Of a stretch of DNA of 64,000 nt, positions 1-64,000 are shown piece by piece. The notes below the pieces were generated by a model, which was not told the origin of the DNA, made no database searches, and saw only the letters and a program-made list of their open reading frames with translations. The translations under genes and the position numbers were made by a program. The DNA lies in assembly GCF_964340395.1 (NCBI RefSeq), contig NC_135561.1:18344240-18408239 (forward strand). The letters run 5' to 3'. The number at the start of each line of letters is the position of its first letter. Positions within the stretch are counted from its first letter, which is position 1. This DNA is from Glandiceps talaboti (taxonomy: Eukaryota; Hemichordata; Enteropneusta; Spengelidae).

Positions 1-183
1 GACCGTTCCCGGAGGTACTGCAATACCAGGTCGATCCGTGGCCAGGTCGGAGCAAGCTCCTATTCCATAGCCCGATTGCAAAAATCAGTTTAATATCGAG
101 CTGCTCGATGAGCAGCGTATCAGATATTAAGCTGATAAGAACAGATACTACACATGATCTTAGCCAAAAGGCCGAGAAGCGAT
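1..183 (-). ncRNA. U2: U2 snRNA gene, cut by window edge
   Basis: U2 small nuclear RNA, the spliceosomal RNA that pairs with the intron branch point. The minus strand reads ATCGCTTCTCGGCCTTTTGG at its 5' end (183 downwards). It then has the branch-point recognition segment GTAGTA, a stem-loop GCTGC/GCAGC, a GATTTTTG Sm-type site and the conserved 3' region GACCTGGTATTGCAGTACC. Only about 4 nt of the 3' end lie outside the window. A PSE-like block and an octamer (486-493) lie upstream, so it could be a working copy. It shares a base variant in the GGCCAGGTCGG region with the copy at 15286-15472. Confidence 0.95.
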
Positions 184-664
184 AACGGTGAAAGGTACTC
201 TGGGGTGGCCTATGTGCGGGTTAAAAGACCTAGTACGGTTTCAGGTAAGGTAAGGGAAAGGTAAATTCTCGATCTTTCTTACCAAAGTTTAATTAAATAT
301 CTGCATAGGAAATGATCTTCAATTTCTCCGAAAATGTACATGACTTTAGTATTATGTATATCTCAATGTTTAAGCATGTAAAATGCAGGAAACAAAATCC
401 ATTCAAACTAACAACTAGGTACTGTTGGCCACTTCTGGATGACCAGTAACCATGGTATTGTTTGGAAGAATGACTGCATAGTGATATGCAAATGTACTTG
501 GTCAGATTGACACCTTGCTACATCCGGGCATCTGCTACCATTAGAAATCCTGACAATTTTATGAAAGTTGATCAGTATATTTGTGTACCTGTTTTAAGTT
601 GTATTGTGAAGTCCAAAATGGAGGATAACGTGACATTTGAAAAAGAAAAAGAAGTGTAATTATT
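184..664 (-). promoter_or_regulatory. U2 upstream region: PSE-like block and octamer
   Basis: Upstream region of the U2 gene at 1-183, read on the minus strand. Every complete unit has the block GAAACCGTACTAGGTCT centred about 50 bp before U2, the position expected of a proximal sequence element of pol II snRNA genes. The octamer ATGCAAAT (486-493 here, plus strand) lies about 303-310 bp upstream of U2, like a distal element, though further out than the vertebrate norm. A short ORF of about 58-65 codons reads away from U2 across the octamer in most units. I do not regard it as a proven gene. Assignment of PSE and DSE is by position and conservation between units. Confidence 0.6.
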
Positions 665-677
665 GTTTATTTTTGTA

Positions 678-1000
678 TATTATGGATTTCTCATATGCGT
701 TATTGTAAACGCAGTCTGTGGAGAGAACAGTCCCGGCCTGAGGATACCCGTACCAACTAGTGGTTTGAAACGATAGTCAGTCATCACATTCATACATAAG
801 TTCTCGTCTTCCTCCTTTGATTCCTAAACAAGTGATTTGTTCGAAACATGTCTGTCATAGATTGTCTTTAAAGTATAACTGACAAAACGTGCATTTGACT
901 TTTGGACAACATTGACGAGTCCTTTTTGTAATGGCCGGAAAAAACATACCCGTCAGGATCCCCTTCGAATAAGCTGCCCGGCTCCCGCAGATCTAGGGAA
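678..1000 (-). pseudogene. Tx1/L1-type RT C-terminal relic in U2 spacer
   Basis: Relic of the C-terminal part of a Tx1/L1-clade ORF2, carried inside the U2 repeat spacer. On the minus strand it reads FEGDPDGYV, then a lost GGLGLVN-like stretch, then NKSLVYES and DENLCMNVMTDYRFKPL. A small deletion removes the GGLGL segment in this unit. The same relic lies at the same place in every unit, so it was captured before the array amplified. Confidence 0.6.
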
Positions 1001-1204
1001 CCATGTGAGAAAGTCTCGCTAAATTATCTAGAAACAGTGAAAGTAGTGAGCTCTTGCCATAACAACACATTGACAGGGTTATTTTAGTTCAAACGTACAT
1101 TTCAAAGCGACAGAACAATATTAACGTCCAAAATGATTTGTAAGAACAATGTCAAGTCCACCAGAAAATTCAACTATTACTTCTATTCTTTATTTCGATA
1201 AGAC

Positions 1205-1374
1205 GGTGGACCGTTCCCGGAGGTACTGCAATACCAGGTCGATCCGTGGCCAGGACGGAGCAAGCTCCTATTCCATAGCCCGATTGCAAAAATCAGTTTA
1301 ATATCGAGCTGCTCGATGAGCAGCGTATCAGATATTAAGCTGATAAGAACAGATACTACACATGATCTTAGCCA
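1205..1374 (-). ncRNA. U2: U2 snRNA pseudogene lacking nt 1-17
   Basis: U2 copy retaining nt 18-187 on the minus strand. Homology stops at 1374, where the expected 5' segment is replaced by the CR1/L2-like element that fills 1375-3997. It lacks the 5' end and an upstream promoter, so it is a dead copy. The spacing to the copy at 1-183 fits the 1.2-kb unit. Confidence 0.9.
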
Positions 1375-2889
1375 CTTGGTAGATATTCATATTCTGTATG
1401 TAGTGGATGTGTTGAATCTTTGATAATTTTTGTAGCAGTCTTAAACGATTTGAGTTTATACAATGTAGAGTTATCAGATAGTTCGTAGAATTCATTATTA
1501 ACTAATTTTCTGCATATGTTCCTAGGACGGTTTAGATCGTGTTTAAGATAGGTAGGCAGCATATCATAGAATGCAATGTTCGCATAACTGAGGACTGTAT
1601 AAATGGTTGAATTGTAGAACAAAGAAATGACATTCGAGCTAACATTTAATTTCCTCATGGACCTTGCAAAATACAACCTTTTATTTGCTTTTTTGAGCTT
1701 ATTGTCCACATGTTGCGCAAAGGACAATTTATCATCAACCATACAGCCAAGATATATATATATATACTGATGTTCTTTCGACTTGCATATTGTTAATTTC
1801 AACAGGTTGTTTTTCTGCTTTATTCCGTCGGAAGTCAAAAATTAATTCTTTTGTTTTTGGCACATTAAGATCAGGGTAGTTATCTTTACACCAGGTGTTG
1901 ACAAACTCGATACACTCCACATACTCAATGTCATCATCATTTGATATAAATCCGACAACAGCTGTATCATATGCATATTTCTCAATCATCGCGCCATTAT
2001 TGTCCCATGCCAAATCATTTGTGTAAAGTACAAAAAGAACTGGTGACAGCACACAGCCCTGTGGTGCACCTGTATTAACTGTTATTATGTCGGATACACC
2101 ATACTTAGTGCGGACATATTGTGATCTTTCGGTGAGGTAATCTAAGATCCATAATTGCAAGTATGCCGGTACATTGAGTGCATTCAGTTTATTAAGCATT
2201 GGATGTGGCTGGATAGTGTTGAATGCTGAGGAATAATCGATAAATAGAACTCTAGCTGTATTCGATGACTTGGCGTATAGATGCTTAGTAAGGCGATGTA
2301 TTAAAGTACAAATTGCGTCATCAGTTGAACGTCCAAGTATGTATGCGAATTGCAAAGGATCAAAATTATCCTTTACATGTGGCATAAATAATGCTAAACC
2401 AATTCGTTCAAGACATTTAGACAGAATAGATGTGAGGGTTACAGGTCTAAGGTCATTGATAACCTGTGGTAGATCTTTCTTTGGAACAGGTACTATCTCA
2501 CCAATCTTCCAAGATGATGGATATGTGCATGTTGACAACGATAGCTCAAATATATAATGGATTATATAAAATAAACTATCCTTACACTGTTTTAAGAGAT
2601 TACCACTTAGTTTGTCTGGACCTGGTGCTTTGTTCACCTTTATTCCTTTGAGCACTTTACGAACATGTTCTTCGGGTAGCACGAAAGCCTCTTCATCTAC
2701 AGTCCCTACTAATTGTTCCTCGATGTAGTTCTGCTCATTTCGAAAATCAGTGTTATCAAAGCGGGCATAGAATCGATTTAGACGCGCTATTGCACCAGGT
2801 TCAGTCAAAATAGCCGGATATCTACGTTTCTGACCCATACCAGTGAGAACTTTTAGGCCTCTCCATGCATCTTTAGAATTATTAGTCAT
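1368..2889 (-). pseudogene. CR1/L2-like reverse transcriptase with damaged active site
   Basis: Reverse transcriptase of the element at 1375-3997. A 384-codon frame runs 2889-1735 and continues in another frame at 1838-1368, so there is a frameshift near 1770-1840. It overlaps a run of TA repeats that may have slipped. Visible motifs in order: NKAPGPDKLSGNLL, DLRPVTLTSILSK, motif A FIDYSSAFNTI, motif B GAPQGCVLSPVLF, and motif C as KYAYDTA (1966-1977 covers YAYD). The first catalytic Asp of YADD is Tyr, which should abolish polymerase activity. The C-terminal frame has LGCMVDDKLSF and DSTHPLHTEYEYLPSG, typical of CR1/L2 relatives. Confidence is high for RT and moderate for the exact clade. 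Confidence 0.85.
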
Positions 2890-3997
2890 AAATAGGCTCT
2901 CACCTTTATTTTTGTAATCACATTTTGCTTTTCAGATTATATCATTCAACAGGGTTTGTTTCTCGTGATAATTATCTTTACCATATGACTTATGTTTATC
3001 TATAATAGCCTGTCTTACATCAGACGTAACCCATGGCTTGTTATTGGCATACACTTTCACCTGTTTAGTTTGAAAATGTAAATTACTACAAAACGTTATG
3101 TATGAAGTAACTACATCCGTCAATACAATCACATTGCCATCGGCATCCTGTATGAATAAATTCCAGTCTGTTAGATTAAAGCATGTGTTCATTTTATCCA
3201 TACTTTCTTTATCCATTACCACTTTTGTCATTGTTGTTGGTTTGAACTGTTTCACTTTCGGTTTATACTGTGGTGTCATATGAATCATATTGTGATCGCT
3301 GGTTTTCAATAGTTGTTTACATTTGTAGGCTTTCTTTACATTGCAAAAGAATGGGTCTAAAAGTGAATCTTTTCGGGTATTACATGAGACACATTGCTCA
3401 AAACCACGGAGCAGCTGTTTTAAATCATTTACACAGTGATTAGCATCGCCAAAAATAAGATGTAACATATCGGGTTTGTTATTTGAGTTGGTGGTAACGA
3501 CGTCCTGCAATATTTTCATAGCAGCGTCCTTTTTGGCATCCGGTGGAATGTACAGTACAGTTATAAAAATATTAGTAAATTCTCTTGGTAGATAGAATGG
3601 TCTTACTGACACTGAAAGTATTTCAATATCTGGTGTACACACACTGTTCTTTACACATATATATATTATTACACCAACGTTCATTAACATATAGGGCGAC
3701 TCCACCTCCTTTGCTTTTTCCTGATTGAACTGTTCTGTCACCCCTCACCAGATGAAAACCAGTGACATCCATAGCACTGTTCGATATTGAACTTTCAAGC
3801 CAGCTTTCTGTAATACCCAGTATGCATGCCTCGCGATATTCATAGAGGTATTTACAGTTAGCACTTAGTTCGTCCATTTTATTGACAAGCGACCTGGCAT
3901 TGCCAAAAGTTACAGATGGGGCGAATGGTCTATCCCTTCGTTTTCTTGCCTTTACTCTAATCCCAGCTCGTTTCCCTCTATAGTGTTGAGCCTTTCT
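1375..3997 (-). mobile_element. CR1/L2-like non-LTR retrotransposon, 3'-truncated
   Basis: Fragment of a Jockey-superfamily (CR1/L2/Rex-like) element on the minus strand, carrying an endonuclease remnant, the RT and most of the C-terminal domain. It ends at the motif LPSG, where family members usually continue for some tens of residues. Its 3' end is therefore lost, and it abuts U2 nt 18. The other side (about 3998) joins a plus-strand U2 spacer, whereas its 3' neighbour is a minus-strand U2. The flanks are in opposite orientation, so this is not a simple target-primed insertion. Confidence 0.8.
2932..3877 (-). pseudogene. Remnant of CR1/L2-like endonuclease region
   Basis: Upstream ORF2 region of the same element, in two frames (3877-3623 and 3741-2932) that overlap, which implies a frameshift near 3700. 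It contains a GITESWL segment, ALYVNERWCNN, the stretch FITVLYIPPDA and a degraded HLIFGDANHC block, consistent with an apurinic-like endonuclease domain. The N-terminal catalytic part is missing or off the 5' end. The end around 3190-2932 is the linker to the RT. Confidence 0.6.
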
Positions 3998-4345
3998 CGA
4001 GACTTGCTCACATGGTCCCTAGATTTACATGAGCCGGGCAGCTTATTCGAAGGGGATCCTGACGGTTATGTTTCTCCCATATCATTACAAAAAGGTGGAT
4101 TGGGACTCGTCAATGTTGTCCAAAAGTCAAATGCACTTTTTGTCAGTTATACTTTAAAGACAATCTATGACAGACATGTTTCGAACAAATCACTTGTTTA
4201 TGAATCAAATGAGGAAGACGAGAACTTATGTATGAATGTGATGACTGACTATCGTTTCAAACCACTAGTTGGTACGGGTATCCTCAGGCCAGGACTGTTC
4301 TCTCCACAGACTGTGTTTACAATAACGCACATGAGAAATCCCTAA
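3998..4345 (+). pseudogene. RT C-terminal relic in U2 spacer (best-preserved copy)
   Basis: Plus-strand reading frame ending at 4345 that shows LFEGDPDGYVSPISLQKGG, then LGLVNVVQKSNALFVSYTL, then DENLCMNVMTDYRFKPLVG. The KGGLGLVN...K..AL pattern is the conserved segment after the RT core in L1/Tx1 ORF2 proteins. The family C element has the equivalent KGGMGLVDMKQKARALLLS near 31030-31100. There is no RT core here, so it is a relic. The frame is nearly open, either because it is young or because concerted evolution keeps units alike. Confidence 0.7.
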
Positions 4346-4365
4346 TATAGAAAAATAACCAATAA

Positions 4366-4563
4366 TTAAACTTCTATTTCTTTTTCAAATGTCACGTTAT
4401 CTTCCATTTTGGACTTCACAATACAACTTAAAACAGGTACACAAATATATTGATCAACTTTCATAAAATTGTCAGGAGTTCTAATGGTAGCAGATGCCCG
4501 GGTGTAGCAAGGTGTCAATCTGACCAAGCACATTTGCATATCACTATGTAGTCGTTCTTCCAA
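4366..4563 (-). other. Conserved 65-codon antisense ORF across the octamer
   Basis: An open frame starting MEERLHSDMQM and ending FEKEIEV recurs in many units: 20667-20864 on the plus strand, and 21073-21294, 62589-62786 and 63800-63997 on the minus strand. A variant ending FEKEKEV lies at 19455-19652 on the plus strand. It reads away from U2 and overlaps the octamer. I know no protein family for it. Unit-to-unit homogenisation alone could keep it open, so I list it as a conserved ORF of doubtful coding value. Confidence 0.3.
4532..4539 (+). promoter_or_regulatory. Octamer (DSE-like) of U2 gene
   Basis: ATTTGCAT, the octamer, lies 304-311 bp upstream of the U2 start at 4843. The same motif sits at 5739-5746 (for U2 at 6050), 62755-62762 (for 63066) and 63966-63973. 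In the opposite sense it is at 486-493, 15775-15782, 19479-19486 and 20691-20698. A constant position relative to U2 supports a distal enhancer role. The family knowledge comes from vertebrate snRNA genes. Confidence 0.55.
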
Positions 4564-4783
4564 ACAATACCATGGTTACTGGTCATCCAGAAGTGGCCAA
4601 CAGTACCTAGTTGTTATTTTGAATGGATTTTGTTTCCTGCATTTTACATACTTATACATTGAGATATATATAATACTAAAGTCATGTACATTTTCTGAGA
4701 ATAATGCAGATCATTTCCCATGCAGATATTTGATTAAACTTTGGTAAAAAACCTCGAGAATTTACCTTTCCCTTACCTTACCT

Positions 4784-4800
4784 GAAACCGTACTAGGTCT
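4784..4800 (+). promoter_or_regulatory. PSE-like element of U2 gene
   Basis: GAAACCGTACTAGGTCT at -59 to -43 relative to U2. It is almost unchanged in all units that keep their upstream sequence, including 9509-9810 and 63020. No TATA box follows at about -30, as expected for pol II-type snRNA genes. Confidence 0.55.
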
Positions 4801-4842
4801 TTTAACCCGCACATAGGCCACCCCAGAGTACCTTTCACCGTT

Positions 4843-5029
4843 ATCGCTTCTCGGCCTTTTGGCTAAGATCATGTGTAGTATCTGTTCTTATCAGCTTAAT
4901 ATCTGATACGCTGCTCATCGAGCAGCTCGATATTAAACTGATTTTTGCAATCGGGCTATGGAATAGGAGCTTGCTCCGCCCTGGCCACGGATCGACCTGG
5001 TATTGCAGTACCTCCGGGAACGGTCCACC
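4843..5029 (+). ncRNA. U2: U2 snRNA gene
   Basis: Complete 187-nt U2 copy on the plus strand with branch-point segment, Sm-like site and full 3' domain. Both the octamer and the PSE-like block are in place upstream, and a 3'-box-like AATAAAGAATAGAAG lies about 12 nt downstream. It differs from its neighbours by CGCCC instead of CGTCC after GCTTGCTC. It is the first of two direct-repeat units, 1207 bp apart. Good candidate for a transcribed gene. Confidence 0.95.
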
Positions 5030-5035
5030 GTCTTA

Positions 5036-5055
5036 TCGAAATAAAGAATAGAAGT
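5036..5055 (+). terminator. snRNA 3'-box-like element
   Basis: The stretch TCGAAATAAAGAATAGAAG begins about 6 nt after the U2 3' end and is kept after every U2 copy that has its downstream flank. It resembles the metazoan snRNA 3' box (GTTT-N-AAARNNAGA) in its AAAG..TAGA part, with one base of offset. A role in 3'-end processing is inferred. Confidence 0.45.
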
Positions 5056-5165
5056 AATAGTTGAATTTTCTGGTGGACTTGACATTGTTCTTACAAATCA
5101 TTTTGGACGTTAATATTGTTCTATCGCTTTGAAATGTACGGTTGAACTAAAATAACCCTGTCAAT

Positions 5166-5552
5166 GTGTTGTTATGGCAAGAGCTCACTACTTTCACTGT
5201 TTCTAGATCATTTAGCGAGACTTTCTCACATGGTTCCCTAGATCTGCGGGAGCTGGGCAGCTTATTCGAAGGGGATCCTGACGGGTATGTTTTTTCCATT
5301 ACAAAAAAGGACTCGTCAATGTTGTCCAAAAGTCAAATGCACTTTTTGTCAGTTATACTTTAAAGACAATCTATGACAGACATGTTTGGAACAAATCACT
5401 TGTTTAGGAATCAAAGGAGGAAGACGAGAACTTATGTATGAATGTAATGACTGACTATCGTTTCAAACCACTAGTTGGTACGGGTATCCTCAGGCCAGGA
5501 CTGTTCTCTCCACAGACTGCGTTTACAATAACGCACATGAGAAATCCCTAAT
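5166..5552 (+). pseudogene. RT C-terminal relic in U2 spacer, with internal deletion
   Basis: Second plus-strand copy of the spacer relic. The frame reads SLDLRELGSLFEGDPDGYV and then loses the QKGGLGL block through a short deletion, shifting frame near 5300. The downstream part (VMTDYRFKPL) continues in another frame. It carries the same deletion class as 678-1000, so these units are closely related. Confidence 0.6.
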
Positions 5553-6049
5553 ATAGAAATATAAACAATAATTACACTTCTTTTTCTTTTTTCAAATGTC
5601 ACGTTATCCTCCATTTTGGACTTCACAGTACAACTTAAAACAGGTACACAAATATACTGATCAACTTTCATAAAATTGTCAGGATTTCTAATGGTAGCAG
5701 ATGCCCGGATGTAGCAAGGTGTCAATCTGACCAAGCACATTTGCATATCACTATGCAGTCATTCTTCCAAACAATACCATGGTTACTGGTCATCCAGAAG
5801 TGGCCAACAGTACCTAGTTGTTAGTTTGAATGGATTTTGTTTCCTGCATTTTACATACTTATACATTGAGATATATATAATACTAAAGTCATGTACATTT
5901 TCTGAGAATAATGCAGATCATTTCCCATGCTGATATTTGATTAAACTTTGGTAAGAAAGATCGAGAATTTACCTTTCCCTTACCTTACCTGAAACCGTAC
6001 TAGGTCTTTTAACCCGCACATAGGCCACCCCAGAGTACCTTTCACCGTT

Positions 6050-6236
6050 ATCGCTTCTCGGCCTTTTGGCTAAGATCATGTGTAGTATCTGTTCTTATCA
6101 GCTTAATATCTGATACGCTGCTCATCGAGCAGCTCGATATTAAACTGATTTTTGCAATCGGGCTATGGAATAGGAGCTTGCTCCGTCCTGGCCACGGATC
6201 GACCTGGTATTGCATTACCTCCGGGAACGGTCCACC
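6050..6236 (+). ncRNA. U2: U2 snRNA gene, one substitution
   Basis: Complete U2 on the plus strand with octamer at 5739-5746 and PSE-like block in place. The conserved TATTGCAGTACC reads TATTGCATTACC (G to T at 6215), a change in a region that is nearly invariant in U2. This copy may be a variant or a decaying gene. It is followed by a normal 3' box-like stretch, and about 215 bp later the spacer is replaced by the element at 6452-7521. Confidence 0.92.
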
Positions 6237-6451
6237 GTCTTATCGAAATAAAGAATAGAAGTAATAGTTGAATTTTCTGGTGGACTTCACATTGTTCTTA
6301 CAAATCATTTTGGACGTTAATATTGTTCTGTCTCTTTGAAATGTACGTTTGAACTAAAAATAACCCTGTCAATTTGTTGTTATGGCAAGAGCTCACTACT
6401 TTCACTGTTTCTAGATCATTTAGCGAGACTTTATTACATGGTTCCCTAGAT

Positions 6452-7092
6452 CTAACAAACCTTGTTATTGCTTGGTTCTATCTTTCACAAAGTTGTTGCT
6501 AAGGAAAATAATTCCAGGTTCTTGGAATAATACCACTCCTGTTTTTTTTTCAGGAAACCTCATCCTGATGTAAAGCCTCCCAGAACATTGTGCATAGTCT
6601 ACTCGAAAAACTATTATTCCAAGGCAATTGGTAAACTCTGACTACAAAACAGAATATACGACCAACTCCAACATCACGACATTGTTTATCCAAGGGTAAT
6701 GCAAGTAATACCCCCAAAAGAGACTGGCATTGTATCTGGCAAAATAAGATATATTAGAAAACAATGTGAAGGAATTGTCTTGGAAATGCGTCCATAATAT
6801 TTTGCAAACGAACGCGTAACTTAGTAGATGGAGTCATAGAATAGCAAGTAATTGCCCGAGAGAAAATTGCAAAGAAAACGAATCACGGCACCATCTCTTC
6901 AAAACGTGCTCTGTACCTAATTCACTCTGGTCTTGGGCTGATAATATTATATTTCGTCTGTGCATAGACCCTCCACCAAGGTGGAGGGTCTATGGTCTGT
7001 GTGAACAATTGGAAGTGATAAAATGTGACTAGGATTTATGCTACAGTCTCATCAAATTTCCATTAAAAAATAAATAAATAAATAAATAAATC
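6452..7092 (+). pseudogene. Tx1/L1-type ORF2 C-terminus and 3' end
   Basis: Degenerate 3' end of a Tx1/L1-clade element. With frame changes, 6755-6960 reads NVKELSWKCVHNILQTNA, then RWSHRIASNCPRENCKENES, then RHHLFKTCS. This is the Cys/His motif (C-x4-C...H-x3-C) at the end of L1/Tx1 ORF2 proteins. A perfect 15-bp hairpin (6963-6994) and an (AAAT)n tail (about 7063-7092) follow, as expected for a 3' UTR. It begins abruptly in the U2 spacer at CTAGATCT. An inverted copy is at 14396-15079. Confidence 0.65.
6963..6994 (+). repeat. Perfect hairpin in retroelement 3' UTR
   Basis: CATAGACCCTCCACC, AA, then the exact complement: a 15-bp stem with a 2-nt loop. The identical hairpin is at 14526-14557 in the inverted copy. 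A half copy with one change lies at 16964-16982. It may be a 3'-end recognition structure for the RT, which is an inference. Confidence 0.8.
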
Positions 7093-7719
7093 TAAACATG
7101 ATACCTGCGTTTTGTACCGACCGATCGTAGAATGTAAACTCCCCTGGCCATCATTCGCCGTTTCTAGAATGTATTTTGTGCAATCACAGAATGTACCAAA
7201 ATGTATTAAATGTATTTCGTGCAAGATTTCTGCTTTCTGTCAACAAATGTAAAACATGCAAGATTAAAATGAAGAAAAATATATTGTTAGTCTAGAGTTG
7301 AAATATGTTTGTGTCGAAAACGTGATGTCCAAAGAGTGAAACACCAAACTGACACCATTTTAGCTATTATAACTGGTAGTAAATTCAGTACATGTATAAT
7401 GAAAACCGATGCAATTTCTCTGTGAGAAAGTCTCTGAAAGTTTTCCATAAAAGTTTACACTCGCACATGTTAATAAATTGTTCTGAGACTGTGAAATGTA
7501 TTCTGCATGTGTTTGAAAGTATAATAGTATGTTTTAGCTCAATGACTTTTGATTGATGTCAAATGTAGATTTATTTATATTCAGAGCCAATTCTCTATTT
7601 GTATACACACTTTTATCAGTTGGGAAACATTATAGACTAGGTGTTCAGTTTAACTTCTTGGTTTATTGAAAATAGATATGTTTTAGCATATATCCAGTAT
7701 ATTGATGGTTTATATAATG

Positions 7720-8826
7720 TCGGAAAGACGAAACGCAAAATCGTGCAGATGGAATGGCTCGTGCGCTGCTGCAAAATGATCATAGACAAGTTTGGGCCGC
7801 AGTTGCTGACATTAATAATAAAAGAGTTCCCCTAGCAACGAGTATAACGATGCAACTGGTGAACAACAAATAGCGGACATGTGGGGCAGTCATTTTAAAT
7901 ATCTGTTGAATTCTGTCGGTAATATGAAGCATAAGTCTGAGGTAGAGAATGCGTATGAAAATTGTGTTTTTTTCACAAGAGTTAAATGTAAATACTGATG
8001 AAATTCGTAAGTTTTTCAATGACCTTCCATCTGGTAAGTCTCCAGGCTCTGATGGCCTGAGTGCCGAGCATCTCAAGTATGCAAATAGTAGACTGGCAGG
8101 TCATGTTGCCCTTTGCTTTTCTGCCATGCTTGTCGAGATGAAGTACCAGATAGTATTGCAAATGTTATTCTTGTTAAAGATAAAACTTCAGATCTCTCGA
8201 ACAAGAACAATTACCGACCCATTGCTCTAACTAGCATGTTTTCAAAGGTTCTTGAATATGTTTTACTTTGTATATGCGAACATAACTTGTATACATCTGA
8301 CAATCAATTTGGTTTTAAGAAAGCTCATGGAACTGATATGTGTATATTTCTACTTAAAGAGACAATCGGGTATTATAAGTCGAATGGCAGCCCAGTTTTC
8401 GTATGTTTCCTTGATGCTGAAAAGGCGTTCGATAGAGTGAACCACTGGACTCTCTTAAAGAAAATGATTGACAGATCAGTGCCGACCTATATTGTTCGGC
8501 TACTTTCAAATTGGTTTGTAATACAAAAGTTTTGTACTCGTTGGTCAAATTCTCTTTCCATGTGTTTCAACGTAACTAATGGAGTTCGACAAGGGGGAAT
8601 CTTATCCCCATTTCTTTTCAATGTTTGTGTTGGTTCACTTAACAGGTCACTGTCTCGTGCCAGGGTTGGTTGTGAAGTGGGTGGAATTGCAATTAATAAC
8701 TTGTCATATGCGGACGATATATGTCTTATCTCTCCATCTATCAAAGGCCTCAGAAAACTTATTAATATCTGTGAACAATATGCTGATGATCATGATATCA
8801 TTTATAATGCTAGAAAATCTAAATGA
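7720..8826 (+). pseudogene. Reverse transcriptase of the 7.5-9.5 kb element
   Basis: Reverse transcriptase in two overlapping frames (7949-8230 and 8113-8826), so there is a frameshift near 8120-8160. The upstream linker reads VWAAVADINNKRVPLATS. Motifs: LPSGKSPGSDGLSAEHL, NNYRPIALTSMFSKVLEYV, motif A FLDAEKAFDRVNHW, motif B NGVRQGGILSPFLFNV, motif C YADDICLIS. The catalytic YADD is intact. A stop at 8824-8826 splits the RT from the rest of the protein (8917-9474), which has a LLRKFSACTISVKLRLLTAF segment. Confidence 0.88.
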
Positions 8827-8916
8827 GTACACTTTAAGGCATCCACAAAACTGTCTGTCATTCCCCCAATCAACCTTTGTGGGAATCTTCTCGAATTCGT
8901 ATCAAGTTTTAATTAC

Positions 8917-9474
8917 TTGGGACATGTTTTTACTGATGACCTGAAAGACAATCGGGATATTTTGAAACAGCGTAGAGCACTTTGTGGTAGAGCCAACTTT
9001 TTATTGAGAAAGTTTTCTGCATGTACTATATCGGTGAAACTGCGTCTCCTCACAGCGTTTTGCAATAACATTTACGGAAACCATTTATGGTGTGACTTCA
9101 ATGCAAGTAATATACAAAATATAATTGTCTGTCACAACAATGCGTTCCGGAGACTGATAGGACTTCCAAGTTCTGCCAGTGCATCTAACATGTTTGTCTC
9201 CAATTCAGTTAATCCTCTCTCTGTTTTGAGAAGAAAGGCGGCATTTAGGTTTATACTACGTCTTTTTGACAGCCAAAATGTTCTGATTTATCGTGTTATT
9301 ACTTGTGATGTACGGTTCTGTGGGCTTCAGGCCCACTGGTTGAAGATTTTATATTTATTTTTTTCTTTTAAAATAATACCTTTTGTAATATTCTCTGTTT
9401 GCATTTGTCTGTTATGTAAAAATTATGCTGTCTTGTGGTATATTTTTGTTCTTCTCTGGACCATGGGTCTGTAA
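8917..9474 (+). pseudogene. C-terminal domain of the same ORF2
   Basis: Continuation of the protein after the stop at 8824-8826. It reads NYLGHVFTDDLKDNRDILKQ, an RRALCGRANFLLRKFS segment, then FCNNIYGNHLWCDF and FRRLIGLP.SASASNMFV. This is the usual post-RT region of CR1/Jockey-superfamily proteins. The last 50 or so codons, after about 9330, are low-complexity and probably untranslated 3' UTR. Confidence 0.75.
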
Positions 9475-9508
9475 TAAAACTTTAAATAATAATAATAATA
9501 ATAATAAT

Positions 9509-9837
9509 ATCACTATGTAGTCTTTCTTCCAAACAATCCCATGGTTACTGGTCATCCAGAAGTGGCCAACAGTACCTAGTTGTTATTTTGACTGGATTTT
9601 GTTTCCTGCTTTTTACATACTTAAACATTGAGATACACATAATACTAAAGTCATTTACATTTTTGGAGAAAATGCAGATCATTTCCCATGAAGATATTTA
9701 ATTAAACTTTGCTACGAAAGATCGAGAATTTACCTTTCCCTTGCCTTACCTGAAACCGTACTAGGTCTTTTAACCCGCACATAGACCACCCCTGAGTACC
9801 TTTCAACGTTATCGCTTCTCGGCCTTTTGGCTAAGAT
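9509..9837 (+). ncRNA. U2: U2 promoter region plus U2 nt 1-27
   Basis: Plus-strand U2 upstream spacer with the PSE-like block and then the first 27 nt of U2 (9811-9837, ending GGCTAAGAT). The gene is interrupted by the family A retroelement that starts at 9838. The octamer has been removed by the element on the left. This is the clearest 5' junction of a Tx1-type element in U2. Confidence 0.9.
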
Positions 9838-10055
9838 TGAAGACTACAGAAGACGTACGTGTCTGAAGGAAGGGACTGATTGACCAGTATCTGAGAAAAG
9901 AAAACAGAGATAAGTAATCAATAATAAAATGTATTTTCAGTTTGCCTTTGACAGTTTTTGAACTACTCTTATTGCCATTTTTAAGGCAACTGAGCAAAAA
10001 CAGGCACTCCCCAATCCGGGTAAAAACTCAATTTCTTTTTCCTTTCCTTTAAACC

Positions 10056-11542
10056 ATGGTCATCAAGAAGGCCAAAGTCTTGAGTATTCTATCTATGGAG
10101 GAAAATGTAACTCCAACGAAGGTCTTTTCTTTTCTTACAGACAATGGGGTAGAAGTAGAACCCCATCTTGAAGCTGTTGAAGGAATAGCAGCGTCGAAGT
10201 ACGACATTACTTTTCGTTCTATTTCTTTAAGAAGAGAATTCTTTACTAAACTAGAAACCCCCCCCCCTCCCTTTACTCTCTACTATATCTTATGAAGATT
10301 TCGTTTTTGTCACGGCATCCTTTGTCGGTAATGATCTTGAGGATTGTTTCGTTTAACACGCGCTTTCACCTTACTGCGAAATATTAGCTGCGCGCAAATG
10401 TGTATACGCTGATTTCCCATCATGTTACAATGGGCTGCGACAGTACAAAGTTAAGCTTCGACGAAACATTCCACCAAAGATCAGAGTCTGTAACCAAAAT
10501 ATATGGTTTTCGTGCGCTGGGCAACCAAAAATTTGTGCAAAATTCAGTGCGGTAAAAGTGGCCATTTTTGCCAAGCAGTGCACGGTTGAAACGTGTTTTA
10601 GATGCCTTGAGCAGGGGCATACTGTCGAAACGTGCACAAAGAAAATAAAGTGTACCATATGTAGTGACGAGGGACACAGCTACAGGGCTTGTCCTCTCTC
10701 CTTTGCTAATAAAGTGTCTATAACGGACAAATGGGTACCAAACTGAAAATGAAAACGACAAAACAAATACAAGCACTGAACCAGACATTGAAACAAACAC
10801 GAACACCGCACAGAACGATAGTCACACAATGGAAACAGCTGACAACCATACAGACAATACACCACAAGAAAAAACAGATGACACAAACCTACCTTTACCA
10901 CCGACACCTGATATCTTCTCTCTTGAAAAGGTCACACCTGCCAGCGGTCCACAAAGAGAGAAACGAACATCATCCGATCTCGAAACCGGCTCTGAGGTGG
11001 AAGAAAACAAAAGACCAAAACCCCCTGAACTTATAAATTCTGAAAACGATTCACAGGAAGAAAACTCCACAAATAACACAGAAACACGATACTCTCCCAT
11101 TTCAGGAGACATTAGTACCTCAACAGAGACAGAGAGATACTATGACAGTCAACAAAATTACACCACACAAACAGACACAGATTTCAACAATAGTGACAAC
11201 GATATATAGTACCAGAATCCTTCGAAAACAGACAGATTAAATCAGCTGTAAGCAAAATGAGAGACTCATTCTTACATAGGTTAAATGAAATAGAAGTAAG
11301 GTGCTGTAAAACACATAAATCTAGCGAGAACTGTCAAACAATACTCACCGGCTGGCCAATGTTGATTGCACACCTACAGAACACACACAATTGCTTAGAC
11401 ACGATTGAGTTACCTTGCCCCATTAGGAGATGCACTTCCAAATCCAAAAACACTTCAGACTGGTTACACAACTGCTGCCACAGACACCCAGACTTCGTCC
11501 TAAATAAAGACACACATTTCCTTGATCATTATTTCTTCAATT
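10056..11542 (+). pseudogene. Family A ORF1 (CCHC nucleocapsid-like), copy 1
   Basis: ORF1 begins at the ATG at 10056 (MVIKKAKVL), placed by comparison with the copies at 21499 and 62054. The first 68 residues are open. A C-homopolymer expansion near 10260 shifts the frame, and TTTCGTTTAA at about 10350 is a nonsense change shared with copies 2 and 3. The middle (about 10520-10695) encodes three CX2CX4HX4C knuckles; the second and third read CFRCLEQGHTVETC and CTICSDEGHSYRAC. The first is damaged here. An acidic Ser/Thr-rich region (10829-11209) and a Cys/His C-terminal domain (LPCPIRRC, HRHPDF) ending YFFN follow. The protein should bind the element RNA. Confidence 0.8.
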
Positions 11543-11602
11543 AATTTTCCCCTCTTCTATCATTAAACACACATGACAGTACCCTCTCTATTATTTCACT
11601 TC

Positions 11603-13256
11603 ATGGCTACCTTGACCATTCTGACCATTAATGTCGATGGCTTGAAGAGTCCTTCAAAAAGGTCGCAAATCTTCAACCATTGCCGCAATAAGTATGATGT
11701 TGTTTTCCTTCAACAAGTTCACATAAATTCAATCAGTGAAGAGAAGCAATGGACAAATGAGTGGGGTGGGAATACCATTTGGAATTTTGGCTCTCCAAGT
11801 AGTAGGGGGGTGGGGGGGTGGGGTGGGAGTCCTTCTCTCCCCGAACACTGAACTCCATCACACCAACGTTAAAAAAGATGACAATGGCAGAGTGATATCG
11901 TGCACTGTCCACATCGATGGAACATCGCTCTCCCTGATCAATATTTATGGCCCAAACATTCCAAATCATCGGCCTCCTTTTTTTTAATTCTTTACATAAC
12001 TTCTTCCAAGGAGGAGACTCTATTCTAATTGGGGGTATTTTAATGGCGTCGAAAAACAATTAGACAAACTAGGAGGCTCCGCTTCCAGTACTTGTAGTTT
12101 TGCAGGGAGTAGGGAGTTGAACCTTCTTACTACAGATTTTAAACTACATGTAGTGGACTCCTGGCGTATTCAACATCCAAACGTCTCAGCATTCACATGG
12201 CGCGTTAAACAGAACACAGTCTCCTCCCGCCTAGATCGCTTCTACTATACATCTTCCCTTAAAACATCCACTTCTATTTTCCCATGCCATCTTTCTGACC
12301 ATGACTACGTTCAAATATCTGTTTTCCTCCCTTCTGTACCTCAGCGTGGTCCAGGGGTGTGGAAGTTCAACATCTCCCTACTTCAGGACCCTACTATCAT
12401 TGATAAACTTCAGCAACATTATAAAAACTGGCAAACACTTAAACCAGGTTTCCAGAACCTATCCGATTGGTGGGATGGTTAAGGGACGTTTTAAGTCTGT
12501 GTTAAAACAATGTGCTGATGAAAAAAAACAACAACACAAAACTCGTCTTCAAACTCGTCTTCAATCCCTCCAAAACGACCTCGCAAAATATACCATCAAG
12601 CTGAATGAAGGTGATAGAACTAATGAAACATTAGGCAATTACCATCTATTAAAAGAGGAAATTAACTCTTTAAACATCAAAAGGCAGCAAGGCACCATGA
12701 TTCGCGCGCGCGTCCGCAGACTTGACCTTTCTGAAAGGTGTACTCGGTATTTTTTCAGTCGCGAGCACAATCGCGGTAGGAAAAAGATCATCACAGCCAT
12801 TCAGGATGGTCAAGGTAAAACTCATCGAACTCAAAAAGAAATTTCAAATACACTCACTAACTTTTACAAAACACTCTTTACTTCTGAACCCGACCTGGAC
12901 AAAAACCAGCAAGAATTTTTCCTTTCTAAAATCACTTCCGTTCTCAAACCTGAACAAAAACAGAGTTTAGAGGGCCCCTAACTAAAACAGAATTATTCAA
13001 CTCACTTACACAAATGGAGAACTGCAAAACACGGGGGGGAGATGGCCTTCCGAAAGAATTTTATCTATCGTGTTGGCACTTCATCGGCGATGACATTACA
13101 AACGTCCTGAATGAAGTGCTTGAACGAGGGGAACTATCAACTTCTCAGCGGAGGAGCGTCATCACCCTCCCCAATAAACAGGTAGACACATCTCTCCAAG
13201 GTAATGAAAATGCACACATGAACCCAAAAAATAAGCGACCTATCTCTCTTCTCAAA
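11603..13256 (+). pseudogene. Family A ORF2: endonuclease and RT N-terminus, copy 1
   Basis: ORF2 starts MATLTILTINVDGLK, an APE-type endonuclease opening. The catalytic Glu motif reads LQQVH instead of LQEVH. Frame shifts occur at the G-run near 11810 and at 12040, and a small deletion hits GGDFN. Later motifs are intact: LVVDSWRI-like, AFTWRVKQNTVSSRLDRFYY and LSDHDYV. The linker (SERCTRYFFSREHNRGRKK) and the RT N-terminal segment (MENCKT.GGDGLPKEFY, NKRPISLL) follow. No RT motif A-C is present. Confidence 0.8.
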
Positions 13257-13969
13257 TAATTTAGATAAGACAGTGGTCACATGTTCGTCTGTCTCTGGAC
13301 AACCATGCACAACGCGTTGTACCGGGTGGGGTGCAATGCAAAACCACTGTAGAGATAAACACAAACAAGACAGTGTTAAAATAAGTTGCCCAAAGGGGAA
13401 GTGTGGAAAATTTGCCAACCTGAAAGAGTGGTTAAACCATCTGTGTAAAAAAACACCCCAGTTTTGTGCTATCGAATGATTGTGAAACACTCGAAGAATA
13501 CTTTGTATAGGTTATTGTCCTTTGGTGACCTTCTCCTCTACTGTGTGTAAAACAATCTGTCTTTTATATCTATTCATGTCTATCCTTTCACTCTGTACCA
13601 TTAACGTCAATGGCTTAAAGAACAATGTTAAGCGCGGTAAATTCTTTCAATTGTGTAGGGACTCAGAATATGATATTGTCTGTGTCCAAGAAGCCCACAT
13701 CAGTTCCAGGAAAGAAATTGAGAATTGGAGTAGGGAGTGGGGCGGACCCGCGTTTTGGAGTTTGGGAACCAATAGCAGTTGCGGGGTGGGAATTTTAATA
13801 TCTCCCAAGTCTAGACTAAGTTTGACCAATGTCACTTCGGATGCTGAGGGCAGAATTTTATCTGGTAACCTTGTTCATGGTGATGGCTTTTCTGCTAGGT
13901 TGTGTAATGTTTACGCTCCTAACAACCCAGCACAGAGAGTACGGTTCTTTGAAAACATTCACGCTTACT
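13257..13969 (+). pseudogene. Family B fragment: ORF1 C-terminus and endonuclease start
   Basis: Starts directly after the family A RT fragment. The first part (13273-13500) is an ORF1 C-terminal Cys/His domain, reading TRCTGWGAMQNHCRDKHK and CPKGKCGKFANLKEWLNHL. ORF2 starts at about 13576 (MSILSLCTINVNGLK) with an intact VCVQEAHIS catalytic segment, WSLGTNSSCGVGILI and LCNVYAPNNPAQR. It is cut at 13966-13969, where the inverted repeat begins. Family B ORF2 differs clearly from family A but shares the site type. Confidence 0.8.
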
Positions 13970-14395
13970 TTCAAACACATGCAGAATACATTTCACAGTC
14001 TCAGAACAATAATTCACATGTGCGAGTGTAAACTTTTATGGAAAACTTTCATAGACTTTCTCACAGAGAAATTGCATCGGTTTTCATTATACATGTACTG
14101 AATTTACTACCAGTTATAATAGCTAAAATGGTGTCAGTTTGGTGTTTCACTCTTTGGACATCACGTTTTCGACACAAACATATTTCAAGTCTAGACTAAT
14201 AATATATTTTTCTTCATTTTAATCTTGCATGTTTTACATTTGTTGACAGAAAGCAGAAGTCTTGCACGAAATACATTTAATACATTTTGGTACATTCTGT
14301 GATTGCACAAAATACATTCTAGAAACAGCGAATGATGGCAAAGGGAGTTTACATTCTACGATCGGTCGGTACAAAACGCAGGTATCATGTTTAGA

Positions 14396-15079
14396 TTTAT
14401 TTATTTATTTATTTACTTTATTTATTTATTCATTTATTTATTTATTTATTTATTTAATAGAAATTTAATGAGACTGTAGTATAAATCCTAGTCACATTTT
14501 ATCACTTCCAATTGCTCACACAGACCATAGACCCTCCACCTTGGTGGAGGGTCTATGCACAGACGAAATATAATATTATCAGCCCAAGACCAGAGTGAAT
14601 TAGGTACAGAGCACGTTTTGAAGAGATGGTGCCGTGTTTCGTTTTCTTTGCAATTTTCACTCGGGCAATTACTTGCTATTCTATGACTCCATCTACTAAG
14701 TTACGCGTTCGTTTGCAAAATATTATGGCCGCATTTTCAAGACAATTCCTTCACATTGTTTTCTAATATATCTTAATGTGTATTTTGCCAGATACAATGC
14801 CAGTCTTTTTTTGGGCATTACTTGCATTACCCTTGGATAAACAATGTCGTGATGTTGGAGTTGGTCGTATATTCTGTTTTGTAGTCAGAGTTTACCAATT
14901 GCCTTGGAATAATAGTTTTTCGAGTAGACTATGCACAATGTTCTGGGAGGCTTTACATCAGGATGAGGTTTCCTGAAAAAACCCGGAGTGGTATTATTCC
15001 AAGAACCTGGGATTATTTTCCTTAGCAACAACTTTGTGAAAGATAGAACCAAGCAATAACAAGGTTTATTAGATCTAGG
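14396..15079 (-). pseudogene. Inverted copy of Tx1/L1 ORF2 C-terminus and 3' end
   Basis: Minus-strand equivalent of 6452-7092 with the same hairpin and a longer tail. The frame at 15085-14885 reads LLRKIIPGSWNNTTPGFFRK and is longer than in the left arm, so this copy keeps a few codons better. The Cys/His motif is also present on the minus strand near 14590-14700, with some changes. Confidence 0.6.
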
Positions 15080-15285
15080 GAGCATGTAATAAAGTCTCGC
15101 TAAATGATCTAGAAACAGTGAAAGTAGTGAGCTCTTGCCATAAAAACAAATTGACAGGGTTATTGTAGTTCAAACGTACATTTCAAAGCGACAGAACAAT
15201 ATTAACGTCCAAAATGATTTGTAAGAACAATGTCAAGTCTACCAGAAAATTCAACTATTACTTCTATTCTTTATTTCGATAAGAC

Positions 15286-15472
15286 GGTGGACCGTTCCCG
15301 GAGGTACTGCAATACCAGGTCGATCCGTGGCCAGGTCGGAGCAAGCTCCTATTCCATAGCCCGATTGCAAAAATCAGTTTAATATCGAGCTGCTCGATGA
15401 GCAGCGTATCAGATATTAAGCTGATAAGAACAGATACTACACATGATCTTAGCCAAAAGGCCGAGAAGCGAT
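15286..15472 (-). ncRNA. U2: U2 snRNA gene
   Basis: Complete 187-nt U2 on the minus strand with octamer (15775-15782) and PSE-like block upstream. The bases just before the start read ATAACAGTGTAAGGTATTC, with a few changes against other units. It shares the GGCCAGGTCGG variant with the copy at 1-183. Potentially active. Confidence 0.94.
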
Positions 15473-15969
15473 AACAGTGTAAGGTATTCTGGGGTGGCCT
15501 ATGTGCGGGTTAAAAGACCTAGTACGGTTTCAGGTAAGGTAAGGGAAAGGTAAATTCTCGATCTTTCTTACCAAAGTTTAATTAAATATCTGCATAGGAA
15601 ATGATCTTCAATTTCTCCGAAAATGTACATGACTTTAGTATTATGTATATCTCAATGTTTAAGCATGTAAAATGCAGGAAACAAAATCCATTCAAACTAA
15701 CAACTAGGTACTGTTGGCCACTTCTGGATGACCAGTAACCATGGTATTGTTTGGAAGAATGACTGCATAGTGATATGCAAATGTACTTGGTCAGATTGAC
15801 ACCTTGCTACATCCGGGCATCTGCTACCATTAGAAATCCTGACAATTTTATGAAAGTTGATCAGTATATTTGTGTACCTGTTTTAAGTTGTATTGTGAAG
15901 TCCAAAATGGAGGATAATGTGACATTTGAAAAAGAAAAAGAAGTGTAATTATTGTTTATTTTTGTATAT

Positions 15970-16290
15970 TATGGATTTCTCATATGCGTTATTGTAAACG
16001 CAGTCTGTGGAGAGAACAGTCCCGGCCTGAGGATACCCGTACCAACTAGTGGTTTGAAACGATAGTCAGTCATCACATTCATACATAAGTTCTCGTCTTC
16101 CTCCTTTGATTCCTAAACAAGTGATTTGTTCGAAACATGTCTGTCATAGATTGTCTTTAAAGTATAACTGACAAAACGTGCATTTGACTTTTGGACAACA
16201 TTGACGAGTCCTTTTTTGTAATGGCCGGAAAAAACATACCCGTCAGGATCCCCTTCGAATAAGCTGCCCGGCTCCCGCAGATCTAGGGAA
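15970..16290 (-). pseudogene. RT C-terminal relic in U2 spacer
   Basis: Minus-strand relic of the same type as 678-1000, with the same loss of the GGLGLVN block and almost the same sequence. This supports a direct duplication of the 1-1374 segment and the 15286-16647 segment. Confidence 0.55.
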
Positions 16291-16494
16291 CCATGTGAGA
16301 AAGTCTCGCTAAATTATCTAGAAACAGTGAAAGTAGTGAGCTCTTGCCATAACAACACATTGACAGGGTTATTTTAGTTCAAACGTACATTTCAAAGCGA
16401 CAGAACAATATTAACGTCCAAAATGATTTGTAAGAACAATGTGAAGTCCACCACAAAATTCAACTATTACTTCTATTCTTTATTTCGATAAGAC

Positions 16495-16647
16495 GGTGGA
16501 CCGTTCCCGGAGGTACTGCAATACCAGGTCGATCCGTGGCCAGGACGGAGCAAGCTCCTATTCCATAGCCCGATTGCAAAAATCAGTTTAATATCGAGCT
16601 GCTCGATGAGCAGCGTATCAGATATTAAGCTGATAAGAACAGATACT
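16495..16647 (-). ncRNA. U2: U2 snRNA pseudogene lacking nt 1-34
   Basis: Retains U2 nt 35-187 on the minus strand. At 16648 the expected GTGT is replaced by an A-rich (minus-strand) junction, reading AAAACAAAAAGA before AGTATCTG. If 16648 onwards is the 3' end of an inserted element, this would be a 3' junction. I cannot confirm that because no RT sequence is seen there. Confidence 0.9.
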
Positions 16648-16989
16648 TCTTTTTGTTTTGAGGAAATTAATAATTAAGGATATATCATTTTTACAACATA
16701 TCTCCTACGGATAAATGATCGTAATATCGACTGGAGTCCTCAGGCAGGCCAGCCACGCTGGTTCGAAGTGCAAGAGGGTGCGACCCCCCTGCCACCTCCA
16801 AATGAGAGTTTAAGGAAGAACAGAGCGGAAATTGAACAAAGATCGAAAAGGCAACTTGCAAAGAAATGTTACATGAATGAAGAAACACAAGTCAAAAAGT
16901 GTATGTGAACGTTTCGTTTCTATTCGTTTATTTCTATTTGACGTGTTATGGGGTGTGTTTATACATAGACCCTACACCAAGGGTTTGTG
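16648..16989. other. Unassigned insert between U2 and family A copy 2
   Basis: 342 bp of unrecognised DNA. The plus strand holds a short open run (EVQEGATPLPPPNESLRKN), and the minus strand has an ORF of 65 codons with no family I know. It ends in a half copy (16964-16982) of the CATAGACCCTCCACC hairpin arm. It may be the remains of a retroelement 3' UTR. Confidence 0.4.
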
Positions 16990-18849
16990 TACCACCTTGA
17001 AGCCGTTGAGAGAATAGCAGCTTCGAAGTACGACATTACTTTCCGTTCTATTTCTTTACGAAGAGAATTCTTTATTAAACTAAAACCCTCCCCTTTCCTT
17101 TCTACTATATCTTCGTATGAAGATTTCGTTTTTGTCACAGCATCTTTTGTCGGTAATGACCTTGAGGATTGTTTCGTTTAACACGCGCTTTCGCCTTACT
17201 GCGAAATATTAGCTGCGCGCAAATGTGTACATACGCTGATTTCCCATCATGTTACAATGGGCTGCGACAGTACAAAGTTAAGCTTCGGTGAAGCATTCCA
17301 CCAAAGGTCAGAGTTTATAACCGAAATATATGGTTTTCGTATGCTGGGCAACCAAAAATTTGTGCAAAATGCGGTAAGGGAGGCCATTTTGCCAAGCAGT
17401 GTACTGTTGAAACGTGTTTTAGATGCCTTGAGCAGGGGCATACTGTCGAAACGTGCACAAAGAAATTAAAGTGTACCATATCATGGATGTATTCCATGAC
17501 CATATGTAGTGACGAGGGACACAGCTACTGGGTTTGCCCTCTCTCCTTTGCTAATAAAGTGTCTATAACGGACAAATGGGTACCAAACTGAAAATGAAAA
17601 CGACAAAACAAAACAAATACAAGCACTGAACCAGACATTGAAACAAACACGAACACCGCACAGGACGATAGTCACACAATGGAAACAGCTGACAACCATA
17701 CAGACAATACACCACAAGAAAAAACAGATCACACAAACTTACCTTTACCACCAACACCTGATATCTTCTCTCTTGAAAAGGTCACACCTACCACCTGTCC
17801 TCAAAGAGAGAAATGAACATCATCCGATCTCGAAACCGACTCTGAGGGGGAAGAAAACAAAAGACCAAAACCCCCTGAACTTATAAATTCTGAAAACGAT
17901 TCACAGGAAGAAAACTAAACAAATAACACAGAAACACGATACTCTCCCATTTCAGGAGACATTAGTACCTCAACAGAGACAGAGAGATACTATGACAGTC
18001 AACAGAATTACACCACACAAACAGACACAGATTCCAGCAATAGAGACTACGATATACCAGAATCCTTCGAAAACAGGCAGATTAAATCAGCTGTAAGTAA
18101 AATGAGAGACTCATGCTTACATAGGTTAAATGAAATAGAAGTAAGGTGCTGTAAAATACATAAATCTAGCGAGAACTGCCAAACAATACTCACCGACTGG
18201 CCAATGCTGATTGCACACCTACAGAACACGCACAATTACTTAGACACCATTGAGTTACCTTGCCCCATTAGGAGATGTACTTCCAAATCCAAAAAAACTT
18301 CAGACTGGTTACACCACTACTGCTACAGACACCCAGACTTCGTCCTAAATAAAGATACACATTTCCTTGATTATTATTTCTTTGATTAATTTTCCCCTCT
18401 TCTATCATCAAACACACATGACAATACCCTCTCTATTATTTCACTTCATGGCTACCTTGACCATTCTGGCCATTAACGTCGATGGCTTGAAGAATCCTTC
18501 AAAAAGGTCGCAAATCTTCAACCATTGCCACAATAGGTATGATGTCGTTTTCCTTCAAGAGGTCCACATAAGTTCAATCGGTGAGGAGGAGCAATGGACA
18601 AATGAGTGGGGTGGGAGTTTTGGCTCTCCAAGTAGTAGGGGGTGGGAGTCCTTTTCTCCCCGAACACTGAACTCCATCACACCAACGTTAAAAAAGATGA
18701 CAATGGCAGAGTGATATCATGCACTGTCCACATCGGTGGAACATCGCTCTCCCTGATCAACATTTACGGCCCAAACATTCCAAATCATCGGCCTCCTTTT
18801 TTTAATTCTTTACATTACTTCTTCCAAGAAGGAGACTCTATTCTAATTG
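16990..18849 (+). mobile_element. Family A element, copy 2, truncated at both ends
   Basis: Begins inside ORF1 (LEAVERIAASKYDITFRSI) and ends inside the endonuclease (SILI), where U2 spacer of the minus-strand unit starts. ORF1 holds the shared nonsense codon (TTTCGTTTAA, about 17180), damaged CCHC knuckles (17360-17540) including a short insert ATCATGGATGTATTCC, and the Cys/His domain (18102-18389). ORF2 (from 18448) keeps the catalytic Glu as VVFLQEVHIS, unlike copies 1 and 3. Frame is lost near 18620. Confidence 0.82.
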
Positions 18850-18997
18850 CCATAACAACAAATTGACATGGTTATTTTAGTTCAAACGTACATTTCAAAG
18901 CGAGAGAACAATATTAACGTCCAAAATGATTTGTAAGAACAATGTGAAGTCCACCACAAAATTCAACTATTACTTCTATTCTTCATTTCGATAAGAC

Positions 18998-19184
18998 GGT
19001 GGACCATTCCCGGAGGTACTGCAATACCAGGTCGATCCGTGGCCAGGACGGAGCAAGCTCCTATTCCATAGCCCGATTGCAAAAATCAGTTTAATATCGA
19101 GCTGCTCGATGAGCAGCGTATCAGATATTAAGCTGATAAGAACAGATACTACACATGATCTTAGCCAAAAGGCCGAGAAGCGAT
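18998..19184 (-). ncRNA. U2: U2 snRNA gene, one substitution
   Basis: Complete U2 on the minus strand. It has one change near the 3' end (GGACCATTCC for GGACCGTTCC, 19006). Upstream it has the PSE-like block, with one change, and an octamer at 19479-19486. The unit length to the next copy is 1200 bp. Confidence 0.93.
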
Positions 19185-19672
19185 AACGGTGAAAGGTACT
19201 CTGGGGTGGCCTATGTGCGGGTTAAAAGACCTATTACGGTTTCAGGTAAGGCAAGGGAAAGGTAAATTCTCGATCTTTCTTGGCAAAATTTGATTAAAAA
19301 TCTGCATGGGAAATGATCTGCATTTTCTCCAAAAATGTAAACGACTTTAGTATTATGTGTATCTCAATGTTTAAGTATGTAAAATGCAGAAAACAAAGTC
19401 AATTCAAAATAACACCGAGGTAATGTTCTAGGTGACCAGTAACCATGGTATTGTTTGGAAGAAAGACTACATAGTGATATGCAAATGTACTTGGTCAGAT
19501 TGACACCTTGCTACATCCGGGCATCTGCTACCATTAGAAATCCTGACAATTTTATGAAAGTTGATCAATATATTTGTGTACCTGTTTTAAGATGTATTGT
19601 GAATTCCAAAATGGAGGATAAGATGACATTTGAAAAAGAAAAAGAAGTGTAATTATTGTTTATTTTTGTATA

Positions 19673-20010
19673 TTACGGATTTCTCATGTGCGTTATTGTA
19701 AACACAGTCTTTCGAGAGCACAGTCCCGGCCTGAGGATACCCGTACCAACTAGTGGTTTGAAACGATAGTCAGTCATCACATTCATACATAAGTTCTCGT
19801 CTTCTTCCTTTGATTCATAAACAAGTGATTTGTTCGAAACATGTCTGTCATAGATTGTCTTTAAAGTATAACTGACAAAAAGTGCATTTGACTTTTGGAT
19901 AACATTGACGAGTCCCAATCCACCTTTTTGTAATGATATGGGAGAAACATAACCGTCAGGATCCCCTTCGAATAAGCTGCCCGGCTCATGTAAATCTAGG
20001 GACCATGTGA
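19673..20010 (-). pseudogene. RT C-terminal relic in U2 spacer, GGLGL block intact
   Basis: Minus-strand relic with the frame 19918-19673 (MGLVNVIQKSNALFVSYTL and onward) and an in-frame upstream FEGDPDGYVSPI. The block missing in 678-1000 is present here. So at least two spacer subtypes exist in the array, a full-length relic and a deleted one. Confidence 0.65.
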
Positions 20011-20197
20011 GAAAATCTCCGCTGAATGATCTAGAAACCGTGAAAGTACAACCGTCAACAAATTGACAGTGTTATTTTAGTTCAAAAGTACATTTCAAAG
20101 CGACAGAACAATATTAACGTCCTAAATGATTTGTAAGAACAATGTGAAGTCCACCACAAAATTCAACTATTACTTCTATTCTTTATTTCAATAAGAT

Positions 20198-20384
20198 GGT
20201 GGACCGTTCCTGGAGGTACTGCAATACCAGGTGGATCCGTGGCCAGGACGGAGCAAGCTCCTATTCCATAGCCCGATTGCAAAAATCAGTTTAATATCGA
20301 GCTGCTCGATAAGCAGCGTATCAGATATTAAGCTGATAAGAACAGATACTACACATGATCTTAGCCAAAAGGCCGAGAAGCGAT
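20198..20384 (-). ncRNA. U2: U2 snRNA gene copy with three substitutions
   Basis: Complete-length U2 on the minus strand carrying changes at 20211 (C to T), 20233 (C to G) and 20311 (G to A in the GCTGC/GCAGC loop). Upstream elements are present, with the octamer at 20691-20698. It is probably a decaying copy. Confidence 0.9.
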
Positions 20385-21477
20385 AACGGTGAAAGGTACT
20401 CTGGGGTGGCCTATGTGTGGGTTAAAAGACCTAGTACGGTTTCAGGTAAGGCAAGGGAAAGGTAAATTCTCGAGGTTTCTTACCAAAGTTTAATCAAATA
20501 TCTTCATGGGAAATGATCTGCATTATTCTCAGAAAATGTAATTGACTTTTTTAGTATTATATATATCTCAATGTTTAAGTATGTAAAATGCAGGAAACAA
20601 AATCCATTCAAAATAACAACGACGTACTGTTGGCCACTTCTGGGTGACCAGTAACCATGGTATTGTTTGGAAGAAAGACTACATAGTGATATGCAAATGT
20701 ACTTGGTCAGATTGACACCTTGCTACATCCGGGCATCTGCTACCATTAGAAATCCTGACAATTTTAAGAAAGTTGATCAGTATATTTGTGTACCTGTTTT
20801 AAGTTGTATTGTGAAGTCCAAAATGGAGGATAAGGTGATATTTGAAAAAGAAATAGAAGTGTAATTATTGTTTATTTTTGTATATTATGGATTTCTCATG
20901 TGCGTTATTGTAAACACAGTCTGTGGAGAGAACAGTCCCGGCCTGTACCAACTATTGTTTTGTAAAAGTTAGTGAGTGTATTTGAAATTGGTTGGTAACT
21001 AGTTGGTATGGGGATCCTCAGGGGAATGTGCTCTCCACAGAATGTGTTTACAATAACTCACATGAGAAATCCCTAATATAGAAAAATAAACAATAATTGC
21101 CCTTCTATTTCTTTTTCAAATGTCACGTTATCCTCCATTTTGGACTTCACAATACAACTTAAAACAGGTACACAAATATATTGATCAACTTTCATAAAAT
21201 TGTCAGGAGTTCTAATGGTAGCTGATGCCCGGGTGTAGCAAGGTGTCAATCTGACCGAGTACATTTGCATATCACTATGCAGTATTTCTTCCAAACAATA
21301 CCATGGTTACTGGTCACCTAGAGAACATTACCTAGGCGTTATTTTGAATTGACTTTGTTTTCTGCATTTTACATACTTAAACATTGAGATATCATAATAC
21401 TAAAGTCATTTACATTTTTGGAGAAAATGCAGATCATTTCCCATGCAGATATTTAATTAAACTTTACTAAGAAAGTT
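20385..21477. repeat. Head-to-head fusion of two U2 spacers
   Basis: From 20385 to about 20956 this is the upstream spacer of the minus-strand U2. From about 20990 to 21477 it is the same spacer type in plus orientation, without its U2. Between them is a 33-bp piece (20957-20989) identical to an antisense segment of the family A RT linker (59293-59325). The plus half ends in TACTAAGAAAG and joins family A copy 3 directly in its 5' UTR. Confidence 0.8.
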
Positions 21478-24400
21478 CTTTTTCCTTTCCTTTAAATCAT
21501 GGTCATCAAGAAGGCCAAAGTCTTGAATATTTTATTTAAGGAGGAAAATATACCTCGAACGAAGGTCTTTTCTTTTCTTATAGACAATGGGGTAGAAGTA
21601 GAACCCCATCTTGAAGCTGTTGAAAGAATAGCAGCGTCGAAGTACGACATTACTTTTCGTTCTATTTCTTTAAGAAGAGAATTCTTTACTAAACTAGAAC
21701 CCTCCCCTTTACTTTCTACTATATCTTCGTATGAAGATTTCGTTTTTGTCACGGCATCTTTTGTCGGTAATGATCTTGAGGAATATTTCGTTTAACATGC
21801 GCTTTCGCCTTACTGCGAAATATTAGCTGCGCGCAAATGTGTATACGCTGATTTCCCATCATGTTACAATGGGCTGCGACAGTACAAAGTTAAGCTTCGA
21901 CGAAACATTCCACCAAAGATCAGAGTCTGTAACATATGGTTTTCGTACGCTGGGCAATCCAAAATTTGTGCAAAATGCAGTAAGGGAGGCCATTTTGCCA
22001 AGCAGTGCACTGTTGAAACGTGTTTTAGATGCCTTGAGCAGGGGCATACTGTCGAAACGTGCACAAAGAAAATAAAGTGTACCATATGTAGTGACGAGGG
22101 ACACAGCTACAGGGCTTGTCATCTCTCCTTTGCTAATAAAGTGTCTATAACGGACAAATGGGTACCAATCCCCCCCCAACTGTGCAAACTGAAAATGAAA
22201 ACAACAAAACAAATACAAGCACTAAACCAGACATTGAAACAAACACGAACACCGCACAGGACGATAGTCACACAATGGAAACAGCTGACAACCATACAGA
22301 CAATACACCACAAGAAAAAACAGATGACACAAACTTACTTTTACCACTGACACCTGATATCTTCTCTCTTGAAAAGGTCACACCTACCACCGGTCCACAA
22401 AGAGAGAAACGAACATCATCCGATCTCGAAAACGACTCTGAGGGGGAAGAAAACAATAGACCAAAACCCCCTGAACTTATAAATTCTGAAAACGATTCAC
22501 AGGAAGAAAACTCCACAAATAACACAGAAACACGATACTCTCCCATTTCAGGAGACATTAGTACCTCAACAGAGACAGACAGATACTATGACAGTCAACA
22601 GAATTACACCACACAAACAGACACAGATTCCAACAATAGTGACTACGATATACCAGAATCCTTCGAAAACAGACAGATTAAATCAGCTGTAAGTAAAATG
22701 AGAGACTCATGCTTACATAGGTTAAATGAAATAGAAGTAAGGTGCTGTAAAATGCATAAATCTAGCGAGAACTGTCAAACAATACTCACCGGCTGGCCAA
22801 TGCTGATTGCACACCTACAGAACACACACAATTGCTTAGACACGATTGAGTTACCTTGCCCCATTAGGAGATGCACTTCCAAATCCAAAAACACTTCAGA
22901 CTGGCTACACCACTGCTGCCACAGACACACAGACTTACATTTACTTGATTATTATTTTTTTGATTAAATTTCCCCCTCTTCTATCATTAAACACACATGA
23001 CAGTACCCTCTCTATTATTTCACTTCATGGCTACCTTGACCATTCTGACCATTAACGTCGATGGCTTGAAGAATACTTCAAAAAGGTCGCAAATCTTCAA
23101 CCATTGCCGCAATAAGTATGATGTTGTTTTCCTTCAACAAGTTCACATAAATTCAATCAGTGAAGAGAAGCAATGGACAAATGAGTGGGGTGGAATACCA
23201 TTTGGAATTTTGGCTCTCCAAGTAGTAGGGGGGTGGGAGTCCTTTTCTCCCCGAACACTGAACTCCATCACATCAACGTTAAAAAATATGACAATGGCAG
23301 AGTGATATCATGCACTGTCCACATCGGTGGAACATCGCTCTCCCTGATCAATATTTATGGCTCAAACATTCCAAATCATCGGCCTCCTTTCTTTAATTCT
23401 TTACATAACTTCTTTCAAGGAGGAGACTCTATTCTAATTGGGGGTGATTTTAATTGCGTCGAAAAACAATTAGACAAACTAGGAGGCTCCGCTTCCAGTA
23501 CTTATAGTTTTGCAGGGAGTAGGGAGTTGAACCTTCTTACTACAGATTTTAAACTAGTGGACTCCAGTGGCGTATTCAACATCCAAACGTCTCAGCATTC
23601 ACATGGCGCGATAAACAGAACACGGTCTCCTCCCGCCTAGATCGCTTCTACTATACATCTTCCCTTAAAACATCCACTTCTATTTTCCCATGCCATCTTT
23701 CTGACCACGACTACGTTCAAATCTCTGTTTTCCTCCCTTCTGTATCTCAGCGTGGTCCAGGGGTGTGGAAGTTCAACATCTCCCTACTTCAGGACCCTAC
23801 TATCATTGATAAACTTCAGCAACATTATACAAACTGACAAACACTTAAACCAGGTTTCCAGAACCTATCCGATTGGTGGGATATGGTTAAGGGCCGTTTT
23901 AAGTCTGTGTTAAAACAATGTGCTAATGAAAAAACAAAACAACTCAAAACTTCAATCCCTCCAAAACGACCTCGCAAAATATACCATCAAGCTGAATGAA
24001 GGTGATAGAATGAATGAAACATTAGGCAATTACCATCTATTAAAAGAGGAAATTAACTCTTTAAACATCAAAAGGCAGCAAGGCACCATGATTCGCGCGG
24101 GCGTCCGCAGACTTGACCTTTCTGAAAGGTGTACTCGGTATTTTTTCAGTCGCGAGCACAATCGCGGTAGGAAAAAGATCATCACAGCCATTCAGGATGG
24201 TCAAGGTAAAACTCATCGAACTCAAAAAGAAATTTCAAATACACTCACTAACTTTTACAAAACACTCTTTACTTCTGAACCCGACCTGGACAAAAACCAA
24301 CAAGAATTTTTCCTTTCTAAAATCACTTCCGTTCTCAAACCTGAACAAAAACAGAGTTTAGAGGGCCCCCTAACTAAAACAGAATTATTCAACTCACTTA

Positions 24401-24648
24401 CACAAATGGAAAACTGCAAAACACCGGGGGGAGATGGTCTCCCGAAAGAATTTTATCTATCGGGTTGGCACTTCATCGGCGATGACATTACAAACGTCCT
24501 GAATGAAGTGCTTGAACGAGGGGAACTATCAACTTCTCAGGGGAGGAGCGTCATCACCCTCCTCAATAAACAGGTAAACACATCTTTCCCAGGTAATGAA
24601 AATGCACACATGAACCCAAAAAATAAGCGACCTATCTCTCTTCTCAAA
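21478..24648 (+). mobile_element. Family A element, copy 3
   Basis: Starts in the late 5' UTR and runs to the same RT breakpoint (KNKRPISLLK) as copy 1, followed by the same family B join. Copies 1 and 3 with their B parts are therefore a duplicated composite. ORF1: 21499-21795 open, the shared nonsense codon near 21793, knuckles 21955-22125, acidic region and Cys/His domain 22158-22967. ORF2: EN from 23027 with LQQVH in place of LQEVH, GGDFN intact (SILIGGDFNCVEKQLDKLGG), RT linker 23920-24651. Confidence 0.85.
22158..22967 (+). pseudogene. Family A ORF1 distal half, copy 3 (longest open frame)
   Basis: A 269-codon frame covering the part of ORF1 after the zinc knuckles. It has an acidic, Ser/Thr/Asn-rich segment with PPELINSENDSQEENSTNN, then a compact Cys/His domain: VRCCKMHKSSENCQTIL, GWPMLIAHLQNTHNC, ELPCPIRRC and WLHHCCHRH. 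The paired Cys and His suggest a C2H2-like nucleic-acid-binding fold. In families B and C the corresponding C-terminal domain is recognisable but diverged. Confidence 0.75.
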
Positions 24649-24651
24649 TAA
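23920..24651 (+). pseudogene. Family A ORF2 linker and RT N-terminus, copy 3
   Basis: A 243-codon frame with LNEGDRMNETLGNYHLLKEE, SLNIKRQQGTMIRAGVRRL, the conserved SERCTRYFFSREHNRGRKK, EGPLTKTELFNSLTQMENCK and GGDGLPKEFY. It ends at NKRPISLLK followed by a stop. This is the region between endonuclease and RT in L1/Tx1 proteins plus the first RT block. The RT catalytic part is absent. Confidence 0.8.
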
Positions 24652-26542
24652 TTTAGATAAGACAGTAGTCACATGTTCGTCTGTCTCTGGACAACCATGC
24701 ACAATGCGTTGTACCGGGTGGGGTGCAATGCAAAACCACTGTAGAGATAAACACAAACAAGACAGTGTTAAAATAAGTTGCCCAAAGGGGAAGTGTGGAA
24801 AATTTGCCAACCCGAAAGAGTGGTTAAACCATCTGTGTAAAAAACACCCCAGTTTTGTGCAATCGAATGATTGTGAAACACTCGAAGAATACTTTGTATA
24901 GGTTATTGTCCTTTGGTGACCTTCTCCTCTACTATGTGTAAAACAATCTGTCTTTTATACCTATTCATGTCTATCCTTTCACTCTGTACCATTAATGTCA
25001 ATGGCTTAAAGAACAATGTTAAGCGCGGTAAATTCTTTCAATTGTGTAGGGACTCAGAATATGATATTGTCTGTGTCCAAGAAGCCCACATCAGTTCCCG
25101 GAAAGAAATTGAGAATTGGAGTAGGGAGTGGGGCGGACCCGCATTTTGGAGTTTGGGAACCAATAGCAGTTGTGGGGTGGGAATTTTAATATCTCCCAAG
25201 TCTAGACTAAGTTTGACCAATGTCACTTCGGATGCTGAGGGGATAATTTTATCTGGTAACCTTGTTCATGTGATGGTTTTTCTGCTAGGTTGTGTAATGT
25301 TTATGCTCCTAACAACCCAGCACAGAGAGTACGGTTACGTTCTTTGAAAACATTCACGCTTACATTGGCACAACCAGGTGGGGACTTCAATTGTGTACAT
25401 TGGGATATGGATCGTTTTGGGGGAGCACCCTCAAATACTTCATGTTTTATAGGGTCAAATACTTTGAGGAGCGTATGCAACGACTACCAATTGGTTGATA
25501 CTTGGCATAAACAAAATAAGTCCGGTAGACAATATACGTGGCGGAGAGCTGATGGCAAAATCGGTAGTCGGTTTGACTGTTGGTACACGTCTCTTGTCAA
25601 CTGTAGTATTTCTCCATGCGCTCTTTCCGATCATGACTTTCTAACACTGAGTTTTCCTCTTCAGTGTCCATCTCCACACGGTCCAGGCCTGTGGAAGTGT
25701 AATAGCGCCAGAATTGGTGACCCTGTTTTCCAGGAATATGGGAGACTGGGAAACCTTGAAATCGGGGTTCGATACCCTGGGAGAGTGGTGGGAAAAGGTA
25801 AAGCAGCGCATACAAGTCATTGTTAAACAACATTGCAAAGCATATAGGCAAAAAGCCAATGGTACATACAAAACACTCATCGATAAACTATCTGACCTGT
25901 CATAAAAAATCAATGCGGTAGATAGTTCCCCAGATTTGTTCGATGAATATCAAAAGACAACAGATGAGATTAATAACATTCTTGCTGAAAGGTATAAAGG
26001 CGCCCAAGTCAGATCAAGGGTGAAAGTACTCAATAATGATGAAATGCCTACAAGGTTTTTCTTGGCCAAAGAGCAGCGTAGGGGGAAAAAGAAAACGATT
26101 GAAAAAATGTTAGATGAGAAAGGGACAATTGAAAGTGACCCCCAAAAATTGTAGGTATTGTTAGGAACTTCTACGAAAATTTATTTTCCAAAAAAGAAGT
26201 GTTAGATTCGTCGACATAAGATTTTTTCCTCAACCATATTGAGTCAAAACTGTCGAGTGAAGAGAGGGAAAAGTTGGAAGCACCCCCTCACGGTTGAAGA
26301 GCTTCGCCTTGCAATCAATGATATGCCCAACAACAAATCCCCTGGAAGTGACAGGCTGACTGTCGAGTTTTACAAATCATCATGGGATTGGGTGGGTACG
26401 CACTTACGGGATGTGTTTCTAGACTGTTTCGAATTTAAAAAGTTGGGAAAGTTTCAGCGTTTGGGTGTAATAACCCTTTTGAATAAAGAGAGCCGCACAG
26501 CGAATGACGACTTAAAAGTCGAAAATAAACGCCCCATTTCAT
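24649..26542 (+). pseudogene. Family B fragment: ORF1 end, endonuclease, RT start
   Basis: Longer copy of the family B part. ORF1 C-terminal Cys/His domain at about 24690-24901 (CRDKHK, CPKGKCGKFANPKEWLNHL). ORF2 from about 24967: CTINVNGLK, VCVQEAHIS, NVYAPNNPAQR (frameshift near 25265), GGDFNCVHWDMDRFGG, RQYTWRRADGKIGSRFD, LSDHDFL. Linker frames follow at 25936-26154. The RT N-terminal block (26239-26545) has NKSPGSDRLTVEFYKSSWDW and KVENKRPISL and then breaks into U2 promoter sequence. Several frameshifts, no RT core. Confidence 0.82.
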
Positions 26543-26602
26543 TGCACATAGGCCACCCCAGAGTACCTTTCACCGTTATCGCTTCTCGGCCTTTTGGCTA
26601 AG
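26543..26602 (+). ncRNA. U2: U2 proximal flank plus U2 nt 1-25
   Basis: The last 35 bp before U2 (CACATAGGCCACCCCAGAG...) and U2 nt 1-25 (26578-26602, ending TTGGCTAAG). The PSE-like block is gone. Family C starts at 26603. This is the second U2/retroelement 5' junction, two nucleotides from that of family A. Confidence 0.9.
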
Positions 26603-26787
26603 TTCAGGCTTGCTGCATAACCACTTGCACCGACTATCCGTTGCTGCCACTTGCTTTAGGTTCTTGGGTCTCGTTGTTTGAAGTTAAAGTTAAATTGTAA
26701 GTTGTATCTTTTCCTACTTTTTGCTGGGCTTTGTTTGGACTGAGTGTCCACCCAAGTGTCTTCTTTGGTTTTCTTTTTTTTTTTACC

Positions 26788-28382
26788 ATGGCTGGGGTTC
26801 GGCCTCTGGTGCGAAAGGGCCGCACCTTTTTGGTTCGTTTTGAAGATGGTAAATCCTCTAAAGATGTGTTCAACATTCTTAAAGAATTGGATATTGATAT
26901 TCACGAGCATTTGGCTGTTGTACAGAAATTGCCTGGCAATGGGTTTGACACCACGTTTCGACAGGTGGTTCACAGGAGAACGTTTGAGGAAAAATTTAGG
27001 CAACGTGGAGGTTGTTCAGTGCATGCATATTCTGACACAACAGTTGTCACAGCTTGGTATATTGAAAATGAATTGGATGATAACTTTGTCAGATACGTGT
27101 TATCTCAATATGGGGAAGTTCTAGCATCCAGAAAGTGTGTGTACCAGGAATTTCCAACTGTCTCTAATGGAACAAGACAATATAAAATGAAATTGAAACC
27201 CAACATTCTGTCAACGTTGCGCATTGGCAACCGTAATGTGTGGATATCCTATTTTGGTCAGCCACGTACTTGTGCAAGGTGTGGCCAAACCGGGCATTTT
27301 GGTAGGAGTGTAAAAATATCAAGCGTTTCAAATGTTTAGAGTTATAGCACACAGCACAGGACTGTCCAAATGAAGTGAAGTGTACGATTTGTGGTGATAA
27401 GGGTCATGTGTATAGGAATTGTAAAGTGTCTTTTGCTAACAAAGTATCTTTATCACCGGCATGGAGCACAATTCAAGTCAATGAAGGGTCTGAAGGTAAT
27501 AACTCGTCGGTAAACAATGACAATGATGTGTCCTCTCCTCCTGAGAATAATGAAAATTATACTGGGCCAGTCCCTGAAAAGGCCACGCCCCAAGGCGGCG
27601 ATTCGGTAAGTCAAGAGACTGTTGTGCAAACTAACATCACCCAAAACGGCAGTAATGGTGACGTGGCAGATAACTCCCCTGAAAAGGACAGTGATGAAGG
27701 TGGGCCCTCTTCCCCTAAAAAGGTCATAAGCAATGCTCGTCAGTCGACTTCTGAAAAGGCCACGCCCCAAGATACGTGTACAGTATTGTCTAGTCAAATG
27801 TCGGACACACAGCTTACTCCAGCGCAACGTGTCAGAAATGACGTAGTTGACTATAGTCATGATTCAAATAGTTCTGACTCTGAATCTGATTTTGGGTCTT
27901 GTCATGGTATGGAATATATGGATGCAAGCAAGAAAAGGTCGGCCAGTTCCGATTCTGAGATAGATATTGACGCAAAGCGTTTGTACATTAGTGGAAGTCA
28001 ATTTAATGGGGAGTCCGAAAATGAAAGTGTTGCGTCTATGACAGACACCATAGATAGTCATTATTTTTTTTAGAGATTCCTCCAAGAAAAAGGGCAAGGC
28101 TAGTGCCTGTATAGCAAGGGATCGTGTAAGGAATTATACTCTACACGATTTAAATACGGTAAAAGTTGGTTGCAGTGCACTGTCTGGGTAGCCCTGTAGT
28201 TTTGTTTGTTCAGGATGGAATGTCTTACTGAATCACTGTAGGGATAAGCACAAACTGGGCATAGTATTAATACCATGTCGAAAAGGAAAATGAAGAAAGC
28301 TCTCTGGCGCATTTGTATAAAAAGCATCCTCTGATTTTGTATTAGCAAACGATTGTGAAGATTTAGAGAAATATTTTCAGTA
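26788..28382 (+). pseudogene. Family C ORF1 (CCHC nucleocapsid-like)
   Basis: Starts MAGVRPLVRKGRTFLVRFED at 26788, chosen because it aligns with the family A start and follows a T-rich stretch and ACCATGG. The N-terminal domain shares the H.LAVVQKL..FDTTFR pattern with family A (HLEAV...YDITFR). Knuckles: CARCGQTGHFGRS (frameshift near 27312 removes the last Cys), a damaged second one with a stop, and CTICGDKGHVYRNC. An acidic Ser-rich region (27480-28070) follows, with the phrase EKATPQ repeated. A degraded Cys/His domain (HCRDKHK-like, 28230-28380) ends EKYFQ. Confidence 0.78.
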
Positions 28383-28452
28383 GTTTCCTCCCATACCCTG
28401 TATGTTCTACACCCCGTTGTCCACTAGGAGTCTAATTCAGTTAATTTTTCTC

Positions 28453-29350
28453 ATGGGTATTTTTTCCTTGTGTACAATTAACGTCAATGGGTTAAAAGAT
28501 TGTAAGAAACGAGGTCAGTTATTTCATTTTTGCCGAGATTCACACTACGAGGTCATTTGCATACAAGAAGCACACATCAGTACAAGACAAGAAATTGACA
28601 GATGGAATAGCGAATGGGGAAGGTCAGCCTTTTGGAGTTTGGGGACGAACAGTAGTTGTGGAGTGGGAATTCTAATAGCCCCCAAGTCTAGTTTAATCTT
28701 GATAAACGTGTCCTCGGATGCGGATGGGAGGGTCGTAGCAGGGACGCTCGTAGACAACGAGGGTTTTTCATGCAGGATTTGTAATGTTTATGCCCCCAAT
28801 AACCCAGCACAGAGGGGTGCCTTTCTTGATAATCTTCATTATTATATTGATTAGTCACGAAAATTTTTATTTGGTGGTGACTTTAATTAATGTGTAGAAA
28901 ATGTAAAAGACCGTTTTGGGGGAGCTGTATCCAATACTACTTGTTATGTGGGGGCGACATTTTAAGGAAAATTTGTAAGGATTACCAATTAGTGGACATT
29001 TGGAGGGATCAAAACAAAGAGTCTAGGCAATATTCCTGGCGTAGGACTGACAATAAAATTGGAAGTCGTTTAGATAGATGGTACATGTCTTGCTCCTTGC
29101 AAGCAAGCAGTAGTATCTTCCCCTGTATTTTATCTGATCATAACTTTGTTACTCTTCGTTTGACTAACCACCACTCAGTCCCATATGGTCCCGGGTTGTG
29201 GAAGTGCAACAGTTCGCTTGTTTCTGATTCAGAGCTCCAAGATAACTTGAGAAACTCCTTTAAAGATTGGGAAATGCTGAAAACGGGTTTTGATACCATA
29301 GGGGAATGGTGGGATCTCGTGAAGTGTCGTATCGAACTCACGATAAGGTA
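28453..29350 (+). pseudogene. Family C endonuclease domain
   Basis: APE-type endonuclease at the start of ORF2: MGIFSLCTINVNGLK, VICIQEAHISTRQEIDRW, AFWSLGTNSSCGVGILIAP, ICNVYAPNNPAQRG, then a stop at 28852-28854 and a frame change. The GGDFN motif is kept (FGGDFN-like, TTTGGTGGTGACTTTAATT at 28870-28888) but followed by a TAA. QYSWRRTDNKIGSRLDRWY and LSDHNFVTL follow. Asn, Glu, Tyr, Asp and His positions can all be recognised, but not in one frame. Confidence 0.8.
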
Positions 29351-31000
29351 ACCGTAGTCAGAAAGTGAAAGCCAAGCACAAACAAGTTCTGGATAAGTTA
29401 ATAGACATTTTGTCAAAGCTTAACAGAGAGGGAGGGAATTCTGAAAGGCTTTTAGAAGAGTACAGGGTAGTTCATGATGAACTTAAAGTCATCCTAGCCG
29501 AAAGGCACGAAGGGGTGAAGATCCACTCAAGGGTAAAAGTTCTAAATTTGGATGAAAAATGCACTAGATTTTTCTTTGCATAAGAAAGGGGACGAGCCAA
29601 AAGAAACAGGATTTCAAAGATTCTTAATAGGGAGGGAAAAGTGGAAGATGAACCTGGGAAAATTATTCAGATCATCAGGGAGTTCTACGAAAACCTGTTT
29701 TCTAAGGAAGGGGTGAGGGATATAAAAAGCAAGATTTTTTTTCTTAATTGTCTCGAGTCCAAACTCTCGCAGACAGAGAAAGAAAGATTAGAGGTACCCC
29801 TGTCTTTGCAGCATCTTTGTAGTGCATTGCAGGAAATGTCTAGTAATAAATCCCTGGGAAGTGATGGCCTCACATTAAAATTTTACAGAGCATCATGGGA
29901 TTGGCTAGGTCCACATTTGTTAGAAGTCTTACAGAACTGTTTTGAGCACAAAAGGCTGTGTGATTCATAACGTTTGGGAATTATTACCCTTCTTAACAAA
30001 GAAGTTTCCGGAGATAAATGTTCCGAATTTAAAGTGGAAAATAAAAGGCCTATATCGTTATTGAATGTAGACTATAAGATTTTGGCAAAAGTTCTGTGTA
30101 ACCGCCTACGTCATGTCATGAGCTCATTGGTTAGCCAATATCAAACATGCGGAGTCAACCACAGTTCCATAAGAAACAATACTCTGATTGTTCGGGATTT
30201 CCTTTTTTTGGCCAATAAACGTAATTCCCCCGGGGCAGTTATTTCCTAAGACCAGGAGAAAGCTTTAAACCTTCGATAGGGTGGACTGGGGCTTTTTACA
30301 TAAAGTGTTAGAAACTATGAATTTTGGATCGGTTTTTCTCCAGTGGATTGATATTTTGTATTCAGGTATTAACAGTTCAATTTTAGTCAATGGGTTTTTG
30401 TCAGATCCCATAGAGTTACAAAGGGATGTAAGGCAGGGGTGTCCCCTATCACCCCTTCTATATGTTTTGTTCATTGAGCCCTTTGCTGCGGCAGTTAGGG
30501 CAGACTCCAAAATAGAAGGGGTGAATGTGGAGGAGGCTCAGCTTGCAAGTTAGTTCAGTATGCAGACGATAGTACTGCTATCATAACGAGTGATAAGTCC
30601 ATACAGGCTCTTTTCAAACTGTGTACCCGATTTGATCGGGCATCTGGCACTAGATTAAATATGAACAAGTGTAAAGGCTTGTGGGCAGGAAGTTGGAGGA
30701 ACAGGACTGATACTCCAATGAACATTAATTGGAAGAAGGATTATATCAAAGTAAATGGCATTCTTTTGGGGAGGGACTGGTCCTGGGAAAACAAACTGGG
30801 AAAAGTCACATGACAAATTTAAGAAAGTTATTGATTCTTGGAAAAACAGACGTCTTTCAATACTTGGAAAAGTTTTGGTTATTAATGTTGTTGCTCTCCC
30901 TGTTTTGTATTATGTGGCCTCGGTTTTTCCAAACCCTGATGACATGTATGATAAAATTAACAAAAGAAATATTCTCTTTTATGAAAAAGACTGCAATAGT
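29351..31000 (+). pseudogene. Family C linker and reverse transcriptase
   Basis: Frames 29365-29583, 29641-29970, 29974-30249 and 30281-30553 make up the linker and RT. Motifs: NKSLGSDGLTLKFYRASWDW, GIITLLNKE, KVENKRPISLLNVDYKILAK, a broken motif A near 30260 (SxDQEKALNxx), motif B DVRQGCPLSPLLYVLF, and YADD at 30559-30570 out of frame with the previous block after a base change near 30550. The RPISLL block that is cut in families A and B is intact and continues here. Confidence 0.85.
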
Positions 31001-31923
31001 GAAAAGAACTGTAATGTTTCTTCTCATAGAAAAGGGGGGCATGGGTCTCGTAGATATGAAACAAAAAGCTAGGGCTCTGCTTTTGTCTAATATTAATCTT
31101 CTTTCGAATAGGAAGGAAGTATTGATGACGTCAGCGTTATTTATGCTATCGTTTGTAGCTTTACCCTTCTGAACCATTTTTCCGAATCTAAGTCCCCACT
31201 TCCAGGAAATCCTGTCGTGGTACAAACAGATTATCGAGGTTGTCAGATTTATCACACAAAAAGTATCAGATATGAATTGGAACATTTGCACGACAAATGT
31301 GTAAATTGTTCCAATCTTTTGAAATAATCTCTCTATCTGTTGTTGTGAAACTACCGACTTTGGATTGGAAACGTATTTGGGAAAATGTCCATAATTCTAT
31401 CTTAGACAACTGGCAGAAGGAATTAGCATGGAAATGTGTACATGGCATTCTGTACACTAGATCTTGTCTGGCTAGTTGGGGGACATGTTAGAGCGTGTCC
31501 CGTTGTCTCAGACAAAATTGCACAATGGTTGAAACTACCCCCCGTGTTATGGTGGACTGTTACTTTAGTTCGTTTTTATGGTCATGGGTAGATTCTATTC
31601 TACAGAAACTTGGGCTTAATTTGAAATATGATAAAGATTTGGTTATATATGGTATTCCGAGGCCAGCACCAAACAAGGAAAAATTGGCATTTATTTTGTT
31701 TGTCTGCAATACCGTTAAACAATACATTTGGAAGTCAAGATGTGAAATGTTCTTCGAAGAAGTGATCCATACTCCAGAGGATGTGCTCCGTCACATAAAG
31801 TCATCGGTCTACCATAGATTGGAAGCTGATCTTATGCACTTGTCTAGAAGTGAGTTTGAATCGCGATGGTGTCTTGGAAACATCTTTATACGGAAGGGAG
31901 GTACGTTCAATATCCACGTATAA
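31001..31923 (+). pseudogene. Family C ORF2 C-terminus
   Basis: Post-RT region. It has EKGGMGLVDMKQKARALLLS (31030-31100), the same motif as the U2 spacer relics, then an ELAWKCVHGILYTRSCLASW segment (31380-31490), a CLRQNCTMVE.T..V.VDCYFS Cys motif (31500-31565) and the final frame to the stop at 31921-31923. The final 142-codon frame is open. Confidence 0.75.
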
Positions 31924-32605
31924 ACAGTGAATGTGGTGGCGGCAGCGGATGGTCACGTGTAAGCACTTAGGTGGCTCCAAAAGGTCAGATGGTTACTTGT
32001 TTTAAGTTTACTTTGGATAAGAGATCTCATTTATATTAAATTTGGTTAAGGCGATCCATTTCTTTAATGAAATTTAATTATTGGATAATGTTTAATTCTT
32101 GGTTTAGCACTGGAAGAGTGATCGTGAAGGGGTCACTTTGGGGAAGGATGTGAGCGTAGGTACACCTTGTTGAAAGATGGTGTCTGAATTTATGTTCCTA
32201 CGGAGTGCATTGCGCCATCAAAGTGCAGGAGAACGAAACGGGTAGCTTAGATTTTGGTAGGTATTAGCGTAAGGATGATGCCTCATTTCACGGTCACTTT
32301 TTCAGTGCATCTTTCATCTTGGTTCGTTGTTTCGTGATTGAAATTTTCAGTGACTTCACCTTGGTAATTTGGAAATTGTTTTGGTGTTTTCGATGTACAT
32401 GTAATTGGGCTATAGCTAGTGAAAAAGCAGATGATGTTGTCATTTGACCAAAATATACTGCCAATTGGTTGTTTCTAAGGGCGCGGTCATGGTTGCTAGG
32501 GCGAAGTGTGTCGAAATATTTTGAAGAAAATCTGCATAGTAACACTTCTAGAAATATCTCACCAAGTTTGTGTCATTGACCAAGTACTTTGTGAGATACA
32601 AGTTT
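31924..32605. other. Probable 3' UTR of family C, then unassigned DNA
   Basis: No coding signal. Roughly 31924-32310 is probably family C 3' UTR because it directly follows the stop, but no tail or hairpin like that at 6963 is visible. From about 32310 onwards the sequence grades into the degenerate repeat described next. Confidence 0.4.
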
Positions 32606-33160
32606 TTGACCAAAAATGAACATTTTTACACCTAATTTGCATATCACTCATGACATCATTGTATCCTTAATATTTCCTCATCTATACATTCCTAGATGCA
32701 TTCCCATTAAATTTCAGCCCAATCGGCTCAGTAGTTTTGGAATTGTTGACTTTTCACCCAAAAGACACATTTTTTGCCCTGATTTGCATATTACTGGTGG
32801 AATCATCATGTCATGAACAAATCTTACTTTACACCCCTTAAAGAACGTTTCCACCAAATTTCGCACCAATACGCCCAGTAGTTTCTGTGTTTAAGTTTCT
32901 TTTACCAAAAATCACATTTTTTGACCAAAATCACAAACCGGTGGTAAGATCATTTTGATTTGAAAAATCTTTCATTGGAACACCATAAGTAATGTTCCAA
33001 CCAAATATCAAGCCAATCGGTCTGGTGGTTTTTGACTTTAAGTCGTTTACATACATACAAACACACACACACACACACACAGACGTTGGACGATGCCTAT
33101 AGCACTACTGAACTTAGGTTCAGCTGTGCTAAAAAATCATATCGGTCATCCAGGACCACC
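32606..33160. repeat. Degenerate 146-bp tandem repeat with (AC)n and tail
   Basis: Three diverged units start near 32606, 32752 and 32898. Each holds a TTTGACCAAAA-like segment, and the first two share a CTAATTTGCAT or CTGATTTGCAT segment. Between them lie AATCGGCTCAGTAGTTTTGG-type sequences. An (AC)n run (33057-33082) and a tail with the small palindrome TGAACTTAGGTTCA follow. A related stretch occurs at about 38760-38860 (ACCAAATTTCATTTGAATTGG and a CAGACAGACA run). It looks like an old non-autonomous interspersed repeat. I cannot name the family. Confidence 0.5.
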
Positions 33161-33189
33161 AGGGTAACATTACCACACTCAAACACAAA

Positions 33190-34905
33190 TTTCAGAAACA
33201 CACACTGATTTCTGCAAAACTCTCGACAAAAACGAACAAGACAATTTTTCCTTTCAAAAATCACTTCCTTGCTCACACCCGAACAACAACAAAGTTTAGA
33301 AGGGCCCTTAACTCAAGAGGAAATCTTCACTTCACTTCAGAGAAATGGAAAACCAAAAAACACCAGGGGGAGTCTGTCCAAGGAATTTTACACACATTGT
33401 TGGCATTTCATTAAAGATGACATCAGAGAGAGCTTTGCAGTTCACCTCCTTGTCTGGCTGGGAGACCCTCAAACATGGGTTTGATACGGTAGGGGAGTGG
33501 TGGGAAATGGTTAAGGCTCATTCTAATAAAACCATCATACAAGAACATTGCAGCACAATTCTCAGCAACATCACGCTAGATACAACAGAATTCACAATAG
33601 ACTGATTAATATTACTTCAAAGTTAAATAATAAAGAAGGTAGCTCTGAAGAGTTGTCCCTTTTGTCGGAAAGACATGCTGGAACAGGAATCAGAGCACGT
33701 GTCCTTGGTTTGAACAATAACCAGAAATCATGCTCTCATAGTATTTTTTCGTCAAAGAGAGGCGGGCGAAGAGGTAGACGGAAAAAAATATCCGAAATTT
33801 TGGATTCTACGGGTAAACTTCGAACGAAGAATCCTGAAATTATTGAAACTTTTGGAAATGTCTACAAAAGGTTGTTTATCTCTGACACTGATTTAAATTT
33901 TTCTTGGGGCATGTCAAATCCAAACTATCTGAAGACGAACAGACTCTTCCAGAAGCCCCTATTTCGTTACAGGACTTAGCAAGGCGTTGAATGAGATGAA
34001 TAGTAATAAATCCCCAGATGGGGATGGCCTCACTGTGGAATTTTATAAGACGTCGTGGGATTGGGTCGGTCCGATTTTAGTAGACATGTTCACTGACTTT
34101 TTTGCAAATAAAAAACTCAGTGACTCTCAATGCCGTGGAATAATTACTTTACTTTACTTTAGATATATCTAAGCCAGGTAACAAGGATGCTCATCGTAAA
34201 CCTGAGAATAAGCGTCCACTGTCGCTCTTAAATGTGGACTACAAATTGCTGTCTGACGTGCTTGGTAATCATTTTAAAGGTCTGTTATGCAAGTTTTGGT
34301 CAGTCAGTATCAAACTTGTGGTGTAAAAAAAAAGATCAATCACAGATAACATTCAAATCATTCGTGATTTCTCCTGTATTGCTAATGCTCGAAATACTCC
34401 CACAGCTATTATTTCGCTCGATCAACAAAAAGTGTTTGATATGGTAGATTGGGGTTTTCTTTACTGAGTTTTGGAGAGAATGAATTTCAGACCAGTTTTT
34501 CGACAGTGGATAAAGATTTTGTACACGGATATAAACGTTCCGTCATTTGTAATGGACACCTGCCAGAACCTTTTGACCTCCACGGGGGTTAGACAAGGCT
34601 GTCCCTTATCACCTTTACTTTATGTTCTATTTATCGAGACTTTCGCGGCTGCTGTGATGGCAGATGATTCTATCAAAGGCATAAATATACCCGGGCGTAT
34701 CCTGACTGAGTGTAAACTGCTTCAGTAGCTGATGACAGCACGGCTATTGTTACGGAAAGCAAGTCTATTTGTAACTTTTTAAAGATTTGCTCGCGTTTTG
34801 ATGCAGCTTCGGGTATGAAATGAAATTTGGATAAATGCAAAGGTTTATAGGTCGGTGGATGGGAAAATTCGTACAGACAATCCAATGAATATTCAGTGGA
34901 ATAAT
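33190..34905 (+). pseudogene. Chimeric Tx1-type fragment (A-like joined to family D)
   Basis: 33190-33430 is family A-like RT N-terminus (LTPEQQQSLEGPLTQEEIF, KEFYTHCWHFIKDDI). At about 33432 it switches to another element, family D, beginning in the endonuclease/linker border (GWETLKHGFDTVGEWWEMV). D continues with a linker, NKSPDGDGLTVEFYKTSWDW, PENKRPLSLLNVDYKLL, a motif A-like SLDQQKVFDMVDW and motif B GVRQGCPLSPLLYVLF. YADD is destroyed by a one-base loss in the Tyr codon near 34726 (LLQ, stop, then ADDSTAI in another frame). It ends near 34905. Confidence 0.78.
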
Positions 34906-35691
34906 GTCACCTGACTCCATCATCGCACACATAGAATAATGCATACTCTAGAGCCCTGTAAGGAGTACAGTGCCCAGAAGTGACAGTCCGTATATGTGTA
35001 CGTTTTGATACTCCACCCTTAAATTTTACGTTCGCCCGAACTTCAACTTCTACATCAGTAAGCTTACAGTACAGTGCTCGTGACATCCGGTTTCTCGTTG
35101 AATTTCCTCAGTTCTGAAGTGCTGGATAAATTTACCAAGTATATGCCCCATATACCTGTAGATATACAGGCTATGTTTCCAAGCGTTTGCCAAACACAGG
35201 AGTGTTTCAATGTGTGTTATGGAATAGAACAAGAAACTAAAAACTGTATTTGATATACAAAACAAAACATACTAAACATCATCAAAAGTTACAGCTACTG
35301 TCCCTTTAATCTGTCCACATGATTTCCATCCATCCATCCATCCATCAGTGAATTTGTCATTTAGAGATTGGGGGGGGGGGGGGCAGATTTTAGAGAAATT
35401 AGTAAGGGGAGGGGTCACATTTTACAGCTCAGAGATGCCCTAAATCGCCCCCCCCCCCCCAGTAATTTCTGAAGGCTCCCTTAAAGGCTTGTGGTTTAGT
35501 GATAATATCAAATCATTCAATTTATTCATAGATTGGTCAGGTACTCCCCTGTTTACTGTGCAGTCGAGATAGATAGTTAGCCCCCATAATCTCCGCTTCT
35601 CTTGATTACATTTTGAAAACCGATAACGATATAAAAAAAATCGCCCAATAGCTGGATCAAAGACAGCATGCATTCCATGCAACCATAGTGA
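34906..35691. other. Unassigned DNA with G- and C-homopolymers
   Basis: No gene seen. It contains a short (CATC)n run (35325-35346), a run of about 14 G (35370-35383) and a run of about 14 C (35448-35461) some 65 bp apart. Confidence 0.5.
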
Positions 35692-35880
35692 ACACATATT
35701 GCCTGGCCATGAGGGCTATAGCACCCGTTTATTACACCCGAGGGACTGTGAGTTACCAGAATCACATGCTATTTCCCGAGGCCAAAGGCCGATGAAATAG
35801 CATGCTATTCTGGTAACCCACAGTCACGAGGGGGTAATGAACGAGTGCTATAGCCCGAATATAGGCCAGGCAATATGTGT
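35692..35880. mobile_element. Foldback/MITE-like palindrome, about 189 bp
   Basis: Almost perfectly self-complementary. The left arm begins ACACATATTGCCTGGCC (35692 on) and the right arm ends GGCCAGGCAATATGTGT (35864-35880). The arms meet at GGCCAAAGGCC near 35786. Internal pairs include GGCTATAGCAC with GTGCTATAGCC, and AGCATGCTATT with its partner. No ORF. Probably a foldback MITE. The superfamily is unknown. Confidence 0.7.
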
Positions 35881-36169
35881 TTTATAATATACCTCGTGCT
35901 GTGAACTCGCGGTGGCAGACGACATCATCAGAAGCCGCCATTTTGACCTGCTGTGAACTCACGGTGGTCACGTGACCAAGTAATAGTTGATGGAACTATT
36001 TCCCTAGGGAAATAGTCATTCTATTTTCCTATCACGTGACTGATTCTAGCGAATCATGGCACAGCATTATCACTAGGTATATTATAATACTTGTTATAAC
36101 ACATCATCTGCGCGAGTCGTGTTGCGATTGGCCAATGCCCTGTCACGTGGTATGCGTCTTCCTTGCAGA

Positions 36170-37690
36170 CGACAAATATTCAAACGGGTCAATGGCCATG
36201 GCGGTAAATGATAATTCACATTTTTGGAAAGTGTCTGAAGAAGATCTTGCAGAACTGGTGTCACACAAAGATGCTAAGCGGACAGAGTGTGTTATCAAAA
36301 ATGCTGCGAGTATTTTTGAAAAATACTGTGTGGAAGTAGGAACGGTATTGTCTGTAGTGGAGGATAATCCTACAGAACTGTGTATGCTACTACGTAATTT
36401 TTATGCAGGAGTTGAATTGAATTGATTGAATTGAATTGTTTATTCACCAGATATAAAACAGGATAACATTTTTATGTACATTTCAAAAAGGAGGTTGATT
36501 TGATAATATATCTGGTGAGGGCCACAGAAATAGTTCGATCTGAACTAGTCTAGTCTGTTCGACGCTGTGATGGGGAATTGTATGCCAAGAAGTCAATGGT
36601 TTCAATCAGGTACGGACTTCAGCGACACCTGCAGAAATTGTACAATGTGGCAACGACAGAGATTTTAAATCTTCAAATGAGGTATTTTCGGCGATGTTGG
36701 TAAAGTTAAACTTTAGGCTGAAGGGAAAGAAACAGTTCACCATAAACAACCAATAACGCAGGAAGATATGAACAAAATAATGACACCAATGGCCGTCGAC
36801 CTGTCAACTCCTCGCGGTCTGCAGAATAAGGTGCTTATTGACAATATGATGTATCTCTGTAATCGCGGCCGGGAGAACGTTTGTGACATGAAATGAACTG
36901 ACTTTTGCATACAAATCGATTCCACTAGTCTCAGATACGCTTCAATATTGCGTGATAAACTAACAAAAAATCACCGTAGGACAGATGACAGCGACAAAAG
37001 TCAACAGGGTCGTATGTATGAGACACCACACAGTCCTCTTTGCCCAGTTCGTTCATTCGAGACAGATTAATTCCTTCCTGTACAGCTTTCTAGCAACGTC
37101 CTAAAGAGGATTTTCAGAGTTTGACAGACGGGAGCATTACATGTTAGGTTATGATAACATGGCCGTTGGAAAGAATACATTCGGTGACAAAAATGAAATC
37201 GATCTCAATGGAAGCGAAGTGTTCAAAAGTGTATACCAACCATTGTCTTCGAGCTACCACTATTGCAACATTAGATGCAGATGGTTTTGAAGCCAGGCAC
37301 ATAATGAGTGTGAGTGGACACAAATCCGAGACAAGCATCAAGCACTGCAGTAAAGTGGGTGAACGGAAAAAGTGTGAAATGAGTACATCATTGTCTAATA
37401 AAATGCAAGGTAACTGTATGTGCACGACCGCACCAGCCTGCATGTCTTCATCTTCATCACCGTCGGAAATTCAGTTTATGTCCGAAACAAATCCTGGCTT
37501 ACAGATTGAACCTGTACCAAAATCTTCTTTGATTCTCACTTCATCACAAGAAGAAGCGATTCTCAACGACTTTACAAAATCGCCCTTGTTTCCAATCAAC
37601 ATTCAGGCGTCAAAACAAGATGTCCGGAACAACCAAAAAACAGTAAACTATAATTTTGAAGGCTGTAGTGTGCATATACATCACTACTAA
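36170..37690 (+). pseudogene. Crypton-type tyrosine recombinase, inactivated
   Basis: Degraded protein of a Crypton-like element. The N-terminal part (36190-36420) reads VSEEDLAELVSHKDAKRTEC and NPTELCMLLRNFYAGV. The middle (36600-37060) shows IRYGLQRHLQKLYNV, PITQEDMNKIMT-like, and the catalytic-Arg box CNRGRENVCDMK (Arg codon 36864-36866), followed by RRTDDSDKSQQGRMYETPHS. The C-terminal part (37151-37687) has NHCLRATTIATLDADGFEAR (HxxR) and GHKSETSIKHC. The residue at the nucleophile position is Cys (TGC, 37346-37348) instead of Tyr. Stops and frameshifts and an insertion (36407-36520) add to the damage. Confidence 0.8.
36407..36525. repeat. Insertion with GAATT repeat inside the Crypton
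   Basis: A (GAATT)n-like run (GTTGAATTGAATTGATTGAA) followed by TTTATTCACCAGATATAAAAC interrupts the Crypton N-terminal frame. ATATCTGGTGA near 36510 is the inverse of TCACCAGATAT at 36444, so the insert is partly palindromic, as in a small MITE. Confidence 0.45.
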
Positions 37691-37892
37691 ACGATAATAA
37701 TGATATTTGGTATAGATCCATAAAGTATTTATAACTGTTTTGACTTTATTAAATTGTTCAAATGTAATCGTATATAATGTGTCTGTAGTGTCAGGTTTAT
37801 TATAATAGTATGAATGAGATCATGTGTTATAAAAAAAATGTCGACTGGCCTCTTTTTCGGACAATAACATGTCAGTCCCCCCCCCCCCCCTT

Positions 37893-37954
37893 GGGCCTGT
37901 CGATCACCTCAGCATCAACCTATATAGGTTGATGTTGAGGTGATCGACAGGCCC
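37893..37954. repeat. 62-bp near-perfect palindrome
   Basis: GGGCCTGTCGATCACCTC at one end and its complement at the other, meeting at CCTATATAGG. One mismatch (CAGCATC against GATGTTG). It lies next to a C-run (37877-37890). It could be a short foldback element or an imprecise excision product. Confidence 0.7.
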
Positions 37955-39321
37955 TTGCGGTGAACAGACGTATATGCTATTGCCCTCACGGCCAGTCGAC
38001 ATTTGTATAATGTTGACTGAAAGTTTGGTTGAAATTGGCTTGTGCATATTTGAGATGGAGGTGGACAGAGACGGGCAGGACCGTATGGAGTAGGGCCCCT
38101 TCCCTCTTGCCTTTGCCATTGTGGCTTCTTTAAATGTTATTCATCACCCACAGTACACAAAATGTATGCCAGGGCCAATTAAATTTGATTTATGCATATC
38201 AGGAATAGGACTGATAACAGATATTAGTCATTCCCATAGCCCTCTCCTGGCTCTGCCAAGTGGGAACAAATAAGGATGGAAACTGTCATAACAAGGAGTA
38301 TAATAATGCTTTATTGAAATTTACATAAAAATGTATTACCTTTCAAAAATAAAATAAAGTTGAAACATTTTCATAGTAATAATTAACATACATGTATACT
38401 AGTGTGTGTATATATATATACACACACACACACATACATGTGCACCCTGCTATCATGAATGTATGTACCAAATTACATGGAACTTGAAGCTAGAATTCTT
38501 CATGTATAGCCTAATTACTGAACATCATTAATTATACAAATTACTCATTAAAACTAAAGGTTATATATATTTATCAAACTTTATATGACACATGTACTTT
38601 GTTATTATTAATGCATGTCCCAAATTATATTGAATTTGAAGCTTGCACTCTTAAGATACATGCATAGCCTAATCAACAAAACACATTTAATTATGTAAAT
38701 AGATTATTAATATTCATGGCATGTTTACCAAAACCTAATAGGTTCTAGCCATTATCCTAAAGAATATGCACACCAAATTTCATTTGAATTGGGCCAACCT
38801 TTTTGAGGAACGGTGACACAGCCAGACAGACACACTCGCACACAGACAGACACAGACTTTTAATCCCTAATATAGAATGTTCCTTATGGAAGGTAAAAAT
38901 CAATAGGGATCAAATCAATAGTGAAAATAATTACAAAATGGCATATATAAAAACTGTTACATATAGTTGGGTATCCTCTAACAACATTCAGAAAAATCAT
39001 TACAAAAAAATAGGTTGCCATGGAAACCAGACTAAAATGTTTACATTAGAAAATAAATGTGTAAATCACAAACAGTTGTTTTATTTCACAAAGAGTTATT
39101 TGTACAAAAAATCATGATGTATGACCTACTCAAATGTTGCTCAGTTACCATGGTAACCAGTATAGTGTAGTAATACTTTGGTTTGTTTGACACAAAATTA
39201 ACATTTATTCAAAGGTAATATATAGTGCTCATTCAAAGTACATCATCAGGAACAATTATGGACAATGTAATGGAGAAAAATATATAACATGCCATATTGC
39301 CTAAATTTTGACATTTTAATG
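37955..39321. other. AT-rich DNA with simple repeats, no gene seen
   Basis: Contains a TG/TA/CA microsatellite (38401-38437) and an old repeat copy near 38760-38870 that resembles 32860-33080. No convincing ORF or RNA gene. Confidence 0.5.
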
Positions 39322-41613
39322 TAACACAGCTTTTCCCTTATTAAAATAAAGTGTAAATGTTCCCCAATCAAAATGAAGGATAATTGTTCCCCAATCAAAA
39401 TGAAGGATAATTGTTCCCCAATCAAAGGTAAAGTGTAACTGTTCCCCAATCAAAGTAAAGTGTAACTGTTCCCCAATCAAAGTAAAGTGTAACTGTAAAC
39501 CAATCAAAGTAAAGTGTAACTGTTCCCCAATCAAAGTAAAGTATACCTGTTCCCCAATCAAAGTAAAGTGTAACTGTTATTAAACCAATCAAAGTAAAGT
39601 GTAACTGTTCCCAATGAAAGTAGTATAACTGTTCCCCACAAGACTAAACATCAGCCAAAGTAACTGTTCCCAAGACAAAGTAAATTGTAGCTGTTCTCCA
39701 GTCAAAATAAAGTGAGACTATTTCTCACTCAAAGTAAATGTTCCCCAAAGAAAAGTGTAACTGTTCCCCAATCACTGTAAAGTGCAACTTTTCCAAAATC
39801 CCAAAGTGTAACTGTTCACCAATCAAATAAAGTGTAACTCGTTCCCGATGAAAGTAAAGTGTAACCCGTTCCCGATCAAAGTAAAATGTAACTGTTTCCC
39901 AATCAAAGTGAAGGATAACTATTCTTCAAAGTAGAGAGTATAACTGTTGTCCTATCAAATTAAAGTGAAACTGTTTCCCAACCAAAATGAAGGATAACTG
40001 TTCCTCAATCAAACCAAAATGCATCTGTTCCCCAAACAAAGTAAGTGTAACTGTTCTCCAATCAAAGTAAAATGTACTTGTTCCCCAATCAAAGTAAGGT
40101 GTAACTGTTCCCCAAAGTAAAGTGTAACTGTTTCCCAATAAAAGTAAAGTGTAGTTGTTCCTCAACTAAAATAAAGTGTAACGTTTTATAAACCAAAGTT
40201 ATGTGTAACAGATCGCCAAGGAAAGTAAAGTAAAGTAAAATATACCGCTTCCCAATCCAAGTAAAATGTATCTGTTCCCAAATCAAAGTTAGGTGCAACT
40301 GTTCCCGATCAAATTAAAGTGTAACTGTTCCCCAAGCAAAGTAAAAATGTACCTGTTCCCCAAGCAAAGTAAAGTGTAACTTTTCTCAACTAAAGTAAGT
40401 TCTAACTTTTAATGACTCAAAGTATATAACGTGTAGCTGTTCATTAATGTAAAGTGTAACTGTTCTCCACAAGACTAAACCATCACTCAAAGCAATTGTT
40501 CCTAATAAAAACAAAGTAAAGTTTAAAAGTGTAACTGTTCTCCAATCAAAGTAAAATGTACCTGTTCCCCACTCGAGTAAAGTTCAACCCCCCCCCCCTT
40601 CAAAGTGTAACTGTTCCTCAATCAAGGTAAAGTAACTCTCCCCCAATCAAAATAAAGTAACTGTTGCCCACTCAAAGTAAGGTGTAATTGTTTCCCAATC
40701 AAAGTAAAGTGTCACTGTTCACCAAAGTAAAGTGTAACTGTTCCCCAATCAAAGTAAAGTAAGTGTAACTGTTCCCCAATCAATGTAAAGTGTATCTTTT
40801 CCTAAATCAAATTAATGCGTAACAGATCTCCAAGGAAAGTAAAGTGTAAATGTTCCCAAAAGTAGAGTATAATTGTTGTCCTATCAAATTAAAGTGTAAC
40901 TGTCCCCCAATCAAAGTAACGTGGAACTGTTCCCCAATCAAAGTAAAAGTAACTGTTCCCCAATCAAAGTAAAAGTAACTGTTCCCCAATCAAAGTAAAG
41001 TTTCACTGTTCCTCAACCAAAGGTATAACTTTTTCTGACTCAAAGTATATAACATGTAGATGTTAATTGATGTAAAGTGTAACTGTTCCCCAATCAAAGT
41101 AAAGTTTCACTGTTCCCAATGAAAGTAGTGTAACTGTTCCCCACAAGACTAAACCATCACTCAAAGCAACTGTTCCTAAAACAAAGTAAAGTTTAAAAGC
41201 GTAACTGTTCCCAAATAAAGTTCAACCCCCCCCCCATCAAAGTGTAAATGTTCCCAATGAAAGTAGTGTAACTGTTCCCCAAAGTAAAGTATAACTGTTA
41301 CCAAAACAAAGTAAAGTTTAAAAGTGGAGCTGTTCCCAAATCAAAGTAAAATGCACCTGTTCCCCAATGAAAGTAACATTCAACTCCCCCACCCCCATCA
41401 AAGTGTAACTGTTCCAAATGAAAGTAGTGCAACTGTTCCCAATCAAAGTAAAATGTACCTGTTCCCCAATGAAAGTAACATTCAACTCCCCCACCCCCAT
41501 CAAAGTGTACCTGTTATTAAACCAATCAAAGTAAAGTATAACTGTTCCCCAATCAAAGTAAAGTGTAACTGTTCCCAAAACAAAGTAAAGTTTAAAAGTA
41601 TAACTGTTCCCAA
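39322..41613. repeat. 27-bp minisatellite array, left part
   Basis: About 2.3 kb of tandem units of the type AACTGTTCCCCAATCAAAG followed by TAAAGTGT, period 27 bp where regular (for example 39430-39545). Many units are shortened, for example by loss of ATCAAAG, or extended. Because 27 is divisible by three, translation gives repetitive 9-residue frames (LIGEQLHFT) that are not genes. Two C-rich variants with CTCCCCCACCCCCATCAAAG occur near 41384 and 41488. Confidence 0.9.
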
Positions 41614-41789
41614 ATCTAGGGGGTCATGTTTGAATGAACAGTGCTTTCTGCGCGCTCTGCAAAAGTGATTGATAAATCTGCCAAGTACAGACCGTAAATA
41701 GCCGAGAAAAGGACCAAGATTTTCTGCAGTTGTGAGGAAAAAGTTATTAGTTTATTTGGTCGCGTGTCAACTACTATGGATCTCGCTCT

Positions 41790-42661
41790 GTGTCGAGAAG
41801 CCAGCCACAAAAAACTACTAGTATGTGCACGTCAAAATACTTCCAAGATGGTAGCCACGAGGCAGCATGTGACTCAGGTTCTGACACTCGCACTCGCAGT
41901 AGTAACCCAGGTTCTGAGACTCGCAGCAGTACGTCGGAAGACGCAACTAGCATACCTGTCATGGAAATGAGGTCAGTTATTAATGAATGCCTTGCCGGAC
42001 TAGTTTCAACTGTGGACGGTATGGCTAAAACACTAAATGAAATGAGAGAAGAGCAAGGTAATACTAGGGCACATAGAGATGGTTGAAAGAAAAGTTGTTG
42101 ACATTGAGGCCAGCGTCAACTACACAGAAGACGAACTGACAACTCTGAAGACGCGGGTTGAAGACCAGGACAAGCGATATGAAGAATTGGCTAATTCCCT
42201 GCAGACTGCGAATGATAAGATGAAAATGGTTGAAAATACGTGTTTAAATATGGAAAGGTATTCGAGATCATACAATCTGCGCTTCGGTGGAGTGAAGGAA
42301 GAAAAGGGTGAAAGCTGTGTTGAGGTGATAAAAACTATACTAAAAGAAAAGTTTCGCATGTCGGACATCATTATTGATAACGCGCACCGCACGAAACCCT
42401 GTCAATGGAAACCGTCCCCCGTCTCCAAGACACATAATTGTCAAGTTCCCTCTACGAATACAACGACAGCAGATTCTAATGAAAAAACGAGAAGTACTGA
42501 AGGATTCCGGAATATTTGTGCAAGTTGATATGTGCAATGCGGACTTTAAACTAAAGCAAGGACTGAGAGATGTAATGGAGAAGGCCTACAAGGAAGGAAA
42601 ACGTGTTCGTTTTGCAAACGGCAAGCTTACGATCAATGGTACTCTGTTTCGTGGCACTTGA
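41790..42661 (+). pseudogene. L1-type ORF1 protein (coiled coil, RRM, CTD)
   Basis: Three overlapping frames (41790-42086, 42079-42528, 42374-42661) make one L1 ORF1-like protein with two frameshifts, near 42080 and about 42400-42480. The first part is Ser-rich and ends in a helical start (MRSVINECLAGLVSTVDGMA). The second is a coiled coil (LKTRVEDQDKRYEELANSLQ) leading to the RRM signature SYNLRFGGVKEEKGES and the AHRT segment. The third has PRHIIVKFPL, MKKREVLKDSG and a C-terminal RVRFANGKLTINGT. RNA-binding chaperone of an L1-type RNP. Confidence 0.8.
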
Positions 42662-43360
42662 CATTCGAATTAATCGAGACTGAAATAACAGATTGGTCTG
42701 TATGAACATGACATGTTAAACCACATTTTTGCTATTTATTTTGTATGTATCTATAGCTATTTATTCACAGTAAGATGTAGAAAATGCCGTGTGTTTTTTT
42801 CTTTTTCTTTTATTTTTCAAGATTTTGGGTGTAGAAATTTTCAGGTAAAGTATTTTTGGGCCGTGGGCCAGGGGTGACGTGTAATATTGCTCTTGCAAGT
42901 ATAGAGTTACTTTCCCCCACCTGTTATGCTTGAATAGTCCTGATAATTATGCACCTGGTTTTTTTTGTTTTTTTTTGTTCCGTTTTTGCTTCACGGTTAT
43001 TCTGTTCTGTTTTATTGAATGAATACGGGATTGGCAGTAGATCAGTATGCTAATTTATAATGGAATTTGCATTCTCGCACATTCGTGTAACTACACACTG
43101 TTGCAGTTTTTGTCACCTGTTTTTTCTAACATGATGGACAGCTTCCAATGCGCCTGTTTGGCAGCATGGTTTTTCTTTTTGAACTGTTTTCCGTTTTTCT
43201 TCGCATGTGGGATTTCCACTGATGTTGTAGTTAGTGGGGGTGATTTTTTCTGCATTGCGAGTTTTTGTGTACATGTCTTATTTGGTTGTCTAGTGTATGT
43301 TTTCATGTTTTCACCGTTCTGTAAACTTAGATTGAATTTTATTCATAGTATTATTGTACA
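42662..43360 (+). other. Inter-ORF region of the L1/Tx1 element
   Basis: T-rich 700-bp spacer between ORF1 and ORF2. A 109-codon hydrophobic frame (43047-43376) overlaps the ORF2 start, but I see no family resemblance and treat it as chance. Confidence 0.5.
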
Positions 43361-45822
43361 ATGTCTGAAAACTTGAAGGTAATTTCTTTTAACATCAGAG
43401 GTTTGAGAAACCAAAGAAAGAGGAAAAAGGTTTTTGACTGGTTGAAAAAAGGTAATTATAATATCATTATGCTCCAAGAAGCACATAGTACACAAGATGA
43501 TGAGACCAATTGGTCCAAACTCTTCCCTGGTCACTTAGTATTTTCCCATGGAACATATGCAAGTAGAGGGGTTGCTACAATTATTAGAGATGTTGACTTT
43601 GTGATTCACAAAGTTAAGACTGACTTAGATGGAAGATTTACTTTAATATCTATAGACATAGCAAATAAGCCTTTCCTTTTGATTAATACATATGCACCAA
43701 ACTTTGAAGGCCCCCATAGTTTATTTATGGAACAACTGTCTGATGTACTTAGTGAGTTCCACACTGATCCACAAAGGGAAATTATTTGGGGTGGAGATCA
43801 CAATTTTTGTTTAAACCAAGTATTGGATAGATATGGTGGGAATCACACTGCCTGGAAACGGTCTGGTGAGATGTTTGAAAACGTTATGAATGATTTGGAC
43901 TTAATTGACATCTGGCGTATTAGAAATCCATCATCAAGACGGTATACTTGGCGCCGTTTACGCCCAATTTTAACCCAGAGTCGTTTGGATTACTTTTTAA
44001 TTAGCAATTCACTTCAGTCATCAATTAGTTCATGTGATATTGTGCCAAACATCTTATCAGACCACTCTGCCATTGTGCTTTCCACGGGTGAAAAAAGGGG
44101 AAAACTAGGTAATTCTCTTTGGAAATTCAACAATAGCCTTCTAAAAGATTCTGAATATCCACAGCTTATACAAGATAGTTTACAGGGATGGGTGATGATC
44201 CACAAAACAAACAGGGGTTGTGGGAATTCATTAAGTACAAAATTAAAACCATTACAATCAACTATAGCAAAACAAAAGCAAGAGAGAGAAATATGCATGT
44301 AACTACCCTTGAATCACGCTTGAGGGACCTTGACATAGAGCTTTGTAACAGGGAGTCCGAGGAGGTTAAATCTGCCATAGAGAAAACTCGTAATGAGTTA
44401 CAACTTGAATATGATCACCTGACAGAGGGTGCTATAGTAAGGTCTAGAGTAGACTGGTATGAGTTAGGTGAAAAAAACACTAAATATTTTTTGAGTTTGG
44501 AAAAATATAATGCAAAAAAAATCACAAATTACACAACTGTATGATTCTTCAGAAAATCTGTTGACAAATCCTAAGGATATTAAAAATTATATGAAGGACT
44601 TCTATGCCAATCTCTATGCCACGCGTAACTATGTTGTTGATGATTCTGTTGTCGACTTTTTCCTTAATGAGGCAAACTTTCCAAAACTCAGTCAAAGTGA
44701 CCAGGGAGGATGTGAGGGGACACTTACGCTGCAGGAGTGTTTCAACTCTCTCTCCAGTATGAATAAGAATAGGACACCAGGTAATGATGGCCTTACAGTT
44801 GAGTTCTATCAAACTTTTTGGCATAGCGTGGGACCTTTTGTCATTGATTCCCTAAATGAAGCATATGAAAAGGGTCATCTCTCTAGTAGCCAATCTCAGG
44901 GAGTGATTACTCTTATAGAGAAAAAAGATAAAGATAAAAGATATATTTCTAACCGGCGCCCTATAACTTTACTAAATACTGATTATAAAATAGGTTCTCG
45001 TTGCATTGCTAAAAGAATGGGAAAAGTTCTAGAGAGTCTTGTCAGTGTAACCCAGACAGCCTTTGTCAAAAATCGCTCTATTGGCCAATGTGTTCGTTTG
45101 ATTGAAGGCATTCTGGATTATACAAAGGACTTGGACTTACCTGGTGTCCTATTGGCCATTGACTTTAAAAAGGCTTTTGATAGTTTGGAATGGAAATTTA
45201 TGTTTCAATGTTTGGAAAATTTTAATTTTGGACCTTCCCTTATTACTTGGGTCCATACTTTTTATCATAACCCTTCAAGCTGTGTCATGAACAGAGGTTT
45301 ATTTACTGGCTACTTCGATCTTACAAGAGGAGTCAGACAAGGAGACCCATTGTCACCTATCTTATTCATACTCTCATTAGAAGCCCTATTAATTAAACTA
45401 CAGCTGGATGAGAATATACAGGGTATTGGGGTTGAGGGTTATGAAATTAAAAGTTCTGCCTATGCCGATGACCTTACATGTTTTTTAAGTAACGAACAAT
45501 CTGTCAAGAACCTTTTTTCACTACTCAGTAATTTTTCATTGGTATCGGGTCTGAGTGTAAATTATGACAAGTCTGAAGCACTTTGGTTAGGGAAATGGAG
45601 TTCTCGTCAAGATAGGCTGTTCGGGGTGAAATGGCCTATGTCACCTATCAAGATTGTTGGAATTTTCTTTTCTTATAATCGCAAAGTAGCATATGAGAAA
45701 AATATGAGCTCGCCAATTAAGAGTCTTACAAATGTATTACACAGTTGGAATTGGCGCAATTTATCTATTATTGGTAGAACTCAGATCATCAAAACCCTTG
45801 TTATTCCAAAATCCCCACCCCC
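43361..45822 (+). pseudogene. L1/Tx1 ORF2: endonuclease and reverse transcriptase
   Basis: Starts MSENLKVISFNIRGLRNQR at 43361. Endonuclease residues are all recognisable: FNIRG, MLQEAHS, INTYAPN, WGGDHN (Phe of DFN is His), RLDYFL and LSDHSAI. A frameshift lies near 44190 (frame 44188-44544 continues QGLWEFIKYKIK). A second is at the A8 run 44514-44521, from which a 440-codon frame runs on. RT motifs: NRTPGNDGLTVEFYQTFW, NRRPITLLNTDYKI, motif A AIDFKKAFDSLEW, motif B GVRQGDPLSPILF, motif C AYADDLTCF. RT core intact; C-terminus missing. Confidence 0.88.
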
Positions 45823-46748
45823 ACCAAAGTGAAACTGTTCCCAATGAAAGTAGTGTAACTGTTCCCCAATCAATGTAAAGTGTAACTGTTCCCCAATCAA
45901 AGTAAAGTGCACCTGTTTTTAAACCAATCAAAGTAAAAAGACTACCTGTTCCCCAAGCAAAGTAAAGTGTAACTGTTCCTCAACCAAAGTAAGGTATAAC
46001 TTTTTCTGACTCAAATTATATAACATGTAGATGTTAATTGATGTAAAGTGTAACTGTTCCCCAATCAAAGTAAAGTTTCACTGTTCCCAATGAAAGTAGT
46101 GTAACTGTTCTCCACAAGACTAAACCATCAGTCAAAGCAACTGTTCCTAAAAGAAAGTAAAGTTTAAAAAGTGCAACTGTTCCCAAATCAAAGTAAAATG
46201 TATCTGTTCATAATGAAAGTAGTGTAACTGTTCCCTATAAGACTAAAGTATCACCAAGTATAGCTGTTCCACCTGTAAAAATAAAGTATAACTACACCTG
46301 CCATAACAGTTGTTCTCTATAAAAGAAAGTGACGTTGTCCCCCTCATAAACTTAAGTATAACTGCCCCATAACAGTAGTAAATCTGTTCCCTTATAGAAT
46401 TAAAGCATAGCTGTTCTCCCAATAAAATTAAAGCATAGCTGTTTCCCCAATAGCAATATCTGTTCCAATCAAAGTAAAGTATAACTGACCCCCCTGTAAA
46501 TATAGTATAGCTGTTCAATCATAATAGTAAATTATTACTGTTCCCTTATTACAGTTGTTTTCCCATAAAATAGTGATAACTGTCTAAAAGTAAAGTAATC
46601 CCCCAAAGTAAAGTATAACTGATTCCCCTCATAAAATTAGTATAGTTGTTCCTCCATGAAAGTAAAGTGTAGCTGTCTCTTCATAAAAGTATAGTTGTAA
46701 AAGTAGTACAGGTGTTTCCTCAGAAAAGTAAAGAATAGCCGTTCCCCC
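45823..46748. repeat. 27-bp minisatellite array, right part
   Basis: The array resumes with a CCAAAGTGAAACTGTTCCC unit right after the retroelement and becomes more degenerate with distance (CATAAAAGTA and CTGTTCCCCC variants after 46250). It ends where a MITE begins. Confidence 0.85.
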
Positions 46749-47104
46749 TAAGGCCAAATAAAAAAAGTTGTTTGGTTCCAGTTACCCGACCCCACCTAGA
46801 TTTTCATGCCGACCCTAAAACATTTTTCTGGTATTCGAGAGAAAAAAATCACAAAATCTCGCGACAAATAGTGCTTAAAAAAAGACAATATAAAACTGTT
46901 CTTTCTGTTATGGCTGTACATCTGATGAGAAGTAATCAATAACAGAGACCATATGGAAAACAACGGAAAACATAACTATCTGAACTAGACACTCACTGAT
47001 GTGAAAATTTTTTTTAAAAATAAAATAAAAAATCTACCTACCCCACCTATTCTAATATTGAATGTAATCGGAATCATGCAATTCTTTCTTTTTGTTTCGC
47101 CTTA
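46749..47104. mobile_element. MITE-like element with terminal inverted repeats
   Basis: 356 bp bounded by TAAGGCCAAATAAAAAAAG on the left and, on the right, a segment whose reverse complement is TAAGGCGAAACAAAAAG. Interior AT-rich without an ORF, with a GTTACCCGACCCCACC motif near the left end. The position inside a degenerate minisatellite makes its borders clear. Class II, superfamily unknown. Confidence 0.65.
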
Positions 47105-48895
47105 TCAATGTATAACTGCCCTCAGTAAAATAGGTATAGCTAACCCCCCCCCCCCCCCCCCCCCAATCAAGGTGGTATAATTATTCTGGTACCATAGGGA
47201 TTCTGATCTATATCAAATCTTGGAGTACAATTAAAATAACATGATACAAAATGTATATCAACAATAATTAAACCCAAAAATCATCATTATATTTAAAATG
47301 GTAGACAAAGTTGCTTTTTTTTCTTTGCGTAAGCTTAACAACCACCTACAGTTGGTTTGTGTTAGTCTTTACAGATATGGTTAGGGTTATAGTTAAATTT
47401 ATTAGTTTGGTTAATGGTTAATAGTTAGTATAGGGTTAGGTGCCTAGACTAGAGGTGACCAAAGCATACACAAAGGGACTGGGCAACAGAGTCTACCAAA
47501 TAAATACAATGAAAGTTTGTATGGGTTAGGTATTCTTGAATTGTAATGAAATGATAATGATATTCAAATTCTCGATAATTATAACTAGTAATTCACATTT
47601 TATATTCAAATGCTCAGCAGATATTCTCCATAATCAAATGAGTGAGAAGGCATTTGTTTTTAAAAGTAGTTTTAGATTATAATACGATGGCACTAATAAA
47701 GTAACTGAAATTATAAAATTTCTCAGAATTTACAATCAATGATTCCTTAACACCTATTGTGTCATATATACCAGATAACCCACAAAATCTCCAAGCCAGT
47801 ATGGCTTTTCAAAAGAAATCTCAAAAATTGAAACCCCAGTACCTGTAATTATTTTCACTCTTTTTATTTGTTTGTCAAATACATGTTATTTGAGAGGGGA
47901 CGGGGCAGCTATACTTGAGGGAGCTTACTGGAATCTGTTTATATAATAATCCTTTCAATGACTGACTTTAATAATTTTTTACTAATTGTTGATGATACTG
48001 TATTTGATAAACAATCCTGAATTGGGTATGGATTTGTTGACAAATTATAAATACATGCTTCACATCAAAGTTGACAATATGAACAATAATTATGAAATAT
48101 AAGTTGTTCATTTTACAGCAGCACTGTACAATATTTTACCCACAACTCTCTCTCTGATTTGTACTGTTGGACATCATCTCCTTGAAGTCAGACAGATCTC
48201 ACCAGTGTACAGGGTTTTGTTAGCATATTTTTGCCATTTTCAAAACGCAGAATTGCCACTGATGAGTTTCTGAATACATATTTTCATTGGTTCTGGTATC
48301 AATGATTTATTGTAGAAAGAGTAGCAATCTTAGAAATTTGTCAACAGATTTTCTTGAAAGACATCCAAAATATTTTCTACGAAACTAAGGAAAATATATG
48401 CACCTGTTATGACTTTGCCAAAGATATAGATATATTTGAATAGGTATGACAAAAGAAATTTACATACTAAAACTCATCATACACACTGTCTACCCAAGTT
48501 AGTGATACTTTGACATTGAAAAGTGTTTTATTCAAAGTACATGTTTCATTTAGTTGTTTGTACATTTTTTATGCAAAATTTAGAACTTTATTTTTGATTC
48601 CCAAACATACTTTTGTTACATACTAATCAAATGTAATTACTATGCTTAAAGTGTTGACAAATATGGGTTATTGAAGAAGTTATAAAATAAGGATCTTCGA
48701 AGCATACAATCAGAGAGAATTGTGGGTAATATATTGTTCAGTGAGTTGTTGGTTCTTACAAAGACTACCCCTATGTTCTATGTCACTCATTTAATACATG
48801 TCATTGTTCATGCAAAGGCTATATATATAGTCTTCCAAATGACTTGGAGACATCAAAAACTTAATTCTTACCAAGCCAAGCTGACCACCCCTGAA
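47105..48895. other. AT-rich DNA, no gene seen
   Basis: A last few minisatellite-like words (TATAACTGCCC), a run of about 24 C (47141-47164), then AT-rich sequence with no ORF of note. A short TTAGGGTTATAGTT/TTAGGGTTAGG stretch (47391-47440) is telomere-like but only a few bases. Confidence 0.5.
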
Positions 48896-50036
48896 AGTAA
48901 CTGGTAGACTTCTTCCTCTTCCTGGACATTAACACTGTGGTGGATTGCAAAGAGTTCTTGGTGATGTAACTGGTAGTCTTGACTTCTTCCTCTTCCTGTA
49001 CAACATTAACACTGTGGTGGATTGCGAAGAGTGTTCTTGGTGATGTAACTGGTAGTCTTGACTTCTTCCTCTTCCTGTACAACATTAACACTGGTGGATT
49101 GCAAAGAGTGTTCTTGGTGATGTAACTGGTAGTCTTGACTACTTCTTCTTCCTGTACAACATTAACACTGTGGTGGATTGCAAAGAGTTCTTGGTGATGT
49201 AACTGGTAGTCTTGACTTCTTCCTCTTCCTGTACAACATTAACACTGTGGTGGATTGCAAAGAGTGTTCTTGGTGATGTAACTGGTAGTCTTGACTTCTT
49301 CCTCTTCCTGGACAACATTAACACTATGGTGGATTGCAAAGAGTGTTCTTGGTGATGTAACTGGTAGTCTTGACTTCTTCCTCTTCCTGTACAACATTAA
49401 CACTGTGGTGGATTGCAAAGAGTGTTCTTGGTGATGTAACTGGTAGTCTTGACTACTTCTTCTTCCTGTACAACATTAACACTGTGGTGGATTGCAAAGA
49501 GTTCTTGGTGATGTAACTGGTAGTCTTGACTTCTTCCTCTTCCTGTACAACATTAACACTGTGGTGGATTGCGAAGAGTGTTCTTGGTGATGTAACTGGT
49601 AGTCTTGACTTCTTCCTCTTCCTGTACAACATTAACACTGTGGTGGATTGCGAAGACTTCTTGGTGATGTAACTGGTAGTCTTGACTTCTTCCTCTTCCT
49701 GGACAACATTAACACTGTGGTGGATTGCAAAGAGTGTTCTTGGTCATGTAACTGGTAGTCTTGATTTCTTCCTCTTCCTGGACAACATCAACACTGTGGT
49801 GGATTGCAAAGAGTGTTCTTGGTCATGTAACTGGTAGTCTTGACTTCTTCCTCTTCCTGGACAACATTAATACTGTGGTGGATTGCAAAGAGTGTTCTTG
49901 GTCATGTAACTGGTAGTCTTGATTTCTTCCTCTTCCTGCACAATATTTACACCTTGTGGTGGATTGCAACAAGTACTCTTGGTGACATAATGGTACATTG
50001 CAGGCTTGACTTCTTCCCTGCGACTTGTTCTTGGTG
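48896..50036. repeat. 79-bp minisatellite, about 14 units
   Basis: Tandem units containing CTGGTAGTCTTGACTTCTTC, ACACTGTGGTGGATTGC and TTCTTGGTGATGTAA. Period 79 bp, with 77-bp variants lacking GT in AGTGTTCTTGG. Units nearer 50 kb carry TCATGTAAC for TGATGTAAC, so the array has two subtypes. Since 79 is not a multiple of three, the minus-strand frames (RKRKKSRLPVTSPRTLFAI) cycle through three readings and are not a gene. Confidence 0.9.
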
Positions 50037-51254
50037 ATGGACCCAAGACTATGATTGGATTTCTGCAGCAATTGTAGCTAATATTGGGCATACTTGTAGT
50101 TCATGGATGTTGATGCCTAGGATTCAAAAATAATAACCACCTATATATCAATGAATGCAAAAATTAAAGACATGCATGTAACAAGCCATGTGCATTCTAA
50201 AATAATGTGTCCATTAACTTGAGGAGGGATATGTCAGGAGAAGAAGGGCAATGGACGCCAATTTTGGCAGCTGTGTGCCATGATTGAAGATGCATGACAA
50301 AACAGTAATGGCGACCTTGTGTTTTGAATACATTTTTAATTTGAGGACTGGTTGGTCATTTAACAGCTCATTTTAATTTTTTTTAATCTGTAAAGAATAC
50401 TATATGTCAATCAAATCAAAACTAACTGTGACAGATTGCATAACAGGTGTTTCTAATAGAAACAATATGTGTATTAATCACATAAAACTAGACAAAGACA
50501 AGCACAGGTTTTGAAAGTAAAGAAAGAGATGTATCAGAAAATAAGTACAACAACAATCAGCTCTAAATACCTTTTCATATAGTTTGTAACATATTTGAAT
50601 CCTGGCAGGCATCTATTGCACATTTTGATTTTGTTGTGTTGTCTGAGTAGAAAGAGAGAGAGAAATGTAGGTAATACATAATGTACATGCTAAAACAATA
50701 AATTGATTCTATTAACATTCTGTCTTGGGCATTAATTTATAACTGATGAACACAATAGATCTTGTGAATGATCACCGATTGAGCATCCAATATCTTCTAA
50801 ATATCATGCTGCCCAGCTGGCGATTGGCACAAGATGAACACTTTGCAAAGCTGGACAGAGTGAAAACTATTCACCTAGCAGACAGCATTTTGCAAATTGT
50901 GCACAAAAAACGTCACAGTGGTTGGTTTGTAAATAAAAAACAAGTCTGCAGAGCAGTGCGCATATTATGATCAATACTTTGAGATTGATCATTAACTGTG
51001 GCTGGACAACAGGAAGCAGTTAATGAAGTACTCCTTTCAGTTCACATGGAGCAACACATGGAAGGCTGCATTGCTAAATGAACAAAGAAATGGCTACAAA
51101 TGTTGCCGATATATCCATACTCCATCCTTTGCATTATGACCAGTACTTTTCACCTTTCGATGTAAAATCTAATTGCATTGACAAAAAATAAACATGAAAT
51201 TGGCAAAAAAAGATTGTGAAATAAATATGAATTTCATCGATCATGGAGCATATT
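50037..51254. other. AT-rich DNA, no gene seen
   Basis: No convincing ORF. A frame at 50746-50970 (74 codons) has no family resemblance. Confidence 0.4.
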
Positions 51255-51650
51255 ATCTTAGGTATGTCAGATGAAAGTTCATGCCATGAACATTGAGACT
51301 GATGTATATAGGAAATATGACATTATTGTTTCAATACATTGACAGTTGGCAATAATGACATATCGGAAAGAGATGGCAATGTGACAAACTCTTTCACACT
51401 GAATCAGGCACAACAATTCATTTAACACTTCTATAACTTCACCAGTATGGTTACCCTCTCAATTTGTATGGCCTGGCTTGACTGACAATATATATGGATA
51501 TTTAAAGACATCAGATTTTGATGGGTTTGAATAAACATTTTTATCATCGAGTTGGTAGAAGTGAACAGAAGAACCAAACATCACAGAGGCCAAAAAGGAA
51601 AATGCAATTGTACATTGTGTGTTATCGGTGAGTTTTGACCAACCCATGTG
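51255..51650. repeat. Left copy of a diverged inverted-repeat pair
   Basis: Shares long stretches with the reverse complement of 52030-52390: GTCAGATGAAAGT, AACTCTTTCACACTGAATCA, AACTTCACCAGTATGGT and ACAGAAGAACCAAACATCA, in the same order, with divergence between them. The minus strand here has a 101-codon frame (51764-51459), reading SVMFGSSVHFYQLDD in part. I cannot assign it. Confidence 0.6.
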
Positions 51651-51773
51651 TACATAGTCACAGCACCTTCTAATCCAATTCAATACATCATTGATGTACA
51701 ACAATATTTGTGACCGACAAAACAGACAACAAATAATTAAACTTGACAAGCAAACCAACCCCAAAATACTGAA

Positions 51774-51985
51774 CTTGACAAACTAACCAACAAACTCAAG
51801 GGATCAACCAACTTACCAAACAACTATAACTTAACCAACAGACAAACCAACTAATGCAGACAACCAACCAACCAACCAACTGACCGACCATCCAACCGAA
51901 CAACCAACCAACCAACCAACCAACCAACCAAATGATGACAAATCTGACTAACAAAGTAACCAACTCATCAACCAACCAACAATAC
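51774..51985. repeat. (CCAA)n tetranucleotide repeat
   Basis: Dense CCAA units (best at 51872-51932) with scattered variants, in the loop of the inverted-repeat pair. The hydrophobic minus-strand frame across it is a repeat artefact. Confidence 0.85.
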
Positions 51986-52029
51986 AAACCAGAGGGTGAT
52001 GTGTTTATATAACCTGTGGGTCTGTCAGA

Positions 52030-52390
52030 ACTTATTGATGAAACAGAATGTATTACATTTTCTTACCGGACTTCATGATGTTTGGTTCTTCTGTACACTT
52101 GCATCAAAAAAGGTTTACCCAATGTGATCAACATCTGATGCATTAAATAATATATGTTGTCATTCAGGCTGTGCCATCAAGACCGAGGGTTTGACCATAC
52201 TGGTGAAGTTGTGGAAGGTTTTTTGAAGTGATATGCATGATTCAGTGTGAAAGAGTTCATCATATATGTCTTCTTATTCTGATATGTCTTCAAAGGCAAC
52301 TATCAAATTATTGTCCCAATAATGCCCTACATCCAATGTATATCTGTGCCTATGTTCATGCCATTCACTTTCATCTGACACACTCAAAAT
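52030..52390. repeat. Right copy of the diverged inverted-repeat pair
   Basis: Inverse partner of 51255-51650, with words such as TGATTCAGTGTGAAAGAGTT, ACCATACTGGTGAAGTT and TGATGTTTGGTTCTTCTGT. The pair with its (CCAA)n loop would form a foldback of about 1.1 kb. Confidence 0.6.
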
Positions 52391-55300
52391 AATATGCTAC
52401 ATGACTGGTGAAATTTGTATTTTTCACTGTCTTTCTGGCCAACTGCATGCTCATTTGTTCTTAATGGAATTCGATTTTGCAGGGCGAAGTAAAAGGTATC
52501 GGTCAAAATGCAATGGACAGAGGATCGGTAAATCTGCCCATTTGTGGAAATTTCTTTCATTCTTTATTGCATGCACCCATCCAGGTGCAACGCAATGCAA
52601 ACCGACCTGAATAATAATTACATATGCATAGCAACAATTTCCGAATATGAAATTTAAACATTGTCTATTGTCTTTTTTTTTTGTTTTTAGAGATTTGGCA
52701 GTCTGGACATATTTGCTTGTGTTTCACTGTGTGTGCTTTCAGCAAATTAATGCAAGAGAATTTGAAAAACCCTGTACAACTTAAGAGCTGTCAACTGCCA
52801 TATTTAAAGTTGAAAGTTACTAGTATCTGACCTGAACAGAAGGTCATGGTCAAGACAACTCCAGTTGATAAACATTAAAAGTACATTTCAGATAATTGTA
52901 ACATCTTTGTGTATGTGCAATCTGACTAGAGCAAAGCTTTAATGTTTGAGATTTCTAAATGTAACAATTAGCAGAACTTATCTTGGTTGTCTCAAATCTT
53001 CATCTGCATTCAGGTTGCTGTCAATGTTGTGAAAGATATTTGAAATTTCTTGATTGATTTTCATTCACCTGGTGCATCCATATCCTTTTACCTGAAAGGC
53101 CAAAAAAAAATTTAAAAAAAAAAAGATTAACATTAAAAATGGAACATTAAGTAATCAATGACAACTCCTTATATATAAAAATCGTTTTAATAGGTAAACT
53201 TGGGATAATAAAGAATTTGGGGCAAGCGAATGGGAAAAAATGATATTGAAAGCGCCAACAGGGGGACCGAGTATTTAATTTATTCAGCGCTGTGGTAATT
53301 TATTCAAAGAATGTTTTGCCCTGAACAAAGCAAACCTTCTGAATTTGCAGTCAAAATTACTTGAATTTTGCTGCAACTGCAGAAAATATCAATAAATAAT
53401 GTTTCAACAGGGTACATTGGGCGAGTTGGAGCAGGTAGCAAAGATCGACAATTTCTGTACTCAACCTGTGAAGTGGTTTTTTGTGCACCCCACACGGGCA
53501 GGAAATTAAAAGATGGGCGAAGGCACCTGCATGACCTGCTCAGTGAAGTCCGTGTACTTTTTTTCTTCTTCAAACTCTACAAGTTTGGACGGGGACTTTT
53601 GGATCGAAACAAGCGGGGAGTTAATTAGAAGTTCGTTTGGCCAACACTAATTGTAATTTGCACGAAATTCCGGTAGAATTCGGTCGTCTAGCTACCACGC
53701 TACCAAAATCAAAATTACAGAATTTTCAATGTAATTCTTCACAGCCAGTGCAGTGGAGTGTTACACTTAACCACAAATCCAAACAATGCACGTAAAACTA
53801 AACCTAACCCATCTTTGACGGAGGCGAAAACTCTGTCTAGGAGAAAAAACTCACAAGTTAATTGAATTTTCGCCCGTCACAGTCTCGAATACGAGAGTAG
53901 TCAGAGTGTCCAAATGACCACGTGGAAAAATCACGTCAGCTCGGACGCGGTAATCGCTTGCACTTTGTTGCAGCACCAGTTTTGTGTTTTCCCTTAATAA
54001 CGAAAGTAGTCTTACCCAGCTAAGGTTAGCATGTTTAGGTACAATCCAGATAATATCTTCGTCCAGATGTAGGTATACGGCTATAAGTCTCAACTTTCAC
54101 ACCCTATTACTCGAAAGAGAGAGTCTCAGTAAAGATGTAAATTTGCGTCTGATCGGACCTTATCCTGTGGTTTTGGCTGTAGAGGGCGGGCTTCTCCCGA
54201 CGGACGGGACTGCCACATTTTAGAGGAAGGGGTTGCACCAGGAGGGAACCCCGGGGAGGGAACACAGGCTGTTAACTTTGTTTACGAAAACAAACAAAAC
54301 CACATAATTTAATAAATAAATAAATAAACAACAATAGAGTAATTGCAAATCATTATCAACAATAATGAATGTTTCGCAGTATCAAGGATTAGTATGTTTT
54401 CCTCTAGTATATGCAAATAAGGGAAAACATGCACTCATTTTACTGTTAGGTGATTACTCTATTGTTGATGTTTGTTAGTATTTATTTATTTGTTTCATTC
54501 TTTCCTTTATTTATTTATTAGTTTTTCTTCGTTTGTTTGTTTGTTGTTTCTTTTCATAAACAAAACTAACTGTGCCTGTGTCCCTGTGGTTACACTTTAC
54601 ACTCTGGTGAAATTTGCCATCTGCATACAAGGGTCATGTATCCCACTAAATGGACTTGAGAGAGGGCTGACATTGCCCGACCACTGATGGGGCATAAGGG
54701 GTGAGGGTGGTACTGATATAAGGGGGGGGGGTCTACCCCATTTCAGGAAATGGGTTACACCACTATCATATATGTACTTGTGCCATATTTTCTCCCTTCA
54801 TTTGTCTACCCATTGAGTTCTCCACTGTACTGTATATAGTCTACCAAACTATACTGTATGTATACGCTAGCAGCTCTCCCATTGTCAGTACGTCTCCAAG
54901 TCTCACTCCCCCTTTCTCCTATACTTGCTTCTACTCGCATGTTACACAAGAATTATTCATATTCAAACCAACAAGATCAATTTGGTTTTATTATTAACTT
55001 TATTTCAAGGTTCACCTTACAAAAAAAGTTTGAACATGAAAGAAAAAGAAGTAACTGTTGATGACAAAAAAGAGTTAGTGCACACAAGTAGGAATGATGA
55101 TTCGGCATAAATTGCAACTTTTTTTTGAATGTAGCACAAAAAGCCTTCCACAAGCAGACAACATTTAGTATGATCGATCAAGCATTTCATGAGATAGTTG
55201 TGTATTTACGTTCGGTCAGATTTAATCAAGAACTCATTTATGGAACTTGTGTTTTAACCCAGAAGCTGATCAAGCAATGAACTCTTTTCATTTAATATAC

Positions 55301-56901
55301 TAAGGTGTAGTAATCTTCCCTACTTTTACAAAATAACTGACAAACAGATCCACACTATGTTTTTAGAACCTCGTAATAACAACCACAAAAAATTGTCATA
55401 TGTACTGTGCATACATCTCTCCCTCTAAAATTTGACAAGCATTTTTTGTGAATATCTTAAAATTTGACAAGCATTTTTTTTTTCAAATTGTGATAACGAT
55501 AACTCTGCAGTTCAAGAAAACATGTCTTTGAGGAATTCAAGTTTGTAAATTTATCTCTAAATTCAAAATAGTGTCTGTATTATGGTCATACCTTCAAAAA
55601 TCACACAAAAAGTTGAAACTGAACTTACTATTGTGCCATCAAAACCCATAAAGAAATAAATATTAGACATATAAGCTGTGATGAATAAAGGAAACCATAT
55701 CCTGAGTGACTTTGAGTTCATTCTCTAAACAAAAACATGCCTTTTCTCTTCTTACTTCACAAAAACATGCCATTTGCCTTATTTCCGATAAAATATCTAT
55801 GCACAAGTGTTCTTGGAAAAACACTTTGTCTTCTAAAATGTCTCTTTTTCAAACAAAAGCAAACAAAGACTTTAAAATTGAAGCATTAAAATACTGTTTT
55901 AAACTTTAAATGGAAAGTTATTTTAGATAAAAATTCTTTTCGTCTTACACCGTAATCTCTTTAGATGTATACGTCCAGTGTCAAATTTGACAATATGTAC
56001 TGTGCGTTTATGGTCACATTTCTACACAAGGAGAAAGCAAATAAACTTAGTCTATGTTTCTGAATCTAGTACCGAGATAAATTTTGATATAACATATTCA
56101 CATGGTATATCTTTGTTTAAGAGAAAACAAGCAATTACAGATTTTTTTTTTCAATTTACACATTTACACTTTGTCGGCCATTTCGAATTTATGAAAATGA
56201 TAATTTTTACTTTACAACAACATATGCTGACTGTTCAGTTAACTTTGCAATAAGTTTTATTTAAGTGAAGTTAGACTTTTTTGTTGCCTTTTAATGAAGT
56301 ACACACTACAGTAACATTATTACTGAGAAACAATGAAAGGAAATAAAAATACTGTCAATATTAACATTATGGTAAGGGGTCTTTATAAGGTATAGAATGA
56401 TGGTAAAAATGACCAAACTCTTAACTCATTTTACTTGCAATGTGTGAGAAGATGGTAATATTTGTCATATCCACCTCCCCACTGTTACTAAGATTATTTA
56501 AATATGGTAATGCGCTATGAATAATCACAACAGTATAAATGGTTGTTTTCATCTTTAGCAAAGAAATGCTGTAAGTTTTATATGATGTGTCACACTGTGA
56601 ACATTGACAATAAAGCTGGTAAAAATCCTTATTAACTGACATATAGAAGTTAAACAGGAAACATTAAGATTAGCACTCAAGCCTCAAACAACAACAGTAC
56701 TCACTTCAAACTGTCTTATTTCACATAAATAACAGTAAAATATTTGTTTAGAATCATCTTTCATAGTTTTTATCAAATCAAGTTATATATTTCACATCAT
56801 AATTAGTATCATGGTCATAAATTGTGAACTGATATGGACATATCAATATATAATTTTTATGTTTTTGTAATTTTTAAGTCTTAAATTTGACATGGATTTT
56901 C
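52391..56901. other. AT-rich, gene-poor DNA with one CpG-richer patch
   Basis: No gene I can support. The interval about 53640-54240 is richer in CG dinucleotides (GGACGCGGTAATCGC and others) than its surroundings. On the minus strand a frame there (54093-53851) contains a GTAAGA donor-like site. It might be a promoter or first exon, but evidence is thin. At about 54300-54520 a loose inverted repeat (ACAATAGAGTAAT with ATTACTCTATTGT, inside ATTT-type runs) suggests a small MITE. A 27-bp direct repeat (TTAAAATTTGACAAGCATTTT) lies at 55425-55490. Confidence 0.35.
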
Positions 56902-56914
56902 TGTTGTGTGTGTG

Positions 56915-56949
<35 letters not shown>

Positions 56950-57078
56950 TTGTGTGTGTGAAAGTCACATGTATGTGTGAAAATGCATGTGTACACATAT
57001 GTGCATGTATGCATGTGTGTGTGCATGTGCATATGCATGTGTGTGTGTGTGTGTGTGTGTGAGTGTGTGTGTTTGTGC
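56902..57078. repeat. (TG)n/(TA)n microsatellite
   Basis: TG runs with an internal (TA)n block (56917-56932) and TGCATG interruptions. The HTHTHT frame on the minus strand is an artefact. Confidence 0.9.
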
Positions 57079-57693
57079 ATGATATCAGGTGCCTGGTGTA
57101 ATCTTACTCTGTGTGTATAAAACTGTTCTCCATAATCCTAATCCTTCTACTGATTGAAATCTATCAAGGTCAAGAAGAATAGATAATTTACAAACCCCAA
57201 AAGAAAGAATGTTGCTCCTTTAAGAAAGTGTGAAAGAGAGGTAACAAAAAACTTGGACAAGAATACTTAAACATGAAGTGCATATGCACACACATACAAC
57301 TTTAATACTTACACGCACACAAACATACATACCTATATTAACACTGACACAGACATGAAGTACACACAAAAGGTGTCTAAAAACTGTACACAAGACAAAC
57401 GTTGGCAGACAAACACCACGTACAAGAAATAAGTTTATGGCAGCCAACAAGATATACATGTATCTGTGTTCCTGTATGATCTTGTTAAAATGGGAACAAT
57501 ACCTTCATAAACAAAGTCTGGTATGAAGCACTGTTGAAGGTGTAAATACATTCCAGTCATAAATATACTATAATAAACCTTTTTTGTTTTTTCCTCGTTC
57601 GAACTGTAAGCCTACAACATTATTTTTTTTACTTTGTTTTGTAAATATATTAATACAATGTACAAGATTCAATCCAGACTTTGTTTATGTGGT

Positions 57694-57699
57694 TTTATT
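57694..57699 (-). promoter_or_regulatory. Possible poly(A) signal
   Basis: AATAAA on the minus strand, about 285 bp downstream of the stop codon at 57983. It could end the transcript of the exon at 57983-58180. Other weaker candidates exist in this AT-rich stretch. Confidence 0.3.
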
Positions 57700-57982
57700 T
57701 CAGATATCCTATCCATAGCCCTGTAAACCCTGTGCTTCTATGATGATGCCATCTGTCGCTCACATAACAATAAGTAGAAACCTATGACATAAGCACAAGA
57801 GGGGTGACAAGAGGTTCACATCTCTCTACTAGACTGTGGTACCATGTGTATACACAGTCTGAGTCCCAAAGTGTTCACAGTGCACACCAGGTGTACAATG
57901 CCACTAATATTCATAACACCAGTGAGTTCATAAATTAAGTATAGCGCCAGGTGGTTTGAACCATGACAGTTGGACATGATGC

Positions 57983-58180
57983 TCAAACTGCTGCAGGTTC
58001 ATGTTTCTCATTGAGGAGTGCAACTCTGCTGGGTCGTGAGGTAATGAAGAGTGATTCCGACTCAGATTTTTCCAGTGCCTCCTTTTCCTTGATTTCTTTC
58101 GCTACTTTTTTACTGTACCAGAGCAGGTAGAATGGCAAGCCATAGTTGAGGAAAGAAAGTGCCAATAAACCAACGTTGAT
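57983..58180 (-). CDS. Probable last coding exon of a membrane protein gene
   Basis: On the minus strand a pyrimidine-rich acceptor (CTTTTCTAATGCAG) precedes ATCAACGTTGG, and an open 65-codon exon follows to a stop at 57983-57985. The peptide starts with a hydrophobic helix (INVGLLALSFLNYGLPFYLL) and continues as a charged tail (KKVAKEIKEKEALEKSES, then a segment ending EPAAV). This is the pattern of the last transmembrane helix and cytosolic tail of a multi-pass protein. Base composition is less AT-rich than the flanks. No upstream exon can be placed before the retroelement at 58683. I do not recognise the family. It is the only likely host protein-coding exon in the window. Confidence 0.5.
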   Translation of the reverse strand: MNVGLLALSFLNYGLPFYLLWYSKKVAKEIKEKEALEKSESESLFITSRPSRVALLNEKHEPAAV

Positions 58181-58682
58181 CTGCATTAGAAAAGAAGAAA
58201 TCAAGTTAATTAGATTTTGTGAATTGCATACTTTCTGTTATGTAATATTCAAATGTTGATTTCACTATTGGGCAGTGGTCACAACACCTCTATCATATGA
58301 GAAACTTCAACTCATTCCATAGATTTGAATATATCTATCATATTTCCCAGACATTTGTTATTTTCTGTACTACTAAAGATGTAGATTTTTTTGTAAACAA
58401 ACAGTTGCACAACATCTTTCCATAATTTGTTAAAAGATCTGTTGGTGAACATGTGTTGGAATGTTTCCAGCAAATGTTATCTATATGCAATGCTGAGTGT
58501 AAAAGCTGATATTGTAATTCTCCAAATTTTGTTTTCTCTTTTATTTCATATCTTTGTTAATAAGCAAATATGTTTCCTGGATGGTAATAACTGACATGTC
58601 ATCTATTTATCCAAATCTCCCAATTCTTGCAAACCAGAGATGTTATGTCTTCCCTGACACAAATGGTTGCGGGTGCGTTTCC
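58181..58682. other. Probable intron, nothing else seen
   Basis: AT-rich sequence upstream of the acceptor at 58181-58194. No exon or element recognised. Confidence 0.35.
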
Positions 58683-58808
58683 CCACGTTCAAGCACTTCA
58701 TTCAGGACGTTTGTAATGTCATCGCCGATGAAGTGCCAACACGATAGATAAAATTCTTTCGGAAGACCATCTCCCCCCGGTGTTTTGCAGTTTTCCATTT
58801 GTGTAAGT

Positions 58809-59155
58809 CATGATGGGTGAATGGTTAGCGTGACCGGCTTGGAATCTACAGGTTGCAGGTTCGAGCCCCGTCGCTGCCTGCTGTTTGTTTCTGAGTGGCT
58901 AAAGTCCTTGGGCAAGATTTGAACCACGACTGTGCCTCAGTCAACCCAGCTGTATAACTGGGGACCTGGTAGGATGTAGGTTGCAATGTGAAGGCTTTAA
59001 TCCTATGCGCTTAAATGGCTGCAATGGATTGTATGCTCCCTGGGGAGTTGAGGACGACTAAAAGGGCCGTTGTGCCGTTCTGATCTGAGCCAGGGGTAAT
59101 AATTGTAAAGCGCTTTGAGCACGGAGTGGGAAAGCGCTATATAAGAACCCAACAT
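58809..59155 (+). mobile_element. tRNA-derived SINE with 5-bp target duplication
   Basis: 347 bp between two TAAGT copies (58804-58808 and 59156-59160), inserted in the family A copy. The head is tRNA-like: GGTGAATGGTTAGCGTGACC resembles an A box, and GGTTCGAGCCC (58859-58869) is a B box. The body ends in AAGCGCTTTGAGCACGGAGT and AAAGCGCTATATAAGAACCC, a 3' end shared by several invertebrate SINEs. Orientation plus, opposite to the host element. Confidence 0.85.
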
Positions 59156-60480
59156 TAAGTGAGTTGAATAATTCTGTTTTAGTTAGGGGGCCCTCTAAAC
59201 TCTGTTTTTGTTCAGGTTTGAGAACGGAAGTGATTTTAGAAAGGAAAAATTCTTGCTGGTTTTTGTCCAGGTCGGGTTCAGAAGTAAAGAGTGTTTTGTA
59301 AAAGTTAGTGAGTGTATTTGAAATTTCTTTTTGAGTTTGATGAGTTTTACCTTCACCATCCTGAATGGCTGTGATGATCTCTTTCCTACCGCGATTGTGC
59401 TCGCGACTGAAAAAATACCGAGTACACCTTTCAGAAAGGTCCAGTCTGCGGACACGCGCGCGAATCATGGTGCCTTGCTGCCTTTTCATGTTTAAAGAGT
59501 TAATTTCCTCTTTTAATAGATGGTAATTGCCTAATGTTTCATTCGTTCTATCACCTTCATTCAGCTTGATGGTATATTTTGCGAGGTCGTTTTGTAGGGA
59601 TTGAAGACGAGTTTTGTGTTGTTTTTTCATTAGCACATTGTTTTAACACAAACTTAAAACGACCCTTAACCATATCCCACCAATCGGATAGGTTCTGGAA
59701 ACCTGGTTTAAGTGTTTGCCAGTTTTGATAACGTTGCTGAAGTTTATCAATGATAGTAGGGTCCTGAAGTAGGGAAATGTTGAACTTCCACACCCCTGGA
59801 CCACGCTGAGGTACAGAAGGGGGGAAAACAGAGATTTGAACGTAGTCATGGTCAGAAAGATGGCATGGGAAAATAGAAGTAGATGTTTTAAGGGAAGATG
59901 TATAATAGAAGCGATCTAGGCGGGAGGAGACAGTGTTCTGTTTATCGCGCCCTGTGAATGCTGAGACGTTTGGATGTTGAATACGCCAGGAGTCCACTAG
60001 TTTAAAATCTGTAGTAAGCAGGTTCAACTCCCTACTCCCTGCAAAACTATAAGTACTGGAAGCGGAGCCTCCTAGTTTGTCTAATTGTTTTTCGACGCAA
60101 TTAAAATCACCCCCAATTAGAATAGAGTCGTCTCCTTGGAAGAAGTTATGTAAAGAATTAAAAAAGGAGGCTGATGATTTGGAATGTTTGAGCCATAAAT
60201 ATTGATCAGGGAGAGCGATGTTCCACCGATGTGGACAGTGCATGATATCATTCTGCCATTGTCATTTTTAACGTTGGTGTGATGGAGTTCAGTGTTCGTG
60301 GAGAAAAGGACTCCCACCCCCCTACTACTTGGAGAGCCAAAATTCCAAATGGCATTCCCACCCCACTCATTTGTCCATTGCTTCTCTTCACTTGAAGGAA
60401 AACAACATCATACTTATTGCGGCAATGGTTGGTGATTTGCTACCTTTTTGAAGGATTCTTCAAGCCATCGACGTTAATGG
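59156..60480 (-). pseudogene. Family A ORF2 endonuclease and linker, copy 4
   Basis: Endonuclease in several frames. About 20 bases are missing at the catalytic Glu segment (near 60390-60396, ..VVFLQ then VKRSNG), so the active site is gone. GGDFNCVEKQLDKLGG and LSDHDYV are kept in the frame 60243-59557, and the linker with CTRYFFSREHNRGRK in 59636-59058. The frame is interrupted by the SINE at 59155. The residual RT N-terminal piece continues at 58803-58683. Confidence 0.78.
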
Positions 60481-60602
60481 TCAGAATGGTCAAGGGAGCC
60501 ATGAAGTGAAATAATAGAGAGGGTACTCTCATGTGTGTTTAATGATAGAAGAGGGGGAAATTTAATCAAAGAAATAATAATCAAGGAAATGTGTATCTTT
60601 AT

Positions 60603-62054
60603 TTAGGACGAAGTCTGGGTGTCTATAGCAGCAGTGGTGTAACCAGTCTGAAGTGTTTTGGATTTGGAAGTGCATCTCCTAATGGGGCAAGGTAGCTCAA
60701 TCGTGTCTACGCAATTGTGTGTGTTCTGTAGGTGTGTAATCAGCATTGGCCAGCCGGTGAGTATTGTTTGGCAGTTCTCGCTAGATTTATGTATTTTACA
60801 GCACCTTACTTCTATTTCATTTAACCTATGTAAGCATGAGTCTCTCATTTTAATTATAGCTGATTTAATCTGTCTGTTTTCGAAGGATTCTGGTATATCG
60901 TAGTCACTATTGTTGGAATCTGTGTCTGTTTGTGTGGTGTAATTCTGTTGACTGTCATAGTATCTCTCTGTCTCTGTTGAGGTACTAATGTCTCCTGAAA
61001 TGGGAGAGTATCGTGTTTCTGTGTTATTTGTGGAGTTTTCTTCCTGTGAATCGTTTTCAGAATTTATAAGTTCAGGGGGTTTTGGTCTTTTGTTTTCTTC
61101 CCCCTCAGAGTCGGTTTCGAGATCGGATGATGTTCGTTTCTCTCTTTGTGGACCGGTGGTAGGTGTGACCTTTTCAAGAGAGAAGATATCAGGTGTCGGT
61201 GGAAAAGGTAAGTTTGTGTCATCTGTTTTTTCTTGTGGTGTATTGTCTGTATGGTTGTCAGCTGTTTCCATCGTGTGACTATCGTCCTGTGCGGTGTTCG
61301 TGTTTGTTTCAATGTCTGGTTCGGTGCTTGTATTTGTTTTGTCGTTTTCATTTTCAGTTTGCACAGTTGGGGGGATTGGTACCCATTGGTCCGTTATAGA
61401 CACTTTATTAGCAAAGGAGAGAGGACAAGCCCTGTACCTGTGTCCCTCGTCACTACATATGGTACACTTTATTTTCTTTGTGCACGTTTCGACAGTATGG
61501 CCCTGCTCAAGGCATCTAAAACACGTTTCAACAGTGCACTGCTTGGCAAAATGGCCTCCCTTACCGCATTTTGCACCAATTTTTGGTTGCCCAGCATACG
61601 AAAACCATATATTTCGGTTACAGACTCTGATCTTTAGTGGAATGCTTCACCGAAGCTTAACTTTGTACTGTCGCACCCCATTGTAACATGATGGGAAATC
61701 AGCGTATACACATTTGCGTGCAGCTAATATTTCGCAGTAAGGCGAAAGCGCGCCGTGTTGAACGAAACAATCCTCAAGATCATTACCGACAAAAGATGCC
61801 GTGACAAAAACGAAATCTTCATACGAAGATATAGTAGAAAGTAAAGGGGAGAGTTCTAGTTTAGTAAAGAATTCTCTTCTTAAAGAAATAGAACGAAAAG
61901 TAATTTCGTACTTCGACACTGCTATTCTTTCAACAGCTTCAAGATGGGGTTCTACTTCTACCCCATTGTCTATAAGAAAAGAAAAGACCTTCGTTGGAGG
62001 TACATTTTCCTCCTTAAATAAAATATTCAAGACTTTGGCCTTCTTGATGACCAT
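60603..62054 (-). pseudogene. Family A ORF1, copy 4
   Basis: The best N-terminal half of ORF1. The frame 62054-61647 (135 codons) reads through the site that is a stop in copies 1-3 (FVQHGALSPYCEILAARKCV here). The knuckle region (61640-61404) is interrupted by a frame change. The distal frame 61403-60603 (266 codons) holds the acidic segment and the Cys/His domain (LPCPIRRCTSKSK) and ends slightly early (DTQTSS). Confidence 0.8.
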
Positions 62055-62377
62055 GGTTTAAAGGAAAGGAAAAAGAACTTGTTTTTTTTACCCGGATTGG
62101 GGAGTGCCTGTTTTTGCACTCCCCTCAGTTGCCTTAAAAGGAATAAGTAGTTCAAAAATGTCAAAGGCAAACGGTTAATACACTTTATAATTGATTACTT
62201 ATCTCTGTTTTGTCTTCTCAGATACTGGTCATTCGATCGCTTCCTTCAGGCACACACGTCTTCTGTACTCGGTCACCTTGCTACATCCGGGTATCTGCTA
62301 CCATTAGAAATCCTGACAATTTTATGAAGTCCACCAGAAAATTCAACTATTACTTCTATTCTTTATTTCGATAAGAC

Positions 62378-62564
62378 GGTGGACCGTTCCCGGAGGTACT
62401 GCAATACCAGGTCGATCCGTGGCCAGGACGGAGCAAGCTCCTATTCCATAGCCCGATTGCAAAAATCAGTTTAATATCGAGCTGCTCGATGAGCAGCGTA
62501 TCAGATATTAAGCTGATAAGAACAGATACTACACATGATCTTAGCCAAAAGGCCGAGAAGCGAT
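62378..62564 (-). ncRNA. U2: U2 snRNA copy without its own promoter
   Basis: Complete 187-nt U2 on the minus strand with a normal downstream side. Immediately upstream, after GATAACG, the usual PSE region is replaced by inverse spacer sequence (AAAACAAAAATAAACAATAA), so no PSE or octamer is in place. Probably silent. Confidence 0.92.
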
Positions 62565-63065
62565 AACGAAAACAAAAATAAACAATAATTACACTTCTAT
62601 TTCTCTTTCAAATGTCACGTTATCCTCCATTTTGGACATCACAATACAACTTAAAACAGGTACACAAATATACTGATCAACTTTCATAAAATTGTCAGGA
62701 TTTCTAATGGTAGCAGATGCCCGGGTGTAGCAAGGTGTCAATCTGACCAAGTACATTTGCATATCACTATGTAGTCTTTCTTCCAAATAATACCATGGTT
62801 ACTGGTCATCCAGAAGTGGCCAACAGTACCTAGTTGTTATTTTGACTGGATTTTGTTTCCTGCTTTTTACATACTTAAACATTGAGATATATATAATACT
62901 AAAGTCATGTACATTTTCTGAGAATAATGCAGATCATTTCCCATGAAGATATTTAATTAAACTTTGGTAAGAAAGATCGAGAATTTACCTTTCCCTTGCC
63001 TTACCTGAAACCGTACTAGGTCTTTTAACCCGCACATAGGCCACCCCAGAGTACCTTTCACCGTT
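62565..63065 (+). promoter_or_regulatory. U2 upstream region with octamer and PSE-like block
   Basis: Plus-strand spacer feeding the U2 at 63066: octamer 62755-62762 and PSE-like block ending about 43 bp before U2. It also lies back to back with the promoterless U2 at 62378-62564. Confidence 0.6.
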
Positions 63066-63252
63066 ATCGCTTCTCGGCCTTTTGGCTAAGATCATGTGTA
63101 GTATCTGTTCTTATCAGCTTAATATCTGATACGCTGCTCATCGAGCAGCTCGATATTAAACTGATTTTTGCAATCGGGCTATGGAATAGGAGCTTGCTCC
63201 GTCCTGGCCACGGATCGACCTGGTATTGCAGTACCTCCGGGAACGGTCCACC
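63066..63252 (+). ncRNA. U2: U2 snRNA gene
   Basis: Complete U2 on the plus strand with octamer, PSE-like block and 3'-box-like AATAAAGAATATAAG (one change) downstream. No substitution was seen against the common sequence. Good candidate for an active copy. Confidence 0.94.
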
Positions 63253-63439
63253 GTCTTATCGAAATAAAGAATATAAGTAATAGTTGAATTTTCTGGTGGA
63301 CTTCACATTGTTCTTACAAATCGTTTTGGACGTTAATATTGTTCTGTCGCTTTGAAATGTACGTTTGACCTAAAAAAAAGCACTGTCAATTTATTGACGG
63401 TTGTACTTTCACGGTTTCTAGATCATTCAGCGGAGACTT

Positions 63440-63779
63440 TCTCACATGCTCCCTAGATTTACATGAGCCGGGCAGCTTATTCGAAGGGGATCCTGACGGT
63501 TATGTTTCTCCCAAATCATTGCAAAAAGTTGGATTGGGACTCGTCAATGTTATCCAAAAGTCTAATGCACTTTTTGCCAATTATACTTTAAAGACAATCT
63601 ATGACAGACATGTTTCGAACAAATCGCTTGTTTATGAATCAAAGGAAGAAGACGAGAACTTATGTATGAATGTGATGACTGACTATCGTTTCAAACCACT
63701 AGGTGGTACCGGTATCCTCAGGCCGGGAATGTTCTCTCCACAGACTGTGTTTACAATAACGCATATGATAAATCCATAA
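63440..63779 (+). pseudogene. RT C-terminal relic in U2 spacer, GGLGL-type
   Basis: Plus-strand relic with FEGDPDGYVSPKSLQKVG and LGLVNVIQKSNALFANYTL, open to the stop at 63779. Belongs to the full-length relic subtype like 3998-4345 and 19673-20010. Confidence 0.65.
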
Positions 63780-64000
63780 TATACAAAAATAAACAATAAT
63801 TACACTTCTATTTCTTTTTCAAATGTCACGTTATCCTCCATTTTGGACATCACAATACAACTTAAAACAGGTACAAAAATATACTGATCAACTTTCATAA
63901 AATTGTCAGGATTTCTAATGGTAGCAGATGCCCGGGTGTAGCAAGGTGTCAATCTGACCAAGTACATTTGCATATCACTATGTAGTCTTTCTTCCAAATA

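Follow-up and report, generated by a model that had tools for sequence, protein, structure and literature searches.

The window, meaning the whole stretch of 64,000 nucleotides analyzed here (C14:18344240-18408239, in a genome of 590 Mb and 47 contigs), lies inside an array of U2 snRNA genes of about 75 kb. Positions are given in window coordinates, so that negative values and values above 64,000 fall outside the window; in these terms, the array extends from -218 to 75129. The U2 gene of the window is 191 nt long (Rfam match). The array comprises 13 full-length U2 copies, one of them without the normal upstream region, and 6 broken copies. Its orientation flips six times within 75 kb, and, besides the breaks in the gene, its units are also broken at many spacer positions. 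A near-perfect palindrome at 20977/20998 is found among the orientation switches. The inverted joint 62568/62574 takes away the normal upstream region of one full-length U2, and a non-U2 segment of about 1.1 kb follows the same spacer position, +404, in three places (6454-7521, 13966-15070, and -1323 to -219).

Outside the array, C1, C5 (two), C7, C12, and C19 carry six full-length U2 genes whose flanks differ from those of the array, while C23 has one array-type copy. In addition, there are three short decayed fragments, on C7 (nt 4-41), C17 (nt 5-49), and C12 (nt 97-187); none of these limits, which are match ends rather than mapped joints, lies within nt 17-35. A search with GGCCTTTTGGCTAAGAT, allowing one mismatch, returned three matches outside the known U2 copies (C2, C5, and C7). 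The match on C7 is the decayed nt 4-41 fragment, and those on C2 and C5 extend over 17-18 nt only. The U2 pattern gave no match to viral_contigs.

The U2 pieces of the window that are discussed below are the following:

1201..1374, minus strand: U2 fragment, nt 18-191 (blastn, cmscan)
9507..9837, plus strand: U2 spacer from -305, followed by U2 nt 1-27
16491..16647, minus strand: U2 fragment, nt 35-191 (blastn, cmscan)
26544..26602, plus strand: U2 from -34 to nt 25, with a Keno-type element on either side
62374..62564, minus strand: full-length U2, upstream region replaced at -4 by inverted spacer (blast and joint view)

The interruption of U2 at 1374, 9837, 16647, and 26602, as given in the original prediction, is confirmed by blastn and cmscan at all four positions. 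The retained parts are nt 1-27 at 9837, nt 35-191 at 16647, nt 1-25 at 26602 (or 1-29 if one mismatch is allowed), and nt 18-191 at 1374. The last joint had been placed at nt 17/18; its position is ambiguous from 17/18 to 20/21, because TGG is common to U2 nt 18-20 and the partner sequence. It had also been claimed that all broken copies break within nt 17-35, which is true of the four in the window. However, the array extends beyond the window and contains two further broken copies, one at 73236 that retains nt 1-27 (27/28) and one at 69154 that retains nt 1-50 (50/51). Consequently, five of the six breaks, and not all of them, lie in nt 17-35. For four points placed uniformly in the gene, a span of 17 nt or less has a probability of P = 0.0028.

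The four breaks are not clearly separate hits, since the flanks of two of them, 1-1357 (1374) and 15290-16647 (16647), share 99.5% identity across 1358 bp, whereas other comparable units are 92-98% identical. Such flanks may mean that the breaks at 1374 and 16647 descend from one damaged ancestral copy. This is possible but rather doubtful, as the two differ in breakpoint and in partner, and whole-unit gene conversion could yield the same identity.

The sequences joined to U2 include two Keno-type elements, termed KA and KB:

1375..3997, minus strand: LINE fragment taken to be CR1/L2-like, with endonuclease and RT coding, 3'-truncated (RVT_1 match)
9838..13255, plus strand: KA, with 5'UTR, ORF1, endonuclease, and RT start, 3'-truncated
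16648..16990, no strand assigned: segment X, with a U2 fragment on one side and an inverted piece of KA on the other
16992..18849, plus strand: internal KA piece, in an orientation opposite to that of the flanking U2 copies
21473..25366, plus strand: 5'-truncated copy of KA that meets U2 spacer at about -90 and is followed by a KB-like piece
26603..31930, plus strand: decayed KB element with 5'UTR, ORF1, APE-type endonuclease, RT, and a C-terminal region; its 3' end is placed approximately
58679..62270, minus strand: KA copy that meets U2 spacer at about -329

Both elements lie within U2 snRNA genes, in the same direction as Keno, and code for an APE-type endonuclease and RT; the name is based on these features rather than on an RT tree. 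An Exo_endo_phos profile match at 13486-14031 scores 25.5 bits, and that of KB (28384-28854) scores 23.5 bits, which is under the cut-off of 24.5. In tblastn comparisons, the endonuclease and RT of KB are similar to those of an element at 43349-45832. Utopia, as described in PMC4640811, shares the target gene and the 3' site. It differs in having a restriction-like endonuclease and no APE domain, whereas an APE-type domain is present in KB. Two of the KA copies are composite (13255-14031 and 24650-25366): their RT ends at the same point, and they run from there into the end of a KB-like ORF1 and endonuclease. Unlike these, the KA copy at 73236 runs on into RT.

Half of the six breaks in the array are 5' junctions of Keno-type elements. 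The 5' sequence of KA begins directly after U2 nt 27 at both 9837 and 73236, and the 5'UTR and ORF1 of KB begin after nt 25 at 26602, the one KB 5' junction observed. The two KA copies are 93.9% identical in their KA parts and 91.0% identical in their U2 flanks, and the flank at 9837 is closer (96.7%) to another unit. On these comparisons, independent insertion of the two appears likelier than duplication, although gene conversion of the flanks could mislead.

Keno and Utopia 3' junctions are placed at U2 nt 38/39 in PMC4640811 and PMC6136364. The bottom-strand site is taken here from that literature, because none of the 28 genome matches to U2 is a 3' part starting at nt 39. In this respect the copies here may differ from Keno as published; one match starts at nt 35 and has segment X as its partner. 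Given three 5' junctions, the lack of an nt 39 start among these matches suggests that the 3' halves of the Keno-interrupted copies seem to have been lost. If the 5' junction falls at nt 25-27 and the 3' junction at 38/39, each insertion would delete about 11-13 bp of U2. The two matching full-length KA junctions at nt 27/28 thus imply a short target-site deletion, which would be a second difference from Keno. A comparable case is described in PMC2718515 for R1 of the Drosophila melanogaster group, where the top strand is cut upstream of the bottom-strand site and a 9 bp target deletion results; the deletion in U2 resembles that of some R1 elements. R1 and R2 differ from the present elements in their target, which is 28S rDNA, and in belonging to separate lineages. 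The same source describes 5'-truncated R2 copies that can have upstream deletions and microhomology of 1-5 nt. Two other KA copies, which meet the U2 spacer near -90 and near -329, look as expected for copies with upstream deletions.

The KA 5' region has four matches in the genome, every one in this array, and the KB 3' region is single-copy. Similarity to the ORF1 protein is found at 13 places, 7 in the array and 6 outside it, and three of the latter lie within 3.3 kb of a full-length U2 on C19. At C19:11446075-11449544, decayed pieces of a Keno-type ORF1 and RT are located just downstream of a full-length dispersed U2.

The break at 16647 is the sole joint within nt 25-39 that is not a Keno 5' junction, and at nt 34/35 it lies 4 nt from the published 3' junction. 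It may itself be a Keno 3' junction, produced when KA inserted with its 5' part inverted and with an upstream deletion, in which case segment X would be the 3'UTR. An inverted 5' part of an insertion is known from twin priming of L1. U2 lies on both sides of the insert on one strand, the pieces follow each other in the order upstream unit, inverted KA piece, X, and U2 from nt 35, and other KA copies are likewise deleted upstream. Segment X has three diverged relatives elsewhere in the genome (75-82%). About 1.8 kb upstream of one of them, on C7, a decayed sequence matches the C-terminal region of KB over 41 residues, which hints weakly at a KA 3'UTR. However, the hint is a single short match containing stop codons, the stretches examined near the other two relatives contain no Keno coding sequence, and X is unlike any known Keno 3' end, showing no similarity to KB or to the element at 43349. 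A Keno 3' junction at 16647 is a serious candidate that falls a little short of an even chance. Segment X was also considered as protein-coding, but it matched no family in Pfam with E values of up to 5 and gave no PDB match below E 0.9.

The partner at 1374 is the window's one clearly unrelated sequence joined to a cut U2. We take it to be CR1/L2-like by its clade, and it gives an RVT_1 match. The family is young, with 41 genome matches listed and a best identity of 98%. In all 11 relatives examined from these 41 matches, the sequence runs on with TGGTC beyond the joint and reaches a TTA-repeat tail; the fragment at 1374 is therefore 3'-truncated. The expectation that this partner lacks its own 3' end is thus borne out. 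Its other end (3998) joins U2 spacer at -834 in the opposite orientation, so that the fragment sits at one of the six orientation switches. The cut at 1374 looks like an ordinary rearrangement.

Microhomology of 3-4 nt is present at three of the four joints viewed (TGG at 1374, TTCA at 62325, and TTG at 18847), while the joint at 62568 has none and contains 3 extra nt. Alternative end joining or template switching would be expected to leave such a pattern. It is very improbable that the breaks are an assembly artefact. Inverted repeats and tandem arrays are error-prone in assembly, but divergence of about 2-12% between the inverted copies shows that they did not arise as simple fold-back chimeras.

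The original prediction went further and proposed a recurrent break site, perhaps arising where the Keno endonuclease nicks U2 and the ends are then joined to other DNA. That the site is marked by the U2-specific element is correct: Keno 5' junctions at nt 25-27 make up three of the breaks, and another lies close to 38/39. These are taken as ordinary target-primed insertion and not as end joining. The step stressed in the prediction, in which a nick is end-joined to unrelated DNA, has two of the three remaining copies against it. Simple joining of ends cut within nt 25-39 would lose one side of that interval, and the copies at 1374 and 69154 retain all of it; the unrelated joint leaves the Keno target whole. 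For the array as a whole, 20 distinct unit breakpoints were compiled by hand from blast ends, the +404 joint being entered a single time although it occurs in three copies. Of these 20, six fall inside the U2 gene. Without the three Keno 5' junctions, the gene holds 3 of 17 breakpoints, against 2.7 expected by length (P = 0.52). Two of these three, at nt 17 and 34, are inside nt 17-35, and the third, at nt 50, is outside. A span like theirs is unremarkable for three points placed at random (P = 0.083). In favor of the proposal, none of the three is more than 25 nt away from nt 38/39 (P = 0.031, with the window chosen post hoc), and R2 in Drosophila rDNA (PMC11700107) offers a precedent for element-made breaks reshaping the target array. 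Taken together, end joining of Keno breaks is unlikely as a source of these joints, and three joints are too few to settle the case against it.

A broader form of this idea is equally unlikely. The Keno endonuclease might destabilize the U2 array as R2 does rDNA, with cuts near nt 25-39 starting recombination and template switching, by which the site is resected or copied past and the joints at nt 17, 34, and 50 are left together with the six switches. If true, reshaping of a host array by its site-specific retrotransposon would occur in U2 as well as in rDNA, making U2 the second such system.

Ordinary Keno insertion plus separate rearrangements, two processes acting in one U2 array, is most probably the correct explanation. 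Keno-type retrotransposons would insert into U2 by target-primed reverse transcription, with a presumed priming step, and their full-length 5' ends would join U2 after nt 25-27. Insertion would account for 9837, 26602, and 73236, which are seen as 5' junctions, and possibly for 16647 as a 3' junction. Heavy rearrangement of the array, with its six switches, would have produced the joints to the CR1/L2-like fragment at 1374 and to the antisense interior of KA at 69154. From the sequence comparisons, the remaining joints appear better explained by rearrangement of an unstable array than by repaired Keno breaks. The clustering, tempting as a break hotspot, mostly marks where retrotransposons of a known U2-targeting class insert. 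As the cuts near the start of the gene are mainly due to Keno insertion and the unrelated cut resembles ordinary rearrangement, no new breakage mechanism is needed. The predicted observation is thus confirmed in part, and its interpretation is supported in part.

Other features of the window lie apart from the broken U2 copies. A reading frame at 37148-37690 is reminiscent of Crypton-type tyrosine recombinases in their C-terminal part; a Pfam search of this frame gave no match. The element at 43349-45832 is Tx1-like, its endonuclease and RT reading frames look intact, and it is flanked by related minisatellites of about 27 bp (39343-41616 and 45818-46676). A 79 bp tandem repeat of about 14 copies occupies 48907-49985.
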